Shown one piece after another: positions 1 to 64,000 of a DNA stretch of 64,000 bases; the first letter of the stretch is position 1; every line of letters starts with the position of its first letter. Location: IMG/VR virus record IMGVR_UViG_3300028045_002201, positions 1 to 64,000 of that record, one strand, 5' to 3'. The notes under the pieces were generated by a model, which saw only the letters and a list, made by a program, of their open reading frames with translations, was not told the DNA's origin and ran no database searches. The position numbers and the translations under genes were made by a program. Origin of the DNA: a virus.

Positions 1-105
1 GTCGTCAGCATCCATGTCTTCGTCGTCGGCATCCATGTCTTCGTCGTCAGCATCCATGTCTTCGTCGTCAGCATCCATGTCTTCGTCGTCAGCATCCATG
101 TCTTC
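1..105 (-). repeat. 21-nt tandem repeat coding for EDMDADD
   Basis: Five nearly perfect 21-nt units run to the window edge; a sixth, altered unit follows at about 106-126. Differences between units are single bases. The repeat is in frame with the acidic protein read on the minus strand, so copy-number change would alter protein length without a frameshift. Confidence 0.85.
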
Positions 106-522
106 GTCGTCATCCATGTCATCTTCAGTGCCCATGGGAGGACCAACCGCTTCGTTTTTATTTTGCATAAATGCATCAAAGCTTTCTGGCCATGTTTTTG
201 CCTCTTTGCCGCTGGCATCTGTGTCTGGACTGTAGATTAAGTTTTTGTCGCCATCGTCTCCAAGTCCTTTTTCTTTGCCACCATCTGCAACTTGCATCCC
301 AGGGTCTTTACCAGCAGCTTTGTATGGTGCAGGCTTAGAAGTTTTACTTCCAGCTACGTCTTCCATACCTTTTCCATCATCCTTTAACTTACGACCAGCC
401 TGAGACTTCTCTGGAGAAGCTGGGGTTGGACCGTCATAGTCAGCAACTTTTTTAGTGCTTGCCTTTTCTCTCGTCTTGCTTCTAGAGTCTATATACTCGT
501 TCCAAGTTTTCCAATTGTTCAT
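1..522 (-). CDS. Acidic repeat protein, 3' end outside window
   Basis: Partial gene, open to the window edge; 174 codons are visible. Start chosen at the ATG after an AGGAGAAAAG ribosome site. It opens MNNWKTWNEYIDSRS, an aromatic-x-x-aromatic head like the other tagged proteins of this window. A Lys/Gly/Asp-rich, probably disordered middle follows, then a tail made of a 7-residue acidic repeat (EDMDADD), encoded by 21-nt units at positions 1-105. No enzyme motif is visible. By composition and tag it could be an internal head or scaffold-type protein, but that is inference. Confidence 0.7.
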   Translation of the reverse strand, partial: MNNWKTWNEYIDSRSKTREKASTKKVADYDGPTPASPEKSQAGRKLKDDGKGMEDVAGSKTSKPAPYKAAGKDPGMQVADGGKEKGLGDDGDKNLIYSPDTDASGKEAKTWPESFDAFMQNKNEAVGPPMGTEDDMDDDEDMDADDEDMDADDEDMDADDEDMDADDEDMDADD

Positions 523-530
523 CTTTTCTC

Positions 531-713
531 CTAATGTGCATTTTCTGCTATTAGCATTATAATTAATAAAATGAGATAAAGCCCTAGGCCAGTGCCGAAA
601 AATACAATGCCTAAAACAAATCCTAGTCTAACTGTTGTAGGGTTGATGTTTAAGTCTCTTCCCAATCCTGAACAGACACCAAACAAAACCTTATTGCCAA
701 GATCTCTCTTCAT
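531..713 (-). CDS. PspC-like small membrane protein
   Basis: 60 residues from the ATG at 713, which follows AGGAGTATATT; the longer frame start at 785 has no ribosome site. The sequence has the PspC pattern: a short basic head (MKRDLGNKVLFGVCSGLGRD), an asparagine/proline turn, then a long hydrophobic helix (about residues 27-55). PspC proteins sit in the inner membrane and take part in the phage shock (envelope stress) response in bacteria. A phage copy could tune that response; this is inference. It lies just upstream of the acidic repeat gene, on the same strand. Confidence 0.75.
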   Translation of the reverse strand: MKRDLGNKVLFGVCSGLGRDLNINPTTVRLGFVLGIVFFGTGLGLYLILLIIMLIAENAH

Positions 714-769
714 AATATACTCCTGTTTTATATTTAGTGTATTATGTGCTTTTTTTTTAAAGCATAAAG

Positions 770-777
770 TATATATT
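770..777 (+). promoter_or_regulatory. TATA-type late promoter box, 2 nt before ATG
   Basis: TATATATT ends 2 nt upstream of the ATG at 780. There is no Shine-Dalgarno sequence. In T4 the late promoter TATAAATA lies 5-6 nt before the transcript start, so this spacing would give a leaderless or nearly leaderless message. Similar boxes precede several other genes here. Confidence 0.4.
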
Positions 778-779
778 GT

Positions 780-1100
780 ATGCAATTCAGAAAATGGCTA
801 ATAAAAGAAATGGCTCACATATCAATTGATGAACCAATCGACATTGGAGATCAAAAAAATGTATCTATGATTGATATGCAGTTTGAACTATATCCCGACA
901 TGACCCAGACAACTCTAGCTCACTGGATAGTCAACGGATTTGCCGCCAAAGTCCCAAATAGCAATTATTATATAGTTTTTGACGGAAAAACAGGAAAAGC
1001 AAAGGTGTCCGATTCGACAGAGAACAAAATGCAAGTTCCTGGCGAATGGCACAAAATGGCTTATATGTCGAGCGATATGCCAGCTTGGAAATCTGCGTGA
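780..1100 (+). CDS. Hypothetical protein with N-terminal FRKWL tag
   Basis: 106 residues, MQFRKWLIKEMAHISID at the start. The head matches the aromatic-x-x-Trp-[LI] motif found on other proteins in the window. The body (residues 15-106) is mixed alpha/beta and rich in Tyr and Met; I do not recognise a domain. It is convergent with dnaE, whose stop codon lies 2 nt beyond its own. The TATA box directly before the ATG suggests late expression. Confidence 0.75.
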   Translation: MQFRKWLIKEMAHISIDEPIDIGDQKNVSMIDMQFELYPDMTQTTLAHWIVNGFAAKVPNSNYYIVFDGKTGKAKVSDSTENKMQVPGEWHKMAYMSSDMPAWKSA

Positions 1101-1101
1101 G

Positions 1102-2761
1102 TTATTGATCTGACCAAACACGATCAGTTCTTCCTAGAAAAGGCGCAGACTCAATTGCTTCGTCCATGGGAATGGGATCAATATTCGAAAAAGATGGTTC
1201 TCCCGAAAATCTAAACTTAATTTGTTTTCCGCCACGAGCAGGACTCAAAAATCTAGAAAACAATAGACCATGCTTGATTGGATCGACATCCGTTATCCCA
1301 AGACAGTAGCAACTAAGAGCACCAACTGCCGAGCCTCTTCCGGGACCGACTGCCGAAGAACCGCTGGAGCCATATGTCTCAAAGTACCATCTTCTGGCTT
1401 CATCGGTCATCATTTTTTGGATCAAAAAGTAAGAGGAAAAGCCTTTTTGGCAAATTAAAGAATATTCTTCTTCTATCCTATCCAAATATTCTTTATTCCT
1501 AGGAATTTTCCTCTTAACAACCCCTTCTATGATTGATTCCTTAAACTTAATGTCAGATTCGCTAAATGCAGGAAGTTTGATAGTTCTATCAAGCTTTACG
1601 CCTTTTGCTTTTTCGCAAAGGGCAACGGTATTTAACTTGGCCTGCTTAAGTATTTCGTAATCTATTACATCCTTGTAATCACTTTCCCACTTCGCATTTA
1701 TCTCTTCTTCTGACTTCATCCATAAGTTTGAATCTTGCAATTCGAACATATCAGCCATGTCATTCTGTGCCAACGCTTGTTCGATTTGCTTCATGGTTCT
1801 TCCTGTTTGAACCATAATCATCTTTCTCTGCATTTCGCTGTCTTCTTTGAGACAGTAGTGGCAATCATTTGTAACAATAATTGGTAAATTATATTTTTGG
1901 CTGGCTTTTATTATAAACTCATCATAAGGCTTTTGTTTCGAGAAGTCTAAAAGCATTATTTCTAGATAGAAGTTTTCTCCGAACATGGCCATATATTTTT
2001 CGACCATCTCCATAGCTGGACCTTCGCCACCCACATCAAAAGCTTGTCCAATTTCACTGTTATAACAGCAAGAAGTGAATATAATTCCTTCTTTATATTG
2101 CATGAGGACTTCGTGATTGACTCTGGGTTTCCTGTAGAAACCCCTCGTCCAACCCCAAGATGAAAGAGTAACCAGATTGCTGTAGCCTGTTTCATTATAG
2201 GCTATGGCAAGCAGATGATTCGATTTTCTTAACTTGGCTTGCTCTTCTTGCGTACCCAGACCTCTATTGAATTCCGTCATAGAAGGAATAGTGGTCGTGT
2301 CAGGCTGCAACTGATTTACATAAAGCTCACAAGCAAATATAGGCTCTAGGTTGTTTTCATCGCATGCTCTAATCTGGCGTGGGACAGAACCCATCGCACC
2401 ATGATCTGATATGCATAAAAACTTTTGATTTACCTGTTTAGAATATTTTCCATATTCTTCAACAGTGGCGTATCCATCTAAGCACAAACTCCACAGTTTC
2501 TTGTGGTGTAGACTATATCATCACCCCGAAGGGTGTCGGACGCTCTGGCCTGTAATTAAGAGGACTGAACCTCTCAGGTAGTCGTTGCACGTTCCAAAAG
2601 TGTACTTCTGGCTTCGCTCAGGATTGCCCTCGACTTTACGTTAGGGTTTCCCTGAATTCATCCGATTTGCATGCAAGATTTCTCTCACATGGCCCCAGTT
2701 AGTTAAGGCTGAAATCAGTATGTCTGTGTAGATGTTCAAAACCTACAATCAGGTCTTTCAT
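1102..2761 (-). CDS. dnaE: DNA polymerase III alpha N-terminal part, split by group I intron
   Basis: Joined exons 2761-2706 and 2482-1102 give about 478 residues. Exon 1 encodes MKDLIVGFEHLHRHTDFS; splicing restores the PHP signature HLHRHTDFSLLDGYA. The second exon holds the rest of the PHP domain and the first part of the family C palm, with GPGRGSAVGA and ITDVDPIKHGLLFSRFLSP near the end. It then stops before the catalytic PD(F/I)DxD aspartates. A bacterial DnaE has over 1,000 residues, so this product cannot polymerise alone. The remainder may be a separate gene outside the window, or the gene is decayed. It is downstream of a ClpP-like gene and an unknown gene on the same strand. Confidence 0.85.
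2483..2705 (-). other. ORF-less group I intron in dnaE
   Basis: 223 nt. The 5' exon ends in U (AGCCU) and the intron ends in G (UUUGUG), as group I introns require. P1 can form GCCU with GGGC, placing U-G at the splice site. Core elements are present in order: P-like AATTCAGGGAAACC, Q-like CAATCCTGAGC, R-like GTGCAACGACTA and S-like GATGATATAGTCT, with a CACCC-TTCG-GGGTG hairpin just before S. Removing it restores a continuous PHP domain. No homing endonuclease lies inside; the nearest is a free-standing HNH gene at 11365. Confidence 0.9.
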
Positions 2762-2821
2762 ATTTTACTCCTTTAGATTCAAGATACTTTTCAAATTCGC
2801 CAGCGTCATATTTGCCATTAT

Positions 2822-3337
2822 TTAATCTTTCCATTGTTTCCATTTGCCCGTCTTTTCATTTTTAAAGTAAAAAGCAGCTTTTGGATCTTGTGTGTCTACC
2901 TTGAAGAAAGGCTCAGATCCTTTTCTGTTTCTGCACCACTTGTTTTCAACAGGCGACTCCAGCATGGCTTCACGATTTACAATGAACAGCCTTTTGTAAT
3001 CGCCCCCGATTATCATCATATGAGTGGCATGCTCTTCTGCTTTGTCCCTTTTGCGGTAAGGGAAGTCCATTGTATGAAATTTGAAAGGAACGTCAAACCA
3101 TTTTGTTCCCCAATCTTGCTTTATCTCGGCCTCAATTCTCCATTCACCGATACTCTTTTTTGAATGCGTTCCAGCAACATCCCATATCTTTTTAAATTTT
3201 CCTCTGCTCTCGTCTAAGTTCTCTGATATTTTTTTGAATCCACGTTGTTGTAAAAATTCCGTTGCCACTAGCTTTGCAGGTCCATCATACTTTTCGTACC
3301 TATCTTTGCAAAACCTTATATCATTAGGTTTTGGCAT
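2822..3337 (-). CDS. Hypothetical protein, 171 aa
   Basis: Start taken at 3337 (MPKPNDIRF), which overlaps the ClpP-like stop as TGATG and has AAGGA 8 nt upstream. The earlier ATG at 3346 sits directly on that site. The protein is basic and aromatic, with many Lys/Trp/Phe. A central stretch (RIEAEIKQDWGTKWFDVPF, then a Lys/Arg-rich RKRDKAEEHATHM) could be a nuclease-like or nucleic-acid-binding fold, but no motif is certain. It is coupled with the protease gene upstream and lies about 60 nt before dnaE. Confidence 0.7.
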   Translation of the reverse strand: MPKPNDIRFCKDRYEKYDGPAKLVATEFLQQRGFKKISENLDESRGKFKKIWDVAGTHSKKSIGEWRIEAEIKQDWGTKWFDVPFKFHTMDFPYRKRDKAEEHATHMMIIGGDYKRLFIVNREAMLESPVENKWCRNRKGSEPFFKVDTQDPKAAFYFKNEKTGKWKQWKD

Positions 3338-4050
3338 CAAATACATTCCTTAAACTTAGAGCATCTCCTTATCTTTGCTATAGTTTCGAAACCTTTGGTT
3401 CCCAAAATCCCATCAGCAAAGCCGTAGTACACTGCCTCTTCCGCAGACATGTACCAATCACTCTTATCCTTGAGCTTTTTATCTATCCAAGATATAATTC
3501 GTGATTCTGTGTATTCTTTCTCTAAAAAGAACTCTCCAATCTTACAGCGTCTAGCAAATATTTGCAACATACGTTTCATATATTTATTATTCATTTCCAC
3601 AGCGGAGTTTACAGCTATGGAGTTATCATGCAAAGCTATAGAACCATGGTGAATCATGAATTCACAATTAGGCGTTAAAACTCTTTTATCAGCCGCTTGC
3701 AACAAAATTCCACTCATAGAAGAAGCTTGTGCATAAGTAACAAACGTGACTGATGAGTTTGCAAATCTAATTGCATCAAACATCGCTAACCCATCGCACC
3801 AACTTCCGCCAGTAGAATGCATGTGTACCAGTACGTTTTCAGAATTCTGATTCTCTAAAACAGATAAATTTTTATTAAATCTAACTGCCATTCTGTAATC
3901 TACACCTGGTTCGGAATCGTCAGACAAAGGGCTTAAAGAACTGTGCAGAAAGAGTTCTCTTGTATAGTGATTGATATTGTGAGAGTGAACATCGCTGAGA
4001 AGCTGTTCAATTTCCGACTTTTTACGCAAACTATTTTTCGTTGTAGCCAT
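3337..4050 (-). CDS. ClpP-like serine protease
   Basis: 237 residues from the ATG at 4050; GGAGG lies 5 nt upstream, so the TTG-initiated longer frame is not used. ClpP fold features: the QASSMSG nucleophile motif (Ser about 111), the MIHHGS histidine (about 134), and a later Asp-containing DWYMSAEEAVYYGFAD segment. In bacteria ClpP is the peptidase of Clp complexes; in several phages ClpP-like enzymes act as prohead maturation proteases. The presence here of many proteins with a capsid-targeting-like tag makes the second role attractive, but the head genes are not in view. It is downstream of spoVR, after a 250-nt gap holding an inverted repeat. Confidence 0.85.
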   Translation of the reverse strand: MATTKNSLRKKSEIEQLLSDVHSHNINHYTRELFLHSSLSPLSDDSEPGVDYRMAVRFNKNLSVLENQNSENVLVHMHSTGGSWCDGLAMFDAIRFANSSVTFVTYAQASSMSGILLQAADKRVLTPNCEFMIHHGSIALHDNSIAVNSAVEMNNKYMKRMLQIFARRCKIGEFFLEKEYTESRIISWIDKKLKDKSDWYMSAEEAVYYGFADGILGTKGFETIAKIRRCSKFKECI

Positions 4051-4161
4051 CGCAACCTCCAAAAAAGTCTTTATTTAATTCACTATTATATATCTGATTT
4101 ATATTCTATTTATCTTTTTTAACTTCCTTCCTAGGAAAATATTAAAACTATTAACTTCAAA

Positions 4162-4202
4162 AATGTTCATAAGTCCTTTTATTTAAAGAACTTATGAACA
4201 TT
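4162..4202. repeat. 13-bp perfect inverted repeat between spoVR and clpP-like gene
   Basis: AATGTTCATAAGT at 4162-4174 and its complement ACTTATGAACATT at 4190-4202, with an AT-rich 15-nt spacer. It is the only notable structure in the 4051-4300 gap. There is no T-run typical of a terminator directly after either arm. It could be an operator, an RNA processing hairpin or a weak terminator. Confidence 0.7.
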
Positions 4203-4300
4203 ATGATCTTTAGAGATCCCATTCTCAGCCTCAGATTGTTTATCACTCATTGCTTACATCCCTTTTGACTTTCTTTAATGCTTTTAGCAGGTCGAACACC

Positions 4301-5893
4301 CTATAGCGATTCGTATTCTTCTCTGGTCATGACGGCCACATCGCCATCCTGTGTTCCTACGCACCAATAAACTATTTCTTCGTCATCGGAACCAGTAGTA
4401 GACAACACCACATCATTCCCCCAAATGAATCTTAAAGACTTTAAAGTGGGGATTAAATCCGGCTCATACAAGCCTCTGCCATCGGAGTTGTGCTCTAGCA
4501 ACATGACTCCCTTGCCTTGGTGGTTTGGATCTACTAGATATATCTCTGGCAAGCCTCCATTCAAATGTCTTTTGATCAACTTACTTTTGATTGACTTGTG
4601 GTCACGATTTTCAATCTTGTACTCGCCATTTGGATATCTTTTCCATTCAAAAAACTCATATTTATTACAAAAATCTTCTGTGAAAAACTCCATCAAAGCT
4701 GTTAGGTCATTATATTGCTTTCGAACATCAAATATTTTATCTCTGCCTAGACCTAGATTCTTATCCCAATTTTCTTTTTCTACTATATTGCTACATTCTT
4801 CGTACTCTTGGCCAAACTTGCCTTTATTCCACCTCTCTTCGATATCCAACAAAAGACAGAATCCTAGCTTATAAGGATTCATCGAATACTTGCCTCCGAG
4901 AACGCCCATCTTGTGAGCGGAGTATTCAACGATGCCGCAGTCTTCGCCTGTCTGCCCTAAGCCACAAAGTCCCATTTCACACATTACTGTATAATCTGTA
5001 AAGCTTGCCCATCCTTCGTTGAGCATTTTTGTAACTCTTTGAGGCGAAAAATATAAACTTTCCTCATACATCATGGAAAGAATGTCTGACTGCCAAGGTT
5101 TCAAAGGAGCACTATCTCTTAAAAATCCCATAATGTCTTTAGTTGGATTTTTAAATATTCCAATTTGCTGTGCGGCCTCATCTCGACTAATCTTTTCTTT
5201 TTGGCCATCAATCCATCTTTTAGGATTGATATAAGGCTCCATGTAATCACGGTCAGAATTTACACCTAACCTTTTAGGCTGCTTGTAGGTTCTCTCATCT
5301 TGTATGACACGATCTTTTACAACCTTTTCTTCCCAAGCCTTCGCTGAGTCTATCAAAGTTTCAATCGAGCAGCAGTGGTCGATAAATTCTGTAACTTTCT
5401 CCACGCCCCAACGCTGCATGTATTTTCGGATGCGGGTTCCATGATTAGCAAGTTGGTTCATCATATTTTGCGAGGTGGGCGCAAAATATATGTTGTTCTT
5501 AAAAAAGTCATTGTGGCCTAAAGCGTGAGCAATAACCGTAACATTATCCACCAGCGTATTTGAATCCAAACAGTAGATGTAACAAGGATTGGTATTAATA
5601 ACCATTTCATAAATTCGGTGCATCCCATGCTCGTAACCTTTTTGAAGGCTTTCGTATTCCATTCCCCATTTCCAGTGTGGGTAACGAACTGGAAATCCTC
5701 CGTAAGATGCAACTTCACTTATTTCATCGTAAGTCAGCATCTGAACAACGGTGGGATAAAAATCGCAGCCGAAGTCTTTAACTGCCTTGAATATGTCAGG
5801 CATAATCTTCTTAAGCTCACTAGGAAGCTGAACGCCTGGCACAGTGCTGTCACCGAGAAGCAGAGAAGAGCCTCTGAAAAATTTACTAGACAT
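4301..5893 (-). CDS. spoVR: SpoVR/YcgB family protein
   Basis: 530 residues, near full length for the family. Hallmarks are visible: YEMVINTNPCYIYCLDSNT, VIAHALGHNDFFKNN and the MMNQLANHGTRIRKYMQRWG stretch, followed by the long C-terminal cystatin-like part. In Bacillus SpoVR affects spore cortex formation. In enterobacteria its homologue YcgB is co-regulated with the PrkA kinase and YeaH under starvation; its biochemical activity is unknown. Here it follows yeaH by 5 nt and is third in a prkA-yeaH-spoVR order, as in bacteria. I see no frameshift or lost segment, which argues that it is functional. Confidence 0.93.
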   Translation of the reverse strand: MSSKFFRGSSLLLGDSTVPGVQLPSELKKIMPDIFKAVKDFGCDFYPTVVQMLTYDEISEVASYGGFPVRYPHWKWGMEYESLQKGYEHGMHRIYEMVINTNPCYIYCLDSNTLVDNVTVIAHALGHNDFFKNNIYFAPTSQNMMNQLANHGTRIRKYMQRWGVEKVTEFIDHCCSIETLIDSAKAWEEKVVKDRVIQDERTYKQPKRLGVNSDRDYMEPYINPKRWIDGQKEKISRDEAAQQIGIFKNPTKDIMGFLRDSAPLKPWQSDILSMMYEESLYFSPQRVTKMLNEGWASFTDYTVMCEMGLCGLGQTGEDCGIVEYSAHKMGVLGGKYSMNPYKLGFCLLLDIEERWNKGKFGQEYEECSNIVEKENWDKNLGLGRDKIFDVRKQYNDLTALMEFFTEDFCNKYEFFEWKRYPNGEYKIENRDHKSIKSKLIKRHLNGGLPEIYLVDPNHQGKGVMLLEHNSDGRGLYEPDLIPTLKSLRFIWGNDVVLSTTGSDDEEIVYWCVGTQDGDVAVMTREEYESL

Positions 5894-5898
5894 ATTTT

Positions 5899-7131
5899 TT
5901 ATCCTTGAATCTTCTTTTCTATTAAACCCGGTTTTCCTAATAAATCAATAATTGCTTCTCTGATTTTTACGTCTCTTTCTTCCTCTGAAATTTCAGAAGC
6001 AGGCCCCCAACTAGATACATTGTCTTCTGAGTCAGACATTATATCTGTGGTCACAACGTTAGAAGGAGGGCTTTCCGACATTAAAACATTCTCATCTACA
6101 TATTCTTTCAAGCTTCCCTTGTATCTCCAAGGCAAAATTTGAGCTATTCCTATAAAGTTGACAATATCTTCTGTGAATTGATCTTTTATTATTTTTGAAA
6201 AGACTTCGTTGTCATTGTCCCAGTTTTCCCCGTCAGTAAAATAAATTACGTACACATTCCACTTTTCAGGAGGAAACCTATTTTCCATCTGCTTTGAAAT
6301 TAATTTCAAAGCAGATGAACATGTTGTTCCACCACCATATCGGTATTTATAGAATCTTTTCTCATCAACTTCCGAAGCTTCTGTGTCGTGCCAAATATAA
6401 CATCTTTCGACACGTTTATAAAACTGCCTTATCCATAAATCTATCCACCAAGACATATCGCTAACAATATCACACTTTGTCTGGTCCATTGAAGCAGATC
6501 CATCACGAGCGAAAAATATAACAGCATTGCTCGATGGAACTTTTATTTCTTTATATCGCCTATACCTGCGATCACTGTTTATCGGCATGATCATTTTTAC
6601 AGGCTCCTTCATGCCGGGAATGGCATGGAGTTTTTCCAATTCTCCAGAAGCAGCCATTCTCTTCATGGCTTGCTGCATAGTTCTTCGATTGTGCCTTAAG
6701 GATTCTGGACCTTGTAATGAAATATCATTGTATTTAATTTTAATTTCATCATAAGTTTGATTTGGCTTTGGCTTTAAATCAGGAAGTTCTAATTCATCCT
6801 GAAGAAATTTTAAAACATCTTCCAAGTCTATGGATATAGTAACGCCATCAGATTGTCCTTGTCCTGCCTTGCCCTTGCCTTTTCCATCGCCTGGATCATC
6901 TCTCCCAACTACGTCTCCAGGTTTTCCACCGCCACGTCCGACTCCCTCGCCACTATTCCCATAAACAATATGTGGTATGTCTATTTTTGGGATTGTGATG
7001 TTTATCTTTTTCCCATCTCCACGAGTTCTAAATATAGATCCGTTTTTAATCCTCTTTTGAAGATCTTTTCTTATTCGGCCAGAATAAACATCTCTAAATC
7101 TTTTGTGGTCTTCTTCAATACGTCTTGGCAT
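5899..7131 (-). CDS. yeaH: YeaH/DUF444 family protein with vWA-like domain
   Basis: 410 residues from the ATG at 7131 (MPRRIEEDHKRFRDVYSGRI), preceded by AAAGGG; the longer frame start is ignored. A basic N-terminal segment is followed by a Gly/Asp-rich linker (about residues 60-95), then a von Willebrand A-like domain with a DxSxS metal site in ARDGSASMD (about 210). The DUF444 signatures YIWHDTEASEVDE and YRYGGGTTCSSAL follow. Family members are partners of PrkA kinase and SpoVR in stress adaptation. A terminator-like hairpin separates it from prkA, so it may have its own promoter or depend on read-through. Confidence 0.92.
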   Translation of the reverse strand: MPRRIEEDHKRFRDVYSGRIRKDLQKRIKNGSIFRTRGDGKKINITIPKIDIPHIVYGNSGEGVGRGGGKPGDVVGRDDPGDGKGKGKAGQGQSDGVTISIDLEDVLKFLQDELELPDLKPKPNQTYDEIKIKYNDISLQGPESLRHNRRTMQQAMKRMAASGELEKLHAIPGMKEPVKMIMPINSDRRYRRYKEIKVPSSNAVIFFARDGSASMDQTKCDIVSDMSWWIDLWIRQFYKRVERCYIWHDTEASEVDEKRFYKYRYGGGTTCSSALKLISKQMENRFPPEKWNVYVIYFTDGENWDNDNEVFSKIIKDQFTEDIVNFIGIAQILPWRYKGSLKEYVDENVLMSESPPSNVVTTDIMSDSEDNVSSWGPASEISEEERDVKIREAIIDLLGKPGLIEKKIQG

Positions 7132-7160
7132 TACTGAACCCTTTAGTAGTCTAAAATAAA

Positions 7161-7193
7161 GAGCCACCCCCACAAAGAAGTGAAGAGTGGCTC
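7161..7193 (-). terminator. Hairpin with T-rich tail between prkA and yeaH
   Basis: Stem GAGCCAC/GTGGCTC; read on the minus strand it is followed by TTTATTTT. It lies 14 nt after the prkA stop and 30 nt before the yeaH start. It would lower yeaH and spoVR expression relative to prkA. Confidence 0.7.
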
Positions 7194-7206
7194 ATCCTCT
7201 TTATAT

Positions 7207-9321
7207 CTAGGAGTCGTTAGCTACATCGCCTCTTGCAAATATAGAACCAACATAATCAAGAACATCCGTTGCGGATTTTTCGTTATATCCATGATGCTTA
7301 ATCAAGCGGGACTTAATTGCATCAATTTTTTCTTGAACGTCTGGATCAACTACAGAGGCACCAAGAGAATTTAAAGCAGAAAGCTTTATGTGATCTCTAG
7401 TGTCTTCGAATAGTTTGGTTTGCAAAGCCTTTTGCAACTGTGGGTTACTATCCCACTTAAAGGTTTTGCTTTCATGGGCAAGATTTCCAATGAAAGCTGC
7501 CAAACTTCTGCGGAAGTCGTCAGAGCCAACTTCTGGAACATCAATTTTTTCTTCAATCGATCTCATCAACTGCTCATCTGGCAACTGTTCCTGTCCTGTG
7601 TACGGATTGGTCACTTTTGCCTTTTTAATGTATGCCATCACGTTATCGACATAATTAGTACAAAGTCTAATAATGGCATTCTCATCACCAACAAGTGCTT
7701 TTTGAACTTCTGTTTTCAAAATCTCATCTAGCTCTTTCATAGCAAAATCAACACAAGTGTTAAACCTACTTGCGTCCTCTTGATTAGAGATCAAAGAAGA
7801 TCCGTCAAGTCCTTCACGAATTTCATTCAGCACCATGAATGGATTGATGTAATCATGGTGAGAACTCAAACAGTTAGAAATCTTGTCCTGAACATATCGA
7901 GCAGAGACTCCGCCAGACATCCCTTCATTTGGATATTTATCTCGCATTTCTTTTACTGAATCTTCAGTCCAGCCAGGCATTGATTTTCCATCATAAAGCT
8001 TTGACTTCTCTACCAAAGAAATTTTGCCATCTTTATCATCTTGCAATCTTGTCAAAACCGCCCAAAGAGCGGCAATCTCTAAAGTATGAGGAGCAACATG
8101 CTGAGGAACTTTACTTTTGCCGTAATCGTTCTGATAAACTTTAAGTTCATCAGAAAGACTTAAAAGATATGGAACATCGATCTTCACAGTTCTATCACGC
8201 AAGGCTTCCATGCTTTGATTGTTCTTGAGTTTTTCATACTCAGGATTATTTGTATGCCCAATTAAGACTTCATCGACCCCAATCTGAGCGAACTTTTTCG
8301 GCTTTATGCTTCGCTCTTGAGACGCTCCCAAAAGATCGTACAAAAACTCTTGAGCAAGCTTCAGCATCTCAATAAATTCAACAACACCACGATTCCCCAC
8401 ACAAAACTCACCATCAAAGTTGAAAGCTCTAGGATCACTATCAGATCCAAAGTGAGGAAGCTTCGCATAATTGATGTCACCAGTTAGCTCAGTAGCATCT
8501 TGATTCTTTTCGTCTTTAGGTTGAAAAGTTGCAATCCCGCATCTGTCTGCTTCAGAATAAACTTTTCTCACAACAACAATGTGCTCGTCAACAACCTTTC
8601 TCCAATCACCCTTGTGTATTTTCAAAAGTTCATCCATAAACTTTTTACATCTCGGATTAAGCTCCCCGTCGCAACGGAGTTCGTATGTTTGCTCTCCTTG
8701 AGGGTGATTCCCAAACTCTGCCTTTACTTCATTCAAATCTTTGAGAAGTTCTGCTCGTACTTTCATGGGCACTAACTTAATGGGATCGTCATGCATCGGA
8801 CAATCATCAGAATCATTTGTATAAATTCCATCGGACCCTGTTGGAAGGTTTTTCCAACGGTATGTATACCAAGCACCTTGGTCTGTTTGAGAGTATTCTT
8901 CCATGCCTCTTTTGATAAGTCGGCAAATTGTAGACTTAGACGAACCTACTGGCCCGTGGAGAAGAAGAATTCTTTTTTCGGTTCCGTACCAACCGGCAGC
9001 ACCCCGAATAAATTTAACCAATTCATGTAGAGTATTGTCCAAACCATAAATTGGAATTTCATCATTATCAAAGAAGTTATAATGGATATAGGTTTTTCGA
9101 TACTTTTTAAACTCAGAAGTTCCAGCATTCATGATCATATCATAAACTCGCTGGTAAGCTGATCGGACTAAGCCTGGACTTTTATAACAACTATCAATGT
9201 ACTCAGAAAAAGTCATTTCCTGATTAAGTGTTTGAAATTTACCAGTATCAAAAAATCCAGCAAGCTTGTCTAGCTTAGAAGTGCCTTCATGCTCTTCCTT
9301 GTTGAAATTTTCATTTTCCAT
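7207..9321 (-). CDS. prkA: PrkA family serine protein kinase
   Basis: 704 residues, slightly longer than typical PrkA (about 640). The AAA-like N-terminal domain carries the P-loop GPVGSSKST at about residues 123-131. The family pattern continues with CPMHDDPIKLVP, GNRGVVEFIEMLK and IKPKKFAQIGVDEVLIGHTN, and the C-terminal PrkA domain has GGVSARYVQDKISN. PrkA (YeaG in E. coli) is a stress and starvation kinase; some work assigns it a Lon-like protease activity. The start is an ATG with AGGAAC 6 nt upstream. It heads the minus-strand run prkA-yeaH-spoVR. The phage role is unknown; a change of host stress state during infection is the obvious hypothesis. Confidence 0.95.
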   Translation of the reverse strand: MENENFNKEEHEGTSKLDKLAGFFDTGKFQTLNQEMTFSEYIDSCYKSPGLVRSAYQRVYDMIMNAGTSEFKKYRKTYIHYNFFDNDEIPIYGLDNTLHELVKFIRGAAGWYGTEKRILLLHGPVGSSKSTICRLIKRGMEEYSQTDQGAWYTYRWKNLPTGSDGIYTNDSDDCPMHDDPIKLVPMKVRAELLKDLNEVKAEFGNHPQGEQTYELRCDGELNPRCKKFMDELLKIHKGDWRKVVDEHIVVVRKVYSEADRCGIATFQPKDEKNQDATELTGDINYAKLPHFGSDSDPRAFNFDGEFCVGNRGVVEFIEMLKLAQEFLYDLLGASQERSIKPKKFAQIGVDEVLIGHTNNPEYEKLKNNQSMEALRDRTVKIDVPYLLSLSDELKVYQNDYGKSKVPQHVAPHTLEIAALWAVLTRLQDDKDGKISLVEKSKLYDGKSMPGWTEDSVKEMRDKYPNEGMSGGVSARYVQDKISNCLSSHHDYINPFMVLNEIREGLDGSSLISNQEDASRFNTCVDFAMKELDEILKTEVQKALVGDENAIIRLCTNYVDNVMAYIKKAKVTNPYTGQEQLPDEQLMRSIEEKIDVPEVGSDDFRRSLAAFIGNLAHESKTFKWDSNPQLQKALQTKLFEDTRDHIKLSALNSLGASVVDPDVQEKIDAIKSRLIKHHGYNEKSATDVLDYVGSIFARGDVANDS

Positions 9322-9442
9322 GAGAAGTTCCTATTCTATAATTTCGAAAGTTTGGAGAGTTTGGAGATTCTTGTTCCCGAATATAAAAGAGTATAAGACC
9401 TTCTAGAATTATGATCAATGCTAATTTGTTTGATAAATTATT

Positions 9443-9811
9443 TTACTTAACCTCGCCAAAATTTTCGCCACTAGTGATGTCATCGATCTGTTGACCAAAC
9501 TTTTTAACATCAGCATCTCCATACGGATCAGTTCCCATTTTGCTAACAGCTTCTGCAATTTTTCTGGTCGCTTTCACACCGCCTGGTTTTTCCATTTTAT
9601 GTTTAAACCTATAATCGTGCGAATTGTTAAACTTATCTGTTCCCTCTGGATTTGAAAAAGAAAAATTTGTAGAAGAAACCAAAGAAACTTTTGATTTTGA
9701 TCCACATTCAGGACACTTGGCTTTTTTTATATTTTCTTCCCTGTTGGACATTGTAGACATGATGTCATAATCATGTCTACATTTTTTACATTCTAATTCA
9801 TAAAAAGGCAT
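9443..9811 (-). CDS. FmdB-type zinc ribbon protein
   Basis: 122 residues. The N-terminus MPFYELECKKCRHDYDIM with a later CPECG forms the CxxC...CxxC zinc ribbon of the FmdB family. The rest is polar and Lys/Gly rich. Such small zinc-ribbon proteins are common in T4-like and cyanophage genomes, where their function is unclear (possible regulators). It follows the next gene upstream by 2 nt, so the two are co-translated. Confidence 0.85.
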   Translation of the reverse strand: MPFYELECKKCRHDYDIMSTMSNREENIKKAKCPECGSKSKVSLVSSTNFSFSNPEGTDKFNNSHDYRFKHKMEKPGGVKATRKIAEAVSKMGTDPYGDADVKKFGQQIDDITSGENFGEVK

Positions 9812-9813
9812 TT

Positions 9814-10128
9814 TTACTCCGAGTCTTCTTCGTTTTCGTTTTTATCTTGTGTTTTTTTATACATCAATATATACAGTAATGTATAAAGTTCGGCTATTTT
9901 TTTTGACTTGTATTCTGGTGATCTGAATCTCCAAAACCAACTTTTTTCTAATGTTTTACGTACTGTTTCCAAAACCTTGGGTCTAGGATCTTTTGTCTTA
10001 ACTTCAACGTGCGGCACCTCAAGGTATTCTCGCATTATATCTTCTTCATCAAAATAACGTTCTTCATTGAAAAAATTATCTATATCGTCCCTGAAATCTT
10101 CGTTGCCATCATAATCGAAATATCTCAT
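9814..10128 (-). CDS. Hypothetical acidic protein
   Basis: 104 residues from MRYFDYDGNED at 10128, which has GGAGGAAAGG directly upstream; the frame start at 10140 overlaps that site. The N-terminal half is strongly acidic (Asp/Glu/Phe/Tyr). The C-terminal half is basic, with WFWRFRSPEYKSKKIAELY, and ends in an acidic tail. The charge split suggests a small adaptor, but no family is recognised. Confidence 0.7.
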   Translation of the reverse strand: MRYFDYDGNEDFRDDIDNFFNEERYFDEEDIMREYLEVPHVEVKTKDPRPKVLETVRKTLEKSWFWRFRSPEYKSKKIAELYTLLYILMYKKTQDKNENEEDSE

Positions 10129-10141
10129 CCTTTCCTCCATC

Positions 10142-10672
10142 CTAAAAGGTAGCCTTGTATAATTTTTCTGCCTTTTCCCACAGCTTAATTATCCTAGATT
10201 CATTAACGCTCATTTCGGAACTTATAAATCTTCGAGATATAGCACCAAAGGGTAGTACATTTTTATTTATGCACTCAGCTAAAACAAAGTTACCAACTCC
10301 ATCTAAATAACTTACGAATGTAGATTGTTCATTAGATTTAGAAGAAGTAATTTTATCCCCTAAATAAGTGTCAACGGCCATAACGTCAGAATTAATAAAT
10401 AAAGTTTTTTCAAAATGTCTACTAAATTTCGTTTTAGCAACATTTAAATAATTTTGATCATTATATTGAGAAAAATTAATTTTACATCTTTTTGCCCAAT
10501 TTGAAACAATATCGCTTTTAATAAAGTCTCCTCTTGCAAGTATGAAAACCTTTGCGTCTGGTAAATTCTTAACAATTGAATACCATGAGCAAAACGCCAT
10601 CCATGGCTCAAATGGGTCTTTATCAATATTAATAACAACAGCTAAGTTGTCGCCAGTTTTAGAGATAGTCAT
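10142..10672 (-). CDS. Glycosyltransferase-like protein, short
   Basis: 176 residues. It begins with a Rossmann-like strand (NLAVVINIDKDPFEPW) and contains FINSDVMAVDTY, which resembles the strand plus DxD-like site of GT-A glycosyltransferases. It is shorter than most such enzymes, so it may be a minimal or partly lost domain. It stands at the edge of the glycan block (10-20 kb), which supports the reading weakly. No Shine-Dalgarno is visible; the ATG follows TAAATTAAAAC. Confidence 0.5.
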   Translation of the reverse strand: MTISKTGDNLAVVINIDKDPFEPWMAFCSWYSIVKNLPDAKVFILARGDFIKSDIVSNWAKRCKINFSQYNDQNYLNVAKTKFSRHFEKTLFINSDVMAVDTYLGDKITSSKSNEQSTFVSYLDGVGNFVLAECINKNVLPFGAISRRFISSEMSVNESRIIKLWEKAEKLYKATF

Positions 10673-10754
10673 GTTTTAATTTAGTTACCAGTGTAAATTT
10701 TCAATAACTAAATAAACTACTTAGACTTACAATCGCAGTGACTGCTTTATTGCT

Positions 10755-10958
10755 TTATTCCTTTGATTCATCTTCTATCAATTCTCCAGATTCAGCATCA
10801 ACGATAGCAAAATCAGAAACATCCATTTTCAATGTTTCTACATACTCTGCACATGCAGCGAGCATTTCTTTCGCTTCTTCAACATCAGAAGTAAACCACA
10901 ATCCAACTTGAGGATGCTTTAAGGTTCTGCCTGTCTTTTTATTCAATAAAGTATACAT
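10755..10958 (-). CDS. Hypothetical small protein
   Basis: 67 residues from the ATG at 10958 (MYTLLNKKTGRTLKHPQVG), overlapping the upstream stop as TGATG. It has a short beta-rich front and an acidic end (SGELIEDESKE). Translation is probably coupled to the tagged gene just upstream. No known domain. Confidence 0.65.
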   Translation of the reverse strand: MYTLLNKKTGRTLKHPQVGLWFTSDVEEAKEMLAACAEYVETLKMDVSDFAIVDAESGELIEDESKE

Positions 10959-11350
10959 CAACCTATATTAGTATCAGGCGATGGAACTTGAACCGTTGAG
11001 TTAGCATTATTTTGAGCTTGTCCAAATTGTTGAGGCTGACCTATGCCGCCGCCACGAACCGAACCAGATTTTGGCGTCGAGGGTGGGGACATATTAGAAG
11101 CAGGGGGAACAGGATTCGGCTGAGTGCCGGGACTCATGTTTGAAGCTGGTCTTTTGTTGTTTGTTTGCAATTTGTCAGACACATTAAATGCCGATCTGGG
11201 CTTTTTAGAACTATTTAAATTATCTTGAGGATTGATGCCTGCCATTTGTGGATTAGCAGGTGCTACAGGGCTTTCTCCTGCCCTTCCTGCTGCGTTCATT
11301 CCTGTGGCACTTGCTCCCGTGCCTTGCTCAAGCCATTTTCTGAATTCCAT
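10958..11350 (-). CDS. Disordered protein with N-terminal FRKWLE tag
   Basis: 130 residues: MEFRKWLEQGTG, then a low-complexity region rich in Asn, Pro, Ser, Gly and Gln with repeats of the type PASNMSP. After the tag nothing looks folded. This fits a small internal head protein or a structural linker rather than an enzyme. The ATG follows an AT-rich CATAATAGT, with no ribosome site. Confidence 0.75.
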   Translation of the reverse strand: MEFRKWLEQGTGASATGMNAAGRAGESPVAPANPQMAGINPQDNLNSSKKPRSAFNVSDKLQTNNKRPASNMSPGTQPNPVPPASNMSPPSTPKSGSVRGGGIGQPQQFGQAQNNANSTVQVPSPDTNIG

Positions 11351-11364
11351 ACTATTATGTAGAT

Positions 11365-11643
11365 ATGGGACGTAAAAAAACGCTAATCAACAAGAAAAAC
11401 AAGAAAAGATTAGAAAGCTGTGCTTTTTGCGAATGTGCAGACTATGAAATTTTAGATGTCCACAGAATAAACGAAGGAGCAGACGGAGGAAGATATACCA
11501 GTCACAACTCCTTGACTGTCTGTGCAAACTGCCATCGGAAAATTCATTCTGGAAAAATAAAAACATTCAGAAAGCATCTAAGCACTGGCGGATATGTCCT
11601 TCATTGTGAAATCGAAGGACAAGAACAGTTTTTGAAACTATGA
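11365..11643 (+). CDS. HNH endonuclease
   Basis: 92 residues. The HNH core is complete: two zinc-binding CxxC pairs (CAFCEC and CANCH), the DVHRINEGADGG first histidine, the central asparagine (HNSLTV), and the last histidine in HRKIHSG. Small free-standing HNH nucleases in phages are often homing enzymes that may mobilise nearby introns. The group I intron in dnaE about 9 kb away has no nuclease of its own. A link is possible but unproven. Confidence 0.88.
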   Translation: MGRKKTLINKKNKKRLESCAFCECADYEILDVHRINEGADGGRYTSHNSLTVCANCHRKIHSGKIKTFRKHLSTGGYVLHCEIEGQEQFLKL

Positions 11644-11904
11644 TTACTTCTTTGCGTTATTGTCAGGCAAAAATTTTGCTGCATCGGCTGGCTTTAGCTG
11701 GCCGCTATCGATTGCTTTTATAACATTATTTTTTACAGCATCTTTTACGGCTTTAGAATCTCCACCACTTTTGATTGTTTTTGTGGTGTCTGCTTTAATT
11801 TGCTGGCTCAACTGAGAATTCTCTGCGTCCTTTTCCGCATTGCCCTGTTGTCCCACTTCCATCTCTTTAAGAGATACCCATTTTTCAAAAGAATAATTAT
11901 TCAT
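11644..11904 (-). CDS. Small protein with N-terminal FEKWV tag
   Basis: 86 residues: MNNYSFEKWVSLKEMEVGQQ, then a polar Lys/Asp/Ala-rich helix-forming region (KAVKDAVKNNVIKAIDSG). It is convergent with the HNH gene, the two ending one base apart. The ATG is preceded by GATAAATTACT and no ribosome site. It belongs to the tagged group described in the findings. Confidence 0.72.
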   Translation of the reverse strand: MNNYSFEKWVSLKEMEVGQQGNAEKDAENSQLSQQIKADTTKTIKSGGDSKAVKDAVKNNVIKAIDSGQLKPADAAKFLPDNNAKK

Positions 11905-11961
11905 AGTAATTTATCTATGTTTGAAGCGTAAATATTTAAAACTTTATTTAAGGATGGATAA

Positions 11962-12147
11962 ATGAAAAAAATACTAACTTTACTAATTTTGGGAATGTGT
12001 TTTTCCCTAACTGGATGCTCTTCCGACGACTCTTCCTGCTGCTGTGAGGGGGATAAATGCCATTGTGTGGATATCGGTGCCTGCTGCTGTGAAGAAGGCA
12101 AATGCAAAATAGAATGTGATTGCGAAGGATGCGATTGCAGCAAATAA
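11962..12147 (+). CDS. Cysteine-rich lipoprotein
   Basis: 61 residues. MKKILTLLILGMCFSLTGC is a lipoprotein signal peptide with lipobox LTGC, so the mature chain starts at Cys19. The 42 following residues contain 13 cysteines, including two CCC triplets and a C-x-C rich end (CDCEGCDC), plus several Asp/Glu. The spacing is metallothionein-like. Expected location is the periplasmic face of a membrane. A good AAGGATGG site precedes the ATG. Function unknown; metal capture or a surface-exclusion role are guesses. Confidence 0.8.
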   Translation: MKKILTLLILGMCFSLTGCSSDDSSCCCEGDKCHCVDIGACCCEEGKCKIECDCEGCDCSK

Positions 12148-12169
12148 ACGTTGCGCAGACCACATAGCA

Positions 12170-12673
12170 TCAAATAGGTTTCAACCTCGCCATAAACTCT
12201 ATCTCTTCTATCATGGCGACAACGCCTTCTTTAATCAAGTCATCTACGGCTGTCTCTACTCCGAACCTTTTTCCGGGTCGCTGTAGATGATCCTTGTAGT
12301 CGTGACACAATATATCCTTAGCTCCACATCTAATTGATCCTAATATATCCCTCTTCACAACCTCTGCATCGTGGTTGCCATCAATAAAAGCAAAATCTAT
12401 TGATTCAGTAGTGGATTCAAAAAAATTATCACTAGACATGTGATGAACAATACAATTGGTTAATTTCCTTGCTTTTATTCCAGCTACGAAAGCTGCCTTC
12501 CATTCTTCAATAGGCCATATATCGACACAATGAATTTTGCCGTTGCATATTTCAGCCATTGGAAAAATTGATGCACCTTGATATACGCCTATGTTGACTA
12601 TATTCTGATAATTGTTTTCTTTGACAATCTCAGCCATTATTTGATATTGCTTATTTGAGCATTTTCCTCTCAT
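12170..12673 (-). CDS. Class I SAM-dependent methyltransferase
   Basis: 167 residues from the ATG at 12673 (MRGKCSNKQYQIM), which follows TATATACTGGC; the longer frame begins within that promoter-like box. Motif I is VNIGVYQGASIF; the acidic residue after strand 2 is in IHCVDIWP, and DFAFIDGNHD is motif post-II/III of the Methyltransf_24 group. Such enzymes often methylate sugars in surface glycan clusters. First of several methyltransferases here. Confidence 0.82.
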   Translation of the reverse strand: MRGKCSNKQYQIMAEIVKENNYQNIVNIGVYQGASIFPMAEICNGKIHCVDIWPIEEWKAAFVAGIKARKLTNCIVHHMSSDNFFESTTESIDFAFIDGNHDAEVVKRDILGSIRCGAKDILCHDYKDHLQRPGKRFGVETAVDDLIKEGVVAMIEEIEFMARLKPI

Positions 12674-12678
12674 GCCAG

Positions 12679-12684
12679 TATATA
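12679..12684 (-). promoter_or_regulatory. TATATA box before methyltransferase ATG
   Basis: TATATA ends 5 nt before the ATG at 12673 (then CTGGC); no Shine-Dalgarno. Same layout as at 780, 24121, 49005 and 54548. Confidence 0.38.
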
Positions 12685-12739
12685 GTAATATCAAATAAAT
12701 TGTATTTTTAAAAAGTTTGAGGTGTGGGTAAATAAATAT

Positions 12740-13501
12740 ATGATTAATGTCTTAATGTGTACTTATAAATCTGGCGATGTATTGCCTTTATCTTTAAAGC
12801 CTCTTGTGGACTTTCCGGGAATCACCAAGATACTCATAGCAGATGGTCCTCATGGTGGCCCAATTAAGCCGGGAATAAAATTTGATGAACCTTCTGTCTA
12901 CAAGATAGCAGAAAAGTTTAACAAAAGTGGAAAAATACATTATGAGTATACTGACACCTGCAAAAACAGAGCATTGAAGAACAACAGTGTTTTAAAGCAC
13001 ACTACAGACGATTGCAAATGGATTTTAAATGTAGACTCTGATGAGGTTTATCACGAAGATGGGTTGAAAAGGCTATTTGAATTCATCCTCACTACTGGCA
13101 ATGGGTACGATAAATATAGAATCAAAACTATTGACCCTATTGATGATTTTTTCCACGAGATCAGAATACCAGATTGGAAGCCAAGACTTTACAAATACAA
13201 AAAAGGATACATCTGTCCTCCGGGCGATTGTAGAGCACATCAATATGTTGTTGACCCAAACAAAATAAATTCTCACAGAGAAGCAATAGAAAAATTGCCA
13301 GAAGACATTTGTAAAATATATCATCTAAATGCTTTGAGAAACGCAAGTCTCCCACGCAAGAGAATTAAAACACTTAAGGATGGTTCATATTGTTGGAGTG
13401 GCGGCAAAATGAAATTCTATTCTGAGAAATTCGAAATAGATCGAAAAGAAATACCTAACTGTATATTGAAATTAAACAAGGATACATTGTGGACTATATA
13501 A
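12740..13501 (+). CDS. Family 2-type glycosyltransferase
   Basis: 253 residues from the ATG at 12740: MINVLMCTYKSGDVLPLSL is the usual GT-A N-terminus. The metal/nucleotide-sugar site is WILNVDSDEV (DxD) at about residue 100. The C-terminal part has conserved-looking Trp/Tyr and a His-rich stretch (IYHLNALRNASLPRKRIK). It would transfer a sugar to an unknown acceptor in the cytoplasm. The ATG is preceded by TAAATAAATAT without a ribosome site. The next gene starts inside its 3' end. Confidence 0.83.
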   Translation: MINVLMCTYKSGDVLPLSLKPLVDFPGITKILIADGPHGGPIKPGIKFDEPSVYKIAEKFNKSGKIHYEYTDTCKNRALKNNSVLKHTTDDCKWILNVDSDEVYHEDGLKRLFEFILTTGNGYDKYRIKTIDPIDDFFHEIRIPDWKPRLYKYKKGYICPPGDCRAHQYVVDPNKINSHREAIEKLPEDICKIYHLNALRNASLPRKRIKTLKDGSYCWSGGKMKFYSEKFEIDRKEIPNCILKLNKDTLWTI

Positions 13502-14163
13502 AATGGGCACAAACCGCAATAGAAAATGCTGGCAAAGAAGTTTCTAAGCTTAACAAGGGTGCTCTTATGGTTGACGGCATGTCTTCTACGAAGAGTCGCC
13601 ATCTTCTTAATAATTTATGTGCATTTCCTGAAGCCGTTTATTTTGAGATAGGAAGTTGGAAAGGATCAACCATTATTGCTGCCTCGTTTGAAAATGAAGG
13701 TAAATTCTACGCTTTAGACCAATTCTCGTCTAAGTTTAAACAAAAAGAAAGTGCATCGGTAGACTTTTATGCTAACAAAGAAAGATTCTCTAAGCATTGC
13801 GATTATACTTTCTTCGAAGAAAACAGTTGGGAATTTGACGTGTCCAAGATAGAAGAAAAGGTTAATGTTTACTTCTATGATGGAGACCACACTCCTGAAG
13901 GCACCATTAAAGCTTTTACGCATTACAATGATGTTTTCGCAGACACATTTATTATGGTGATGGATGATTGGAATAGAGGACACATTAGAACTTCCACTAA
14001 GGCTGCACTGAAGGGCTATAAGATACTCTTTGAGCAAGAGTTTTTTACTCCCGGTGGCAAGAATGACCCACATGGAACAAAAAGACTTGGATGCATGGAA
14101 GGAAGAGAAGTTGACACTTGGTGGAATGGTCTTTACTTGGCTGTGTTAGAAAAAACATCATAG
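13489..14163 (+). CDS. SAM-dependent methyltransferase (Methyltransf_24-like)
   Basis: 224 residues from GTG, overlapping the glycosyltransferase by 13 nt. AVYFEIGSWKGSTIIAAS is motif I; KFYALDQFS gives the acidic residue that binds the SAM ribose; VYFYDGDHTPE and FIMVMDDWN follow. The same fold recurs at 12170 and 16140. Coupling with the glycosyltransferase suggests modification of the same sugar. Confidence 0.82.
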   Translation: MDYIKWAQTAIENAGKEVSKLNKGALMVDGMSSTKSRHLLNNLCAFPEAVYFEIGSWKGSTIIAASFENEGKFYALDQFSSKFKQKESASVDFYANKERFSKHCDYTFFEENSWEFDVSKIEEKVNVYFYDGDHTPEGTIKAFTHYNDVFADTFIMVMDDWNRGHIRTSTKAALKGYKILFEQEFFTPGGKNDPHGTKRLGCMEGREVDTWWNGLYLAVLEKTS

Positions 14164-14726
14164 TATTTGTCTGCAAACCAATTGACTTCTTTAAGAAAAC
14201 TTTCCTTGCATTTTGTGTCGATGTCTTCAAAATTATCACAGTGATATTCTTTGTTTGTATTTATCTTTATATCTAAATCTTCTTGACATATTTCAACGTC
14301 ATTGATTTCAAAATCATCAAGCAAGGATTGCAAATAAACAATATCAGTTGTCATTTTTTCAAATCTTATCATCTTTATACCTTCTTCTAAATAGGAGTCT
14401 AGTATAGTGTAATGTTCTTTCATAAAAGGAACAACTGTTTCGCATTTAAATTTAGGTCTTCTATTGTATGCGGATAGAAAAACATCATGAGGGTGACGAA
14501 TTAGAATGGCTTTTTTTTCAACCTCTAAGTCTTTGAAAACATTCATCAAATAAGAATTAACTTCTCCATAAAAATCTTTTTGAAATCTGGGTTGGACTTT
14601 TTCTATTGGTGCTTTTCTTTGTATGCCCGGTTCATGCAAAACAGTCCAAACTTCAGACCTATTCATTAATTGGCTTAAAAAAGTAGTACCACTTCTCCCC
14701 ATGCCTGTAATTGCAAAATTCTTCAT
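14133..14726 (-). CDS. Sulfotransferase-like protein
   Basis: 197 residues from the ATG at 14726, which overlaps the upstream stop as ATGA. MKNFAITGMGRSGTTFLSQL is the 5'-phosphosulfate loop of PAPS-dependent sulfotransferases; AILIRHPHDVFLSAYNRR is the 3'-phosphate binding motif with its Arg and Ser. The enzyme would use PAPS to sulfate a carbohydrate or other acceptor. It is convergent with the methyltransferase at 13489, and the last 31 nt overlap. Confidence 0.82.
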   Translation of the reverse strand: MKNFAITGMGRSGTTFLSQLMNRSEVWTVLHEPGIQRKAPIEKVQPRFQKDFYGEVNSYLMNVFKDLEVEKKAILIRHPHDVFLSAYNRRPKFKCETVVPFMKEHYTILDSYLEEGIKMIRFEKMTTDIVYLQSLLDDFEINDVEICQEDLDIKINTNKEYHCDNFEDIDTKCKESFLKEVNWFADKYYDVFSNTAK

Positions 14727-15349
14727 AGTTCTAGCAAAGCCCTCAATACAGTATTTTTTCTTTTTACATCTAGCACTTTTGCCCATTTGCTGAGGTAATC
14801 TTCAAATTCTTTCTCTGAATACCACCAATGCACATGCGTAGGATGATTGTAATGCTCCTTAAAGGGCACAGAGATTAACATCTTGGCCGCAGGCTTAGTA
14901 AGCTTCTTTAAGCCCTCAAATATCTCCGTAGGGTCTTCTACGTGCTCGAAACAATGAGATGACCATACAGAGTCATATTCAGCTTCTTCTACCGTCTCAT
15001 CTAGGTGTAAACACTCAAACGACACATCGTCTTGTATTTCGTGAGGCTGCAAGCCTTTGAGATAATTAGCTATTGCAATTGCTGTGCGGCTATTATCGAT
15101 ACCATGCACCTTGCGGCCTTTAAAGGCTAGGCAGATGTCAGAATGCCCTGAGCCGCATCCAAAATCAATGGTGTGCCCCGATATCTCAGGATATGATTCT
15201 AACATGTCCAAGTATTCAAAATGCTTAGCCCAAAATTTGAAATACATTGTATGACGCTGCTTACTAAACATCCTGATATAGAAGATGTCATCTTCATCCC
15301 CTATGTCTTGTATGAGTTTAGCCAGTGTTGGGATGTCAGGCTCTACCAT
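14723..15349 (-). CDS. Class I SAM-dependent methyltransferase
   Basis: 208 residues. Motif I is TIDFGCGSGHSDI, the acidic residue is in VHGIDNS, and VWSSHCFEHVEDP is the Methyltransf_11-type motif before helix D. It overlaps its upstream neighbour (15343) and downstream neighbour (14726), so three genes, GT17-like, methyltransferase and sulfotransferase, are translated as a coupled set. Confidence 0.85.
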   Translation of the reverse strand: MVEPDIPTLAKLIQDIGDEDDIFYIRMFSKQRHTMYFKFWAKHFEYLDMLESYPEISGHTIDFGCGSGHSDICLAFKGRKVHGIDNSRTAIAIANYLKGLQPHEIQDDVSFECLHLDETVEEAEYDSVWSSHCFEHVEDPTEIFEGLKKLTKPAAKMLISVPFKEHYNHPTHVHWWYSEKEFEDYLSKWAKVLDVKRKNTVLRALLEL

Positions 15350-16143
15350 GCGATATACTTACTCCAAAAGTCAATGTTGTCTAATATTGTTTGAGGATAG
15401 GTTTCGTCAACTGGGACCTTCGTAAGCGTTTGAACTTCGCCAGTCGAGAGCGTTCTGTCAAAAGGGTCTTGTTGTTTTGAAATTCTTTCTTTAATCTTTT
15501 CTTCATCCGTGAACTTGTTTTTCATAAATTCAGGATGTCCTGCATTATTGATCTTGTAAGCAATTCCTTCAGGATCGGTAAGATAACTAAAGTGCTTGCC
15601 ATCTGTATTTATGACACCAATGCCCTTGCGTTCATTTCGGAGTTTATAAATATTTTCATTCCGCTTTCTCAGTTCTCTGCCTGTAATGGCGTAAGAACAT
15701 CTCCATCCCTTATTTGCGTCTTTCTGGCCTCTTTGCAGATTAATCTTGTAGTAATAGCAATGCATCGCCAGCTTTACGAAACCATGCTCAGACGCAGCAT
15801 CGATGATCCTCGGAAGGTCTTTCTTGTTGTTAATTTCATCAAGGTCAGAACAAATCAGCACATCGTCATCATCGTAATCAAAGAATCTTAAAACACCATT
15901 CTTTTGAATGGTGTCATTCGGCCTATGAGCATTGGGTGAGAATTCATCTTCAATAAAACAAAACTCTACTTTTGGATTGTTTTCATGCTTGTTGCCTTTT
16001 AAATTTAAAGGCTTTGGCAAACAATGCAGCGACTGATTCGATTCAATAAGAAATATCTTATCTACCGTATCTATTTCTTCAGCAACCTTCAAATCAAGAA
16101 GGTCGTATTCATTAAAAAAAGGGGAACAACTATAAACTTTCAT
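15343..16143 (-). CDS. Glycosyltransferase family 17-like
   Basis: 266 residues from the ATG at 16143 (MKVYSCSPFFNEYDLLDLK), overlapping the previous stop as ATGA. GT17 features: FFNEYDLLDLK at the front, IFLIESNQS, and the acidic VLICSDLDEI site (about residue 97). GT17 includes beta-1,4-N-acetylglucosaminyltransferases; the bacterial and phage members have unknown acceptors. Confidence 0.82.
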   Translation of the reverse strand: MKVYSCSPFFNEYDLLDLKVAEEIDTVDKIFLIESNQSLHCLPKPLNLKGNKHENNPKVEFCFIEDEFSPNAHRPNDTIQKNGVLRFFDYDDDDVLICSDLDEINNKKDLPRIIDAASEHGFVKLAMHCYYYKINLQRGQKDANKGWRCSYAITGRELRKRNENIYKLRNERKGIGVINTDGKHFSYLTDPEGIAYKINNAGHPEFMKNKFTDEEKIKERISKQQDPFDRTLSTGEVQTLTKVPVDETYPQTILDNIDFWSKYIAW

Positions 16144-17282
16144 TTTGACCACCACCAAAAATTTCTATCTTTTTTATAACCAGGAAGTAATTCCATTACG
16201 GCTCTTTCAACTCCTCCCTCAAGGTCGTGACGACCTTTGTGAGCAGAAGCAATATCGTCTCCGCAAAGAACACCGTTCTTAGTTAGTTTGGGAAGCAACG
16301 TTTTAATTGTTTTTTTCACACTCTCATAGTCATGAGACGCATCAATGTGGCAAAATTTAACTGGTTTGTCTAATTTTTCCAGATAGTCAAAACAATCCAT
16401 TTGATGTACTTTTACATTCCCTTTTGTGTGCTTCTCTATATTCTCATCAAAAATTGCCTTTACATCTACTGAAGCTGCGACCTTGGCCGTAGGATGAAGC
16501 TTTCCTGTAACGTTGCCTTCGTCGATATTGCCCTTCCATGTATCGCAAGCATTAAAGGACATAGGCCATATTTTATTGGCAATTGCTGAACAACTCTTTC
16601 CTTTCCAGCAGCCGATTTCTATAAACAAGCCTTCGTCAGAAGTATCCAAAGCCATATTGACAACATTAATTAAAGACTTAACTTGATAGTCTGTATACTG
16701 ATTCTCCATGTTGTCCGTGCTTCTTTTAAGGATCGTTAGGCCGCTGCAATTTGCATGATGCTCTAATTGATCCCAATCATCATTAGAACTCAAAAACTCC
16801 TCAATAGCTGGTTTAAGTCCTTTAGCACCAGTGTTGTGACCACCAACAAGACCACAACTTTCTGTGTCGTGCATCACTATGTACTTAGTAACTTTGTTAT
16901 GATGAAGTTCAAGCTCTTTCTTTAAATGATCGTATGTGTGAAAAGAATCAATGAAAAGCAAATCTGTTTTTTCTATTTCTGTTTCTACTGAACTCTCATG
17001 TTTAAATTCAAACTCAGTTCCTTCTGAAAGTTCTCCAATTTGCCCTACGCTTCCTTTTGGATGAATGTCGTATGTTACAAATTTACTCGGCCTTGCGGCA
17101 AGCCAGCAAACCGTTGAAACTCCATGCCTTGCACCAAATTCAGTAACATGACTGCACTCTTTGGCAAGGGAAAGCATTCTTGGAAAATGAGCATTAATGT
17201 CAGAAGAGGTTTTCTCACATATTTTGTAAAGACCAGACAAAGTAGGGCTGTCGGATTCAAGATAGTCAATTAGTTGTTTCAT
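16140..17282 (-). CDS. Tandem two-domain methyltransferase
   Basis: 380 residues holding two Methyltransf_24-like domains. Domain 1 (about 1-190) has VTEFGARHGVSTVCWLA, FVTYDIHP and LLFIDSFHTYDHLK. Domain 2 (about 195-380) has LFIEIGCWKGKSCSAIA, FNACDTWKG and KFCHIDASHDYESVK. Each keeps a glycine-rich motif I, so both may be active. The fusion probably arose from duplication of a gene of the kind seen at 13489. It heads the coupled minus-strand set ending with the sulfotransferase. Confidence 0.85.
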   Translation of the reverse strand: MKQLIDYLESDSPTLSGLYKICEKTSSDINAHFPRMLSLAKECSHVTEFGARHGVSTVCWLAARPSKFVTYDIHPKGSVGQIGELSEGTEFEFKHESSVETEIEKTDLLFIDSFHTYDHLKKELELHHNKVTKYIVMHDTESCGLVGGHNTGAKGLKPAIEEFLSSNDDWDQLEHHANCSGLTILKRSTDNMENQYTDYQVKSLINVVNMALDTSDEGLFIEIGCWKGKSCSAIANKIWPMSFNACDTWKGNIDEGNVTGKLHPTAKVAASVDVKAIFDENIEKHTKGNVKVHQMDCFDYLEKLDKPVKFCHIDASHDYESVKKTIKTLLPKLTKNGVLCGDDIASAHKGRHDLEGGVERAVMELLPGYKKDRNFWWWSK

Positions 17283-17323
17283 TTTTTCTCCTCAATATTC
17301 TCTTGCTTGTTTTTCGACATATT

Positions 17324-18316
17324 TTAATTTCCTTTTGATACGTACTCTTTCATTCCGATTGAAGAAAAATAAGAATCTCCATAAATTCTAAAAGAGTCCT
17401 GAAGAGGTTGTTTTGCCTTGATTGCTTCTTTTAGATTCGTCTCAATCATGCCGTTACGACTCGAAATGTAATCGGCACGGCTCAAAATGCCCGCCTCAAC
17501 AGATTGAACAGTTTTAACCGAACCCCATTCGGGAAGTCCGTGGTGACTGGCGATCAGATGAAGAACTTCATTAACCCAATCTTGCGTCACAAAGCTATCG
17601 CCTTGAAGTTTCTTCTTCTCTTGAGACACAAGTTCCATGCCATAAAACAAATGACCAATAGTTCTCTCTGTTGTCAATGTTTCTGCGATACCCATATCGT
17701 TAAGATAATAAGTTTCAACTTTTCCAAGATCGTGAAGAATTGCTCCAGAAAACAACGCATCTCTATTTATAAAACTGTATCTCTTGCTTGCATCTGCAAT
17801 TGCTCTACATAGATCTAAAACTTCAGAAGTGTGAACAATTAGTCCGCCACCATAATTGTGGTGAACTTTCCCGGCTGCGGGGCAAGCTCTCAATTTTTCT
17901 ACGTCGAATGTCGAAAGACATTGCATGGTGAACTTGTGATGCTTATCATCGTCCCAAAAGCTAGAATCAGAAATAAGATTCAAAGCAGACCTCATCTCTT
18001 CTTCAGATGCTTTTTCAAATTCTAATATAGAGTGCTCTTCTTGCGGCAGCGTTTCTTTAGTGAGCCTGTGAAAGCCTCTGATGACGATGCTGCCCCGTTC
18101 GGCAAACTGGTCGTCATATCCTGTAATCTCAATAATGTCGCCCGTGTGAGGGAAAAGTGGCGACTCCTCAGCATTTGATGGTGCATTCCACATTAGAGAC
18201 TTGATATTTCCGACACATGTTTTTAAAGCATTTTGCCAAAAGTAATCGCCATTCTTTGTGGTTCTTTTTTCCTGCTCAATTACGAGAGCATAAATCGGTA
18301 CTGGTAATTGTGTCAT
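17324..18316 (-). CDS. YhaM-like 3'-5' exoribonuclease (OB plus HD domain)
   Basis: 330 residues. An N-terminal OB-fold (about 1-100, ending GSIVIRGFHRLT) is followed by an HD phosphohydrolase domain: HHNYGGGLIVHTSEVLDLC, GAILHDLGKVETYY (the HD pair), LIASHHGLPEWGS and a later SRADYISSRN Asp. This order is that of YhaM/CBF1, a metal-dependent RNase or DNase of Gram-positive bacteria. In a phage it could act in RNA turnover or DNA degradation. The ATG is preceded by TATAAATTCCTATT. Confidence 0.85.
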   Translation of the reverse strand: MTQLPVPIYALVIEQEKRTTKNGDYFWQNALKTCVGNIKSLMWNAPSNAEESPLFPHTGDIIEITGYDDQFAERGSIVIRGFHRLTKETLPQEEHSILEFEKASEEEMRSALNLISDSSFWDDDKHHKFTMQCLSTFDVEKLRACPAAGKVHHNYGGGLIVHTSEVLDLCRAIADASKRYSFINRDALFSGAILHDLGKVETYYLNDMGIAETLTTERTIGHLFYGMELVSQEKKKLQGDSFVTQDWVNEVLHLIASHHGLPEWGSVKTVQSVEAGILSRADYISSRNGMIETNLKEAIKAKQPLQDSFRIYGDSYFSSIGMKEYVSKGN

Positions 18317-18349
18317 AATAGGAATTTATACTATTTCGAGAATGTTGAA

Positions 18350-19780
18350 TCAAGATCGACTTGCCTTGTTTATTATTTCTGTTGTTGACATGCCTTCAAG
18401 CAATTCAACAAATCTAACGTCTTCCACCAAATCGGAGCCAATAACGACCTTGCCTTCCCAATCTCCACCTTTTACCAAAACATCAGGCATTATCTTTTTG
18501 ATCAATGCATATGGAGTTTTCTGGTCAAAGGAAACGACAAAATCAACACATTCTAACGCTGCCAGCATCTTTACTCTATCTTCTAGAGGAATTATTGGCC
18601 GCTTGTCACCTTTTATTCTTTTAATGCTATCATCAGAATTAATGCCAACAACTAACTTGTCGCCAAACGATTTAGCTTCTTCCAAAACTTTTAAATGACC
18701 TGAATGTAATAGATCATAACACCCATTTGTAAAAACAAGTTTATAATCTCTTTCTTGAGGAGGCATTGTCAATTTATCTGTACTCATAAGTATATCCGAT
18801 GGTTTAATAGGCTTGTTGTGAGAGTTTTGCACATAAATTGCACCAGCCTCATAAGCAATCTCACATGCATCAATTATATCCATCCCAACAGAAAGAGCCA
18901 TGGCAAGGAAGGCGGCGAAGCAATCCCCTGCCCCAATTACAGATTTAGCCTTGATGCTATCCCCCGATCTGTAATTAAAGTGCTTCCCGCCAACCTTACC
19001 GTATACTCCGTCGCCCCCATTTGTAACAACGACAGCCATGCAACCGATTTTAGCTTGAAAATAATTGCACTGCTCTATCGGGTCTTCAAGCCCAGAAAGC
19101 TTTTTGGCTTCAAGAAAGTTAGGCTTAAACACAGTACATCCACGCCACTTCTCAACCGGCCCATTTTTTGGGTCTACGATTGTTATAGTGTTTCCATCAG
19201 TGAGTGATGGCCAATCGACAAAAGTACCGTGAGAGTCTTCCTCGAAAATGCCTTTTCCATAATCTGAAAAGATTGCGACATCAAAACTTGATTTAAGCCA
19301 CTCTGTTTGAAGTCGATCCCTAGCTTTTATAAAGTGTTCAGATGAAAGTCCATAATTTTCCTTTTCAACATCAAGCCTGCATAGGGGGAAATCTCTTTGA
19401 TAAAACCTGTTTTTTGTTGGTATTTTTTGACCGTATGATTCTTCAATATTCACAGATTCGTAAAAATTGACTTGGTTTTCATGCTGAAAACCAAGTCCCC
19501 AACTCTCAGAATTGAAAACTTTTAATGCCAAATCGTCAACATATCCCAAAAGTTCAACTCTTACAGGGAAGTGTTTAAATTGGGAGACAACATTGGCAGC
19601 ACCACCAGGAACTGACTTTTCTGGCGATTCCCCTTCCATCAGCATCACAGGAATAGGGAATTCAGGACTGACTCGGTTTGCGCCAACTCTAAAATAGTTG
19701 TCAATCATGCAATCGCCAATAACTCCTATTCTTGGCGATTGCGTTTTGATGTTTTCTAAAAAAGTATTAAACTTATTCAT
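18350..19780 (-). CDS. hldE: Bifunctional heptose-7-phosphate kinase / heptose-1-phosphate adenylyltransferase
   Basis: 476 residues, full length for HldE (RfaE). The PfkB-type kinase domain (about 1-330) has GVIGDCMIDNYF, VPGGAANVVSQF, DYGKGIFEE and the catalytic VIGAGDCFAAFLAMAL. The nucleotidyltransferase domain (about 345-476) has VFTNGCYDLLHSGHLKVLEE, including HSGH in place of the HxGH motif. HldE makes ADP-heptose precursors for the LPS core. With the neighbouring glycosyltransferases it could feed a heptose glycan on virion or host surface; the single-gene pathway still needs GmhA and GmhB from the host. Confidence 0.93.
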   Translation of the reverse strand: MNKFNTFLENIKTQSPRIGVIGDCMIDNYFRVGANRVSPEFPIPVMLMEGESPEKSVPGGAANVVSQFKHFPVRVELLGYVDDLALKVFNSESWGLGFQHENQVNFYESVNIEESYGQKIPTKNRFYQRDFPLCRLDVEKENYGLSSEHFIKARDRLQTEWLKSSFDVAIFSDYGKGIFEEDSHGTFVDWPSLTDGNTITIVDPKNGPVEKWRGCTVFKPNFLEAKKLSGLEDPIEQCNYFQAKIGCMAVVVTNGGDGVYGKVGGKHFNYRSGDSIKAKSVIGAGDCFAAFLAMALSVGMDIIDACEIAYEAGAIYVQNSHNKPIKPSDILMSTDKLTMPPQERDYKLVFTNGCYDLLHSGHLKVLEEAKSFGDKLVVGINSDDSIKRIKGDKRPIIPLEDRVKMLAALECVDFVVSFDQKTPYALIKKIMPDVLVKGGDWEGKVVIGSDLVEDVRFVELLEGMSTTEIINKASRS

Positions 19781-19819
19781 GACGCAATAATAGAGTTACC
19801 TTTTTACAAATTATAAAAA

Positions 19820-19855
19820 AAACGGGTGATCTATCGTAACTTAGATCACCCGTTT
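19820..19855 (-). terminator. Strong intrinsic terminator
   Basis: 14-bp perfect stem AAACGGGTGATCTA / TAGATCACCCGTTT with an 8-nt loop. On the minus strand it is followed by a T-run and lies 70 nt after the stop of the 19925 gene, ending that transcript before hldE. The remaining sequence of this gap shows nothing else. Confidence 0.85.
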
Positions 19856-19924
19856 ATTAAGGAGAAATTGACCCAGTAAACATCAGGTCAACCAACACAA
19901 TGGCGTTTGTGCAATCTAAAGTAG

Positions 19925-20206
19925 TTACTTCAAAGTTTTTTTAAAATGATTTTCACAAGATTTTATTGCAGGGTTCTTCTTACGATGTCTTGAGATAATG
20001 CGTTCAGAAAAAGTTTTAGAATTTCTTCCCTGAAATTCTTCAATCACAATCGCATAGTAAGCATCGGGCATTGCGCCGTTCCCTAAAAAAATATGAGAAT
20101 GGATGACTTTGTAGCAATTACACTTGCTTTCCCATATCCTTCGGTCGGATACGTCAGTGCGATCCTTTTTACATCGTTTTTTCCAGACAAGACTATTATT
20201 CCCCAT
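19925..20206 (-). CDS. Hypothetical basic protein
   Basis: 93 residues if it starts at the ATG at 20206 (MGNNSLVWKKRCKKDRT), inside the end of guaC. It is basic and has two cysteines close together (CNCYKV) but no full zinc site. A central segment (DAYYAIVIEEFQGRNSKTF) could form strands. No family recognised. Last gene before the strong terminator. Confidence 0.6.
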   Translation of the reverse strand: MGNNSLVWKKRCKKDRTDVSDRRIWESKCNCYKVIHSHIFLGNGAMPDAYYAIVIEEFQGRNSKTFSERIISRHRKKNPAIKSCENHFKKTLK

Positions 20207-21260
20207 ACACTGTATTATGCGTCCTTGCACACCTTACAAAAGTTGTACACTTGCTAAGATCTTTTAATCTGGTTGCCCCAACATAAGAACAAGCACTTCT
20301 TATGCCGCCTTCGATATTTTGGATAACATTCTGAACAGGGCCTTTATATGGTATTTTCACGACTTTTCCCTCTGCTGCACGATGGCTTGCCATGCCCCCT
20401 GAATATTTGTCCATAGCGGTTTCACTGCTCATCCCATAAAAAATTAATGCTTCTTTTATATCTGGTCCAGCATCTGAATATTCCCATTCGCCTTCACATT
20501 CCTCTGTGCCAGACAACATCCCACCAAGCATTGCGAAATCTGCACCTGCTCCAAAAGCTTTTGCAATGTCGCCAGAGGTAGTGCATCCTCCATCGGCGCA
20601 AACCAGTCCTCCAAGTCCATGTGCAGCATCGGCACACTCAATGATTGCAGACAACTGCGGGTAGCCAACGCCAGCAACAATGCGAGTTTCACAAACACTG
20701 CCCGGTCCAATTCCCACTTTAACAATGTCTGCACCCGCAAATAAAAGTTCTTGTACCATTTCAGGAGTGCAAACATTTCCAACCATCAAATCGATGGCTG
20801 GGTATTGCTCTCTAAACCTTTTAACTTTGTCAACGAAAGCTGCACTGTACCCGTTCGCCACATCTATACAAACATGCTGTAGCCTTTCTCCACAGCCCGT
20901 GCCTTGAAAAAAGACACGTTCGAATTTGGCCATGTCTGAGTCAACAATTCCAAGTGTGTACCATGCGTGATTGATAACTTCATCTGATTCATTTTTGAAA
21001 AAATCAATTAATTCAGATGTTTTATAATGCTTATGAAGACAAACGTCCATTCCATGTTTTGCGAATTCTCTGGCCATATCCATAGTGCCAACGGTGTCCA
21101 TGTTGGCTGCGAATATTGGAAATCCGTCATACCAATTTTTTGAATTCTTATATTGATAAGTTCTCTTTATGACAACATTTGAACGACTTGCTGTCTCGGA
21201 TCTCTTTGGCCGAATTAGAACGTCACAAAAATCAAGCTTAATGCCGTCTTCAATTTTCAT
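20196..21260 (-). CDS. guaC: GMP reductase (IMPDH/GMPR family)
   Basis: 354 residues, the length of GuaC. FDCV-like start (KLDFCDVLIRPKRS), AANMDTVGTMDMA, the catalytic loop VGIGPGSVCETRIVAGVGYP with the active cysteine, and a flap region ending YSGGMASHRAAEGK are all present. There is no CBS domain insert, which favours GMP reductase over IMP dehydrogenase. It would turn GMP to IMP with NADPH and so redirect purines. Rare in phages. Sits upstream in the minus-strand run with folA and thyA. Confidence 0.88.
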   Translation of the reverse strand: MKIEDGIKLDFCDVLIRPKRSETASRSNVVIKRTYQYKNSKNWYDGFPIFAANMDTVGTMDMAREFAKHGMDVCLHKHYKTSELIDFFKNESDEVINHAWYTLGIVDSDMAKFERVFFQGTGCGERLQHVCIDVANGYSAAFVDKVKRFREQYPAIDLMVGNVCTPEMVQELLFAGADIVKVGIGPGSVCETRIVAGVGYPQLSAIIECADAAHGLGGLVCADGGCTTSGDIAKAFGAGADFAMLGGMLSGTEECEGEWEYSDAGPDIKEALIFYGMSSETAMDKYSGGMASHRAAEGKVVKIPYKGPVQNVIQNIEGGIRSACSYVGATRLKDLSKCTTFVRCARTHNTVYGE

Positions 21261-21278
21261 TTTATAAATCCGTCTTTA

Positions 21279-21572
21279 CTACCAATCTTTTTTATACTCA
21301 AAACCCTGAATGTAGCTGTCTTCCTCTTTCTCCGAAGGGATCAATGACCATTTTCCTTCATCGTCTCCATCTGCTTTGTTCTCTTCAAAACTTGTTGTAT
21401 ATTTTTGCTCTATATCTTTAATGGGCAAATCAGGTTGAGGATCATATGACCTTATCAAAAACCCACCTGCAAATCCTGCAAGTAAACCAATAAGTAAAAC
21501 ATTTAAAATTTCTGAGTGAATTAGGCTCTTGCCGTTCTCACTCTTTTCCGTTTTTTCCGACTCTTTTGTCAT
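21279..21572 (-). CDS. Small single-span membrane protein
   Basis: 97 residues if started at MTKESEKTEKSENG (21572); an upstream ATG at 21593 is also possible, and both overlap the folA end. Polar charged head, one transmembrane helix (ILNVLLIGLLAGFAGGFLI) and an acidic polar tail. No signal peptidase site. Function unknown. Confidence 0.6.
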   Translation of the reverse strand: MTKESEKTEKSENGKSLIHSEILNVLLIGLLAGFAGGFLIRSYDPQPDLPIKDIEQKYTTSFEENKADGDDEGKWSLIPSEKEEDSYIQGFEYKKDW

Positions 21573-22083
21573 TTTCTGCCAATTCCTTTTCATAGTTTAA
21601 AATTAAGAAGTAGTTATGATCCTCTACATTTGAAATTTTCCATTTTTTATCTAATTCAGGAAAAAAAGTATCACCTTTATGGCACTTAGCTTTGATTAAA
21701 CTCACGATTACCGAGTCAACCAAATCGTTCTCAAGTACATACCGATACAATTGCCCGCCACCAATTATGTAAATATCTTTATCTGGCCAAAGATCTTTTG
21801 AATAACCTAAAGCAGATTCAACAGATTCTGTTGAAATAAATGAATCATCTTGATGCATTGACTTTGGAAACTCTAAGCCTGTCGCATTAGAGGTGACAAC
21901 AATGTTCTGCCTGTTTGGAAGAGGCTTTTTAGGAAGGCTATCCCAAGTTTTTCTTCCCATTACAACAACGTGATCCGTGGTTAATCTCTTAAAGTTTTTA
22001 AGATCTTCAGGAACGCTCCAAGGAATCTTTCCTTCATTTCCGATGACTCTGTTTTCATCGTGTGCAACAATTAATTTAATCAT
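21538..22083 (-). CDS. folA: Dihydrofolate reductase
   Basis: 181 residues. IVAHDENRVIGNEGKIPWSV is the DHFR N-terminus with the active-site loop, VVMGRKTWDSLP the NADPH site, and YIIGGGQLYRYVLE the GG-x-x-(L/I)Y motif. It reduces dihydrofolate made by thymidylate synthase. It overlaps thyA by 4 nt (ATGA), so the two are co-translated. Confidence 0.95.
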   Translation of the reverse strand: MIKLIVAHDENRVIGNEGKIPWSVPEDLKNFKRLTTDHVVVMGRKTWDSLPKKPLPNRQNIVVTSNATGLEFPKSMHQDDSFISTESVESALGYSKDLWPDKDIYIIGGGQLYRYVLENDLVDSVIVSLIKAKCHKGDTFFPELDKKWKISNVEDHNYFLILNYEKELAENDKRVGKNGKE

Positions 22084-22952
22084 ACTGCAACTTCGAACTT
22101 TATTTCTGGCTCAGGGTTATAATCTTCTAAGACGAAATCAGAAGGCTTGTAGTCTTCAATTGAATTGGCTGTGGCGAAGATTTTCAAAACGGGAGAATCA
22201 GGCTTGCCTCTAGAAAGATATTCCTCAACAGCTTCTATCTGATTGACATAGATGTGACTGTCTGCTGTCGTATGAATAAACTCGTAAGGCTCTAAATCCG
22301 CTTGTTGGGCAAGCATATAAATCAAAGCACTATAGAATGCTATGTTAAAAGGAACACCAACAGGGAAATCACAAGAGCGTTGCGTAAGCATACCGCTAAG
22401 TTTGCCATCATGCGTATAACACTGGAAAGTGTAATGACAAGGAGGCAATCTCATTTGATGCATCATCTTAGGATTCCATAGGGAGAAGAGAATCCTTCTA
22501 TCATTTGGATTATTTTTTAAAAGATCAACCATGTAAGCAAGTTGATCAAAACCACCTTCTCCATAAAGTGGATTAGCATTAACTTCGCTTGAGCCGTTTC
22601 CATAGTGTCCACCAAAATGCCTAAGCTGGAAGCCATACAAGGGACCAAACGCACCGTCTACAAATCCATTTTCTTCTTCGAACTCTTTGTCCAGCCAAGG
22701 AGTCCAAAACCCACAACCTAGATCTTTCAAATCTTGGTTTAAAGTGCTACCGGACAAAAACCAAAGAAGCTCGCCAACCATTGATTTATGGCGAATTTTT
22801 CGTCTGGTCAAAAGAGGAAATCTCTCATCAATCCTATAGCGAGATTGCATTCCAAAAAGAGAAATAGTATCAACGCCTGTGCGATTTGTCTTTCTTATTC
22901 CGTGTTTTAGAATCTTTTCCAAAGCATCGTCATAATCTTGCATCAAATACAT
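22080..22952 (-). CDS. thyA: Thymidylate synthase
   Basis: 290 residues. RTGVDTISLFGMQSRY, the catalytic loop MRLPPCHYTFQCY with the nucleophilic Cys, QRSCDFPVGVPFNIAFYS and HIYVNQIEAVEEYL are all intact. It makes dTMP from dUMP for phage DNA synthesis. No intron is present, unlike T4 td. It forms an operon with folA downstream. Confidence 0.96.
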   Translation of the reverse strand: MYLMQDYDDALEKILKHGIRKTNRTGVDTISLFGMQSRYRIDERFPLLTRRKIRHKSMVGELLWFLSGSTLNQDLKDLGCGFWTPWLDKEFEEENGFVDGAFGPLYGFQLRHFGGHYGNGSSEVNANPLYGEGGFDQLAYMVDLLKNNPNDRRILFSLWNPKMMHQMRLPPCHYTFQCYTHDGKLSGMLTQRSCDFPVGVPFNIAFYSALIYMLAQQADLEPYEFIHTTADSHIYVNQIEAVEEYLSRGKPDSPVLKIFATANSIEDYKPSDFVLEDYNPEPEIKFEVAV

Positions 22953-22961
22953 TTAAGTTCT

Positions 22962-23120
22962 CTAAGGCTTTACTTTTGATAATCTGTCTTTTATTTTTTC
23001 CAAAAGAGGCTCTTCACTCTCGTCGTAATCACGCACGAGTGCCAAACCACCAAGAGCCTTCTTTAAAAAATCAATTTCTTCAGATCGAAGCATGACAGGG
23101 TAAACCATTACATTTTTCAT
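22962..23120 (-). CDS. Hypothetical small protein
   Basis: 52 residues from the ATG at 23120 (MKNVMVYPVMLRSEEIDFL), directly after the parvulin stop. An amphipathic helix (SEEIDFLKKALGGLALV) and a charged tail are visible. No family recognised. Between ppiC-like and thyA on the same strand. Confidence 0.62.
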   Translation of the reverse strand: MKNVMVYPVMLRSEEIDFLKKALGGLALVRDYDESEEPLLEKIKDRLSKVKP

Positions 23121-23121
23121 T

Positions 23122-23397
23122 TCAATCTCTGGCTGTGACTTGTAGCAGATGATAACCAAACTGCGTCTTCACTGGTCCTTGCACTTCGTTCAGGGGGCAG
23201 CTAAATACAACTTGATCAAACTCAGGAACCATTCTTCCTCTTCCAAAAGATCCTAGCCCACCACCAGTTTGACCTGATGGGCATTTTGAATAATCTTTGG
23301 CGGCTTGTCCAAAATCCGACCCAGATTCAATCTCTTTTTTCAGTTCTAAACATCGTGCCTCTGAGTCTACCAAAATATGTCTTGCAGTCGCTTGCAT
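23122..23397 (-). CDS. Parvulin-type peptidyl-prolyl isomerase
   Basis: 91 residues, the length of a stand-alone PpiC. ARHILVDSEARCLELKKEI, SKCPSGQTGGGLGSFGRGRM, VPEFDQVVF and GPVKTQFGYHLL give the full rotamase signature. No signal peptide, so cytoplasmic. In a phage it could help fold virion proteins; that is inference. Confidence 0.92.
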   Translation of the reverse strand: MQATARHILVDSEARCLELKKEIESGSDFGQAAKDYSKCPSGQTGGGLGSFGRGRMVPEFDQVVFSCPLNEVQGPVKTQFGYHLLQVTARD

Positions 23398-23427
23398 CTT
23401 AATTCTCTCTAAAGTTTAAAAAAAAAG

Positions 23428-23481
23428 ACGCCCCAGAGGATTCGAACCCCAAAGCCCAGCATCTTGTGCTTGCTAGAGCGT
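23428..23481 (-). ncRNA. tRNA-like T-arm element 1
   Basis: On the minus strand GGGGTTCGAATCCTC forms a T-arm with the standard TTCGAAT loop, followed by GGGGCGTC and a T-run. A 5' partner ACGCTCT pairs with GGGGCGT (two G-U), and CTAGCA pairs with TGCTGG around a 9-nt loop, leaving no room for a D-arm. I could not find a normal cloverleaf in the 23398-23722 gap. Candidate degenerate tRNA or tRNA-like RNA, sitting just upstream of the parvulin gene. The rest of the gap is AT-rich with no ORF. Confidence 0.35.
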
Positions 23482-23722
23482 TATGGGAATAATCGTTTTT
23501 CAAATGAATTGCTTCAAATGAAAGTTCGGCTTCCCAAACCGCTGACATTGTAGTGTCAGGTTTTCTAATATAATTATTTTTAACTTAAGTAATATTTAAA
23601 ATCTTCTTTATAATTAATAAGCAAAAACAGTCTCCTGCCCTTTGGCAAGGATACTAGATCAGTGTTCCTGCGACGGTAATAATATAGTAATCAATCAGAA
23701 TAATCAATGCCGAATTGAAAAA

Positions 23723-24121
23723 TTACATGGGTGACTGAGAATCCAAGCCTTGCAGAAGTGCGGTGTTCAACTGATCAACAGGAATCGTATAAACTTTGTT
23801 ATCTGGATCTTCATAAGCACTGACTCTGATTTGCTTTCCATCATCGTCTTTTTTAAACTTTTTCTTTGTTGTATCACTTGTATCGTTCATCATCTGGATT
23901 TTAGCATGGGTTATATTTCCATCAGAATCACGATCATACCCTAAAATTTTATATCCAGATAGGTTATATGAATTTCCACCTATAGAAAACTGAGAAATAG
24001 TCTGCGGACTGTCTGCAACTAGTTCAGGGGGTATTCCTAGCTCGTCTTCAATTTGGTTTAAATAATCTATTTTTTGTTTTTGATATTCCAAAAAATCTCT
24101 AAATGATAAATTGTTGTTCAT
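23723..24121 (-). CDS. Hypothetical protein with FRDFLE tag
   Basis: 132 residues: MNNNLSFRDFLEYQKQK, an acidic helix, then a beta-rich region (residues 45-110: FSIGGNSYNLSGYKILGYD). The head fits the aromatic-x-x-aromatic-[LI]-E tag with Phe in place of Trp. TATATAAGGC directly precedes the ATG. Divergent from the next gene. Confidence 0.72.
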   Translation of the reverse strand: MNNNLSFRDFLEYQKQKIDYLNQIEDELGIPPELVADSPQTISQFSIGGNSYNLSGYKILGYDRDSDGNITHAKIQMMNDTSDTTKKKFKKDDDGKQIRVSAYEDPDNKVYTIPVDQLNTALLQGLDSQSPM

Positions 24122-24124
24122 GCC

Positions 24125-24131
24125 TTATATA
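24125..24131 (-). promoter_or_regulatory. TATATAA box before tagged gene
   Basis: TATATAA ends 3 nt before the ATG at 24121. The following AGG is too close to the start to be an efficient ribosome site. Part of the late-type set. Confidence 0.4.
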
Positions 24132-24166
24132 CTCTATGAGTAGATCTTTTTTTGAGAAACATTAAT

Positions 24167-24520
24167 ATGAATAAATCTCCTGCATTTTCTGAATTTAGAA
24201 ATCTAATGGACACATGGGACAAACAAGTCCTCCATGAGAACACAATAGACAATTTTATAGATAAAAACGGCCTTTTATTATTTTTCACAAAAGGAAAAAA
24301 TTGCTTTGGAGCACCAGAGCAAAGCAGGTTAATTTTTGCAAAATTAAAATCCGATGATGAAGATTGCGAAGAAGACGGCTGGAGAGATGAAGCATCCTTC
24401 GCCGCATTAAATTTACAAGATGCACTAAACGGTGAAGAAAAACAGCATATTTTTTCTAATAGAGACTTGAATTCTATAAAGATAATAGACAAACGTGCTC
24501 TTTACGAGAAGTTAAAATGA
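24167..24520 (+). CDS. Hypothetical protein with FSEF head
   Basis: 117 residues from the ATG at 24167 (MNKSPAFSEFRNLMDTW). The head AFSEFRNLMD is a weaker version of the tag. The rest is acidic in the middle (KSDDEDCEEDGW) with a globular-looking end. Its stop overlaps the next gene as ATGA, so it is coupled to the TnsA-like nuclease. Confidence 0.68.
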   Translation: MNKSPAFSEFRNLMDTWDKQVLHENTIDNFIDKNGLLLFFTKGKNCFGAPEQSRLIFAKLKSDDEDCEEDGWRDEASFAALNLQDALNGEEKQHIFSNRDLNSIKIIDKRALYEKLK

Positions 24521-25200
24521 CCCTTCCTTTTGACAACACTAATAAAAATCAAAGAAAGTATCAGTGTTTTGTATGCGGCAGACAATATATGTCTTTTTCT
24601 GAATTTAAGGAACATATATTAGAAACCCATGATGAAGGTCGTGAGTTTCTAATATGCCCATGCGAACACTGCGGTGCTCCTGTCAGGGATATGAGGATGC
24701 ACTTCAAGGTGAAGCACCCACACTCTCCCATCCCCAAGAAGGGAATGATGAAAGCACTTGTCTGGAAAGATATGTCTCCAAAGAAAGGGAATTCAAAAGG
24801 CAAAAAAACTAAAAAGCCTAAATTCAGAGAAGGATATTACGAATCTGCAAAAATGAAAAAATCGCTCCACTACCGATCTGGATATGAAGCGACAATATAC
24901 GAATGCCTAGATTCTTGGCACAAGGTCGTGGCATTCGAAGTAGAGCCTTTCGAGATACCGTACATCTATAAAGGATCGGGACATAAGTATATTCCTGATT
25001 TACTTGTTCACTACAAAGATGGAGAAAAAGAAGTTTGGGAAATAAAACCAGCAAACCAAACTACTCTTGAAAAAAATACCCAAAAATGGAGAGCAGCAGA
25101 GTTAGCATTAGAACATAGAGGGTGGAAATTCGTAGTTGTTACAGAAGTTGGAATAGATAAACTAAAGCAGTTGGTAAGAAACCAATTTTTAAACGATTAA
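24517..25200 (+). CDS. Zinc-finger plus TnsA-like PD-(D/E)XK endonuclease
   Basis: 227 residues. Two Cys/His zinc-finger-like units occur first (CFVCGRQY...H...H, then CPCEHCGAPV...H...H, about residues 17-68). A Lys-rich linker follows, then a TnsA-like nuclease domain (about 110-227): YRSGYEATIYECLD, the metal site YIPDLLVHYKDGEKEVWEIKP (PD...E-x-K) and a final helix. Proteins of this type in T4-like phages are head-completion or genome-processing nucleases. Exact role unknown. Confidence 0.82.
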   Translation: MTLPFDNTNKNQRKYQCFVCGRQYMSFSEFKEHILETHDEGREFLICPCEHCGAPVRDMRMHFKVKHPHSPIPKKGMMKALVWKDMSPKKGNSKGKKTKKPKFREGYYESAKMKKSLHYRSGYEATIYECLDSWHKVVAFEVEPFEIPYIYKGSGHKYIPDLLVHYKDGEKEVWEIKPANQTTLEKNTQKWRAAELALEHRGWKFVVVTEVGIDKLKQLVRNQFLND

Positions 25201-25670
25201 TCGCCTTTAATTACTCTAAATGAATCTTCATCAAAGTGTTGCGTGCTGAACTCAAAGAGCCAAGTGTCTTTGATGCCTTCCATCATATGCCTTAGACCAA
25301 TAGGAATTTGAAACGTATCCCCTTCTTCTAAAACTATAATTCCATGTTGTGAAAATTGCTTTATCTCTAATTTTTCCCCGTCTGCTGTGATGGTTTGTCC
25401 TTTTTTATCAACAGGATACATTTGGTTTTTCATCAAATCAGAGTGAACATCATCATCGCTCCACCAAACTTTCAATTCGCCCTTATGCACATAAAAAGTT
25501 TCTGTTTTAATCTTGTGGTAATGAAAGCTACACTTTTTTCCACGCTTAAAAAACAAAAGCTTTCCACAATACTTTTCAGAATTGACTATCCAGTCTTCAT
25601 ATCCCCACCCTTTTGAAACAAAGACTCTGCTAGGTTGAGGAGTTACTTCGTGCCCTTGAATGTGCCTCAT
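25197..25670 (-). CDS. Cupin-domain protein
   Basis: 157 residues. The cupin motifs are RGKKCSFHYHKIKTETFYVHKGEL and PIGLRHMMEGI, similar to type II phosphomannose isomerase or sugar epimerase-like cupins. A metal site of three His and a Glu can be traced. It may be a sugar isomerase or a small metal-binding protein. Overlaps the kinase gene stop (ATGA), so translated with it; convergent with the nuclease. Confidence 0.8.
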   Translation of the reverse strand: MRHIQGHEVTPQPSRVFVSKGWGYEDWIVNSEKYCGKLLFFKRGKKCSFHYHKIKTETFYVHKGELKVWWSDDDVHSDLMKNQMYPVDKKGQTITADGEKLEIKQFSQHGIIVLEEGDTFQIPIGLRHMMEGIKDTWLFEFSTQHFDEDSFRVIKGD

Positions 25671-26377
25671 GCTATCGCCTTGTATCTATTTTTGATATAT
25701 GGAACTACAATTTCATCAATCTTTTTATAAAGATCTTGAACAGTTCCATCATTACGAATAAACAAATGAACCAAGTCGGCACCCTCTGGCAAGCTGGTTA
25801 GCTCATTGGGATCTAAATTTAAAAGGAAATCACCTGTGTCTCCCTCTACATTTGTTTTCTTCCAAAAGTCTACCGCAGGCTTGATTTGCTTTTCAGACCC
25901 ATTGGGATCATCGTTTTCACGTTCTGGATGCCAAACTAAAATATTTGTGCCGTTAACCGAGAATATCTTGTCTAATTCATTTATGTATCTGGCATCTGAA
26001 ATGATGACTGAATCTTCTCTATTTAAAAACGGCTTATTAAGCCACACATCGCCCTGAATTTCTCGAAAGCCATCGCCTATAAATTGTAAAGATTGCCTAA
26101 CGGGCTTTAAAAATCCTGGCGGAGGTTCTGGAATCGTTTTCCACTTTTCGATAAAGTCCATATCGACACCAAAAGTGTCACAAAAAACCTTTTTAACCCC
26201 TGCGGCGAATGCATCTCTCCGGTAAGAAAGGTTGAAAATGCTGGATGAGTTGAAAGGACTTTGTATTGGGCGGCGATCAAGTATAGCGGAATACAAGTAG
26301 TCGGCAATTGTGTCTTTACCATTTTGCATCTGTCCAGCTACTCCAACAGCGGCAAAATTTAGATTTTCGGCTATCAT
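25667..26377 (-). CDS. Deoxynucleoside monophosphate kinase (T4 gp1-like)
   Basis: 236 residues. GVAGQMQNGKDTIADYL is the P-loop; FIGDGFREIQGDVWLN and VIISDARYINELDKI match T4 gp1-type dNMP kinases. It phosphorylates dNMPs to dNDPs, complementing ThyA. GGAAATTAAA precedes the ATG. The large insert rich in Pro/Asn (WHPERENDDPNGSEKQ) is unlike the shortest family members. Confidence 0.82.
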   Translation of the reverse strand: MIAENLNFAAVGVAGQMQNGKDTIADYLYSAILDRRPIQSPFNSSSIFNLSYRRDAFAAGVKKVFCDTFGVDMDFIEKWKTIPEPPPGFLKPVRQSLQFIGDGFREIQGDVWLNKPFLNREDSVIISDARYINELDKIFSVNGTNILVWHPERENDDPNGSEKQIKPAVDFWKKTNVEGDTGDFLLNLDPNELTSLPEGADLVHLFIRNDGTVQDLYKKIDEIVVPYIKNRYKAIA

Positions 26378-26441
26378 TTTAATTTCCTGTTAAATATAAT
26401 AAAATATAACACTAATTTAACTACAACAAGGTTGAAAATCA

Positions 26442-26720
26442 ATGGCAAAAAAAGTAGAAAAAACATGCAAGAACTGCCAATTATACAACCAAAAGAGCGG
26501 AGAATGTAGTGTAATAGTCCTTCATGAAGGAGAAAAAATAAACATTCCTGTTGATCCAGAGGATGCATGTTTTTTTGAAAATGAATTCATAGAAAAATAT
26601 AAACCTATTCAGGACGTAAAACAAGTTAAGCTTTGGGTAGAAGATCCAAAAACTGGCGAAAAGACTACGGATGGAGTCGTAAAAATAGAATACCCAACTG
26701 ATTTTTTTGGTGAAGAATAA
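26442..26720 (+). CDS. Small four-cysteine protein
   Basis: 92 residues. C-x-x-C (CKNC), then Cys in SGECSV and DACFF, gives a possible metal site at residues 9-43; the remainder is acidic. Similar short Cys proteins occur in T4-like phages without known function. Directly followed, 1 nt after the stop, by the Cys-rich gene, so both may be co-expressed. Confidence 0.7.
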   Translation: MAKKVEKTCKNCQLYNQKSGECSVIVLHEGEKINIPVDPEDACFFENEFIEKYKPIQDVKQVKLWVEDPKTGEKTTDGVVKIEYPTDFFGEE

Positions 26721-26721
26721 T

Positions 26722-27843
26722 ATGGCGACATTGGAAAACTGCTGCGGAGGAGGAGGAGGAGGAGGGGTAGACTCAAACTGCTGCGGTCCTTTTAGCCTCG
26801 GAACGCCTGGCAGTGGTTGGTCCTCTTGTTGCGACAACGTTTGTCCGCCACCCGTTTGCTGCTGTGGGAGCGTTACGTTCAATTATCAATGCGGTGGAGG
26901 CGGAACTGGTGCGTCAGACTGCTACCCTGTAAACCCATGCGACCTCTGTCCTCCACCTTGTGAAGGTAGCCCGCCATCTTGTACTCCGCCATCATATGAC
27001 CCGCCCGATTGCATTCCATCTTGCTGCCCGCCGTCGTATGACCCACCGTCGTATGATCCACCGTCATATGATCCACCGTCATATGAAGATCCACCAATCA
27101 CGTCCAGCGTAGCGTTGAGATTTCGGTCCATTCTGCCAGAGGGTCATCCTGATTACTCGAATAATAGGTCAAATCTATCCTATGCCTTGGAAGATTTTCC
27201 AGGAATAGAAGATTTTACGAATAGTTATATTGGCATGGAAAACAACCCCAACTATACCAAATTCGCTCGTGAATCTGGTTCGCATTTGCCAAGCCGTGAA
27301 TATATTTCCAGCGAGGATTCTTTTGAGTCTCTTGGAGCCATTCAGTCTCTTGAAGTCACTCCCAGTCCATCTGTTATTGACCCGTCCTGTTGTTGCGACC
27401 CATGTACTTGTGCAACGACTAGTGTCACCGTGACTTTCTCAGGTTGCTGCCTGTATATTGATGGGTGCAGCATCACCACTGTTGGATCTGGAGACCTAAC
27501 ATGGAACTCAGCATTCACTGCTGGCAGTTGCAGTGGGACAGTTTCTGTAAACGGGGACTCATCAGGAAGTTTATCTGTCGCAGACGGCGAGTCAGTCAGC
27601 GTATCAATCAGTGGCGTCTCAGGTGATTGCTGCAATTGTGAATTAGTATCTCAAACAGGTTGTGGAATCGCATTTGACAATAGCAACCTCTACTCTCTTG
27701 TAAACGGGAAGTTAGCGTTAAACAAAAAAGAGTACATGAAGCAAAGAAACGCCCTAATCAAACACAGAGCGGAAACGAAACTCAGAAAATTATCCAAAGA
27801 AAGAAAGAATTCTTTGCTAAACAAAATCAGAAGAAGAAATTAA
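26722..27843 (+). CDS. Very cysteine-rich protein with PPSYD repeats and basic tail
   Basis: 373 residues from MATLENCCGGGG. I count 32 cysteines, many as CC or CCC pairs. Residues about 1-130 are Cys/Gly/Pro rich and contain five PPSY units; 130-215 is polar; 215-320 is a Cys/Ser/Thr/Gly beta-rich domain (FSGCCLYIDGCSITTVGSG); the end is strongly basic (KLRKLSKERKNSLLNKIRRRN). No signal peptide. I do not recognise the family. The composition suits a disulfide- or metal-linked virion or adhesive protein. The basic end resembles the C-terminus of the protein at 52295. Confidence 0.8.
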   Translation: MATLENCCGGGGGGGVDSNCCGPFSLGTPGSGWSSCCDNVCPPPVCCCGSVTFNYQCGGGGTGASDCYPVNPCDLCPPPCEGSPPSCTPPSYDPPDCIPSCCPPSYDPPSYDPPSYDPPSYEDPPITSSVALRFRSILPEGHPDYSNNRSNLSYALEDFPGIEDFTNSYIGMENNPNYTKFARESGSHLPSREYISSEDSFESLGAIQSLEVTPSPSVIDPSCCCDPCTCATTSVTVTFSGCCLYIDGCSITTVGSGDLTWNSAFTAGSCSGTVSVNGDSSGSLSVADGESVSVSISGVSGDCCNCELVSQTGCGIAFDNSNLYSLVNGKLALNKKEYMKQRNALIKHRAETKLRKLSKERKNSLLNKIRRRN

Positions 27844-29870
27844 GTTATATCCTTTGCGCTTTGACAAATTTTATCTATAGATTCCTTTTTCATGTTCAAA
27901 ATAGATTGAACTTTTCCTTGATTTGAAGAAACATCTTTTGCGTTCTTTATCCCAGCCTTCCAGAGTTTCTCTGCTCTGACCTTTCCTATATTTGCAATCC
28001 CACAGAGGGAGAGCAAGTGTGGTTTGACTCCATAATTAATTCTTAAACTTAGAGTCTTAAACCAATCTTTTTTGTTCCACTTGCAATTCATTTGATCTAT
28101 TGCCTGCAAGACCTGAATCATCCTTGGAGCATCCCATTGCAGAGTTTTTGAAACTCCAGATATACTTCCACCGTGAATCCCATTCATGAGACAATAATAC
28201 GCATATCCAAATTTTATCTCTGGGTCTTTGAACTGAAATCTGCCGTAAGATTTTTGAACCATGCTTTTAAAGCCAGCCATGTCTTTCTTTTCAGCATTAC
28301 TTATGATTCCCGCTCTTGCATTTTCTACGTTAGCAAGAGCCATGGCCACTCTTAAATCATTGTCTTCATATCCGCCATCAAACACATCTTTAAAGTTTCT
28401 TCTTAAATCAGCAACATCAAAAGGACTGAAGTAAAACAAAGAAGCAACTGTTCCAATGGCAGTGGCTTTATAGATGCCATTGTCTTCTTTTATTGCCCTG
28501 CATTTCAAAAGCATATCAATAGTAGAATCTGCTATTTGGTCATCTAGATCCTTCGCTTGAAAGGATGCCAAGCTTTTTTCGTACCACTTATGCAGATCTT
28601 TTTTATTCTTAATCGATCCGTGGTGAATTTCACTGACTAAATGAAAAGCAAGAGTCTTGTACTTAGCTTTTTTTCCATTTCCAACATGTTCTAATAATCT
28701 AGACTCAATTTTCTGATGTGCTTTTAATCTACTTCTATGCTTTTCTTCATTGTTGTGAGGCAGAAGTATATAAACATCTCCACGAGGGTCATATCCAGGT
28801 CTGCCAGCACGCCCTGCCATCTGCCATATATCATACGTTGCAACCTCTTGCATACCCCTGTGTACTCCGAGAATTATGACTCTACGAGCAGGCATGTTGA
28901 GACCCCAAGCAAGAGTTGAAGTGGCAACAATTATTTGTAAATTTCCTTCACGAAATTTCTTTTCTACAGAATGCCTTTTGTTCTTATCTAAATCTGCGTT
29001 ATGAAACTCTGCTTCATATCCAGCTTTCTCCAAAGCCTTTTTAACCATATGCCCCGTTCTTTTGGTATGGACAAAAACGATAAACTTGTCTTCTTTATAG
29101 TCGTTTATGATATTCAGGGCAGAATTTAGTTTTTCCTCTTCTATAGACTCATACTTTCCTTGAGAAATATAAGATTCATAATGCACGCCCAAAGGACACG
29201 GCCTATATTCCGATTCAATTAAATACGTTTCTTTGCCTGTAAGTTGGTAGCTGATCCACTCGGCTATTTCTCCAACATTAGGCATAGTAGCAGACAGAAA
29301 AACAACTCTAGCATTGGGGGCGACTTGAGTAAGCTTCATCAAGCCAACTTCTAAATGATCGCCCCTGCCTGGTACGGTCAAAAGATGAGACTCATCAACG
29401 ACGAGCGTTCCTATGTCTTTGAGCCACTCATTGTTTTCAGATTTATTGTTCCTGCATCTGGAGTTCAACATCTCAGATGTCATCAGAACTATGTCTGAAT
29501 TTTCAAGCTCTTTTTTTCTGGCCGCTGTCAGTCTGTAGTCGCCTGTACAAATGGAAAGATTACAATCTGCAAAGTGGTGATTGGGATCGGTCCAGTCGTC
29601 AATTTTCTCTTTAGCCAATGCTTTTAGAGGTGCTAAGAACATGGCCTTGCCGCCACGCTCTCTAATCTCATGAGCCATGATCATTTCAGAGCATATGGTC
29701 TTTCCCGCTGATGTCTTTGCTGCAACGATGACGTTGCAATCCTTATCGAATAATTCAAATATCCGACTTTGAACCGGATTGAAATTTTCAAAAGGAAAGT
29801 TTGCGTATGAAGGATATTGCTCAGTAGGAACCAAATCATTTTGATCAGTCAGATTTTTGACTGGTGGCAC
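27840..29870 (-). CDS. Ski2/Hel308-like superfamily 2 helicase
   Basis: 676 residues from GTG (AAGGAG upstream). Motif I is AAKTSAGKTICSEM, motif II VVDESHLL, motif III FLSATMPNVGE, motif V IIVATSTLAWGLNMPARRVII and motif VI YDIWQMAGRAGRPGYD. A helix-hairpin-helix end (LLSLCGIANIGKVRAEKLW) matches Hel308-type proteins that unwind forked DNA. Such helicases are typical of archaea and eukaryotes and uncommon in phages, so transfer is likely. A tRNA-like element lies upstream. Confidence 0.9.
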   Translation of the reverse strand: MPPVKNLTDQNDLVPTEQYPSYANFPFENFNPVQSRIFELFDKDCNVIVAAKTSAGKTICSEMIMAHEIRERGGKAMFLAPLKALAKEKIDDWTDPNHHFADCNLSICTGDYRLTAARKKELENSDIVLMTSEMLNSRCRNNKSENNEWLKDIGTLVVDESHLLTVPGRGDHLEVGLMKLTQVAPNARVVFLSATMPNVGEIAEWISYQLTGKETYLIESEYRPCPLGVHYESYISQGKYESIEEEKLNSALNIINDYKEDKFIVFVHTKRTGHMVKKALEKAGYEAEFHNADLDKNKRHSVEKKFREGNLQIIVATSTLAWGLNMPARRVIILGVHRGMQEVATYDIWQMAGRAGRPGYDPRGDVYILLPHNNEEKHRSRLKAHQKIESRLLEHVGNGKKAKYKTLAFHLVSEIHHGSIKNKKDLHKWYEKSLASFQAKDLDDQIADSTIDMLLKCRAIKEDNGIYKATAIGTVASLFYFSPFDVADLRRNFKDVFDGGYEDNDLRVAMALANVENARAGIISNAEKKDMAGFKSMVQKSYGRFQFKDPEIKFGYAYYCLMNGIHGGSISGVSKTLQWDAPRMIQVLQAIDQMNCKWNKKDWFKTLSLRINYGVKPHLLSLCGIANIGKVRAEKLWKAGIKNAKDVSSNQGKVQSILNMKKESIDKICQSAKDIT

Positions 29871-29896
29871 TTCGACACTCCTTCAAATAATAAAAA

Positions 29897-30008
29897 CTCA
29901 CAGAGTCGGGAATCGAACCCGAATTAGGGAATGACCCTTTACAGATCCACTATCGACGCTCGTGCCACACGATATAGGGTATTGAACCTTACACGCCGCA
30001 TCTGTGAG
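29897..30008 (-). ncRNA. tRNA-like T-arm element 2
   Basis: On the minus strand an 8-bp stem CTCACAGA / TCTGTGAG closes a 112-nt element. Its 3' part has a perfect 5-bp T-arm (TCGGG-TTCGATT-CCCGA) preceded by AGGG-TCATT-CCCT, which looks like a long variable arm, and a T-run follows. CTGTAAA (a Tyr-type anticodon loop) is present but lacks a stem, and the middle is about 25 nt too long. Degenerate or unusual tRNA-like RNA. Confidence 0.4.
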
Positions 30009-30029
30009 CCGAAAGCTCCACCACTTCTG

Positions 30030-30329
30030 TTACGCATTCTGTCTTTTCTTCTTATCAGAAGATTTTTTGAAAGATTTTGAATCTTCTCCATATCTCCTAA
30101 TATTTTCTTTTTTAACATAATCTCCAACCATGTCAAGCATGTCGAACCATTCTGTACATGAAGAAGCGGCAGAAAGCCAGTTATCAACACTTCTTTCTCT
30201 TGATAAAAACTCTGCCGACTCTGCTTTGTCTCCACTCAGAGAATGAGTGAAACGAATCGATAGATAACGTAGATCTTCGTCAGAAAGCTTTCTGACATAC
30301 TCTTTTAAAACATTCTCAATCTTTTTCAT
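30030..30329 (-). CDS. Hypothetical helical protein
   Basis: 99 residues; helical, charged, ending in a Lys-rich stretch. MKKIENVLKEYVRKLSDEDLRYLSIRF could form a helix pair. No family recognised. GGGA precedes the ATG. Divergent from the gene at 30345 with only 15 nt between starts, so promoters must overlap the coding ends. Confidence 0.65.
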   Translation of the reverse strand: MKKIENVLKEYVRKLSDEDLRYLSIRFTHSLSGDKAESAEFLSRERSVDNWLSAASSCTEWFDMLDMVGDYVKKENIRRYGEDSKSFKKSSDKKKRQNA

Positions 30330-30344
30330 GAGTCCGTCCCTCTA

Positions 30345-30638
30345 ATGTTAGACCCTAGTGAATTTGAAAAAATAATACTTTCAAAATGGACAGAGTTCTT
30401 TGACAATAGAAAATTACTTTCTATTGCAAAAAAATTAGCAATAGAAAATCTAGACATAGATTCCTCCTGTCAGATTACAAAGCTAACTCTATCTCGTTTT
30501 GAAAAACAAAAATCAAGTTTTTTATTATGGATAGATTATACAATCCTAGAATATAAAAACAATATCACTTCGGCAACTAGCGAAATAATTTTGAACAAAG
30601 ATGGAAAAACCATCCATATAAAAACAATTAAAAACTAA
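30345..30638 (+). CDS. Hypothetical protein, 97 aa
   Basis: MLDPSEFEKIILSKWTEFFD at the start; a helical front half and a beta-rich second half (LWIDYTILEYKNNIT). Ends 4 nt inside the convergent gene. No ribosome site is clear; identity unknown. Confidence 0.62.
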   Translation: MLDPSEFEKIILSKWTEFFDNRKLLSIAKKLAIENLDIDSSCQITKLTLSRFEKQKSSFLLWIDYTILEYKNNITSATSEIILNKDGKTIHIKTIKN

Positions 30639-30937
30639 ACTACAGATAAAATGTGTTGTTCTTCTCCATTTTGCCCGATGGCTTGGTCCTCAAATATAAA
30701 CTTATTTGTATCGGCGTTAAAACTCAATCCTAAATTGTAAGCATCCATAGAAGCAGTTCTGCCGTCTTGGGTCGCTATCATCCAACAGTAATTGTCTTTC
30801 TTTACTAAATCGCCAACCTTGTCCTCTTGAACTGTCCCAATCTCTAGAACAATACCATCGGGTAAAATAAGTTCGACGTATCCCTCTTCTAAAAGATGAC
30901 TAATTAGAAGTTGTTGAATTTTTTTAGATTTATTCAT
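30635..30937 (-). CDS. Hypothetical protein, 100 aa
   Basis: 100 residues. A helical head is followed by strands (VELILPDGIVLEIGTV, NYCWMIATQDGRT) that look like a small beta fold. CAGGAGTGG precedes the ATG. No family recognised. Confidence 0.68.
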   Translation of the reverse strand: MNKSKKIQQLLISHLLEEGYVELILPDGIVLEIGTVQEDKVGDLVKKDNYCWMIATQDGRTASMDAYNLGLSFNADTNKFIFEDQAIGQNGEEQHILSVV

Positions 30938-31023
30938 GTTTCCACTCCTGTATTTAAGTTATGAGCTTCCTTCTTATATACAAATAATAAGAAAGGAAAA
31001 CTTAAAAAGAAAACAAAAGATAG

Positions 31024-31491
31024 TTAATAAAAATTAACTGTGGTAGGGTCAATATATCCGTATTCAAAGCCTTCATAAACACATCTTTCAACACTCTCTG
31101 ACTCTTCAAGATTACTTTTCATTGGCTTCCCTCCATCATCTACTAACAAAGTCCAACAATAAATTTTCCTATTACCTCTGAGCATCTCCACAAGAGAGAG
31201 ACGATGGCCGCCTAGAATCTTTTGGGCTAATTTTGCAACCAAGTTAAATGGTAAAAAGGGAGCATCTTTAGACATTACTTGTAATGTCTCTAAATAATGA
31301 TTTTCATACTTTGCTTTGCTAAAATGTAGGATTATTCTATATCCATCTATGGTGCAATCTGTAATTTTTAAAAAATTTAAATCATCTTCCCAAACTGGAT
31401 CGCCTAAAGGAAAATTATAAGGAATTAATAAATTCCCCATATTCTTCATACGATCAATTATTTCATCTAATTTAAGTTTTTCATAAGACAT
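31024..31491 (-). CDS. Hypothetical protein, 155 aa
   Basis: 155 residues, mixed fold. Segment DDLNFLKITDCTIDGYRIILHF is strand-rich and YCWTLLVDDGGKPM looks like a buried strand. GAGGT precedes the ATG and a TATATAC box lies further upstream. Follows the amidoligase-like gene on the same strand; a role with it is possible but not shown. Confidence 0.65.
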   Translation of the reverse strand: MSYEKLKLDEIIDRMKNMGNLLIPYNFPLGDPVWEDDLNFLKITDCTIDGYRIILHFSKAKYENHYLETLQVMSKDAPFLPFNLVAKLAQKILGGHRLSLVEMLRGNRKIYCWTLLVDDGGKPMKSNLEESESVERCVYEGFEYGYIDPTTVNFY

Positions 31492-31532
31492 AATGTACCT
31501 CAGAAGTATATATTGATAAGCATCTGATAAAA

Positions 31533-32609
31533 TTAAAATCTGTACTCAGTAGAGTACAGATTTTTTTCATCGTTCAAAGAATTTAAAAGGTCATTGTCGC
31601 TTAATCCCATAGATTTTATAGCCTCATCTAATTTCTCTTTAGATTGTGATCTTGATAAATTAGACCACACTCCTGGCGAATCTGAATCAAAGATATTGTT
31701 TTTTAAACGAGCTAAAAACCAATTCCTAACTTGTTCCATCCCTTTCGAAAGAATATATTCCTCGTGAAAAAACCCTAAAAAGTACAAAACTTCATCAGGA
31801 TCTAACCAAAGAAAAGATGACCAAGGATCATCACACTTGTAACTTCTTGGAGCCATTGCCCAACTTGAAACGTCTACAAAATGCAACAAAAGTTTAATCC
31901 AGTTTTTGACCAAGAAAGGATTAACGCAACCATCTGATTCTATTATTCTAAATTCTATAGTATTTCTATTCCTTCTGCATTTATGGTATGTGTTTAAAGA
32001 ATAATATTTCATAGTTCCTAAAGAGTTTATTATCTCTCCATCTGAATAGTCACAATCGTGCTCAAACAAGTCTGTTAAACCGATAGCCTGACAATACCTA
32101 TTTATTTTTCTATTGGCTGGCACTGAGTCCAAAAATACGCTTTCGCATTTGATCCAATATTTCAATATATTAGCAATTTGTGCGTCCGATAGGTCAGAAA
32201 CATCAATATGACAATGAAAGGAACATCTCGAATCTACTCCCACCGAAGTGTTGTCTTTAATAAATTCTACAACTTTGCAAACCTCTTCCAATCCATCCCA
32301 ACCGGAAAGAACAGGAGAACAAAGTTCCATTCCACAACTTGAATCCGGCTTCAGCCTCCAATTTTCGTTATCGTGAGTATGATGCCAGCCTGTAACCTGC
32401 ACAGTTGAATCTAAATTAGACTTATCAGACTTTAAATAGTAACTTCTCAAAAAATCGCTACATTCTTTAGAGAAATCCATCATTCCCAAGGGCTGTTCGC
32501 CTCGTTCTAAAGGGTTGCTCTTGAAATCCCTGCGATCTTGGGAGTTTAATTCAATTTCGACTCCAAAATTTCTTTTAGAGTCCGATTTTAATAAAAAGCT
32601 TTCTACCAT
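31533..32609 (-). CDS. Amidoligase-like protein (ATP-dependent COOH-NH2 ligase)
   Basis: 358 residues from MVESFLLKSD (32609); the frame extends to 32672. The family pattern is present: FGVEIELNSQ near the N-terminus (metal/ATP Glu), CSFHCHIDVSDLS, and RNRNTIEFRIIESDG, the R...EFR segment of the glutamine-synthetase fold. Amidoligases of this group join carboxylates to amines, making peptide-like tags or metabolites; substrates are unknown in phages. The assignment rests on these three motifs. Confidence 0.72.
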   Translation of the reverse strand: MVESFLLKSDSKRNFGVEIELNSQDRRDFKSNPLERGEQPLGMMDFSKECSDFLRSYYLKSDKSNLDSTVQVTGWHHTHDNENWRLKPDSSCGMELCSPVLSGWDGLEEVCKVVEFIKDNTSVGVDSRCSFHCHIDVSDLSDAQIANILKYWIKCESVFLDSVPANRKINRYCQAIGLTDLFEHDCDYSDGEIINSLGTMKYYSLNTYHKCRRNRNTIEFRIIESDGCVNPFLVKNWIKLLLHFVDVSSWAMAPRSYKCDDPWSSFLWLDPDEVLYFLGFFHEEYILSKGMEQVRNWFLARLKNNIFDSDSPGVWSNLSRSQSKEKLDEAIKSMGLSDNDLLNSLNDEKNLYSTEYRF

Positions 32610-32699
32610 GTTTTTTATTTTACATAATAAAATATTTGATTGCAACCTTGCTTTTCTTTGAGAAAAATGCAATAATCTAAAAATATATTGGAGAAAAAA

Positions 32700-33185
32700 A
32701 TGTTAACCAAAAAAGACCACAACTGCATATTGCTAAAAACCAAAGATAAAAGAAATTTCTTTACGTCTGAGAAAAATTTAAATTATCTAATAGAGTTTTC
32801 AAATTTTTTCAATGCTGAAATAAAGCATGTCAAAATTAAAAAAGGCGAAGTGCTTAATCTAGAAGAATTGGCTTCTGCAATTTCAAACCCAGATTATTCA
32901 GCAAACTTTGAATATGAAACAGTCGAATCAGTCCCTAAAGTGCTAGACCAAAAGGGTGTGCCTCGAAAAGAAAAAATGAGAAGAGCAGCAATCATTAGGA
33001 ACCATATAAAGAAAGAATTCGAAAAGGGAAAGACTGTAGACCTTTCGAAAGTCAAGAAAAGATATGAAAGGTATGAGTTAAGCTCTGCATGTTTTTCTTC
33101 TCACATTTCTCATGTTAAAAAAGAAATGGAAAAACAAGGATGCAAAATCAAAAAAGTTGGCGGAGGGAAGTACGTTAAAATCTAA
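32700..33185 (+). CDS. Hypothetical basic protein, possible DNA binder
   Basis: 161 residues from the ATG at 32700, GGAG 8 nt upstream. Two halves: an alpha/beta front (residues 1-75) and a basic helical C-terminus with KMRRAAIIRNHIKKEFEKG and FSSHISHVKKEMEKQGCKI, which looks like a helix-turn-helix followed by a wing (KKVGGGKYVKI). A small transcription regulator is possible. Followed by a strong terminator. Confidence 0.65.
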   Translation: MLTKKDHNCILLKTKDKRNFFTSEKNLNYLIEFSNFFNAEIKHVKIKKGEVLNLEELASAISNPDYSANFEYETVESVPKVLDQKGVPRKEKMRRAAIIRNHIKKEFEKGKTVDLSKVKKRYERYELSSACFSSHISHVKKEMEKQGCKIKKVGGGKYVKI

Positions 33186-33212
33186 AAATAAGATTCTAAC
33201 GCACCTACAAAA

Positions 33213-33240
33213 AAACCTCGCCTTACGGCGAGGTTTTTTT
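33213..33240. terminator. Bidirectional intrinsic terminator
   Basis: CCTCGCC-TTAC-GGCGAGG with A-run before and seven T after. It ends the 32700 gene on the plus strand; the recA message on the minus strand also meets it 43 nt after its stop. Confidence 0.92.
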
Positions 33241-33282
33241 GATCACAACTAACCCAGTGATACGCCAACTCTCTTCAAGAGC

Positions 33283-34557
33283 TTATTCAGATTCTTCTGG
33301 CGTGAACTCATCACTATTAAATTGATCTTCTAATCCGAGATTCTTCAACACGTCTGCATCCTTGACCATGTCAACATTTTCATCTGCGATGCCCTCTGTT
33401 TTGAGATCGGCTGCTGCTAATTTGGAAGCTCCCTCCCAAATGGAAAGATAATCTCTTACCTGTTCTTCGTTTTCAGCATCGATAAGTGATGGGCACTTGA
33501 GGAGAATCTCTTCTGGGACCACACCCTCAGCAGCAGATGCTTTGAATGTGACCTCTTCCCCGCCTGCCCACGGTTCATTGACGATCCAATTTCCCTTGGG
33601 ACTTGGTCGCTCAATCCTTTCTGCTTGCTTCAGGCTCATCAGAAGTCCTCCTAGAGGTGAGATTCCTTGATCGAAGAAAAGCTGAACACCTTCGACGACG
33701 CCAAAAGGTTTGAAAGCTCTATTCTTCTTGTTGCGGAAATTCAGATTAACACCACATGGGACTTCGTGCTTGTCAAGCATGTGCTTTGTCGCACTAGTTC
33801 TGAGACGACACGAGGCGTAGAAAGGGAGTGCTTTTCCACCACCAGCAGTGGTTTCGTCGCTGCCAAACATAACTCCAATCTTTTGCCTAGTTTGATTTAC
33901 GATGTACAGAGATGCATTGTGATCATTCAAAAAAGGATTCAACCTTCTAAGAGCATCGCCTGCGGCTCTTGCTCTTTCTCCCGGTCGCTCTTTGGAACCT
34001 ACAACTCTCTTAAATTCAGCCGCAGTATAGTTTTCAGGTAGCTCATTAGTTTTCCACTCTCGTTCCGTTGGAACAACAGAAATTGAGTCCCACACGAAAA
34101 GCTTTGGAATATCGACGCCGTAATGCTTTGTGATCAATTTGATAGAAGTTCTAATCTTGGCTTCAACTTGCTCAATAGAGATCGGCTCATACGTTATAAG
34201 TTTATCAACATCTACTTTGGCTGCATTTTTTGCAAATTCAGGATTTCCTGCACGTTCGCAGTCTAGATAGACAGCAATCCCTCCCATGCGTTGACAAGCA
34301 CCAAGAACACAATTTCCCAAAAGGGACTTGGCCGATGCAGAAGGTCCATAAACTTCTGTGATTTGTCCACCTGGAATGCCTCCGCCTACGTACTTGCCAG
34401 AACAGATTCTATTTAGAGCTAAATTCCCGGTATCAATGAAATACTTTGAAGCTCCCACTTCGCTCATTATTTGACCTCCAGTCTCAGAAGCAAGCTCCTT
34501 CAGAAAGTCATCATCAGATTTAGTTTTAGTTGTTTTTTTAGTTCCTTTTTTAGCCAT
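33283..34557 (-). CDS. recA: RecA/UvsX-type recombinase
   Basis: 424 residues. GPSASAKSLLGN (about 71-78) is the P-loop; the Ala before Lys and the GPS-x-S-x-KS form resemble T4 UvsX (GPSKSFKS) more than bacterial RecA (GPESSGKT). LFVWDSISVVP is Walker B, YIVNQTRQKIGVMFGSDE and GGGKALPFYASCRLR match RecA L2 and core. Catalyses strand exchange. The N-terminus has SDDDFLKELA, which nearly repeats the end of the SSB gene upstream. CGGAG precedes the ATG. Confidence 0.92.
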   Translation of the reverse strand: MAKKGTKKTTKTKSDDDFLKELASETGGQIMSEVGASKYFIDTGNLALNRICSGKYVGGGIPGGQITEVYGPSASAKSLLGNCVLGACQRMGGIAVYLDCERAGNPEFAKNAAKVDVDKLITYEPISIEQVEAKIRTSIKLITKHYGVDIPKLFVWDSISVVPTEREWKTNELPENYTAAEFKRVVGSKERPGERARAAGDALRRLNPFLNDHNASLYIVNQTRQKIGVMFGSDETTAGGGKALPFYASCRLRTSATKHMLDKHEVPCGVNLNFRNKKNRAFKPFGVVEGVQLFFDQGISPLGGLLMSLKQAERIERPSPKGNWIVNEPWAGGEEVTFKASAAEGVVPEEILLKCPSLIDAENEEQVRDYLSIWEGASKLAAADLKTEGIADENVDMVKDADVLKNLGLEDQFNSDEFTPEESE

Positions 34558-34610
34558 AATTCACTCCGTAATTTTTGTTTGTTGTTGATTGTTGATTGTT
34601 GATTAAAAAA

Positions 34611-34636
34611 GAGCCTTGCCCAAACGGGCAAGGCTC
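34611..34636 (-). terminator. Intrinsic terminator upstream of recA
   Basis: 11-bp stem GAGCCTTGCCC / GGGCAAGGCTC, 4-nt loop, six T on the minus strand. It ends the ssb transcript, after the tRNA-like element 3, and before recA. Three GTTGATT heptamers lie between it and the recA start. Confidence 0.9.
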
Positions 34637-34646
34637 TAGCAAAGCT

Positions 34647-34734
34647 ACTAGCGTATAGGATTCAAACCCATTAAGCCCAGTTATTATTTTAAGTTATTAC
34701 TGGTGTTCCCTCTGTCAGGGCATGTGTCGCTCAC
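34647..34734 (-). ncRNA. tRNA-like T-arm element 3
   Basis: On the minus strand: T-arm ATGGG-TTTGAAT-CCTAT, a stem CCAGT/ACTGG around a 17-nt loop holding CTTAAAA (a Leu-type anticodon loop), a CCCT-GACAG-AGGG hairpin, and an imperfect end stem GTGAGCG / CGCTAGT. The order is cloverleaf-like (88 nt) but spacing is wrong for a normal tRNA. CTGGGCTT before the T-arm is shared with element 1. Lies between ssb and its terminator. Confidence 0.35.
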
Positions 34735-34758
34735 CACATCGCCGCTTTCGCTTCTGAA

Positions 34759-35745
34759 TTAACTGCTTAGATTTCTTAGTTCATTCAAGAAGTCATCATC
34801 AGCCATTGATTCTGTTTCTCCAGAAGTTGGCAACTCCGTTTCAGCGACAGCAACTGCGGCAGCAGCGGGAGCGGGAGCGGAGTCCAAAGGAGCATCTGTT
34901 ACCGTTGCTGATGCAACTGTTGCACTCGGAGATGTTTGAAATTCAGTAGGATCAAACCCACTAGAACCAGAGCTATCTTGAACCAACCCAAGATGAACTT
35001 TAAGCTCATGCTTAAGCTCATCTTCTGGCCTCAAGGCTCTCAGAGATGCAATATCGTGCAAATCTGTCATCCATTTTTCAATTTGATCTGGCTCACCTAA
35101 TGGGCTTGGATCTAAGAATTTAGAATCGCTGTAATTAGGATAAGAATCACGACCTGATTGTCGCATCGTTTTGATTAACTTAAAGTCTCTGCCGTTTGTC
35201 GGATGAGTTACATCCCCCAAAGCAGCCTCATTGATCGATTTGTCGCCAACAATCGCTCGAATGATCATCTTGTGTAAAGTTTTACCAACAGACAAGATTT
35301 TGGGACCAACATTTTCTTCCATCTTTTGAGTCTGCTCATTGAACACAGATCGAACAACAACATTGTAATAGTAACGCTCGATTGGCTTTATCTTTCGAGC
35401 ATTTGCCTGCATTTGATTAGCTTCTTCAGGCGACTTCTTTTCCGACTCTTGCCACAGCCAATTATAATATTTGCAAATAGGACAATTATCGCCCTTCCAT
35501 CGTGAACCGTCTAGTTCTTTAGGGCAGTGGCAGCTTTTGTTGTTTACTCTATGAATCCTTGTAGAGCAGTAGAAAGGATTTTTATCCCTGCCAAAAGCAC
35601 TTGCTGGTGCTGGTGGTAGAAGCCTTAAAACTAAGGCCCCATTGCCTTCTGGCATTTTTACAAAGTTTGCAAGATAATCACCTGCTTGTGATTCTGTTGA
35701 TAATCGATCATTTTCTGCTTGTAGAGCACCGATGTCTAAAGTCAT
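34759..35745 (-). CDS. gp32-like single-stranded DNA-binding protein
   Basis: 328 residues. The zinc site is in the core (IHRVNNKSCHCP ... CPICKYYNW), as in T4 gp32; the OB-fold region follows with many aromatic residues (IERYYYNVVVRSV). The C-terminal 70 residues are Ala/Pro/Ser-rich and end in an acidic tail, MADDDFLNELRNLSS. Binds ssDNA and recruits replication proteins through the tail. Upstream of recA on the same strand. Confidence 0.85.
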   Translation of the reverse strand: MTLDIGALQAENDRLSTESQAGDYLANFVKMPEGNGALVLRLLPPAPASAFGRDKNPFYCSTRIHRVNNKSCHCPKELDGSRWKGDNCPICKYYNWLWQESEKKSPEEANQMQANARKIKPIERYYYNVVVRSVFNEQTQKMEENVGPKILSVGKTLHKMIIRAIVGDKSINEAALGDVTHPTNGRDFKLIKTMRQSGRDSYPNYSDSKFLDPSPLGEPDQIEKWMTDLHDIASLRALRPEDELKHELKVHLGLVQDSSGSSGFDPTEFQTSPSATVASATVTDAPLDSAPAPAAAAVAVAETELPTSGETESMADDDFLNELRNLSS

Positions 35746-35884
35746 TTTTGTTCTCCGTAGTTTTTAAAGGTAATGCAACGTTTGTTATAGTTTTCGTTGC
35801 GTGGTTGATTGTTATAAATAGTATCGTCAATAAGGTCAATGGACTTTAGTTATATTTTTATTTTATTTTTAGGTAGGCATCGGT

Positions 35885-36355
35885 TCAGTTTTTAAGGTCT
35901 GGCTCTGATGTTGCGAAACTGCATTCCGCCCCTCCTGCAAAGCCTCCAATAGTTTTCTTTTTGATTTGATTTTTGGCCTTTTCAACGGCTCCAGATTTTA
36001 TAGCTTCTAGCTTTTCTTCAGGGGTTGTTGCACCTGTCGCCACTAGTTCCTCGTTTAACTTTTTTCTACTTTCTGCTTGTTGGCCACTTTCTTCTTCTAA
36101 AGCTTTCAGGATCTCTAAATTCTTCTCTAGTTTTTCCATCACTTCTGCATCCTTTTCTGGATTAGGTTCTTTTTTTCGGTATGTAGTAGACAAACCGGCT
36201 TTAGCGGCAGCTTTGCGAGCACGCTCTTGAGAATCTCTTTCGGCCCTTTTCTCCTTTGCCTCTTCACGAATTGCTGACCTGCGTGCCAGAACTCTCCCCT
36301 TGGCTAATTTTTCTCTTTTTTTCTTTTTCTTTTCTTGTTTTTTTAAATTGCTCAT
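35885..36355 (-). CDS. Highly charged coiled-coil protein
   Basis: 156 residues from the ATG at 36355, GAGGT upstream. The N-terminal 60 residues are Lys/Arg/Glu/Ala-rich (KKQEKKKKKREKLAKGRVL), followed by a long helix and a Gly-rich end. It is nearly co-translated with the upstream gene (2-nt gap). No family recognised; nucleic-acid association is possible from charge. Confidence 0.7.
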   Translation of the reverse strand: MSNLKKQEKKKKKREKLAKGRVLARRSAIREEAKEKRAERDSQERARKAAAKAGLSTTYRKKEPNPEKDAEVMEKLEKNLEILKALEEESGQQAESRKKLNEELVATGATTPEEKLEAIKSGAVEKAKNQIKKKTIGGFAGGAECSFATSEPDLKN

Positions 36356-36357
36356 AT

Positions 36358-37173
36358 TTACCTCACGCTTGGCATGTTGTCGCCAATTACGCCGCTCCAT
36401 TGTAATTTTGAATCTGACTGGTCTTGGATCTGGACACCTCTTTCCCGATCCCCGATTAACTGTGATGTTTCCGTTTTGAAGAACTTATCTGACATTGCTT
36501 GTTTGTTGCCATTATCATCTAAAGTAAAATACTGCATGCCTGCGTATTGATTTCCAGCAGCTTTTTCTTCGTATATTGGATATTTTTTACCCAAAGTAAA
36601 CCTAAGACCTCGACGTTTGGCATCTTGTGCTAACCCGTCTATAACAGGATCGAACACCTCGTACCTCAAAGGAGCGTTTTTAAATTGCGACTTGCCTTTG
36701 GGACTAGGTGCTGTAGCCTGTGGGTGTGTTTTTCTAGATGGTGTGTTTTGCGACGATTCGTGTGGGAAAGGCACGCTGGCAGTCTCGGCCCCAGCAACCC
36801 CAAGCGAATTGATTAAATCAGGATTGGCATCAAGCAAGGCTTTGAGTTGGTCTATGGGATCACTTTGCTCAAGGCTCTCGCCTTTCAACGTTGACCCATC
36901 ATCAAACTTAAACTTCCTATTTTTTATAACAATGCCGTCTTTCGCCTCTCTGAATGTTACGCTTTTTTTCTTAAATTCGCTTATCTCTAAACTTGTAACT
37001 AGAATACTTCTCCGAGCCAAGAGTGCCATTACTTTGCCAGCTAAATAATCTAATTCCACATCTTCCCACGCCTCACCTACAATTACCATGCCTTCTTTTG
37101 TTTCTTCTTTGTTATATTCTCCACGCTCTATTTCTTCGTGGTAATAGTATACAACTTCGTAACCCATTGACAT
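36358..37173 (-). CDS. Hypothetical protein, 271 aa
   Basis: Residues 1-105 look folded (VELDYLAGKVMALLARRSILV). 105-165 is a Pro/Ser-rich linker, and 165-271 a second domain (FTLGKKYPIYEEKAAGNQYA). AGAGGTAA precedes the ATG. The position just upstream of the ssb and recA genes suggests a replication or recombination accessory role, without motif support. Confidence 0.65.
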   Translation of the reverse strand: MSMGYEVVYYYHEEIERGEYNKEETKEGMVIVGEAWEDVELDYLAGKVMALLARRSILVTSLEISEFKKKSVTFREAKDGIVIKNRKFKFDDGSTLKGESLEQSDPIDQLKALLDANPDLINSLGVAGAETASVPFPHESSQNTPSRKTHPQATAPSPKGKSQFKNAPLRYEVFDPVIDGLAQDAKRRGLRFTLGKKYPIYEEKAAGNQYAGMQYFTLDDNGNKQAMSDKFFKTETSQLIGDRERGVQIQDQSDSKLQWSGVIGDNMPSVR

Positions 37174-37217
37174 TTACCTCTTTTACTATTATTTCTCTTT
37201 AAGATAGTTTGAAAAAC

Positions 37218-37841
37218 TTATTTTTGAACTATTCCAACACCGTATCTTGTTTTTATTACAAAAGGATCTCTATTTTTAATGTTACAAAAATTACTAAAAG
37301 AATCTTTGGCAGACTTGTCAGATACAACACGATCCACCACTAAAAATCCACCCGAACTTAGAAAAGGCCACAAAATCTCCAAGCATTCTAGATGAGTGTC
37401 ATACAATATTCTCTCATTTACCATAATAAGATCCCATTTCTTACTATGAACACTTTTTTCAAAAGCTTCATCATGAAAGCCTCCGTGATAAAAACTAAAA
37501 TTATTTTTGTAATGATTTTTTACATTTTTAATAGAAAGACGAGACGAGTAAAAAACTTCATTTTTTCTTTGAAAAGCTAAAAAATCTTCCACCGAATTAC
37601 AGCTTTTCATAAAGCAAGCAGAAGAAAGCCCCAAATTAAAACCTATTTGAATATAGCTCTTAGGAGAAATATGTTTCCCAAGATGATAATAAAATGGCAT
37701 ATACAAGGGATCTGCATAAGCACCTGATTTCCTAGATGATTCATCAATAAACCGAAGTGAACTTAAAATTATTCTAGGAGATATCAACCCATCCTGTAGA
37801 TTTGACTCTAGATTAGAAACTATTTCTTTCAATTCTTTCAT
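37218..37841 (-). CDS. Methyltransferase-like protein
   Basis: 207 residues. YIQIGFNLGLSSACFMKS is a motif I variant and WDLIMVNERILYDTHLECLEIL corresponds to the DxxxxD region of O-methyltransferases of the Methyltransf_24 type. The usual Asp of the second motif is replaced by Asn (MVNER), so activity is uncertain. Not in the glycan block; lies with unknown genes. Confidence 0.62.
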   Translation of the reverse strand: MKELKEIVSNLESNLQDGLISPRIILSSLRFIDESSRKSGAYADPLYMPFYYHLGKHISPKSYIQIGFNLGLSSACFMKSCNSVEDFLAFQRKNEVFYSSRLSIKNVKNHYKNNFSFYHGGFHDEAFEKSVHSKKWDLIMVNERILYDTHLECLEILWPFLSSGGFLVVDRVVSDKSAKDSFSNFCNIKNRDPFVIKTRYGVGIVQK

Positions 37842-37861
37842 TTTAACACCAAATACACAAA

Positions 37862-37911
37862 CAGCCTTTTCCCTATCGCCCCAATTGTTTAAAAGACTTG
37901 AGAAAAGGCTG
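37862..37911. repeat. Long inverted repeat after the 37930 terminator
   Basis: CAGCCTTTTC at 37862 pairs with GAAAAGGCTG ending at 37911 (10-11 bp, 26-nt spacer). It is upstream of the methyltransferase-like gene and could be a regulatory hairpin in its leader. Confidence 0.55.
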
Positions 37912-37929
37912 CTTGCTTAAAAATTAAAA

Positions 37930-37953
37930 AACTGACTGTTCCTCCAGTCAGTT
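37930..37953 (-). terminator. Intrinsic terminator
   Basis: Stem AACTGACTG / CAGTCAGTT, 6-nt loop, followed on the minus strand by TTTTTTAATTTTT. It follows a 34-codon cysteine-containing ORF. Confidence 0.85.
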
Positions 37954-37981
37954 CTTTGCACTCTTAGCTAAGACGTTTGTC

Positions 37982-38086
37982 TTAATTTTTGAAAACCACA
38001 CAAGATGTGCCTTTAAAGCATCCATCTTCTGTGCAAGTGATTTTCTTCTTTTTCATGTGTGTCATCCGCACAGGCAGACCCATCAT
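37982..38086 (-). CDS. Possible small protein with three Cys
   Basis: 34 codons on the minus strand: MMGLPVRMTHMKKKKITC, then further Cys in GCF and SCV, ending FKN. It sits alone in a 287-nt gap and is followed by a good terminator, which argues for a transcript. No ribosome site; a GAAAT box is before the ATG. Could be real or a fortuitous ORF. Confidence 0.4.
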   Translation of the reverse strand: MMGLPVRMTHMKKKKITCTEDGCFKGTSCVVFKN

Positions 38087-38128
38087 ATTTCGAAGGCAAA
38101 TTCTAAGAATACAAATTATTTACTCTTG

Positions 38129-39007
38129 TTAATCTATTAAATTTTTAAAATTTAACAACCTATTTCCCACTTTCCTGCACGCATGAGAACACCCTTTATC
38201 CCTTCGGAAAAGGTGATTAAACCTATGTTTAACCTGTGGGATTTCATGCAGTACACACACTCTTTCCATTCGTCTCTCTATATTAGAAATTTCAGTACAA
38301 ATAGCAAGAGGAATCTTGTATCGCCTAAGAATTTTTTTCTTTTCTATAGTGGGGCAAATATCGTCTTTTTTATATTTTTCATATAATTCCCCAGACTCAC
38401 ATTCTTTTGTGTGCTTAATTTGGATTAAATCTATTACTCCGCAATTTTCATAATTTAAGATTTTAGGCCAAACCCAATCAAGTCCCCATCCACTTTTGGT
38501 CTCTATAAAAGTTTTTCTAAGCGTTTTGAAAGATTCTCTACTGAAAACCGGAGCCATTCGTTCTACGACGTTGGTAAATCGGAATTCTGTTCCAGTGTGA
38601 TTGGACACAATGGGCCACTCTTTTTTATCCGAACCTATAAAACTATCACTAGTCATCGAAGGCTGTGCCAAATTTAAACCTTTATCTTTGCAATACCGAA
38701 ACATGTGAGACAAAGATTCGCTGTTTACAGACACGTCGTCATCTGGGCACCAGATGAATTCATAATTTGAAAAAGACTTTTCAAATTTATCATACATTTC
38801 AGATATTAAATGCCACTTATATCCTTTTGATTTTAAATAATATTTGGCATCATCTTTGTACATCTCTTCTTTGTGGACAAGATCGCCATAGTAAATCAAA
38901 GCCAAATCAAAAGATTTGTTTTTGGCATCAGAAATCCACTCTTTGTGAATAGATTGATCACCAACAGCAGCGATAACCAAATTTGACTTTCTTCTCTTCC
39001 AAATCAA
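38129..39007 (-). CDS. DUF707-like glycosyltransferase
   Basis: 292 residues. FEFIWCPDDDVSV-like segment (YEFIWCPDDDVSVN) gives a triple-Asp metal site, and the early SFDLALIYYGD and SGWGLDWVWPKIL fit the DUF707 family of GT-A-like proteins. The C-terminus from about residue 225 is basic and Cys/His-containing. Acceptor unknown. It overlaps the next gene by 4 nt. Confidence 0.72.
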   Translation of the reverse strand: MIWKRRKSNLVIAAVGDQSIHKEWISDAKNKSFDLALIYYGDLVHKEEMYKDDAKYYLKSKGYKWHLISEMYDKFEKSFSNYEFIWCPDDDVSVNSESLSHMFRYCKDKGLNLAQPSMTSDSFIGSDKKEWPIVSNHTGTEFRFTNVVERMAPVFSRESFKTLRKTFIETKSGWGLDWVWPKILNYENCGVIDLIQIKHTKECESGELYEKYKKDDICPTIEKKKILRRYKIPLAICTEISNIERRMERVCVLHEIPQVKHRFNHLFRRDKGCSHACRKVGNRLLNFKNLID

Positions 39008-39567
39008 TTCGCACCACCTATGATATTGTCAACCTTCGCACCACCTATGATATTGTCAACCTTGACATCAAGGTCACTTGAGGTCGTTGTTAAGCGACCG
39101 TCACTATTGGCCGGATCGAACCATTGTTTTTCCATTTCTTTTCTAAATGTATTTGCTCTATTTTGAGCCGAATCGTGTGCCTTGTCCCAAGCTCTAAGAT
39201 GCTGTTGCAGGCATTTGACGGTGTGCTTCGCTCGTGCGATTCCTTTCTTTGCTTCTTCGAGTTCTTCATCTGATTTAGCACTTGCATCTGCTAATTTGTC
39301 AGAACATCCATTTTCTTTATAGGAAACAAACAAGCTTGCATATTTACTTTCATAGTCAGCATCTCTTGCATCTTTAAGATATTCTGCATCTGCTAGTTGT
39401 CGAGCAAAGTATGCGTACCACGCACCTGCATCTTGTAACCATTCGCCTACAGACTGTTCGTTGAAGATCAGCCTATTGGGGTCAAGATATACTTTTTGCT
39501 CACCAACTTTTACGCTAGGCGTCTGTTCTAATATTTCTTCTAAAGTTTCTACTGTTACGTCTGGCAT
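39004..39567 (-). CDS. Possible UvsY-like recombination mediator
   Basis: 187 residues, almost wholly helical and charged: VYLDPNRLIFNEQSVGEWL, then a long coiled-coil segment (KLADASAKSDEELEEAKKGI). The pattern of an N-terminal strand-turn and long helices with a Leu/Trp-Tyr patch resembles phage recombination mediators, and it sits between ssb/recA and the helicase. Sequence evidence is weak. The last residues VDNIIGGAK / VDNIIGGAN are a tandem duplication of a 27-nt unit at about 39007-39060. Confidence 0.45.
   Translation of the reverse strand: MPDVTVETLEEILEQTPSVKVGEQKVYLDPNRLIFNEQSVGEWLQDAGAWYAYFARQLADAEYLKDARDADYESKYASLFVSYKENGCSDKLADASAKSDEELEEAKKGIARAKHTVKCLQQHLRAWDKAHDSAQNRANTFRKEMEKQWFDPANSDGRLTTTSSDLDVKVDNIIGGAKVDNIIGGAN
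39007..39060. repeat. 27-nt tandem duplication at a gene 3' end
   Basis: Two adjacent identical 27-nt copies, encoding the 9-residue unit KVDNIIGGA twice at the C-terminus. In frame, so it only lengthens the tail. Confidence 0.8.
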
Positions 39568-39586
39568 TTTATTTCCCTTTGTTAAA

Positions 39587-41251
39587 CTAGTCTAGTCCTG
39601 GTATTTCGTCTTTTACATCTACATCATCGTCATTGTTTCCAATTTCTTTAGAAAAATTTGCCGATGCTCCTTCAATCGCATTCAGGTGATCAGATGCATT
39701 TCCAATTATACTGGCAGTTGGGTCGTTCTTTAACTCATTTTCCACGCCTTGAGTACCGTGTTCCTCTTTTGTGGACTGGTATTCTTTAAGAACTTTCATA
39801 TATGTATCTTTCGATATCTGTCGCATGCACAACGTGTGTCTATTAATTTCTATATGAAAGTGATACTTCGCTTGACCGTTTCTATTTTTGGCAATAAAGA
39901 CCCTAGCCAATCTAATTGGCTCGCAATCGTTTTCATCTTGAAACTGATTCAGAGTCCACAAGGCATCGAGCGGCTTAACTTGGTCAAAGGAGTCTGAGAG
40001 ATGTTCGTCATCAATTACATCTCCCATTTTTGCAATTTCTTTAGAACTTCTATTTGCCTGCATAGCTGTAATAATGCAAATCTTCTCAGAAACAGCCCAG
40101 CCTCTCAGGTCTCTAACAATCTTGTATCTAGATTCATAGGTCTTCACGCCAGGATAATCTGCCATTTCTCCGATATAATCAACAATGACCAAATCAGGAG
40201 TAAATCCTTGAAGTTTAAGCTGATTGTGGTATGCCATTAGATCGCTCGGACCCATTTGGCCACCAGGAAACTGCTTAATAATTAAAAGCCTTTTGTCCTC
40301 TTTGTCTTCTACATATTCGTTAATTGCATTGATGACAATTTCAGGGTTGTCTTTCTCCATGAGAGTATTGATTCCAGGCATGCTCTCTACACCTACCGGA
40401 TTTGCTATTTGTGAATCAAACCTGTCAGCAGTAAGATCTTCTGAATTTTCGAGAGTGATGTAAAGGACTTTTTTTCCAATATTAACATTAGCAATAGCAC
40501 CTCTCACAAGAGCTAAAGATTTCCCCGTCCCACTCAATCCCATCCAAGATGCTATCTCGCCTCGACTGAGACCGCCACCAATAATATGGTCATCAATTGC
40601 CTTAAATCCACTTGTGAAGATCTCTCCTTCTTCTGCCGCTTTCTTCTTTCTTTCGTATCTCTCTTCCGGCCCTTCGAAGTAGTTTTCGCCAATATCAACA
40701 TCACGATCAACCAACAAGGCTTCACGTAACATTTCTTTAATTTTGTCCCAAGACCTCTTTCCTTTGAATTCTTGGATGCACCTGTGAAACGTTATCTTCA
40801 GTTCGGCTTCTTTAGCAAACTCAGTAATCTTATCGCTGTAATACGATCTTGATTCAATTCCAGGATTGTAGAACTTCAGGACAGTACTGAGTTCCTTCAG
40901 AAAATGAACACGAACTTCTGCATCTTTTCCCTCTGTTAAATCCCTTAGTTCCTGTGCTAATTGAATTCTAGTTGGTAGAGATGTGTATTCTTGAAAGTGT
41001 GAAAATAAAATTTTGCACAACTTTTGATGAACTTCATTGGCGAAGTAAGTGTGCTTAACTAGCTGAATATTTTGTCGGCAAAAGCTTTCATCTTGAAGAA
41101 GCAGAGAGACAATTTCCCGTTGAAAATCTTCGCTCCAATTGTACGCATCGCCAGACGCAGGGTCAGGATCATTGGCCATTAATTCAGCCAATGCTTCCTG
41201 CTCTTCATCTGACAAGTCGCCTTCGTCTAGGAAATCAATTCCTTCTGCCAT
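39587..41251 (-). CDS. Replicative DnaB-type helicase (T4 gp41-like)
   Basis: 554 residues from the ATG at 41251 (GGAG 6 nt upstream). The N-terminal domain (about 40-190) is followed by the RecA-like core: IASWMGLSGTGKSLALVRG (Walker A), DLVIVDYIGEMADYPG (Walker B), CIITAMQANRSS, and LWTLNQF. The C-terminal 60 residues are polar and acidic. It would unwind DNA 5'-3' at the fork. No separate primase is visible nearby. Confidence 0.9.
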   Translation of the reverse strand: MAEGIDFLDEGDLSDEEQEALAELMANDPDPASGDAYNWSEDFQREIVSLLLQDESFCRQNIQLVKHTYFANEVHQKLCKILFSHFQEYTSLPTRIQLAQELRDLTEGKDAEVRVHFLKELSTVLKFYNPGIESRSYYSDKITEFAKEAELKITFHRCIQEFKGKRSWDKIKEMLREALLVDRDVDIGENYFEGPEERYERKKKAAEEGEIFTSGFKAIDDHIIGGGLSRGEIASWMGLSGTGKSLALVRGAIANVNIGKKVLYITLENSEDLTADRFDSQIANPVGVESMPGINTLMEKDNPEIVINAINEYVEDKEDKRLLIIKQFPGGQMGPSDLMAYHNQLKLQGFTPDLVIVDYIGEMADYPGVKTYESRYKIVRDLRGWAVSEKICIITAMQANRSSKEIAKMGDVIDDEHLSDSFDQVKPLDALWTLNQFQDENDCEPIRLARVFIAKNRNGQAKYHFHIEINRHTLCMRQISKDTYMKVLKEYQSTKEEHGTQGVENELKNDPTASIIGNASDHLNAIEGASANFSKEIGNNDDDVDVKDEIPGLD

Positions 41252-41305
41252 TCTCACTCCGAATAAAGCAACACGTTTCTGCTTATCTGACTCTGTGTTG
41301 AGTTG

Positions 41306-41869
41306 TTAAAAATCAGAAGAAACCAAGTAGTCATATTCCGAAAGACTCACCTGCCCTGATCTGATTCCTTTTTCTCTAGTAATTCTTTTGCCCATAGATT
41401 TTTGAGCATTCCAGGTTATAGATTTACAATATGTTACAAATTTACTGTCTATTCGTAAAGGTGCTTTTCTAGAGAGTCTTTCTTTTTTTGGAACTATCTT
41501 CTTAACAAGTTTTTCTAGAATCTTTTCTTGATGAGGTCCAAACTTTTGCTTATTCGCTCCGTGTCGAGTTTTATTTCTCCAAAGCTCACACAACTCTTCA
41601 ACCACACATTTTACAAATTTATCTTGTGCGTGTTTGGCACAAAGCTCCAAGCATCCAACAATGTAAACCTGCCTCTTGTAGTAAGAGCCTGCCCTAATTA
41701 AGGCTATTCTGAGTTCTTGTGAAATATCTGTTTGTTCATCCGTGTGATTATTTCTAGAATTTTTTTTAATCAACTGCCATGCGGCATATTCGCACAAATC
41801 GCCAAACTTTTCATCAAGCTTTTCATATTCCTCTGATGTTACAGGAAATTGAGTAAATATAGATTTCAA
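41306..41869 (-). CDS. Possible phage sigma-like protein
   Basis: 187 residues. DISQELRIALIRAGSYYKRQ after an Ala/Trp-rich helix resembles sigma region 2.1 (EDL-x-QE...), and the basic C-terminal half (KKIVPKKERLSRKAPLR) could bind DNA or RNA polymerase. There is no clear region 4. The TATA-like boxes before several genes would require such a factor. Motif evidence is thin; it may be an unrelated helical protein. Lies between polA and the helicase. Confidence 0.45.
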   Translation of the reverse strand: MKSIFTQFPVTSEEYEKLDEKFGDLCEYAAWQLIKKNSRNNHTDEQTDISQELRIALIRAGSYYKRQVYIVGCLELCAKHAQDKFVKCVVEELCELWRNKTRHGANKQKFGPHQEKILEKLVKKIVPKKERLSRKAPLRIDSKFVTYCKSITWNAQKSMGKRITREKGIRSGQVSLSEYDYLVSSDF

Positions 41870-41880
41870 GGTATCTCCAA

Positions 41881-43152
41881 TTAGTTTATAGGCTTCATGT
41901 CATTGAGATTTTTCCCAATCTCACATGAAATTTTTAATTTTAAATTTGGATACAGATTATCGTCATCTGACTCCAGAATATCTTTTGATAAGTTATAAAC
42001 CTTACGACAGTCGCTCGGCCTAACATAAAAAATATAACCATCATGAACGTGCATCGCTATTCTTGCATCTTTAATTTCCCGGTGCAGCATGACAAGTTTA
42101 TGCAAACAGACCGTAGATGCAGGAGATTGAATTACAAAATTTCTAATCCTATAATCTTGCTCTCCAAAAAATCGCTTTTTTCCGTAATGGTCTAAAGCAT
42201 ATCCGTCATCTTTAACAATTTGCTTGGCAACATATTCCAATGCGACCGAGTATTTATTTTGTATCTTTGTAATCAACTTATTGGCGACATCAAACGGTAT
42301 CCCAAGCCGTTTCGAAAGGGACTTTGCGCCCTGTCCAAATATGACAGGTAAAAATATACCCTTACAAATCCTTCTCGAATCTGGTGTTGGCTCCAATGTC
42401 GTGATATCTCTCCAAATCGTATTATACAAATCTTGCCCTGTTGCAAGATTTTTCCCCAACTCAGGATCATCAGAAAGCCATTGCAGCATAGAAACTTCCT
42501 GATGATTGAAGTCTATGTACATGAAAATTTCATCAAATCCAGCAGGTCTGAACAATTCTCTATCGGACTCGTTAATTGAATGGGGATTAAAGCTTTTGTC
42601 TGAGAATTTTGAGCATTTGCTTCGACCGTTAACTTGTCCAAGAATCTCGTAATAGGAATTTAGCTTTAATCTGTTTTTGGTGTGTATGATGCCTGCGTTT
42701 TCTATATCAGGTATCACACTAGTTATAAGCGGGAGATAAATATTTTTGTAAATATATTTTAATTTATCCCAATTTGCGTCCTGCATGATGCTGACTAGTC
42801 TGGACTGGGCAGTTTTAAAACTCTCTGGGGCTTTCTCAAACACTCCAAAAAAACACTCTAAAACCTTTAAGTCCAACAAGTTAGAGTCCAAATCATATTT
42901 CAATCCAAGCACATTGCCAACATGGGAAAATAAGTTTTTCAAATCCCATCCAATCAACACTTTATTTGGATCATTTATATAAAAATCAATTTCGCCCAAT
43001 TGTTCAGCAAGCTGACTTCTGTCGCTCGACAGATCTATTTGCACTCGTTTGTTTCCGCCAATAATAATCAATCTTTTAGAAACAGTGCCTTCTACAGCAA
43101 TAAAAATATTGCTATCTACCAACTGCTCTAAGGCTTGTGCTAATTCGCTCAT
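41881..43152 (-). CDS. Family A DNA polymerase, truncated type
   Basis: 423 residues from MSELAQALEQLV (43152). Motif A is MYIDFNHQEVSML, motif B RRICKGIFLPVIFGQGAKSL, motif C ARIAMHVHDGYIFYV. The family A motif C is usually HDE; here the Glu is Gly, while the Asp that binds metal is kept. The N-terminal about 110 residues resemble an eroded 3'-5' exonuclease domain without the DEDD set. About half the length of E. coli Pol I. Adjacent to the helicase and ssb genes, so probably the replicative or repair polymerase. Confidence 0.85.
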   Translation of the reverse strand: MSELAQALEQLVDSNIFIAVEGTVSKRLIIIGGNKRVQIDLSSDRSQLAEQLGEIDFYINDPNKVLIGWDLKNLFSHVGNVLGLKYDLDSNLLDLKVLECFFGVFEKAPESFKTAQSRLVSIMQDANWDKLKYIYKNIYLPLITSVIPDIENAGIIHTKNRLKLNSYYEILGQVNGRSKCSKFSDKSFNPHSINESDRELFRPAGFDEIFMYIDFNHQEVSMLQWLSDDPELGKNLATGQDLYNTIWRDITTLEPTPDSRRICKGIFLPVIFGQGAKSLSKRLGIPFDVANKLITKIQNKYSVALEYVAKQIVKDDGYALDHYGKKRFFGEQDYRIRNFVIQSPASTVCLHKLVMLHREIKDARIAMHVHDGYIFYVRPSDCRKVYNLSKDILESDDDNLYPNLKLKISCEIGKNLNDMKPIN

Positions 43153-43176
43153 AGTAAGAGTGTAATGAAAAATCAA

Positions 43177-43837
43177 ACAACTAACAAGATCGAAAAAACA
43201 ACTAACGAGTTAAAACAAGTTTAAAAAACAAGTTTTGTATGCGCATAATCTCCTCCAAGTTTTATCTGGCCTTAATGCTTTCACCCTATTAATTAATTAC
43301 TAATAATAACAAGGGGGATATAAGAGCACAGATAAACTGAGTTAATGTTCTTACTGACTTGTCTAATAAGAATCATTGTGTACAAGCAATAACAAAATCC
43401 AATTTGAAATTTACATAAAGCAATTGTCTTGAATTACTTTTTCTTTATAAATTTCTTGTAAACGTCCTAACCAAAGTAAAGGAGAAAGATCTTTTTCAAC
43501 TTTCTCACCCCAAGAGTTGGGTACGAATGGTTACGTAACAATCCAACTGTTTTGCCGTTTTTAGGGGATGGTTTCAATACTCTGGCTCACCTAGTTTACT
43601 GCTCTCATGTAGATCTGGAGTTAGATCCGATTAGCAAGCAGGGCCACCTCGCAGAGTCAGGTTTTGTTTATCAGGCTGTAATTTGGGATTTTTTCAAATA
43701 ATTCCTGATAAGGCAGGATGATGCCTAGCATGTTTTTAAAGTTGAAACTAAGTTAGTAACTCTAAATAATAAAGTCAACTTGACTTGAGAAAAAAAATTT
43801 TATATAAATCTCAATTCGAACAAAGGAAAATTTCTCA
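43177..43837. other. Long intergenic structured region
   Basis: 660 nt without a convincing gene between divergent polA and the 43838 gene. Structures seen: CCCAA-GAG-TTGGG at about 43509; a GTTACGTAAC palindrome near 43530; and a two-step hairpin TTATCAGG ... ATTTG ... CAAAT ... CCTGATAA at about 43668-43711. GGCAGGATGATGCC follows it. TTATATAAAT near 43800 is a promoter-like box for the 43838 gene, with an AAAGGA ribosome site. A structured leader RNA or a replication origin are possible readings. Confidence 0.5.
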
Positions 43838-44527
43838 ATGCCAGACCCTCTCGAAGCAATTTTGCATCATCAAATGAATAAACTTGAGGCGAAGGCTTAT
43901 AAAATCTCCCTAATGTGGGTCGAGATGTCTAGAGAGCAATTTCCTAATTATCAACATGTTCGAATTCGAAAAACAGGTGATCCTCGAAAATCCCTTCTTT
44001 TTAAACACTGCTACAAATTAGCAAAAGAAACCAACGGCATATTGCCAGACAAAGAATATAAACTATACATTCTAGCTCAACTTCATATTTTAAAGTCAAT
44101 TAACGATGGAAAAATACACGCCTTAATTGATCCTCAGTGCTTGCATGGAGAAAAAGCTTGGAGAAGATGGCAAGTTTGGAAAAGAAGATATGATGCTCAC
44201 CGCATTAAAACTCAATCAATAGAAAACTTGAGTTCAGATAGCACCTCTAGAGTGCTGAGGGAATTAGAAAAAACAAAAATGTTTTTAGCTGATCGCAACT
44301 GCCTAATTTATAGGCAGTACGAAGAAAAAGTTTTAGATAGAACCATGATTAAATGGATAACATTTGGATGGGTGTCACCAATTTATTCGCTGTTAAGCCC
44401 TTGGATGGCTAAGGTTCTGAATGAACCAATTGAGAAAGCATTCTCTTTTGACTTTTCTATCTATAAATCTTCGATCAACGATGAAGTCGTAAATAGGTTT
44501 AAGGAAATTTTTGACTATGAACAATAG
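43838..44527 (+). CDS. Hypothetical protein, 229 aa
   Basis: 229 residues, helical and basic, with many Trp and Tyr (KAWRRWQVWKRRYDAHRIK). An IKWITFGWVSPIYSLLSPWM stretch near residue 170 is hydrophobic but contains charged flanks; a membrane segment is possible. AAAGGAAAA precedes the ATG. No family recognised. The next gene begins inside its end. Confidence 0.7.
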   Translation: MPDPLEAILHHQMNKLEAKAYKISLMWVEMSREQFPNYQHVRIRKTGDPRKSLLFKHCYKLAKETNGILPDKEYKLYILAQLHILKSINDGKIHALIDPQCLHGEKAWRRWQVWKRRYDAHRIKTQSIENLSSDSTSRVLRELEKTKMFLADRNCLIYRQYEEKVLDRTMIKWITFGWVSPIYSLLSPWMAKVLNEPIEKAFSFDFSIYKSSINDEVVNRFKEIFDYEQ

Positions 44528-44765
44528 ATTTTTTTTAGACGAAGAAAATAGTGTTTGGAAATACTACGACTTAAAAAACACCGAATCAAATATGAGATGT
44601 TGCCGATTTGAAGGCTATACAAATACCAAAGAACGACAAGAAATCTGGGTATGTAGAAGAAGCTGCCCTGAAGAAACTTGGATGGAAATTTTTGAACATC
44701 AAGCACAAATTATTATTGACTCGGAGAAACATAATGGAATTCCAAACAGACCATCTCAAGTCTGA
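44517..44765 (+). CDS. Hypothetical protein, 82 aa
   Basis: From the ATG at 44517 (MNNRFFLDEENSVWKYYDLK), AAGGAA about 10 nt upstream, overlapping the previous gene by 11 nt. It has four Cys (CCRF, VCRRSC). An overlapping plus frame starting at 44608 gives only the 44734 gene from its own ATG. No family recognised. Confidence 0.58.
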   Translation: MNNRFFLDEENSVWKYYDLKNTESNMRCCRFEGYTNTKERQEIWVCRRSCPEETWMEIFEHQAQIIIDSEKHNGIPNRPSQV

Positions 44766-45009
44766 TGACTTAAGGCAAATATGTAGATTCGCATATGAAA
44801 ATTGTAAAATTTGGTATGGCGAAATATTTATTGAAGATATAGATGATGAAAATTGTTCATTAGAAAATATAATGTCTTATATTGACGAAGACTTTAATTT
44901 TAGAATAAGCATAAATGATGATATAGAAATGGGCTTCTATGAAGATAGTTGTTATTGCTGGTTCGTGTTAGAAAAAGATCATATTAGCAATATTGCATCC
45001 TTAGTTTAA
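44734..45009 (+). CDS. Hypothetical acidic protein, 91 aa
   Basis: From the ATG at 44734 (MEFQTDHLKSDDLRQICRF), GGAG 8 nt upstream, overlapping the previous gene by 32 nt. Very acidic, with an EIFIEDIDDENCS segment. No family recognised. Convergent with the tagged gene at 45010, with no gap. Confidence 0.65.
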   Translation: MEFQTDHLKSDDLRQICRFAYENCKIWYGEIFIEDIDDENCSLENIMSYIDEDFNFRISINDDIEMGFYEDSCYCWFVLEKDHISNIASLV

Positions 45010-45237
45010 TCAAACAGTCTTGCTTAACCACTCTTTAAAGCTAAAGTTTTTTATAAGCAAGGAATCTATTTGTCTATTTGGATTAACAATTATTTTGTTA
45101 ATTTCTTTCTTTCCTTTTTCAGATGTTATTGCTTTCCATGCTTTTTTTCTTGTCGGATAGCTCATATCTTTAAAAGATGATCTTAAATTTTTTACAATAT
45201 CTTCTATTGCATCTCTTTTATTTGATTTTTTACTCAA
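45010..45237 (-). CDS. Small protein with C-terminal FKEWL motif
   Basis: 75 residues, TTG start, 1 nt after the stop of the upstream gene. It is basic and helical (KNLRSSFKDMSYPTRKKAWK) and ends NFSFKEWLSKTV. The tag motif is at the C-terminus, unlike the other members, which suggests the motif acts as a peptide wherever it is exposed. Confidence 0.62.
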   Translation of the reverse strand: MSKKSNKRDAIEDIVKNLRSSFKDMSYPTRKKAWKAITSEKGKKEINKIIVNPNRQIDSLLIKNFSFKEWLSKTV

Positions 45238-45238
45238 C

Positions 45239-46018
45239 TTAGTACCATTTCAGAGTATTAGTGATTGTTTCTATTATTTCAGAATTTTCCTGTGTAGGAA
45301 AGAAATTCAAATCAGTATCAGAAGGACTCATGGCCCACTCATGTTGTCCCATTCCAGACTCTATGTTGTAGTTCAATATTCGAATCATCCCTTTTTCTTT
45401 TTCGAATATTATAGAAGTTTGATTTTCCTCGACTCTTTGATGATCTGGTGCTTGGTTGCCATGTCCTTTAACTCCCAGTCTGATGATATAATTAGAATTA
45501 CTTATTTTCTTAATGCCCTCATAGATGAAGATATTCTTTGCGTTTCTTCTTATAGAATCAGCCATTTGTACAACTAGGCTTTCGAGTTTATTATATTCTC
45601 TCTTTGGAGAATCTATATCCTCTTTATTTATCACTTGCACTTCGTCTAAAACTTCATTGGCGACTATATCTTCATATCCCCCATATCCGCCTCTGTTTAT
45701 TTGAAAAATTCTTTTTGTATACCAAGTTGGGTTCCCAGTTAAATCGCTTCCTAGTCTGTCGATCATGAGATTCAGACCAGTACCACACCAGCACTTTATA
45801 GAACCGGAATTATCTCCCCATTGTACCTCATTCATGAAATTGCTACGCCCTTCATTGGTTCCAATTTTTTTAGATGCGAGTATAGAAAACAGCTTTTCTA
45901 AATCAAAAGATTTTATAGGCATATCGTTTTGATGTGACTTCTCAGCATCTTTGTTGTTTTGATCAAATCCAAAAATATCTTTAAATTCTAACCATGTTTT
46001 AAAGCCTTTAACTGTCAT
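45239..46018 (-). CDS. Hypothetical protein with FKTWLE tag
   Basis: 259 residues: MTVKGFKTWLEFKDIFGFD, then a mostly folded domain (residues 40-259) with Trp/Gly-rich loops (EVQWGDNSGSIKCWCGTG) and strands at the end. AAGGAATAAA precedes the ATG. It could be a packaged or structural protein; domain unknown. Co-translated with 45010. Confidence 0.7.
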   Translation of the reverse strand: MTVKGFKTWLEFKDIFGFDQNNKDAEKSHQNDMPIKSFDLEKLFSILASKKIGTNEGRSNFMNEVQWGDNSGSIKCWCGTGLNLMIDRLGSDLTGNPTWYTKRIFQINRGGYGGYEDIVANEVLDEVQVINKEDIDSPKREYNKLESLVVQMADSIRRNAKNIFIYEGIKKISNSNYIIRLGVKGHGNQAPDHQRVEENQTSIIFEKEKGMIRILNYNIESGMGQHEWAMSPSDTDLNFFPTQENSEIIETITNTLKWY

Positions 46019-46019
46019 T

Positions 46020-46376
46020 TTATTCCTTTGTAGGTTTCTCTATAGATTCTTCTGCGGTTTTTTCAGGCAACATATTTTTTAAGGTCTCTTCTATACTTTT
46101 CAGCATTTTAGTTTGTTCTTTTTCTTGTTTGAATATTCTCATATCCATAGCTTCCACCTTCTTCACCAGTTTTCCCAAATTCAACTTGTCTTCGCCATAT
46201 TCTTTTTGCATTTCAGCCCAAACTTCTTTCAACGCTTTAAGAGAAGTCGTGAAATCATCTTCAGTTAAAGTTGAAAGATTTAACTTTGTCTCTTCTGTTT
46301 CAATTATATTACCTTCGTCGTCTACGACTTCGAAGGTAGTTGTTAAAGTTGTATTTCTATGTAAAACAGTTGTCAT
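46020..46376 (-). CDS. Coiled-coil protein
   Basis: 118 residues; a beta-rich first third (TTTFEVVDDEGNIIET), then a long coiled coil (residues 55-110: NLGKLVKKVEAMDMRIFKQE). AAGGAGATAAA precedes the ATG. Between a tagged gene and the tail-fibre gene; a fibre chaperone or assembly factor is possible. Confidence 0.65.
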   Translation of the reverse strand: MTTVLHRNTTLTTTFEVVDDEGNIIETEETKLNLSTLTEDDFTTSLKALKEVWAEMQKEYGEDKLNLGKLVKKVEAMDMRIFKQEKEQTKMLKSIEETLKNMLPEKTAEESIEKPTKE

Positions 46377-46407
46377 TTTATCTCCTTTGTACTATATTTA
46401 TGAACTT

Positions 46408-47940
46408 TTAAACATTTTCTATTTCTACTAGAGTTGTTTTAGCACACCATCTAATTGTTTCACTTGCTACTCCTGTCACTTTGATTGCTAATGCATCATT
46501 TGTGTTGTCTGCTTCTGCGTCTGTATCCCAAGAAGCGGTATCTTCAGCTATTGTTGTTTTTGTTGGAGTTCCTACTAAAGCTGTTGTTCCACTGGTGTTT
46601 TCAATAACTCCTTCTATTCTATATCCTCCTCCATCACCAGATGTTACACTTCTTCCTACGATTAATATATCAAAAAGATAAGTTTGGCCGCTTGGTATTG
46701 ATATTCTAGCATTTGTAACATCTCCTATAAACATTTCTGTTTGAGTAGCGTTAGTTGTCTCACATGCAGACACAACATAGCTTGTTTGTGCTTTTTTAAT
46801 TGTTTCTGTGACTGTTATGTTTGACCAATAACTTAAATCAGATTGCAGTAACACTCCTGAAGTTGTAACTACAGCATCGTAATTCCCTGATTCTCCCGCA
46901 ATGACTCCATCAAAAGATCCATTGTATTTCCCGTCTAGTGATGTTGACCATGTTTCGCTTCCTCCTAAAGGAGCATCATTATCTGTTTGATCTTCTCCAT
47001 ATAGAATATTATCCACCCATACTCGAACGCTTCCTATTGGCCCAACTTGAAATTCCCACATTAAATCAAAATCTACGTTTTGAGGCAGTGAAGCATTGGG
47101 TATTTCAACTCTAGCGAAGTCGTCAACATCAGGAGTTGCGCTGCCATCTCCCAATCTAACAACTAAGTCGTAAGATCCATTAAATCCGCAATATCCACCT
47201 CTGAATGAATTGCCCATTTCGAAAATACAACCTTCTGGATTTGTTCCTGTTGGTATGTTTACAGTTGTTTTAAATACAGCGTTTTGACTTCTTCCTATAT
47301 TTTGAGGAGATCCTCCACCTGTATATGAAAAAGCTGAATTTACATTGCTTCCGCTTGTAATAACTTCATCAGCAGACGCAACAGGGGTAGCACCCTCTTC
47401 GAAAGCTCCAGAACTCCTAGCATGCTGACATCTTAATGTGGCTAAAGCATTTTTCCCTGTTGCCAGAGAATAATCGCCACTGGCAGTGCAATCTTCTCCT
47501 ATTTCTACTCCATTTGTGCTTATAGGGTTTAATGCAATGTTTCCGCTTGTTGATGAAACTATGTTTCCGTCAAATTTTAAATTATCAACTGTTAAGGACC
47601 CGTTTATCCCAATTGTTGTAGACGATCCATCATTTGTTCTTACAAAGTCCGTGGTTCCTCCAAAACTTCCCGCATTATTATATTGCACATAAGTATCAGA
47701 GCCTCCTGGCGATCCTCCACCATTCGAATCAACATACGACTTAGTAGCTGCATCTTGGTTTGCAGTAGGATCGGTTATATTTACGATTTTGTTGGTTTGC
47801 ATGTCAAGATTACCAGTAAATCTTAATTGGTTTGCTCCATCGATAGTGGTTAGGCCAAGAGCTTCAATAGATTCATCGTCAGATGTAATTTCGTTCTCTT
47901 GTATTTTTAAATATTTTCCACTTATGAATTTAACTACCAT
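46408..47940 (-). CDS. Tail-fibre family protein
   Basis: 510 residues. The N-terminal module (about 30-75) is LRFTGNLDMQTNKIVNITD followed by PTANQDAATKSYVD, shared with three other genes here and typical of phage fibre proteins that form trimeric beta structure. The middle is beta-rich with many Gly/Ser/Thr. The end has a YRIEGVIENTSGTTALVGTP domain finishing IRWCAKTTLVEIENV, shared with the next gene. GGAGGATAA precedes the ATG. Probably a host-binding or structural fibre. Confidence 0.82.
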   Translation of the reverse strand: MVVKFISGKYLKIQENEITSDDESIEALGLTTIDGANQLRFTGNLDMQTNKIVNITDPTANQDAATKSYVDSNGGGSPGGSDTYVQYNNAGSFGGTTDFVRTNDGSSTTIGINGSLTVDNLKFDGNIVSSTSGNIALNPISTNGVEIGEDCTASGDYSLATGKNALATLRCQHARSSGAFEEGATPVASADEVITSGSNVNSAFSYTGGGSPQNIGRSQNAVFKTTVNIPTGTNPEGCIFEMGNSFRGGYCGFNGSYDLVVRLGDGSATPDVDDFARVEIPNASLPQNVDFDLMWEFQVGPIGSVRVWVDNILYGEDQTDNDAPLGGSETWSTSLDGKYNGSFDGVIAGESGNYDAVVTTSGVLLQSDLSYWSNITVTETIKKAQTSYVVSACETTNATQTEMFIGDVTNARISIPSGQTYLFDILIVGRSVTSGDGGGYRIEGVIENTSGTTALVGTPTKTTIAEDTASWDTDAEADNTNDALAIKVTGVASETIRWCAKTTLVEIENV

Positions 47941-49005
47941 TTATCCTCCAAGTATTCCATTTCCTACGGTTGACCAAGTTTCATCTTTAATTCCTCCGTG
48001 GAAAGGAATTGGTGCTCCACTTGCCTCTCCTCTAACCTCGACTGCTGTCATCTTCGCACACCAGTGTGTAGTCGAATTTGACCCATGTATCCCTTTTAAA
48101 ATTACACTTACATCTCCTGCGGATGGAGTGTTGCTTGCAAGACTTAAGGTCACATCTAGATCAGGACTTCCTGATGCTATTGCTGTTTTTGTTGGAGTTC
48201 CTACAAATGATCCGGTTCCATCGTTGTTTTTAATTAATCCGTTATATCTATATGCGTTTCTTTTTTGATTGGTCCCATCGTCTGTTGTTCCCACTATTAA
48301 ATATTCAAAAAGCGAATTCCCGTCAGTTGGTAATTCAAATGAATTGTAATTTCCGCCTGGATATATTTCAGCCGTAGCATCGTCTGAACGTTGACGATTG
48401 TGATATGTTAGATAGAGAGTTTGGTAGACATTTACTGATTTCCCAAGATTCCCAGAGCTAGTTAAATGTTGTCCAACTCTACCTTCTCCTAAAGGTTCGG
48501 CATCGGTTCCATGAACAAGTAAGAAGTCTTCTGTAACTGTTGGGTTAAAATGCTCTGAACTGTTTATTACAAATCCATTGTTATTGATTGGGTCTACAAC
48601 TAGATTTTGAAGAGATATGTTATTATTTGTTCTAATTTCATTTGGATTTTGGCCACTTATCCCAATTCTATCAATTTCAACATTATCCGTAGCCGTTACA
48701 TTTCCCGATCCATCAAATATGAAACCTGCTCCTCCACCAAAGCTGCCTGCATTGTTGTATTGCACATGAGTATTTGACCCGCCTGGTGATCCTCCACCAT
48801 TTGCATCAGCGTATGCCTTAGTAGCAGCTTCTTGGTTTGCCGTTGGGTCTGTAAGATTGACTACTTTATTTGTCTGAAGATCCATATCGCCAGAAAATTT
48901 TAGCTGCCTTGCTCCATCCATCTGAGTTCTTGCCAATGAAGATACCAGATCTCTCCCATCAGTAGAAATAACTATTATTCTTCCGCTTATTTGTTTAACA
49001 GACAT
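47941..49005 (-). CDS. Tail-fibre family protein
   Basis: 354 residues from the ATG at 49005 (MSVKQISGRIIVISTD), directly preceded by TATATAAGTTC. The N-terminal module LKFSGDMDLQTNKVVNLTD and the C-terminal domain ending WCAKMTAVEVRG are shared with the neighbour at 46408. The two genes abut, and both begin with a V-K-x-ISG head. They arose by duplication and have diverged in the middle. Confidence 0.82.
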   Translation of the reverse strand: MSVKQISGRIIVISTDGRDLVSSLARTQMDGARQLKFSGDMDLQTNKVVNLTDPTANQEAATKAYADANGGGSPGGSNTHVQYNNAGSFGGGAGFIFDGSGNVTATDNVEIDRIGISGQNPNEIRTNNNISLQNLVVDPINNNGFVINSSEHFNPTVTEDFLLVHGTDAEPLGEGRVGQHLTSSGNLGKSVNVYQTLYLTYHNRQRSDDATAEIYPGGNYNSFELPTDGNSLFEYLIVGTTDDGTNQKRNAYRYNGLIKNNDGTGSFVGTPTKTAIASGSPDLDVTLSLASNTPSAGDVSVILKGIHGSNSTTHWCAKMTAVEVRGEASGAPIPFHGGIKDETWSTVGNGILGG

Positions 49006-49009
49006 GAAC

Positions 49010-49016
49010 TTATATA
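49010..49016 (-). promoter_or_regulatory. TATATAA box before fibre gene
   Basis: TATATAA, then GTTC, then the ATG at 49005. No ribosome site. Matches the late-type layout. Confidence 0.4.
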
Positions 49017-49024
49017 TTAAAAAA

Positions 49025-49043
49025 GGATGGCAAATTGCCATCC
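49025..49043 (-). terminator. Intrinsic terminator between fibre genes
   Basis: 9-bp stem GGATGGCAA / TTGCCATCC with a 1-nt loop centre, and TTTTTT on the minus strand. It lies 29 nt after the 49072 gene and just before the TATA box of the 49005 gene, so the two are separate transcripts. Confidence 0.8.
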
Positions 49044-49071
49044 TTTAGAGTTTTAATAATTTAAATCAAAT

Positions 49072-50226
49072 TTATTGGTTGTAATTAACTAGAATCACAT
49101 CTCCAGACTCAGGGGCAGTATTAAATGTTATAATGGCTCCTGATAAAGTGTAATCATTTGCACCACCAGTATTCTGGATGATGCCATTTAGATAAATACA
49201 ATCAGTATTTGACAAAGGTGTTGCCGCCATTGTGAAGTCTGTATTTGATCCATTAACTGTTCCTGTAGGAGTTTCTCTTGTTACCCAAGTATCTGTAACA
49301 TATGAATCCGCAATGGTAAAGGCTGCACTTGAACTCATTGTCAGGTCGCCCCCAACTGCGTTGTAGGTAGTGTCAGATGCACCTTGTCCAACAAGCAATG
49401 CAGCAGAAGCTCCATCGGCAAGAGAAAGCCCACTAGAACCTAGAGCGAGAGTTGATCCATCAAGATTAACTTCAATATCATCAGCATTTACGGTAATTCC
49501 ACCCGAAGTTGCAGCACCAATATTAACATCACCGCCAGATGCTGCTAGACCGCTTCCTGCACCGACTGAAATACCGCCAGCACCAAGGTTTAGTCCCGAA
49601 TTAGTATCCAGATTTATTGTGATGTCGTTTGCATTTGCTGTTAATCCACCGCTTGTTGCGGCAACAACATCTACTGTTTCATCAGTCTTCGTAAGACCAG
49701 CACCAGCTACAAGATCGCCTAAAAGTTGTCCGGTTTGAGAGAATTTTTCAAAAGTCAGAGCGGTTGTATCTAGAGTGATAGATCCGGTTGTAGTTAGCAA
49801 CCAGCCAGTGTCTGCGTTTGAAGTTCCTTCTTCAATGAATGCAAACATGCCAGTTGTAACTTCGGCACTTGTGTTTGCGTCTGAAGATCTGACAGGAGCA
49901 CCAGATGCGGTTACATCATAAATACCGTTTTGGTTACCAGTTGATTGATTCTTAAGAAGAATTCTATCGTCTGCTACAAGAGTCACTCCGTCTACGGTTT
50001 GACCTGCTGTGAATGCTGAAGCAAAAGTTCCATTAGACGTAGTTGCTACCCTAATGCTTTCTTTAAAATCAATTACACCACCTGCAACTTGAGCATCAAC
50101 ATATGCTTTCGTTGCAGCTTCCTGATTTGCTGTCGGATCTGTAAGATTGACAATTTTATTGGTTTGCAAGTCAAGATTGCCAGTAAATCTTAACTGACGA
50201 GCACCATCTGTTTGTGTTACGGCCAT
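49072..50226 (-). CDS. Tail-fibre family protein (paralogue A)
   Basis: 384 residues. Starts MAVTQTDGARQLRFTGNLDL, then a beta-prism-like region of repeats (ATSGGLTANANDITINLDTN, ATSGGITVNADDIEVNLDGS). A C-terminal domain follows (TPTGTVNGSNTDFTMAATP to the end VILVNYNQ), like the end of the 51519 protein. AAGGAAGG precedes the ATG. Very similar to the next gene. Confidence 0.85.
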   Translation of the reverse strand: MAVTQTDGARQLRFTGNLDLQTNKIVNLTDPTANQEAATKAYVDAQVAGGVIDFKESIRVATTSNGTFASAFTAGQTVDGVTLVADDRILLKNQSTGNQNGIYDVTASGAPVRSSDANTSAEVTTGMFAFIEEGTSNADTGWLLTTTGSITLDTTALTFEKFSQTGQLLGDLVAGAGLTKTDETVDVVAATSGGLTANANDITINLDTNSGLNLGAGGISVGAGSGLAASGGDVNIGAATSGGITVNADDIEVNLDGSTLALGSSGLSLADGASAALLVGQGASDTTYNAVGGDLTMSSSAAFTIADSYVTDTWVTRETPTGTVNGSNTDFTMAATPLSNTDCIYLNGIIQNTGGANDYTLSGAIITFNTAPESGDVILVNYNQ

Positions 50227-50278
50227 TTTTTTCCTTCCTTGGATTTTAATTTTATGGTAATTTTATGGTAATTTTATT

Positions 50279-51433
50279 TTATTTGGCATAATTAACTAAT
50301 AAAACATCTCCGGTTTCAGGAGCACTATTGAAAGTGATTGAGTTTGTTGAAATGGTGTAATCATTTGAACCGCCAACATTTTGAAGTATACCATTTAAAT
50401 GGACACATTCTGTTCCACTTAAAGGCGTTGCTGCCAACGTGTAAGAAGCATTGCTTCCATTTACAAGTCCTGATGGAACTTCTCTGTAAACCCAAGTATC
50501 TGTAACATATGAATCCGCAATGGTAAAGGCTGCACTTGAACTCATTGTCAGGTCGCCCCCAACTGCGTTGTAAGTCGAATCAGATGCACCTTGTCCAACA
50601 AGCAATGCAGCAGAGGCTCCATCGGCAAGAGAAAGACCACTAGCACCTAGAGCGAGAGTTGATCCGTCAAGATTTACTTGGATATCATCAGCATTTACGG
50701 TAATTCCACCCGAAGTTGCAGCACCAACATTAACGTCACCGCCAGATGCTGCCAAACCACTTCCTGCACCGACTGAGATACCGTTAGCACCAAGGTTTAG
50801 TCCCGAATTAGTATCTAGATTTATTGTGATGTCGTTTGCATTTGCTGTTAATCCACCGCTTGTTGCGGCAACAACATCTACTGTTTCAGCAGTCTTCGTA
50901 AGACCAGCACCAGCTACAAGATCTTCTAAAAGTTGTCCAACTTCACTGAATTTTTCAAAAGTCAGAGCCGTTGTATCTAAGGTGATAGTTCCAGTTGTAG
51001 TTAGTAACCATCCGGTTTTTGCGTTTGAAGTTCCTTCTTCTACAAAACAAAACAGTCCACTTGTAACTTCTGCACTTGTGTCTGCATCTGATGACCTACT
51101 TGGAGCACCAGTAGCTTGTACTATGTAGATTCCGTTCTCGTCTCCTGATGACTGGTTTTTGATTAAAATTCTATCATTAGTTGCAAGAGTCACTCCGTCT
51201 ATAACGTCGTTATTTTCAAAATCACTAGCTAGAGTTCCTGTTGCCGTAGTTGCAACTCTGACACTTTCTTTAAAATCAATTACACCACCTGCAACTTGAG
51301 CATCAACATATGATTTCGTAGCAGCGTCTTGATTTGCTGTCGGATCTGTAAGATTGACAATTTTATTGGTTTGCAAGTCAAGATTACCAGTAAATCTTAA
51401 TTGACGAGCACCATCTATTTGTGTTACGGCCAT
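50279..51433 (-). CDS. Tail-fibre family protein (paralogue B)
   Basis: 384 residues, same length and layout as the gene at 49072, and long DNA stretches (for example near 50500-50880 against 49290-49670) are almost identical. Divergence is highest around residues 60-110 and in the C-terminal 60 residues. A recent tandem duplication with local diversification. AAGGAGGG precedes the ATG. Confidence 0.85.
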   Translation of the reverse strand: MAVTQIDGARQLRFTGNLDLQTNKIVNLTDPTANQDAATKSYVDAQVAGGVIDFKESVRVATTATGTLASDFENNDVIDGVTLATNDRILIKNQSSGDENGIYIVQATGAPSRSSDADTSAEVTSGLFCFVEEGTSNAKTGWLLTTTGTITLDTTALTFEKFSEVGQLLEDLVAGAGLTKTAETVDVVAATSGGLTANANDITINLDTNSGLNLGANGISVGAGSGLAASGGDVNVGAATSGGITVNADDIQVNLDGSTLALGASGLSLADGASAALLVGQGASDSTYNAVGGDLTMSSSAAFTIADSYVTDTWVYREVPSGLVNGSNASYTLAATPLSGTECVHLNGILQNVGGSNDYTISTNSITFNSAPETGDVLLVNYAK

Positions 51434-51518
51434 GTTTTCCCTCCTTGAATATTTAAACTGACATTGTAGTTATTCATTATTATGTATTTTTTACAATCTT
51501 TCATGCGTTTATATTGGT

Positions 51519-52286
51519 ATGGCTATAGAAAGATTCACAAACGATGCTGCAACTACGCTTGCTGCTAATATCACCAGTATAGTACAGACTACTGTCGCCG
51601 TTGATTCAGATGCAGATTTTCCTACTAGTCCTCAATTTAGGATTAAAATAGGAGAAGAAATAATGTTGGTTACTGCATTGCCAGCAGCGAATCAATTTAC
51701 AGTAATAAGGGGAGTAGAAGATACAAACCCTTTAACGTACTCTTCAGGAGTAGATGTTACACATTTACTTACTGCGGGTTCTTTTGCGAACGCAATTCGG
51801 GGAGATATAGCTTTTTCCAGTGATTCTGGTGTTTCCAATGCATATGTTGTTTCTTTGGAAATAGCTCCTGAAGAATATAAAACTGGAATGATAGTTCGAT
51901 TTGATCCATCAAATGGAAATACGGGATCTTCAACTATAAACGTTAATTCTTTAGGCGTCAAAAATATAAAGAAAAATGTTTCAGACGACTTGGATGAAGG
52001 CGATATTTTAAGCGGAAAAATTTGCTCTTTAATTTATGACTCATCAGGTAATTTTCAACTTCTCACTTTTCCTGAAATGGTGCTCGGTATAACTCCAACT
52101 GGATCGGTTGATGGCACAAACGATACTTTCACGATGCCAGACACCTATATATCTAACACAACAGTTGTTTATCGCAATGGACTGCGACAAAAAGAAGGAG
52201 ACGATTACTCAGAATCGGGCAGTACAGTAGTTTTCATATCTCCCCCACCTGTTGGAGACTCATTGCTGGCTGACTATAAGAAATAG
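51519..52286 (+). CDS. Fibre-type or structural protein
   Basis: 255 residues. An N-terminal beta-sandwich-like part (FTVIRGVEDTNPLTYSSGVD), a middle domain, and a C-terminal domain (TPTGSVDGTNDTFTMPDTY to LLADYKK) homologous to the end of the two 384-residue fibre proteins. The ATG is preceded by TTTATATTGGT. Divergent from the fibre operon; the next gene follows by 8 nt. Confidence 0.75.
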   Translation: MAIERFTNDAATTLAANITSIVQTTVAVDSDADFPTSPQFRIKIGEEIMLVTALPAANQFTVIRGVEDTNPLTYSSGVDVTHLLTAGSFANAIRGDIAFSSDSGVSNAYVVSLEIAPEEYKTGMIVRFDPSNGNTGSSTINVNSLGVKNIKKNVSDDLDEGDILSGKICSLIYDSSGNFQLLTFPEMVLGITPTGSVDGTNDTFTMPDTYISNTTVVYRNGLRQKEGDDYSESGSTVVFISPPPVGDSLLADYKK

Positions 52287-52294
52287 GGAAAAAT

Positions 52295-53617
52295 ATGGCA
52301 AGGACGTTCACAGGTCGCTTAGGAAATGAAAAGAGTCGCTTGGCTAATATTGTATTAGCTTACAGCGAGACAGAAAAATCTTTTATTGCTTCTGGCGGCG
52401 TAAATGCATCTGGGCAGTCCAATGCTCAGGTCAATCTTTCTTACACTGCTTCAGGTGGAATTTTAATCTCTGGTGATTCTACTGATAGTGAAGGAAATCG
52501 ACAAATAGCAAGTGGCGGAGTTGTTGTAAGTGGCGAATCCGACATTAACTTAATTCTCAGTTTTTCAGGGTCGGGAATTATAACAGCAAGTGGTCGAGCA
52601 GCATGGATTGTGAACCCTGTTGTAAGAGTTGCAACCGGCGGAGTCGAATTATCTGGCAGTGCTCTTTGCGTATTTGAAGAAAGATCGTGTACTTTAACAA
52701 TTTCAGGAGTTAATGGCCCTGGCGAGGCTGAACCTGCGGGCGTTCCTGTTGAAGAAGAGTTTAGAGTATTCGTTGACTGTTACAGTCAGTCGTCTGTAGG
52801 TGGATCGTCGGACAAACAATTTGTTGAATGTATTGAAATGCGATACATTAATTCAGCATTTCTTTCGGCTAGAACTTTCTGCAATCAAGGATTGTTTGTA
52901 CTAAATGATCCGGTTGGAAGGCAAATAAGACTTTTAGAAGCAAAATCTGAGGATGCCACCCCTTTATCTTTCTTCGGTTCTAGGAGGCATTACAAACCTG
53001 TAGCTCCTATTGAAGAAAAAATTATTGAGCAAGAGGTTTTGGATTCAATTGTTATTGAAGATCCTATTCTTAAAAATATTAAAAATACAAAAAAAAGAGC
53101 ATCCAAAAACAATAATATTTTGAATCAAAACAAGGTTGAAAAAGAAGAAATTTGCTTTGACTCAATAATCGAGAAATCTTTAGAAATTCTTGGAGTAAAC
53201 TACAGCTACGTTGGATTTTCAAAGAAAAAAGACAACTCAGAAAATTTAGTTATAGAAGCAGTAATTTTAAATGAACCTATTTCCAAAACCATATCAAACA
53301 GTAAAAAGAGAGCAAGGAGAATGAATACTTTGCTTGAAACAAATAAAATCAATAAACCAATTGAGATTGAGAATGAATTAGATTTTTATGAATCTAATGA
53401 CAACCTTTCTTCGCTTGCTTTAGTGGCTAAGGAAAAGCAAAAAGTTAAGTCTCCAAAAATCAAAGTCGAAAGCCCACAACCGATTTTGAATCATGGGAAG
53501 TCTATAAAGAAAAACGTTCACAGAAGAAGTTCTGCACCTAGAAGACACCCTAAACTTCATGCAAATAAAAAAGAAATAGAAAAATTGCAAGAAATGAGAG
53601 AGAACGCACTAAGATAA
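52295..53617 (+). CDS. Structural repeat protein with basic tail
   Basis: 440 residues. Residues about 25-120 hold degenerate beta repeats ending in ASGG/SGES (IASGGVNASGQSNAQVNLSY). A Cys-containing domain (125-215) follows, then a long Lys/Glu/Asn-rich tail that is helical and ends strongly basic (RRSSAPRRHPKLHANKKE). It forms a pair with 51519. The repeat part looks like a fibre or baseplate element; the tail is unusual. Confidence 0.7.
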   Translation: MARTFTGRLGNEKSRLANIVLAYSETEKSFIASGGVNASGQSNAQVNLSYTASGGILISGDSTDSEGNRQIASGGVVVSGESDINLILSFSGSGIITASGRAAWIVNPVVRVATGGVELSGSALCVFEERSCTLTISGVNGPGEAEPAGVPVEEEFRVFVDCYSQSSVGGSSDKQFVECIEMRYINSAFLSARTFCNQGLFVLNDPVGRQIRLLEAKSEDATPLSFFGSRRHYKPVAPIEEKIIEQEVLDSIVIEDPILKNIKNTKKRASKNNNILNQNKVEKEEICFDSIIEKSLEILGVNYSYVGFSKKKDNSENLVIEAVILNEPISKTISNSKKRARRMNTLLETNKINKPIEIENELDFYESNDNLSSLALVAKEKQKVKSPKIKVESPQPILNHGKSIKKNVHRRSSAPRRHPKLHANKKEIEKLQEMRENALR

Positions 53618-53642
53618 AGCAGTTTACTTTGATGGTGCAATT

Positions 53643-54524
53643 ATGTTTTGGAAAGACAGCTTAGTTTCTGTAGATCAATTAGATAAGTATTCTATATCTG
53701 AAATATTTTCTCAGACTGATTTGTTTAAAATAAGTCCTTTTCCGTGCGGTTCGGGAGATAAAGTTTTTGCCACTATGTTCTTTGAACCATCCACTAGAAC
53801 TAGACTTTCTTTCGAGTCTGCAATTGTTAGACATGATTACCGTTTAATAACTGTTGAAAATGGGAAAGTAAGCTCGTCTGACAAAAAAGGCGAATCTTTA
53901 GAAGATTGTGTCAAAACAGTCTCGCAGTATGTTGACTGCATCATACTAAGACACCCAGAAAAGGGTGCTGCTAAAAGAGCAGCAAAAGTTTCAGATGTTC
54001 CAATTATAAACGCTGGTGATGGCGACGGAGAACATCCCACTCAATCTTTGTTGGACATGTATACTATTTACGAGAATAAAAAGACAGATAAACAAAACTG
54101 TTGGTCTTTGGAATCTGTGTTTGAACCATTAAATGTCCTTTTTTACGCAGATTTAGAAAATGCCAGAACAGTCAATTCTCTTGAAAAACTTCTTTCTTTA
54201 TATGGGGCATCTGTCGAAAAAAGAAGTCTTTTTGACGACCCCAATAAAGATAAAGATTTATGGAAAAAGGCTGATGTCGTTTATATCACTAGGCTTCAAA
54301 AAGAAAGAAAAGATCCTGATCGGCCTTTATGCAAAATACCAGAAAATGTGGTAAATGAAGAAATATTAAAATCAACCAATGAAAATTGTATTTTTCTTCA
54401 TCCCTTACCAAGGTGTGGCGAAGTAGATCCAGCAATAGACAAAGATGAAAGAGTACTATTTTGGCCACAGGTTAAAAATGGCATGTACACCAGAATGGCT
54501 TTAATTTCTATGATGAATATCTGA
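53643..54524 (+). CDS. pyrB: Aspartate carbamoyltransferase catalytic chain-like
   Basis: 293 residues. FFEPSTRTRLSFESA is the carbamoyl-phosphate site, KGESLEDCVKTVSQY the moving lysine loop, RHPEKGAA, NAGDGDGEHPTQSLLDMY and FLHPLPRCGEVDP complete the set. It makes carbamoyl-aspartate, the first pyrimidine-specific step. Slightly shorter than bacterial PyrB (about 310). No PyrI regulatory chain is seen, so it may be free of CTP feedback. Follows the structural genes on the plus strand. Confidence 0.93.
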   Translation: MFWKDSLVSVDQLDKYSISEIFSQTDLFKISPFPCGSGDKVFATMFFEPSTRTRLSFESAIVRHDYRLITVENGKVSSSDKKGESLEDCVKTVSQYVDCIILRHPEKGAAKRAAKVSDVPIINAGDGDGEHPTQSLLDMYTIYENKKTDKQNCWSLESVFEPLNVLFYADLENARTVNSLEKLLSLYGASVEKRSLFDDPNKDKDLWKKADVVYITRLQKERKDPDRPLCKIPENVVNEEILKSTNENCIFLHPLPRCGEVDPAIDKDERVLFWPQVKNGMYTRMALISMMNI

Positions 54525-54534
54525 ACCTAAAAAC

Positions 54535-54542
54535 TATATATT
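54535..54542 (+). promoter_or_regulatory. TATATATT box before tagged gene
   Basis: TATATATT, then 5 nt, then the ATG at 54548, without a ribosome site. Late-type layout. Confidence 0.4.
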
Positions 54543-54547
54543 TTGTT

Positions 54548-54802
54548 ATGGAATTTAGATATTGGATAGAATCTGAAGCGAAAGCACTGGCGTCTAGAGA
54601 CATGGTGCTTAATTTTCTTCAAGATAAATTAAACATTAATGATCCCGAAGCAATCCTAAATATGTCTACAGATCAGATAGACTCAGGCGTTATTGCAGAT
54701 CTTTCCCAAAGAGGAATTATATCTTCTGATGATGAGCTTCAATCTATAATCAAGAACGGAATTAAGATATCTGAATTAATAAACATTCTTTCAAAGCAAT
54801 GA
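54548..54802 (+). CDS. Small protein with FRYWIE tag
   Basis: 84 residues: MEFRYWIESEAKALASRD, then a helical acidic region (DKLNINDPEAILNMSTDQID). Head identical in pattern to the 10958 and 780 genes. No enzyme motif. Confidence 0.75.
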   Translation: MEFRYWIESEAKALASRDMVLNFLQDKLNINDPEAILNMSTDQIDSGVIADLSQRGIISSDDELQSIIKNGIKISELINILSKQ

Positions 54803-54812
54803 GGCAAAATGA

Positions 54813-55604
54813 ATGGGAAATTATAAAATTTTAATGTGTAAGCCAACGCATTACGGCATTAAATATTCTATAAACCCTTGGATGAATCTAGAAAATCAAT
54901 CAGACTACTCAAAATCTCAAAAACAATGGCAAAAACTTCATGACACAATCCTCTCCACAGGAGCAGAAATTGAACACGTTGAACCTCATTCAGATGTGCC
55001 AGATATAGTATTCACAGCAAACGCTGCTCTTATATATGAAAATAAATGCATCATATCGAACTTCAAATTTGATGAAAGAAAAAAAGAAGAAAAATTTTAC
55101 GAGGAAAAACTTGGTGAATATTACGACATTGTCAGATTACCAAGAGAGTTAAATTTTGAAGGAGCAGGAGATGCTTTGTTTTCAGAAAATAAATTAATTA
55201 TGGCGCATGGATTTAGGACTAGTATTGATTCTTTACATGCAATTGACGAGGTGTTGGAACTTGATTCAATTAAGGTCAAATTGATAGACCCTTATTTTTA
55301 TCATTTAGATACATGTTTTTGTCCTCTTGAAAAAAATAAAGCAATTTACTTTCCGAAAGCATTCCACAGGGATTCTGTTAAAGCTTTAAATGAAAATATG
55401 GACATGATACCTGTTCCTGAAAACGATGCAAAAAAGTTCGCATGTAATGCTGTGGTAATTGGAAATTATGTTATAATTCCAGAAGGATGTGATGAAACTA
55501 AAAGACTTTTAGAGAGAATGAACTTTAATGTACTGTGCTGCGATATGAGTGAATTCATAAAAGCAGGCGGTGCTTGCAAATGTCTGACTCTCATGATGGT
55601 GTAA
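54813..55604 (+). CDS. Amidinotransferase/DDAH-like enzyme
   Basis: 263 residues. The pentein pattern is present: DIVFTANAALIYE, FEGAGDALF, YFYHLDTCFCPL (catalytic His-Leu-Asp-Thr) and KAGGACKCLTLMM with the nucleophilic Cys in ACKCLT. Family members hydrolyse dimethylarginine or act on arginine and ornithine. The substrate here is open. GAGGCA precedes the ATG. Adjacent to a histidine phosphatase with which it is almost fused (2-nt gap). Confidence 0.85.
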   Translation: MGNYKILMCKPTHYGIKYSINPWMNLENQSDYSKSQKQWQKLHDTILSTGAEIEHVEPHSDVPDIVFTANAALIYENKCIISNFKFDERKKEEKFYEEKLGEYYDIVRLPRELNFEGAGDALFSENKLIMAHGFRTSIDSLHAIDEVLELDSIKVKLIDPYFYHLDTCFCPLEKNKAIYFPKAFHRDSVKALNENMDMIPVPENDAKKFACNAVVIGNYVIIPEGCDETKRLLERMNFNVLCCDMSEFIKAGGACKCLTLMMV

Positions 55605-55606
55605 TA

Positions 55607-56257
55607 ATGGAAATACTAATAATTCGACACGGACAGAGTGAACACAATGTCTCCTATGAAGGCACTTTGGATTCTTCTTTGACCAAAAAAGGAAATGAGC
55701 AAGTTTACAATACAGCTTGCTGGCTTAAAGATAACTTTGATTTATCTGGTTACAAGGGAGTATCGAGTCCATATTTAAGAACTCTTCAAACTTCTTATAT
55801 TTTACGAAGTCAAACTAATATTGATTTCGAAGTAAATGAACTTGTTCGAGAATATCATGTAAAAAAAGATGAACCTGAACTTGTAGAAAATCAAGGAATG
55901 CCTATTAAATTTAGGGAAAATCTGTTTGGAGATTTTGACTGGAGCAGATGGAATGGGAAAGATGGAAAGTATGGAGTTTCTGAAGACCTCAAAATATACC
56001 CGAATGAAACTATGGACGATTTCTTGGGAAGAATAGAATTTTATTTAAAAGGTTTAAATGAAGATTCTAAATATCTCATCGTAGGACACGGAGCATCATG
56101 TCGTGCTCTCCATGATGTATCAATAAACAAAGATTTAAAAAGTATCAAAGAAAGATATGCAAAACCGATTAAAGAGTATAAAGATAGCATTGAGAATTCT
56201 AGTTTAATATGGATTAAAGATGAAAAATGCAAATGGTTTTCTAAAGTAGTTTGGTAA
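55607..56257 (+). CDS. Histidine phosphatase family protein
   Basis: 216 residues from the ATG at 55607: MEILIIRHGQSEHN gives the RHG catalytic motif, SSPYLRTLQTSY the second Arg, and YLIVGHGASCRALH the second His. It removes phosphate from a small substrate, perhaps a sugar or nucleotide. Next to the pentein and sulfotransferase genes. Confidence 0.88.
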   Translation: MEILIIRHGQSEHNVSYEGTLDSSLTKKGNEQVYNTACWLKDNFDLSGYKGVSSPYLRTLQTSYILRSQTNIDFEVNELVREYHVKKDEPELVENQGMPIKFRENLFGDFDWSRWNGKDGKYGVSEDLKIYPNETMDDFLGRIEFYLKGLNEDSKYLIVGHGASCRALHDVSINKDLKSIKERYAKPIKEYKDSIENSSLIWIKDEKCKWFSKVVW

Positions 56258-56262
56258 AAAAC

Positions 56263-56886
56263 ATGAAACCTTGTTGGATTTTAACAACCCCAAGATCTGG
56301 ATCGACCTTTTTAAGCAGGAGATTAAACCAGACAGGACTTTTTAACCCACCGTTTGCAGAGTGGTATAATAGCGAGACACTCTTTGATGAATTTCTTGTA
56401 AAGAACCCAGTTCCGTTTTGCAAGATACATAAATTTCAATATAATGAACATCTGCCGTCGTTTCCAAAAAATGTATTTTTTATACATTTAACTAGAAAAG
56501 ACTTGGCAGAAGCAACAGTTTCACAGTATTTCGCAGGACATACTAAAATGTGGAACACTACGTGTGAGAAAGACCTCTCAGAACACGCAAACGTGGATGT
56601 CCCTTACAATAGAGATACAATGCTTCGCTTGTACTTTGATATGATACATGAGTCAAAAGGATGGGTCGAATTCTTAAAAGATAAAAAACACCTAGAGTTC
56701 GATTATGAGGACCTAATGACTGATTGTAGTTCTATTGTGGACAAAATAGTTGAATTAACTGAGACTCAAAACAATGAACCAAACAAATATAAAGACATGC
56801 ACACTCCATTAAAGATGTATCATCCACTTAAGGAAGAATATGTAAAAAAATTCAAGGAAACAATTAAACAAATAGAGAATAATTAA
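56263..56886 (+). CDS. Sulfotransferase
   Basis: 207 residues from the ATG at 56263. WILTTPRSGSTFLSRRLNQ is the 5'-PSB loop, and VFFIHLTRKDLAEATVSQYF the 3'-phosphate motif. Resembles the Stf0-type sulfotransferases of bacterial glycolipids. Second such gene after 14133, so sulfation seems important to this phage. Confidence 0.84.
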   Translation: MKPCWILTTPRSGSTFLSRRLNQTGLFNPPFAEWYNSETLFDEFLVKNPVPFCKIHKFQYNEHLPSFPKNVFFIHLTRKDLAEATVSQYFAGHTKMWNTTCEKDLSEHANVDVPYNRDTMLRLYFDMIHESKGWVEFLKDKKHLEFDYEDLMTDCSSIVDKIVELTETQNNEPNKYKDMHTPLKMYHPLKEEYVKKFKETIKQIENN

Positions 56887-57261
56887 ATGATTATAAAAAA
56901 ATCCGAGACGTTTGAGGTAAGGCTGTACATTGGTTCAATGTTCGGGTATCACGGAGATAATTTCACAAAAGAAGAACTCAAAAAAGAAGTCGGATTTATA
57001 CAGAAACAATTTAAAGAAAAATATACATTTGAGTCGGGGGTTATACCTGTAAGGATGACACAAACGGAATTCATATCAGAAGACTACTCAGAAAAAGGCT
57101 GGGAGTTAGCTGCGATAAATTATCCACGATTCGAAAAAGCCGAGTCCACAATTACTGTATTCATGTACGAATTAGCAAGGCATTTGCTAGTGAGATTCAA
57201 CCAACACCGAATCAGTTTAATCACGCCTGAAGAAACTGTGTTGTTTGAAGAAGAAAAATAG
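56887..57261 (+). CDS. Hypothetical protein, 124 aa
   Basis: Begins directly after the sulfotransferase stop (MIIKKSETFEVRLYIGSMFG). Alpha/beta composition, with strands VRLYIGSMFGY and ESGVIPVRMTQTE. No family recognised. Probably in one operon with 54813-56886 and uvsW. Confidence 0.65.
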   Translation: MIIKKSETFEVRLYIGSMFGYHGDNFTKEELKKEVGFIQKQFKEKYTFESGVIPVRMTQTEFISEDYSEKGWELAAINYPRFEKAESTITVFMYELARHLLVRFNQHRISLITPEETVLFEEEK

Positions 57262-57275
57262 GTTATCATTTCAAA

Positions 57276-58730
57276 ATGAAGAAAGCTGTAATAAAGGTTC
57301 AAAACTGCTATTCTTGGTTAAACACCAATTGTGATGATACCCGAATAAATCTTTGGAAAGCCCTTAGACATAGAGAAAAAGGGTATTTTCACAGTCGTCT
57401 TTATAAACAAAGGCTGTGGGATGGATATACAGAGTTTTTCAAAAAAGAAAGTGGAAGATTTTTATCTGGCCTACTGCCAGAGGTTACTGCTGCTTTAGAT
57501 CATTGGAAAATACCTCATACCATTATCGATGAGAGAGGTGAGCCTGAATTTTTGTATGACGAAATTGGCTCGGACTTCTTGGATCAATGGATTCATCACC
57601 TTCCTCAGAAAGATCAAGATCGATGGCAAGGAATGCGTGACTATCAAATTGATCTCACCAATCAAGTCATCAAACACAAGAGAGGTGTTGTTTTTGCCCC
57701 AACCTCAGCAGGTAAAACTGCAATCATGGTTGCAATTTTAAAAACAATTCCTGAAAACGTGCCAACTCTTATTCTTGCAAATAAGAAAAGCCTTTGTGAT
57801 CAAAACTATGATGCCTTGACAAGCTGGGGATTTGAAAATGTCGGACGACTTTATGACAAGTACAAAGATCCAAACATCTTCACATGTGCGACTGTACAAT
57901 CTTTGCATAAAATAGAAAAGTTAATTCCTAAAGTTAAAGTCATGGTAGTGGATGAAATTCATGACATGATGAGTAAGACGCCAAAGAAGTTTTACACAAA
58001 AATGAAAAACTGCTCGGTTAGAGTAGCCGTCAGTGCTACGCCTTTTAAATTTGGCGGAAAAGATAAAACACAAAAGTTCTCTGTAAAAGGCCACTTTGGA
58101 CCTGTGCTTAAAACAAAGTCAGCAGATAACGACAAGGGAATCCTTACAACAAAGACTCTTCAAGATAGAGGAATCTTATCTTCTTGTAACTGTACGTTCT
58201 ATCCAGTGAAAGAACCTCAGATTCCGTATGATATTTATCTTGATGCAGTAACCAATGGTATAGCTGAGAGTTGGCATTTTCACGACATTGTGAGCCGATT
58301 GGCTAGATCTTTGAAGGGCAGAACCCTTATCTTGGTCGAAAGACTTGCACACGGAGAAGCCTTGCAAAGTCTGATTCCTGATGCTTTATGGGTTCGTGGA
58401 GAAGATAACCTAGATGCAAGAAAAGATGTCATCGACCAGCTACAGTACTCTAAAGGCAATAAAATAGCAATCGCCACCCAAGGTATTTTCAATGCTGGGA
58501 TCAACGTGTTTGTCCACAATCTTATCAATGCGGCTGGAGGACAAGCAGATCACCAGATTATACAGCGATTTGGGCGAGGATTGAGACTTGCATCTGATAA
58601 AGACGGACTTGAATACTATGATTTTGTTTTCGATATAAATGAATATTTGCTAGATCATTCAAAGAAAAGAATTAAAATTATAAAGAATGAAGGACATAAA
58701 GTAGATATTCGTGAAGAATTAGACTTTTAA
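57276..58730 (+). CDS. uvsW: UvsW-like DNA helicase
   Basis: 484 residues. Walker A is FAPTSAGKTAIMVAI, DEIH is in VMVVDEIHDMM, VAVSATPFK is motif III, and IIQRFGRGLRLA is motif VI. The N-terminal 110 residues (LWKALRHREKGYFHSRLYKQ) match the T4 UvsW-like front domain. UvsW remodels R-loops and branched DNA, which fits a T4-like replication switch. Close in position to the RecA block. Confidence 0.88.
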   Translation: MKKAVIKVQNCYSWLNTNCDDTRINLWKALRHREKGYFHSRLYKQRLWDGYTEFFKKESGRFLSGLLPEVTAALDHWKIPHTIIDERGEPEFLYDEIGSDFLDQWIHHLPQKDQDRWQGMRDYQIDLTNQVIKHKRGVVFAPTSAGKTAIMVAILKTIPENVPTLILANKKSLCDQNYDALTSWGFENVGRLYDKYKDPNIFTCATVQSLHKIEKLIPKVKVMVVDEIHDMMSKTPKKFYTKMKNCSVRVAVSATPFKFGGKDKTQKFSVKGHFGPVLKTKSADNDKGILTTKTLQDRGILSSCNCTFYPVKEPQIPYDIYLDAVTNGIAESWHFHDIVSRLARSLKGRTLILVERLAHGEALQSLIPDALWVRGEDNLDARKDVIDQLQYSKGNKIAIATQGIFNAGINVFVHNLINAAGGQADHQIIQRFGRGLRLASDKDGLEYYDFVFDINEYLLDHSKKRIKIIKNEGHKVDIREELDF

Positions 58731-58746
58731 ACATAAATAATTTATT

Positions 58747-60726
58747 ATGTTTAGAAATTGGATAGAAAATAAAGAACAGTTAAATAAATCGGTCAACAAG
58801 TCAATTGACGAAATTGTTTATGGCGATATGGATGAAAAGACAGATGCTCTGTCTAAAAAAGAGCATCCTCTCTTTAAAGGAAGATTTAAGGTAGACCCAC
58901 CACCTTCCAACACCTCGAAAGAAACTATCGAGGAACTTAAAGAGCTAGAAAAGATGAGTCATTTTAAGTCCAAAGATATCATGAAAGATATGAAGGATTT
59001 TGATGTGGCTCAAGTCAAGCCATTTGAAGATTATCTTAAACAAAATTCTCTAGATTTCGATTTCAAAATGCTTAACAAAATACTTAAGCAAGGCGAAATA
59101 CTTGGACTAAAGCTTAAAAAGAAGTTCAACAGACCAAGACCGCATCAGATCGCACCCAAGATGGGTCTAAACATAATGTATCATGATTTGAAAACAGACG
59201 ATACGCCAGCTTATCCTTCAAATCACTCTTTGATTTCTTCTTTAATTGCTCTATATCTTTCTTCGCTATATCCGAAACATGAAAAAGGATTCATGGACAT
59301 TGCAGACAGGATCGGAATTAGCCGATTATATGGAGGGACTCATTATCGAAGCGATCATGATTCTGCAAGGAAACTAGCTAAGGACATCATGAAGTCTTGG
59401 AAACCTGCTGTTAAGCCTGCAAAATATTCGTTCACTGAGTGGATGCTGAAGCTCGAAGACCAAGGTATCCACGCATTCATGCGAGTGGCAAGTGAAAAAT
59501 ATAAAGACGACAGAAGTAAAGACATTCTTGTTATTTATGGAAATACGACGCCAATTAAAGACAAACTAAAAGAAATAACAAAATTTACTTGGAACCAAGG
59601 TGGCTATTGGAGCACGGGCAGGTGGAGTCTGAATAATGATGTGATTCAAAAACTCATAGAGCTAACTGGAATAACTGATTTGAAAGAAATCATAGATGCT
59701 GGACCGCAATTTAACGCTGATTCGACTGAGGCAGAAGAAGAGAAAGATGCACCCAAGAGTCAAGTTGATGCGATTCTTGGTAACATGGAACAGGAAATTG
59801 AAAACGCTAAAGGCAAAGCGGGCGGTAAAGCAAAACAAATTCTCACCATGATTGAAAACTATCTTGAAAAATTGGCCAACTTGGTTGATGAAGAAATCAA
59901 ATCAGGATTCGTTAAAGACTTTATGCGGTTTGCTGCTAAATTCCACAACTACTCTTTCAATAATCAAATGTTGATTTACGCACAAAAGAAAGATGCAACT
60001 TACGTAAACTCTGAAAGTCGTTGGCTTAAACTCGGAAGAGCAGTTACCAATAAGGATCAAGGAATTATAATTCTTGCGCCTATGACAGGAAAGAAAAAAG
60101 AAAAAGATGCAGATTTAGAGGGGCAAAAGGAAGAAAGAAAATTTGTATTCTTCAGACCCGTTAAAGTTTATGATATTTCTTCAACACAAGTCATATCAGG
60201 ACAAGAAGACAAGGCAAAAGTGTTTGAGCCAAATGATTGGCGACAAGATACTGATGAAAACACTGAAGAACTTACCCTGCTCATCAATGCAGGAATAGAA
60301 ATAGCCAAGCAAAAAGATATATCTATCGACTATGAGGAACTAGCTCAAGGTACGGGCGGCTACTCTGCGGGTGGAAAGATTGTAATCAACAACACCTATG
60401 GTGGAATCAACAAGTTTAGCACTCTCGTACATGAACTCGCCCATGAAATACTCCATCAAGTAATGAAGCCAGAAGAAAGAGCAAAAGAAAACAAAAGAGA
60501 TTTTGAATATGATGCTGAATCTGTGGCCTATATCGTTCTTCAATACTTTGGATTTGAAACCAAAGACTCTCCAAGATATATCGCTCTATGGAAAGGCGAC
60601 AGCAAAGCAGTTAAAGGAAGAAGAGAAAATATCAGCAAAGCATCAAAGGAAATCATTCAAGGCATAAAAAAGAATGTCGAGGATATGGTAATTCAAGATG
60701 ATCTCCCTGAAGAAGATGCTGCCTAA
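58747..60726 (+). CDS. Tagged PAP2 phosphatase + ArdC-like + metallopeptidase fusion
   Basis: 659 residues. Tag MFRNWIENKE, then a PAP2-type phosphatase: KKKFNRPRP (126-132), PSNHS (157-161) and SRLYGGTHYRSDHD (192-205). A second tag-like segment, YSFTEWMLKLED (227-238), divides it from a region of unknown fold (250-320) and a coiled linker. An ArdC-like domain follows (NYSFNNQMLIYAQ at 401-413, then an RWLKLGRAVTNKDQGIIIL stretch). Last is a zinc metallopeptidase site, HELAH (562-566), with a likely third ligand at Glu591. ArdC proteins protect incoming DNA from restriction. The tag suggests packaging and injection. Confidence 0.85.
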   Translation: MFRNWIENKEQLNKSVNKSIDEIVYGDMDEKTDALSKKEHPLFKGRFKVDPPPSNTSKETIEELKELEKMSHFKSKDIMKDMKDFDVAQVKPFEDYLKQNSLDFDFKMLNKILKQGEILGLKLKKKFNRPRPHQIAPKMGLNIMYHDLKTDDTPAYPSNHSLISSLIALYLSSLYPKHEKGFMDIADRIGISRLYGGTHYRSDHDSARKLAKDIMKSWKPAVKPAKYSFTEWMLKLEDQGIHAFMRVASEKYKDDRSKDILVIYGNTTPIKDKLKEITKFTWNQGGYWSTGRWSLNNDVIQKLIELTGITDLKEIIDAGPQFNADSTEAEEEKDAPKSQVDAILGNMEQEIENAKGKAGGKAKQILTMIENYLEKLANLVDEEIKSGFVKDFMRFAAKFHNYSFNNQMLIYAQKKDATYVNSESRWLKLGRAVTNKDQGIIILAPMTGKKKEKDADLEGQKEERKFVFFRPVKVYDISSTQVISGQEDKAKVFEPNDWRQDTDENTEELTLLINAGIEIAKQKDISIDYEELAQGTGGYSAGGKIVINNTYGGINKFSTLVHELAHEILHQVMKPEERAKENKRDFEYDAESVAYIVLQYFGFETKDSPRYIALWKGDSKAVKGRRENISKASKEIIQGIKKNVEDMVIQDDLPEEDAA

Positions 60727-60761
60727 ATTGAAGAACTTGTTCAAGAAGTTTCAGTATTGAT

Positions 60762-60971
60762 TCATTCGTAGTGACCTCCGAAGACCATATTGAGGCCGTA
60801 TGGTTGGGTAGGAGGTTGAGTAACGACAACAGTATCTCCAATTAGTTCCGGGTTGGATTTTGGTACGTTGATTAGAAGAGTTGTGCCATCTGGATAGATG
60901 ACTTCTATACAGAAGTCTTTGTCCGTGTCTAGGTCCGAACGGTGTTTGGTTTGAATCATAGTTGTAGTCAT
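60762..60971 (-). CDS. Hypothetical small protein
   Basis: 69 residues, overlapping its upstream neighbour's stop as ATGA. Strand-rich: FCIEVIYPDGTTLLINVPKS. No family recognised; convergent with the fusion gene. Confidence 0.62.
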   Translation of the reverse strand: MTTTMIQTKHRSDLDTDKDFCIEVIYPDGTTLLINVPKSNPELIGDTVVVTQPPTQPYGLNMVFGGHYE

Positions 60972-61477
60972 CGTTGGTTAAGAGCATTTCCGGGGCATTG
61001 TTCGATTGCAGGAGCAACTTTTATCCAAAGCTTTTCGGGCGGGATCTTGTAATGAAGTCTCAAATCTTGACATATCCAAGACTGCTGGCCAGACAAAAGC
61101 TTGAAAGCACAGTTCTCTTCATCTGGAAAAGGAATGACATTGTAAATATCGCCACCATATTTTTCTTCAATCCACTCCAAACACACATCTGCATCTGGAA
61201 AGACTTCTTCAGAAAAATAAAGAAGAAACCCATCTTCTGGACTCTTAATCGACTTCTGACTGGCCGCTTCGGTGACAAGCCGGTCAGCACCAACTACGAT
61301 TGGAGATAATCCTTGCCCCACTGAGCCAGCAGGAGCGAAGTTATGCCGGTTTCCAGATGCATCGTCCCACACCCAAGCATTTTTGTGCTTGTATGGCTTG
61401 ACTACATTGATGCCTTGAATTTTTTCAAATTCAAAATCCTCAGAAGATTCATTCTGACTATTGAATATCTTGCTCAT
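60968..61477 (-). CDS. DUF6717-like protein
   Basis: 169 residues. INVVKPYKHKNAWVWDD, LSPIVVGADRLVTEAA and FLLYFSEEVFPDADVCLEW, with a final segment around WICQDLRLHY, fit the DUF6717 family I know from bacterial genomes (mainly planctomycetes), of unknown function. This is a family-level match by eye. It overlaps the neighbouring lipoprotein-like gene by 20 nt. Confidence 0.6.
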   Translation of the reverse strand: MSKIFNSQNESSEDFEFEKIQGINVVKPYKHKNAWVWDDASGNRHNFAPAGSVGQGLSPIVVGADRLVTEAASQKSIKSPEDGFLLYFSEEVFPDADVCLEWIEEKYGGDIYNVIPFPDEENCAFKLLSGQQSWICQDLRLHYKIPPEKLWIKVAPAIEQCPGNALNQR

Positions 61478-62036
61478 TTGGACAACCTGTGATTTCTCTT
61501 AATGCTTTTTCGAACTTGTTCAAAGAAACTCTAACAAATGCGTTTAAAATCCATCTGCGAGTATTGTTGCTCTTCAACATTACCCAGGCTTTCATATCTA
61601 CATTTGTACTTTTTTTATCCTTATAAATCAATACGATTGTCTCATATCTTCTGTATTTTTTGTTGCTTCCTGCGAGTTTTGTTTCTATTTTCATAGACTT
61701 AAAATCAACAGAAATCTTCTCCTCTAATTTTAAAACTACTTTTTCTCTGAGAACTGTTGTCTCAATCTCTTTTATAGAAAAAATCTCCAAAACACTGTTG
61801 ATGCCTTCGCTATCTATCCTTAAAGAATATCTGGAAGAACGTATTTTCGAACTTAATAGTTTTTGACCATTTTTAGCGTAAAGATCATTCTTGTTAGAAA
61901 GGATGTCCACAATAACATCCTTGAACTCTTTATTGAGAGTAAAGTCTAATTTAGAATTTGGAGCTTCATCCGCTGCTCTGCAAGCCCCCGTTAACATTAA
62001 TAAAAATATTAATGACCTAGTTATTGCCTTCTTCAT
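61458..62036 (-). CDS. Secreted or lipoprotein-like protein
   Basis: 192 residues from the ATG at 62036, preceded by GGAGGTGATAAT. MKKAITRSLIFLLMLTGACRA is a signal peptide with a lipobox-like LTGAC. The mature part is helical and charged with a Lys-rich centre. Likely in the periplasm or membrane. No family recognised. Confidence 0.72.
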   Translation of the reverse strand: MKKAITRSLIFLLMLTGACRAADEAPNSKLDFTLNKEFKDVIVDILSNKNDLYAKNGQKLLSSKIRSSRYSLRIDSEGINSVLEIFSIKEIETTVLREKVVLKLEEKISVDFKSMKIETKLAGSNKKYRRYETIVLIYKDKKSTNVDMKAWVMLKSNNTRRWILNAFVRVSLNKFEKALREITGCPNEQDIQ

Positions 62037-62085
62037 ATTATCACCTCCGTGGCGATAATATCTATGCAATTTAGTTAAAATATCC

Positions 62086-62304
62086 TTAAGATGCAACAAA
62101 TATCCGAATCCCGTGAAGAACTAATTCTTGTCGGGATTCTGAAATGTAGTATGTAGAACCTTTTGGACCCTGAACTCTTGCATAATCTTGTCTCATCGGA
62201 GAAAGTCTTTGGAGTTCATCGGCCTTATCAAAGGCATCTTCTATATTTTCGAAAAAACTAATAGTTCGCCACTCTGATGGCGTTTGTATCTGAACTTGAA
62301 ACAT
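62086..62304 (-). CDS. Hypothetical small protein
   Basis: 72 residues, MFQVQIQTPSEWRTISFFEN. Mixed fold, one short helix (EDAFDKADELQRL) resembling small phage proteins of unknown role. No clear ribosome site. Confidence 0.6.
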   Translation of the reverse strand: MFQVQIQTPSEWRTISFFENIEDAFDKADELQRLSPMRQDYARVQGPKGSTYYISESRQELVLHGIRIFVAS

Positions 62305-62352
62305 TTTGAAGTTTATTTAATGCTGAATGTAGTTTATCCAATGATGTCACCA

Positions 62353-62925
62353 TTAGTTCTTGTCTCGATTTCCATTCACCTCTAGATCCTCTAGTTTTAA
62401 AAGCGGTTGCCAAGGGACGCCACGTTGAGCTAGTAGCTTTTCCGCACCCTCTTGTCTGTCAATGATGGTGATCGCTTTAATCACCTCGGCACCAAAGTCG
62501 CTAATCTTATCAAAGGCATCTGCCAGTGTCTCTCCACTAGCTGCTACGTCGTCTACTAAGATTACTTTGTCCTTTGGTTGCACTGTTCCAAGGGGCTTGT
62601 CTTCGCCTTTTCTAATAAGAAAAGCTCGCAAGTCTTTTCCTACTCGTCCTTGATTATAGCAAAATGCTCCAACGATTGGCGCAGAACCTAAACTAGGACC
62701 ACCAATTGCATCAAATTCAGTTCTAAATGTTCTTCCGACATCTGTCATATACAGGACGCCCCACATGGCTTTAACTATTTCAAACACTCCCTCAGCCGAT
62801 AAGGTTAACTTTTTGCAGTCAAAATAAAAATTTGTTTCATCTCCGTTTGGAAGAGTGAAATCTCCGTATTCTAAAGCATGTTTTTTAACAGCCTGTATTA
62901 AACTGTCTTTTTCTTTATTCTTCAT
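62353..62925 (-). CDS. pyrE: Orotate phosphoribosyltransferase
   Basis: 190 residues. The PRPP loop is KVILVDDVAASGETLADAF; FDAIGGPSLGSAPIVGAF and FYFDCKKLTLS match OPRTases. Converts orotate and PRPP to OMP. It completes part of pyrimidine synthesis with PyrB 9 kb away; the host must supply PyrC, PyrD and PyrF. The start overlaps the YqeY-like gene end. Confidence 0.93.
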   Translation of the reverse strand: MKNKEKDSLIQAVKKHALEYGDFTLPNGDETNFYFDCKKLTLSAEGVFEIVKAMWGVLYMTDVGRTFRTEFDAIGGPSLGSAPIVGAFCYNQGRVGKDLRAFLIRKGEDKPLGTVQPKDKVILVDDVAASGETLADAFDKISDFGAEVIKAITIIDRQEGAEKLLAQRGVPWQPLLKLEDLEVNGNRDKN

Positions 62926-63352
62926 TGTTTTTCCTCATTTTAGCTACAACTGATTTGACTATGTCTCCCTCAACCGGAGCACCCTGTTGCTTCAGTTTTT
63001 GCATCGCCATCCCCATTGCTTGACCTTCAGATTTAACGCTCGAAAAATTTAACCCTTCTTTGAGTATGAACTCTTCAACCTGATCCGCTGACCAATATTG
63101 AGGCAACAAGGAGTTTAAAGCCTCGTTTTCCTTGTTTAAACGAGTAAACCTTTCGTCATCTTGAGATAAATGAGCCAAACATTCATCGTTCGATTTGATG
63201 AGCTTCTTCACTATGTTGTGGCCACGATCATCCGTCAAAGCTTTCATCTCTTGCTGACATTCGCCTAAAACACAGCGAAAAATGTCTTTTTCAACTGATC
63301 TGAAGGGTGCTTTGTTTAATGCTTCTTTTAACTTTGTTTCAAAATTCATCAT
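62915..63352 (-). CDS. YqeY/GatB-like protein
   Basis: 145 residues. LNSLLPQYWSADQVEEFILKE and EGQAMGMAMQKLKQQGAPVEG match the GatB/YqeY helical domain, which binds tRNA in the amidotransferase. The N-terminal helical part is charged. Stand-alone YqeY proteins have no settled function. Followed by pyrE. Confidence 0.8.
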   Translation of the reverse strand: MMNFETKLKEALNKAPFRSVEKDIFRCVLGECQQEMKALTDDRGHNIVKKLIKSNDECLAHLSQDDERFTRLNKENEALNSLLPQYWSADQVEEFILKEGLNFSSVKSEGQAMGMAMQKLKQQGAPVEGDIVKSVVAKMRKNNEE

Positions 63353-63684
63353 TTTTTACTTTCTTCCTTAATTCCTTCAAATACATTTCCCACGACAAAT
63401 TTTGAGATTTGTTTATAAAGTGGAATATTGCCGAACCAAAAACAACCACTTCTATACTCAATCTCGTATTTAAGATGACTATATGATTCGTCCAATGACG
63501 GAACACACAAATCACCCTCATAAACATCTACACCATTTTGATCTTTGAGTCCTGTGTATCGCTGGAGATGTATATCATTGTCGTAGTTGTGATGACATTG
63601 ATTTTCCTCAAACCAATACAGGTCGTCAATCATTTCCATTTCTTTTCGACGTGTATTCCACGCCCTGAATTTAATCTCTCTCAT
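63349..63684 (-). CDS. YopX family protein
   Basis: 111 residues. MREIKFRAWNTRRKEMEMID, LQRYTGLKDQNGVDVYEGDL and FVVGNVFEGIKEE give the YopX pattern. YopX proteins are frequent in phages of Firmicutes and other hosts; function unknown. Overlaps the neighbours at both ends by 4 nt, so translation is coupled. Confidence 0.88.
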   Translation of the reverse strand: MREIKFRAWNTRRKEMEMIDDLYWFEENQCHHNYDNDIHLQRYTGLKDQNGVDVYEGDLCVPSLDESYSHLKYEIEYRSGCFWFGNIPLYKQISKFVVGNVFEGIKEESKK

Positions 63685-63950
63685 ACCGATTCAGCCCTTA
63701 TGTAATTTATATTTTCAATCAAATGACTCGTGACTCGTTTGGAATATTCCAAATATTGTCGTTCAAATTCTTTAAGATCTTTACAAGATAGGTAAACAGG
63801 AAGTCGATTTGGTTCGTCAACTCCACCAAATGGAATTCGCCATTTAGCCGTGCCTTCATAATCGATGTTCATATTTCCATTGAGGTAATCACGTAAAGTG
63901 ATTTCCTCGTTTTCATGAATGTAAACGAACTCTTCAAGCGGCATTTTCAT
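63681..63950 (-). CDS. Hypothetical protein, 89 aa
   Basis: MKMPLEEFVYIHENEEITLRD at the start; a beta-rich front and a helical end (FERQYLEYSKRVTSHLIEN). First gene of the minus-strand YopX-YqeY-PyrE run in this window; no family recognised. Confidence 0.65.
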   Translation of the reverse strand: MKMPLEEFVYIHENEEITLRDYLNGNMNIDYEGTAKWRIPFGGVDEPNRLPVYLSCKDLKEFERQYLEYSKRVTSHLIENINYIRAESV

Positions 63951-64000
63951 ATAGAATTCCTCTGTGTATAAAAAAAGCCAGAAGCATTATCCTACTAAGT

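Follow-up and report, generated by a model that had tools for sequence, protein, structure and literature searches.

A short aromatic tag, probably a T4-like capsid-loading address, on many proteins of a clade of huge phages related to T4

A short aromatic motif recurs, mostly within the first residues, on many otherwise unrelated proteins of the phage recorded as IMGVR_UViG_3300028045_002201. We consider it likely that this tag, expanded within a clade of huge phages related to T4, is an address for capsid loading comparable to the capsid-targeting sequence (CTS) of T4, and that its carriers are injected into the host. On our best reading, this phage would inject about 30-40 such proteins. 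The tag is genuine, and the examples singled out by the initial annotation in the window, i.e., the whole stretch of 64,000 nucleotides that was analyzed (positions 1 to 64,000 of the record), are one part of a genome-wide pattern. For huge phages, the tag would turn the question of what they bring into cells besides DNA into a testable gene list which, obtained from sequence alone, includes candidates against host defence. In the open-licence PMC literature, preprints aside, no printed account of such an expansion was found.

The strict rule used for counting is F-x-x-[WFY]-[LIVM] beginning at residues 2-16, and the main set comprises the 408 proteins called in three overlapping records of this phage; genes were called with our own simple caller, on which the tag counts depend. 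The strict tag is present in 29 of the 408 proteins, against a mean of 6.1 and a maximum of 14 in 1000 shuffles, and a few of these matches are probably due to chance. In the window it is found in 8 of 78 proteins (shuffle mean 0.86, maximum 4, 1000 shuffles), so that the motif is not, as the initial annotation had allowed, simply as frequent as expected. The profile scan suggested there also recovers the window copies: trained on 20 tags from outside the window, the profile finds 6 sites of at least 12 bits in 79 window proteins where 0.46 would be expected, five of them beginning at or before residue 15. Motif starts cluster at residues 1-5 (19 in the main set, 35 in the 595-kb record LR756511 and 13 in the clade contig G012), with 0-13 in each later five-residue bin, and the tagged genes are scattered across the genome. 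Weaker candidates include those at 113003, 158168 and 223561.

As judged from its homologues of gp20, gp21 and gp23, the phage is a member of a clade of T4-related huge phages, and it is in this clade that the tag is concentrated. LR756511 carries it in 57 of 1027 proteins (16.3 expected by shuffles), and tags were counted in 7 of 18 close clade contigs, with strong excesses in G012 (16/190 versus 2.9), G009 (10/70 versus 1.5) and G010 (11/42 versus 1.1). The count in G008 merely equals the shuffle maximum, those in G007 (first 40,000 of 41,544 bases) and G013 fall inside the shuffle range, and none of the 48 proteins of G011 has the strict tag. No excess appears in 62 loci of distant relatives, apart from which G014 (whole) and G015 (first 60,000 of 66,022 bases) were counted, nor in T4 by the strict rule (2/237 versus 4.0); LR756508, counted over 50 kb, gives 1/66 versus 0.6. 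P-SSM2, which lies outside the clade, reaches 11/293 versus 4.2, above its shuffle maximum of 10, and therefore the clade boundary is not sharp.

The likeness to the T4 CTS, already proposed in the initial annotation, holds at the very residues that matter for targeting. Within the first ten residues in T4, positions 4 and 7 are mainly responsible for targeting and positions 8 and 10 for processing (PMC9026906, in excerpt). The tag has two aromatics three residues apart and an aliphatic residue next to the second, which corresponds to T4 positions 4, 7 and 8. Among proteins starting with MK[TS] and an aromatic residue in the main set, LR756511, G012, G009, G010 and G008, the second aromatic stands exactly three residues further on in 24 of 25, where about 2.5 would be expected; the same is true of four of the six such starts in T4, namely ipI, ipII, ipIII and the 54-residue gp61.1. 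As in ipI-III, the tag lies close to the start of proteins that are otherwise unrelated and, as in ipII and ipIII, an aliphatic residue follows the pair, a place taken by Thr in ipI. Among the called T4 proteins, both the motif and the aromatic pair miss Alt, as identified by its length. Alt also carries a CTS (PMC5694885, in excerpt). Unlike T4, with its three internal proteins and Alt, this phage has about 30 carriers; also unlike the T4 CTS, the second aromatic is most often Trp, the residue next to the aliphatic one is Glu in 18 of 27 tags, one copy is C-terminal, the cargo includes enzymes, and the cut consensus [LI]xE is not enriched within 20 residues after the tag (9 of 28 proteins versus a shuffle mean of 10.0), contrary to the cleavage after the tag that the initial annotation had expected. 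The tagged bodies are not homologous to ipI-III (BLASTP of 28 tagged against 237 called T4 proteins, E 0.01), the sole match linking a NUDIX protein to the T4 gene at 67035, which is none of the three. The T4 CTS is an address that tolerates foreign bodies; the clade tag is found on unrelated bodies and is separable from them.

The phage also resembles T4 in its gp20/gp21/gp23-type head genes which, together with the CTS match, support the packaging role first suggested for the tag. They comprise a gp21-family protease (PF03420, E 2.4e-30 in G006, and above cut-off in all 11 other records searched), a gp20-type portal (PF07230, E 6.9e-73), a gp23-like capsid protein (E 2e-35 to T4) and a gene in the gp22 position. 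Position is the basis for assigning the latter; LR756511 and G012 encode relatives of it, but BLAST finds no match in T4, P-SSM2, Mosig or NCTB. PF03420 found no match in G003, G004 or G005, nor in G001 and G002. The head genes sit on another record, joined to the main one only via a third record plus an overlap of 4.3 kb; PF07068 (gp23) was equally empty in G001 and G002 and matched nothing anywhere, controls included. LR756511 unites in one record relatives of the protease, scaffold-like, portal and terminase-like proteins of this phage, as well as the tags. In the capsid protein of this phage, and in those from 14 out of 16 contigs of the clade, an RLxNE stretch is preserved at an aligned place that we take to be the T4 cut site; the capsid scan covered at least 600 stretches and at least 595 relatives, of which the best 80 of 595 were kept.

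During head assembly, the short and probably helical tag would bind the core of a gp22-type scaffold through its aromatic pair, and this binding would enclose the attached protein in the prohead. Once enclosed, the protein would remain with the DNA and be injected into the next host, where ArdC/metallopeptidase, NUDIX, nucleotidyltransferase and acetyltransferase bodies could act at once, either to counter host defence or to redirect metabolism. The tag would behave as a portable module that can be gained, lost or moved between protein ends and, being portable, it would therefore allow one virion to hold tens of different cargo proteins.

Other readings must be weighed against capsid loading. 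That the motif arises by chance, or from the composition of short N-terminal helices, is refuted by the shuffles, the profile and the LR756511 count, and its probability is close to negligible: the five-residue motif is admittedly loose, about 6 of 408 proteins being expected to match at random, but the observed number lies ten standard deviations above the shuffles, the profile recovers it independently, the strong excess recurs in LR756511, G012, G009 and G010 and is absent from the 62 distant loci, and the aromatic pair is retained in diverged orthologues. It is unlikely, though less so, that during infection the tag instead docks its carriers onto some other phage structure, be it the machinery for replication or transcription, a platform at the membrane or tail, or a compartment inside the cell. 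The spread of the tagged genes and the presence of several enzymes able to act during infection would agree with docking; against it, the aromatic pair coincides with the targeting residues of the T4 CTS and recovers ipI-III, and the strict rule fits none of the 16 proteins of replication, metabolism and the tail that were named by our own reading and inspected by eye over their first 22 residues. Composition argues in the same direction, since the tagged bodies of this phage are poor in Cys (0.38% versus 1.89% in the untagged set, p 3e-8) as well as basic (p 0.006), a profile not shared by 15 enzymes of replication and metabolism (mean Cys 1.85%). The tagged set (n = 28) is the 29 strict matches minus G001:50125 and G001:131508 plus G006:2622 (FRNWL, residue 28), and the untagged set still holds the weaker candidates (the three named above and others). 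Low cysteine is shared with the T4 internal proteins (none in ipII and ipIII), and 19 proteins with structural or head-assembly roles have a mean of 0.69%. The Cys-poor, basic composition is repeated in relatives, with a smaller Cys deficit in LR756511 (mean 1.08% in tagged proteins versus 1.93%).

It is decidedly improbable that the carriers are structural or core (scaffold-like) head proteins, required for assembly and then degraded or retained, rather than injected effectors. Such a role could account for several tagged proteins that are short, lysine-rich and of low complexity (e.g., G001:213897, G006:30437 and G003:12054), for the location of some tagged genes near the head module, and for orthologues about as frequent as those of other proteins (a reciprocal-best partner for 12 of 26 tagged proteins versus 181 of 408). 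Other carriers, however, have domains for which a scaffold has no need, namely ArdC antirestriction/PAP2, NUDIX, nucleotidyltransferase, acetyltransferase and FMN reductase, and these predicted domains fit injected effectors. Only 9 of the 40 tagged proteins scanned reach the Pfam cut-off, and therefore the term "effector" is a guess for the remainder.

Several known systems help to place a capsid-loading tag, the comparisons resting on excerpts of the papers cited. In phage P1, an N-terminal signal of more than 9 and fewer than 30 residues packages the antirestriction protein DarB as well as a foreign reporter, and the authors found no common consensus among Dar N-termini (PMC9024508). The clade tag would be similar in its N-terminal position and its putatively packaged antirestriction cargo, and differs in having a consensus common to many proteins. 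The giant phage SPN3US ejects many head proteins, with N-terminal propeptides to which a CTS-like role has been attributed by inference; several exceed 100 residues, and a gp22 counterpart was described as unconfirmed in giant phages (PMC5694885), whereas the clade has a tag of about eight residues and a gene at the place of gp22. Polyvalent proteins combine several domains and are believed to enter the cell along with the invading DNA, ArdC-N plus a metallopeptidase being a common pairing (PMC5512222). This pairing is seen, with a metallopeptidase-like region, only in the protein at 58747; most tagged proteins, unlike polyvalent ones, have no recognized domain or just one, and polyvalent proteins, unlike tag carriers, are described in that excerpt without a common short address peptide (PMC5512222).

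We give about even chances to a broader proposal, that of a general cargo-loading system in which one peptide, at either end and not necessarily cleaved, loads about 30-40 effectors into a single head. If true, the genome of an uncultured phage would directly reveal which arsenal it injects. This suggests that the few internal proteins of T4 may represent one modest instance of a far more extensive loading system, and the clade tags would be short new candidates for packaging proteins into phage heads.

Among orthologues the tag is gained or lost, and some lack it, even though some partners scored as untagged may reflect start-site errors. The partner counts given above do not bear out the idea of a lower conservation among tagged proteins, and such equal conservation is of no help to the view of accessory cargo. 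C-terminal copies show a weak excess (12/408 versus 5.8 +/- 2.4 in the main set, 17/1027 versus 11.8 +/- 3.3 in LR756511, 7/190 versus 2.2 +/- 1.5 in G012), and C-terminal tags were therefore rejected as a general feature. For a 995-aa tagged protein, no relatives were confirmed in viral contigs. In the primase-like G006:33494 (named by our own reading) and its relatives, the match belongs to the aligned body and is not taken as a tag.

Within the window, nine N-terminal copies had been proposed, of which seven match F-x-x-[WF]-[LIV] directly and satisfy the strict rule. They are carried by a 106-aa protein (780..1100, + strand; MQFRKWLIKE), a 130-aa low-complexity protein (10958..11350, -; MEFRKWLEQ), an 86-aa protein (11644..11904, -; MNNYSFEKWVSLKE, NYSFEKWVS), a 132-aa protein (23723..24121, -; MNNNLSFRDFLEY, LSFRDFLEY), a 259-aa protein (45239..46018, -; MTVKGFKTWLEF, GFKTWLEF), an 84-aa protein (54548..54802, +; MEFRYWIES) and a 659-aa multidomain protein (58747..60726, +; MFRNWIEN). 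Pfam assigns no family to those at 780, 23723 and 54548. The other two copies are degenerate. The 225-aa protein with acidic repeats, truncated at the edge of the window (1..522, -; G001:113003-113680), has aromatics at residues 4 and 7 in a degenerate copy (MNNWKTWNEYI), and its reciprocal-best partner, LR756511:341701, starts with a full one, MDLKSFSEFLRK. The 117-aa protein that begins with the ATG at 24167 (24152..24520, +), already called weaker, does show a motif, PAFSEFRNL, but without the aliphatic position, which is also missing in the same degenerate form of its relative LR756511:364463 (PAFSSFRGLL); it was not counted as tagged. An HldE-like protein at 18350, one of the eight window matches, was rejected, its LR756511 partner having no motif; that match is probably due to chance, as is the one in a 35-residue ORF at 2736.

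The C-terminal copy reported for the 75-aa protein with a TTG start (45010..45237, -) is present as FSFKEWLSKTV, with FKEWL at residues 67-71, and its homologue G010:16356 (36% over 56 aa) bears the tag MKSYKEYILSES at the opposite end, from a TTG start, which lends the C-terminal copy support. The 659-aa protein at 58747 has PAP2 (residues 118-203; PF01569, E 2.6e-9), ArdC-N antirestriction (364-475; PF08401, E 1.3e-8) and metallo-protease-like (511-595; PHROG, E 1.4e-5) regions. Its second, internal copy exists as FTEWM at residue 229 (59431..59445, +), between PAP2 and ArdC-N; a looser motif adds FEDYL at residue 93 and, in a protein of this length, both could be chance matches. The protein at 45239 matched no family and no PDB relative of note (best sequence match E 0.69), and its single-sequence structure model is unusable (mean pLDDT 41.8); its partner LR756511:397976 starts with MKSFASWFNEY, the alignment running from residue 1 of the partner. 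The single-sequence model of the protein at 54548 is mostly helical, with a mean pLDDT of 75.9 and values below 50 at residues 1-6.

The IMG/VR record whose first 64,000 bases form the window is 70,788 bases long, and a protein scan with the window's UvsX-like protein retrieved identical copies in the 245,522-base record G001 and the 83,101-base record G002. The window's record, G002, G003, G004 and G005 agree with G001 at 99.9-100% identity over the matching length. G003 (62.7 kb) shares 37.6 kb with the end of G001 and continues for 25 kb beyond it, and G006 (44.6 kb, from the same sample as G001) overlaps G003 by 4,305 bases at 100%. The joined records total about 311 kb, and the complete genome is probably larger. 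G006 carries a gp20-type portal gene with an intein (15036-17573, L091; PF07230), a gp21-family protease (PF03420), a gene placed as gp22 by its position in the head module, a gp23-like capsid protein gene and a gene that we read as terminase-like; judged from these genes, the head module is of the T4 type. An intein domain is also found in the B12-dependent ribonucleotide reductase gene (G001:187092-190556, L017).

A simple hexamer-based caller gave 408 proteins from G001, G003 and G006 once overlaps were removed. A protein was counted as tagged when F-x-x-[WFY]-[LIVM] begins at residues 2-16, the null being 1000 rounds of shuffling of residues 2-21. Tags occur in 29 of the 408 proteins (shuffle mean 6.1, SD 2.3, maximum 14 in 1000), in 8 of 78 within the window (mean 0.86, maximum 4) and in 21 of 330 outside it (5.2 in shuffles), so that the motif, which the initial annotation had noticed on window proteins, stands well above chance. 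Moreover, a seven-column profile built from 20 tags outside the window and run on 79 window proteins recovered the tags there, with six sites scoring at least 12 bits against 0.46 expected, five of them beginning at or before residue 15.

Relatives were collected by a capsid-protein alignment scan; among the best 80 of at least 595, 18 contigs show 74-83% capsid identity and the next about 30%. Tags were counted in seven of these 18 (G007-G013). They are in excess in G012 (16/190 against 2.9 in shuffles), G009 (10/70 against 1.5) and G010 (11/42 against 1.1); the count in G008 (3/50 against 0.8) equals the shuffle maximum of 3, those in G007 (4/49 against 1.6) and G013 (2/32 against 0.5) lie inside the chance range, and the strict tag is found in none of the 48 proteins of G011 (0.5 expected). 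The nearest named record by capsid (77%), LR756511, an unannotated sequence of 595,163 bases from an uncultured phage, has 57 tagged proteins among 1027 (mean 16.3, SD 3.7, maximum 29 in 300 shuffles), several beginning MKTFxxW, and also encodes proteins related to the protease, the portal and the scaffold-like and terminase-like proteins of our phage. Tag starts cluster within the first five residues, where the phage has 19, LR756511 35 and G012 13; later bins of five residues hold 0-13 each. Since this excess is absent from 62 loci surrounding the capsid genes of more distant relatives (5/651 against 6.0), T4 (2/237 against 4.0), Mosig (2/174 against 2.8) and NCTB (1/291 against 3.4), the large expansion characterises the clade; P-SSM2 shows a weaker signal (11/293 against 4.2, shuffle maximum 10). 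Records G014 and G015 gave 5/174 against 2.5 and 0/56 against 0.9. Four P-SSM2 proteins (AY939844: 100269, 158143, 164043, 172902), one annotated as a cytitidyltransferase, begin MK[TS][FY]xxF; cyanophages may possess a smaller set of tagged cargo.

According to the available text of PMC9026906, the first ten residues of T4 IPIII are enough for packaging, residues 4 and 7 of the capsid-targeting sequence (CTS) serving mainly targeting and residues 8 and 10 processing. In the T4 record, ipII and ipIII have Y4, F7, I8 and E10 at these positions, and ipI has F4, F7 and T8. The aromatic pair and the aliphatic residue recur in the clade tag, which bears out the likeness to T4 first proposed. Among 25 clade proteins that start with MK[TS] and an aromatic residue (main phage, LR756511, G012, G009, G010, G008), the second aromatic lies exactly three residues on in 24, against about 2.5 expected; the same holds for four of six such T4 starts, namely ipI, ipII, ipIII and the hypothetical gp61.1. 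Alt, also said to carry a CTS in the accessible part of PMC5694885, is not among the T4 matches to the aromatic-pair motif. The 54-residue, cysteine-free gp61.1 (NC_000866 18966-19130, L211; N-terminus MKTFKEFIKEDM) may be an unrecognised capsid-targeted protein of T4.

Where the T4 sequence has the processing site [LI]xE, the clade tag shows no enrichment of this consensus within 20 residues past the tag (9/28 against 10.0 in shuffles). Because of this, we do not class it as a plain T4 CTS, and either the clade protease cuts differently or the tag stays on. A Glu immediately follows the aliphatic residue in 18 of 27 tags. The capsid protein retains, in the main phage and 14 of 16 clade contigs, an RLxNE stretch at what we take to be the aligned place of the T4 capsid cut site. 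We regard the tag as a variant of the T4 kind, and hold it likely that it acts as a T4-CTS-like loading address.

The bodies of the carriers are also distinctive. Beyond residue 25, in proteins of at least 50 residues, 28 tagged proteins contain 0.38% cysteine against 1.89% in 367 others (p 3e-8), with a median net charge per 100 residues of +2.2 against -2.3 (p 0.006), the tagged ones being more basic; both differences persist at 260 residues or fewer (25 against 242; p 4e-6 and 0.01). The differences recur in the clade contigs (40 against 375; cysteine 0.42% against 1.51% pooled, charge p 8e-5) and, with a smaller cysteine deficit, in LR756511 (38 against 869; 1.08% against 1.93%, p 1.6e-5, charge p 4.5e-4). 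Nineteen structural and head-assembly proteins of the main phage, some named by our own reading, average 0.69% cysteine, although a tube protein reaches 3.05% and the protease 2.07%, and fifteen enzymes average 1.85%. In T4, cysteine makes up 1.00% of the proteome and is absent from ipII, ipIII and gp61.1. Proteins packed together with DNA inside an extracellular particle would be expected to be poor in cysteine and positively charged.

A domain search of the protein at 58747 gave PAP2, ArdC-N and a metallo-protease region; other tagged proteins of the phage matched DUF6036 nucleotidyltransferase, NUDIX and, weakly, M78 peptidase, and those of relatives poly(A)-polymerase with HD, GNAT acetyltransferase, FMN reductase and, weakly, the ADP-ribosyltransferase of polyvalent proteins, the curated Pfam cut-off being reached by 9 of 40 proteins scanned. 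Two G012 proteins, an esterase with YMQWI and a UvrD-type helicase with FKDWF, bear variants that the strict rule does not cover. Tandem acidic repeats (DEDMDADD) lie at window positions 1-240, in the tagged protein at that edge. A single address shared by unrelated anti-defence proteins has its nearest precedent in T4 Ip1-3, which, according to the available text of PMC12373910, have nothing in common beyond the N-terminal leader and are inhibitors of different GmrSD enzymes. The accessible literature on capsid targeting, internal proteins, T4-like, cyano- and huge phages, injected effectors and polyvalent proteins yielded work on T4, P1 and SPN3US and, among the papers listed, no genome-wide tag of this kind; the available text of the huge-phage paper (PMC7162821) does not mention one.

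Comparison of the main phage, the seven clade contigs and LR756511 gave 685 reciprocal-best pairs, with the strict tag in neither partner in 644, in one in 27 and in both in 14. Six LR756511 partners fail the strict rule yet hold the aromatic pair (MKSFASWF, MRTWHEFV, MDGFKEFF, MLSFREWC, MEGFRQFF, MDFREFYK). Since a reciprocal-best partner exists for 12 of 26 tagged proteins against 181 of all 408, they seem no more accessory by this measure. G001:218005 and G012:90165 are both tagged at the N-terminus, and their 57% alignment begins only past residues 31 and 15. The NUDIX protein is tagged in the main phage and in neither its G012 nor its LR756511 orthologue, and G006:2096 and its LR756511 partner are tagged, the G012 partner of G006:2096 not; reading the upstream frame of both G012 partners revealed no tagged start. 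The protein at 45010 does end, as initially annotated, in a C-terminal copy (FSFKEWLSKTV), and matches G010:16356 (36% over 56 residues, pairwise E 7e-13), which by contrast bears MKSYKEYILSES at its N-terminus; this N-terminal copy hinges on a TTG start, since both proteins were called from TTG. C-terminal copies across the genomes show a weak excess. By these comparisons, the tag behaves as a module.

Elsewhere in the phage, DNA polymerase III alpha is encoded by two genes about 4.5 kb apart (window 1102-2487 and G001:107030-109762), the DNA_pol3_alpha domain being divided between them at position 98/100 of the profile. The window also encodes a SpoVR / DUF444 / PrkA trio (4301-9321), usually cellular, and a Cys-, Gly- and Pro-rich protein with DPPSY repeats (26707-27843).
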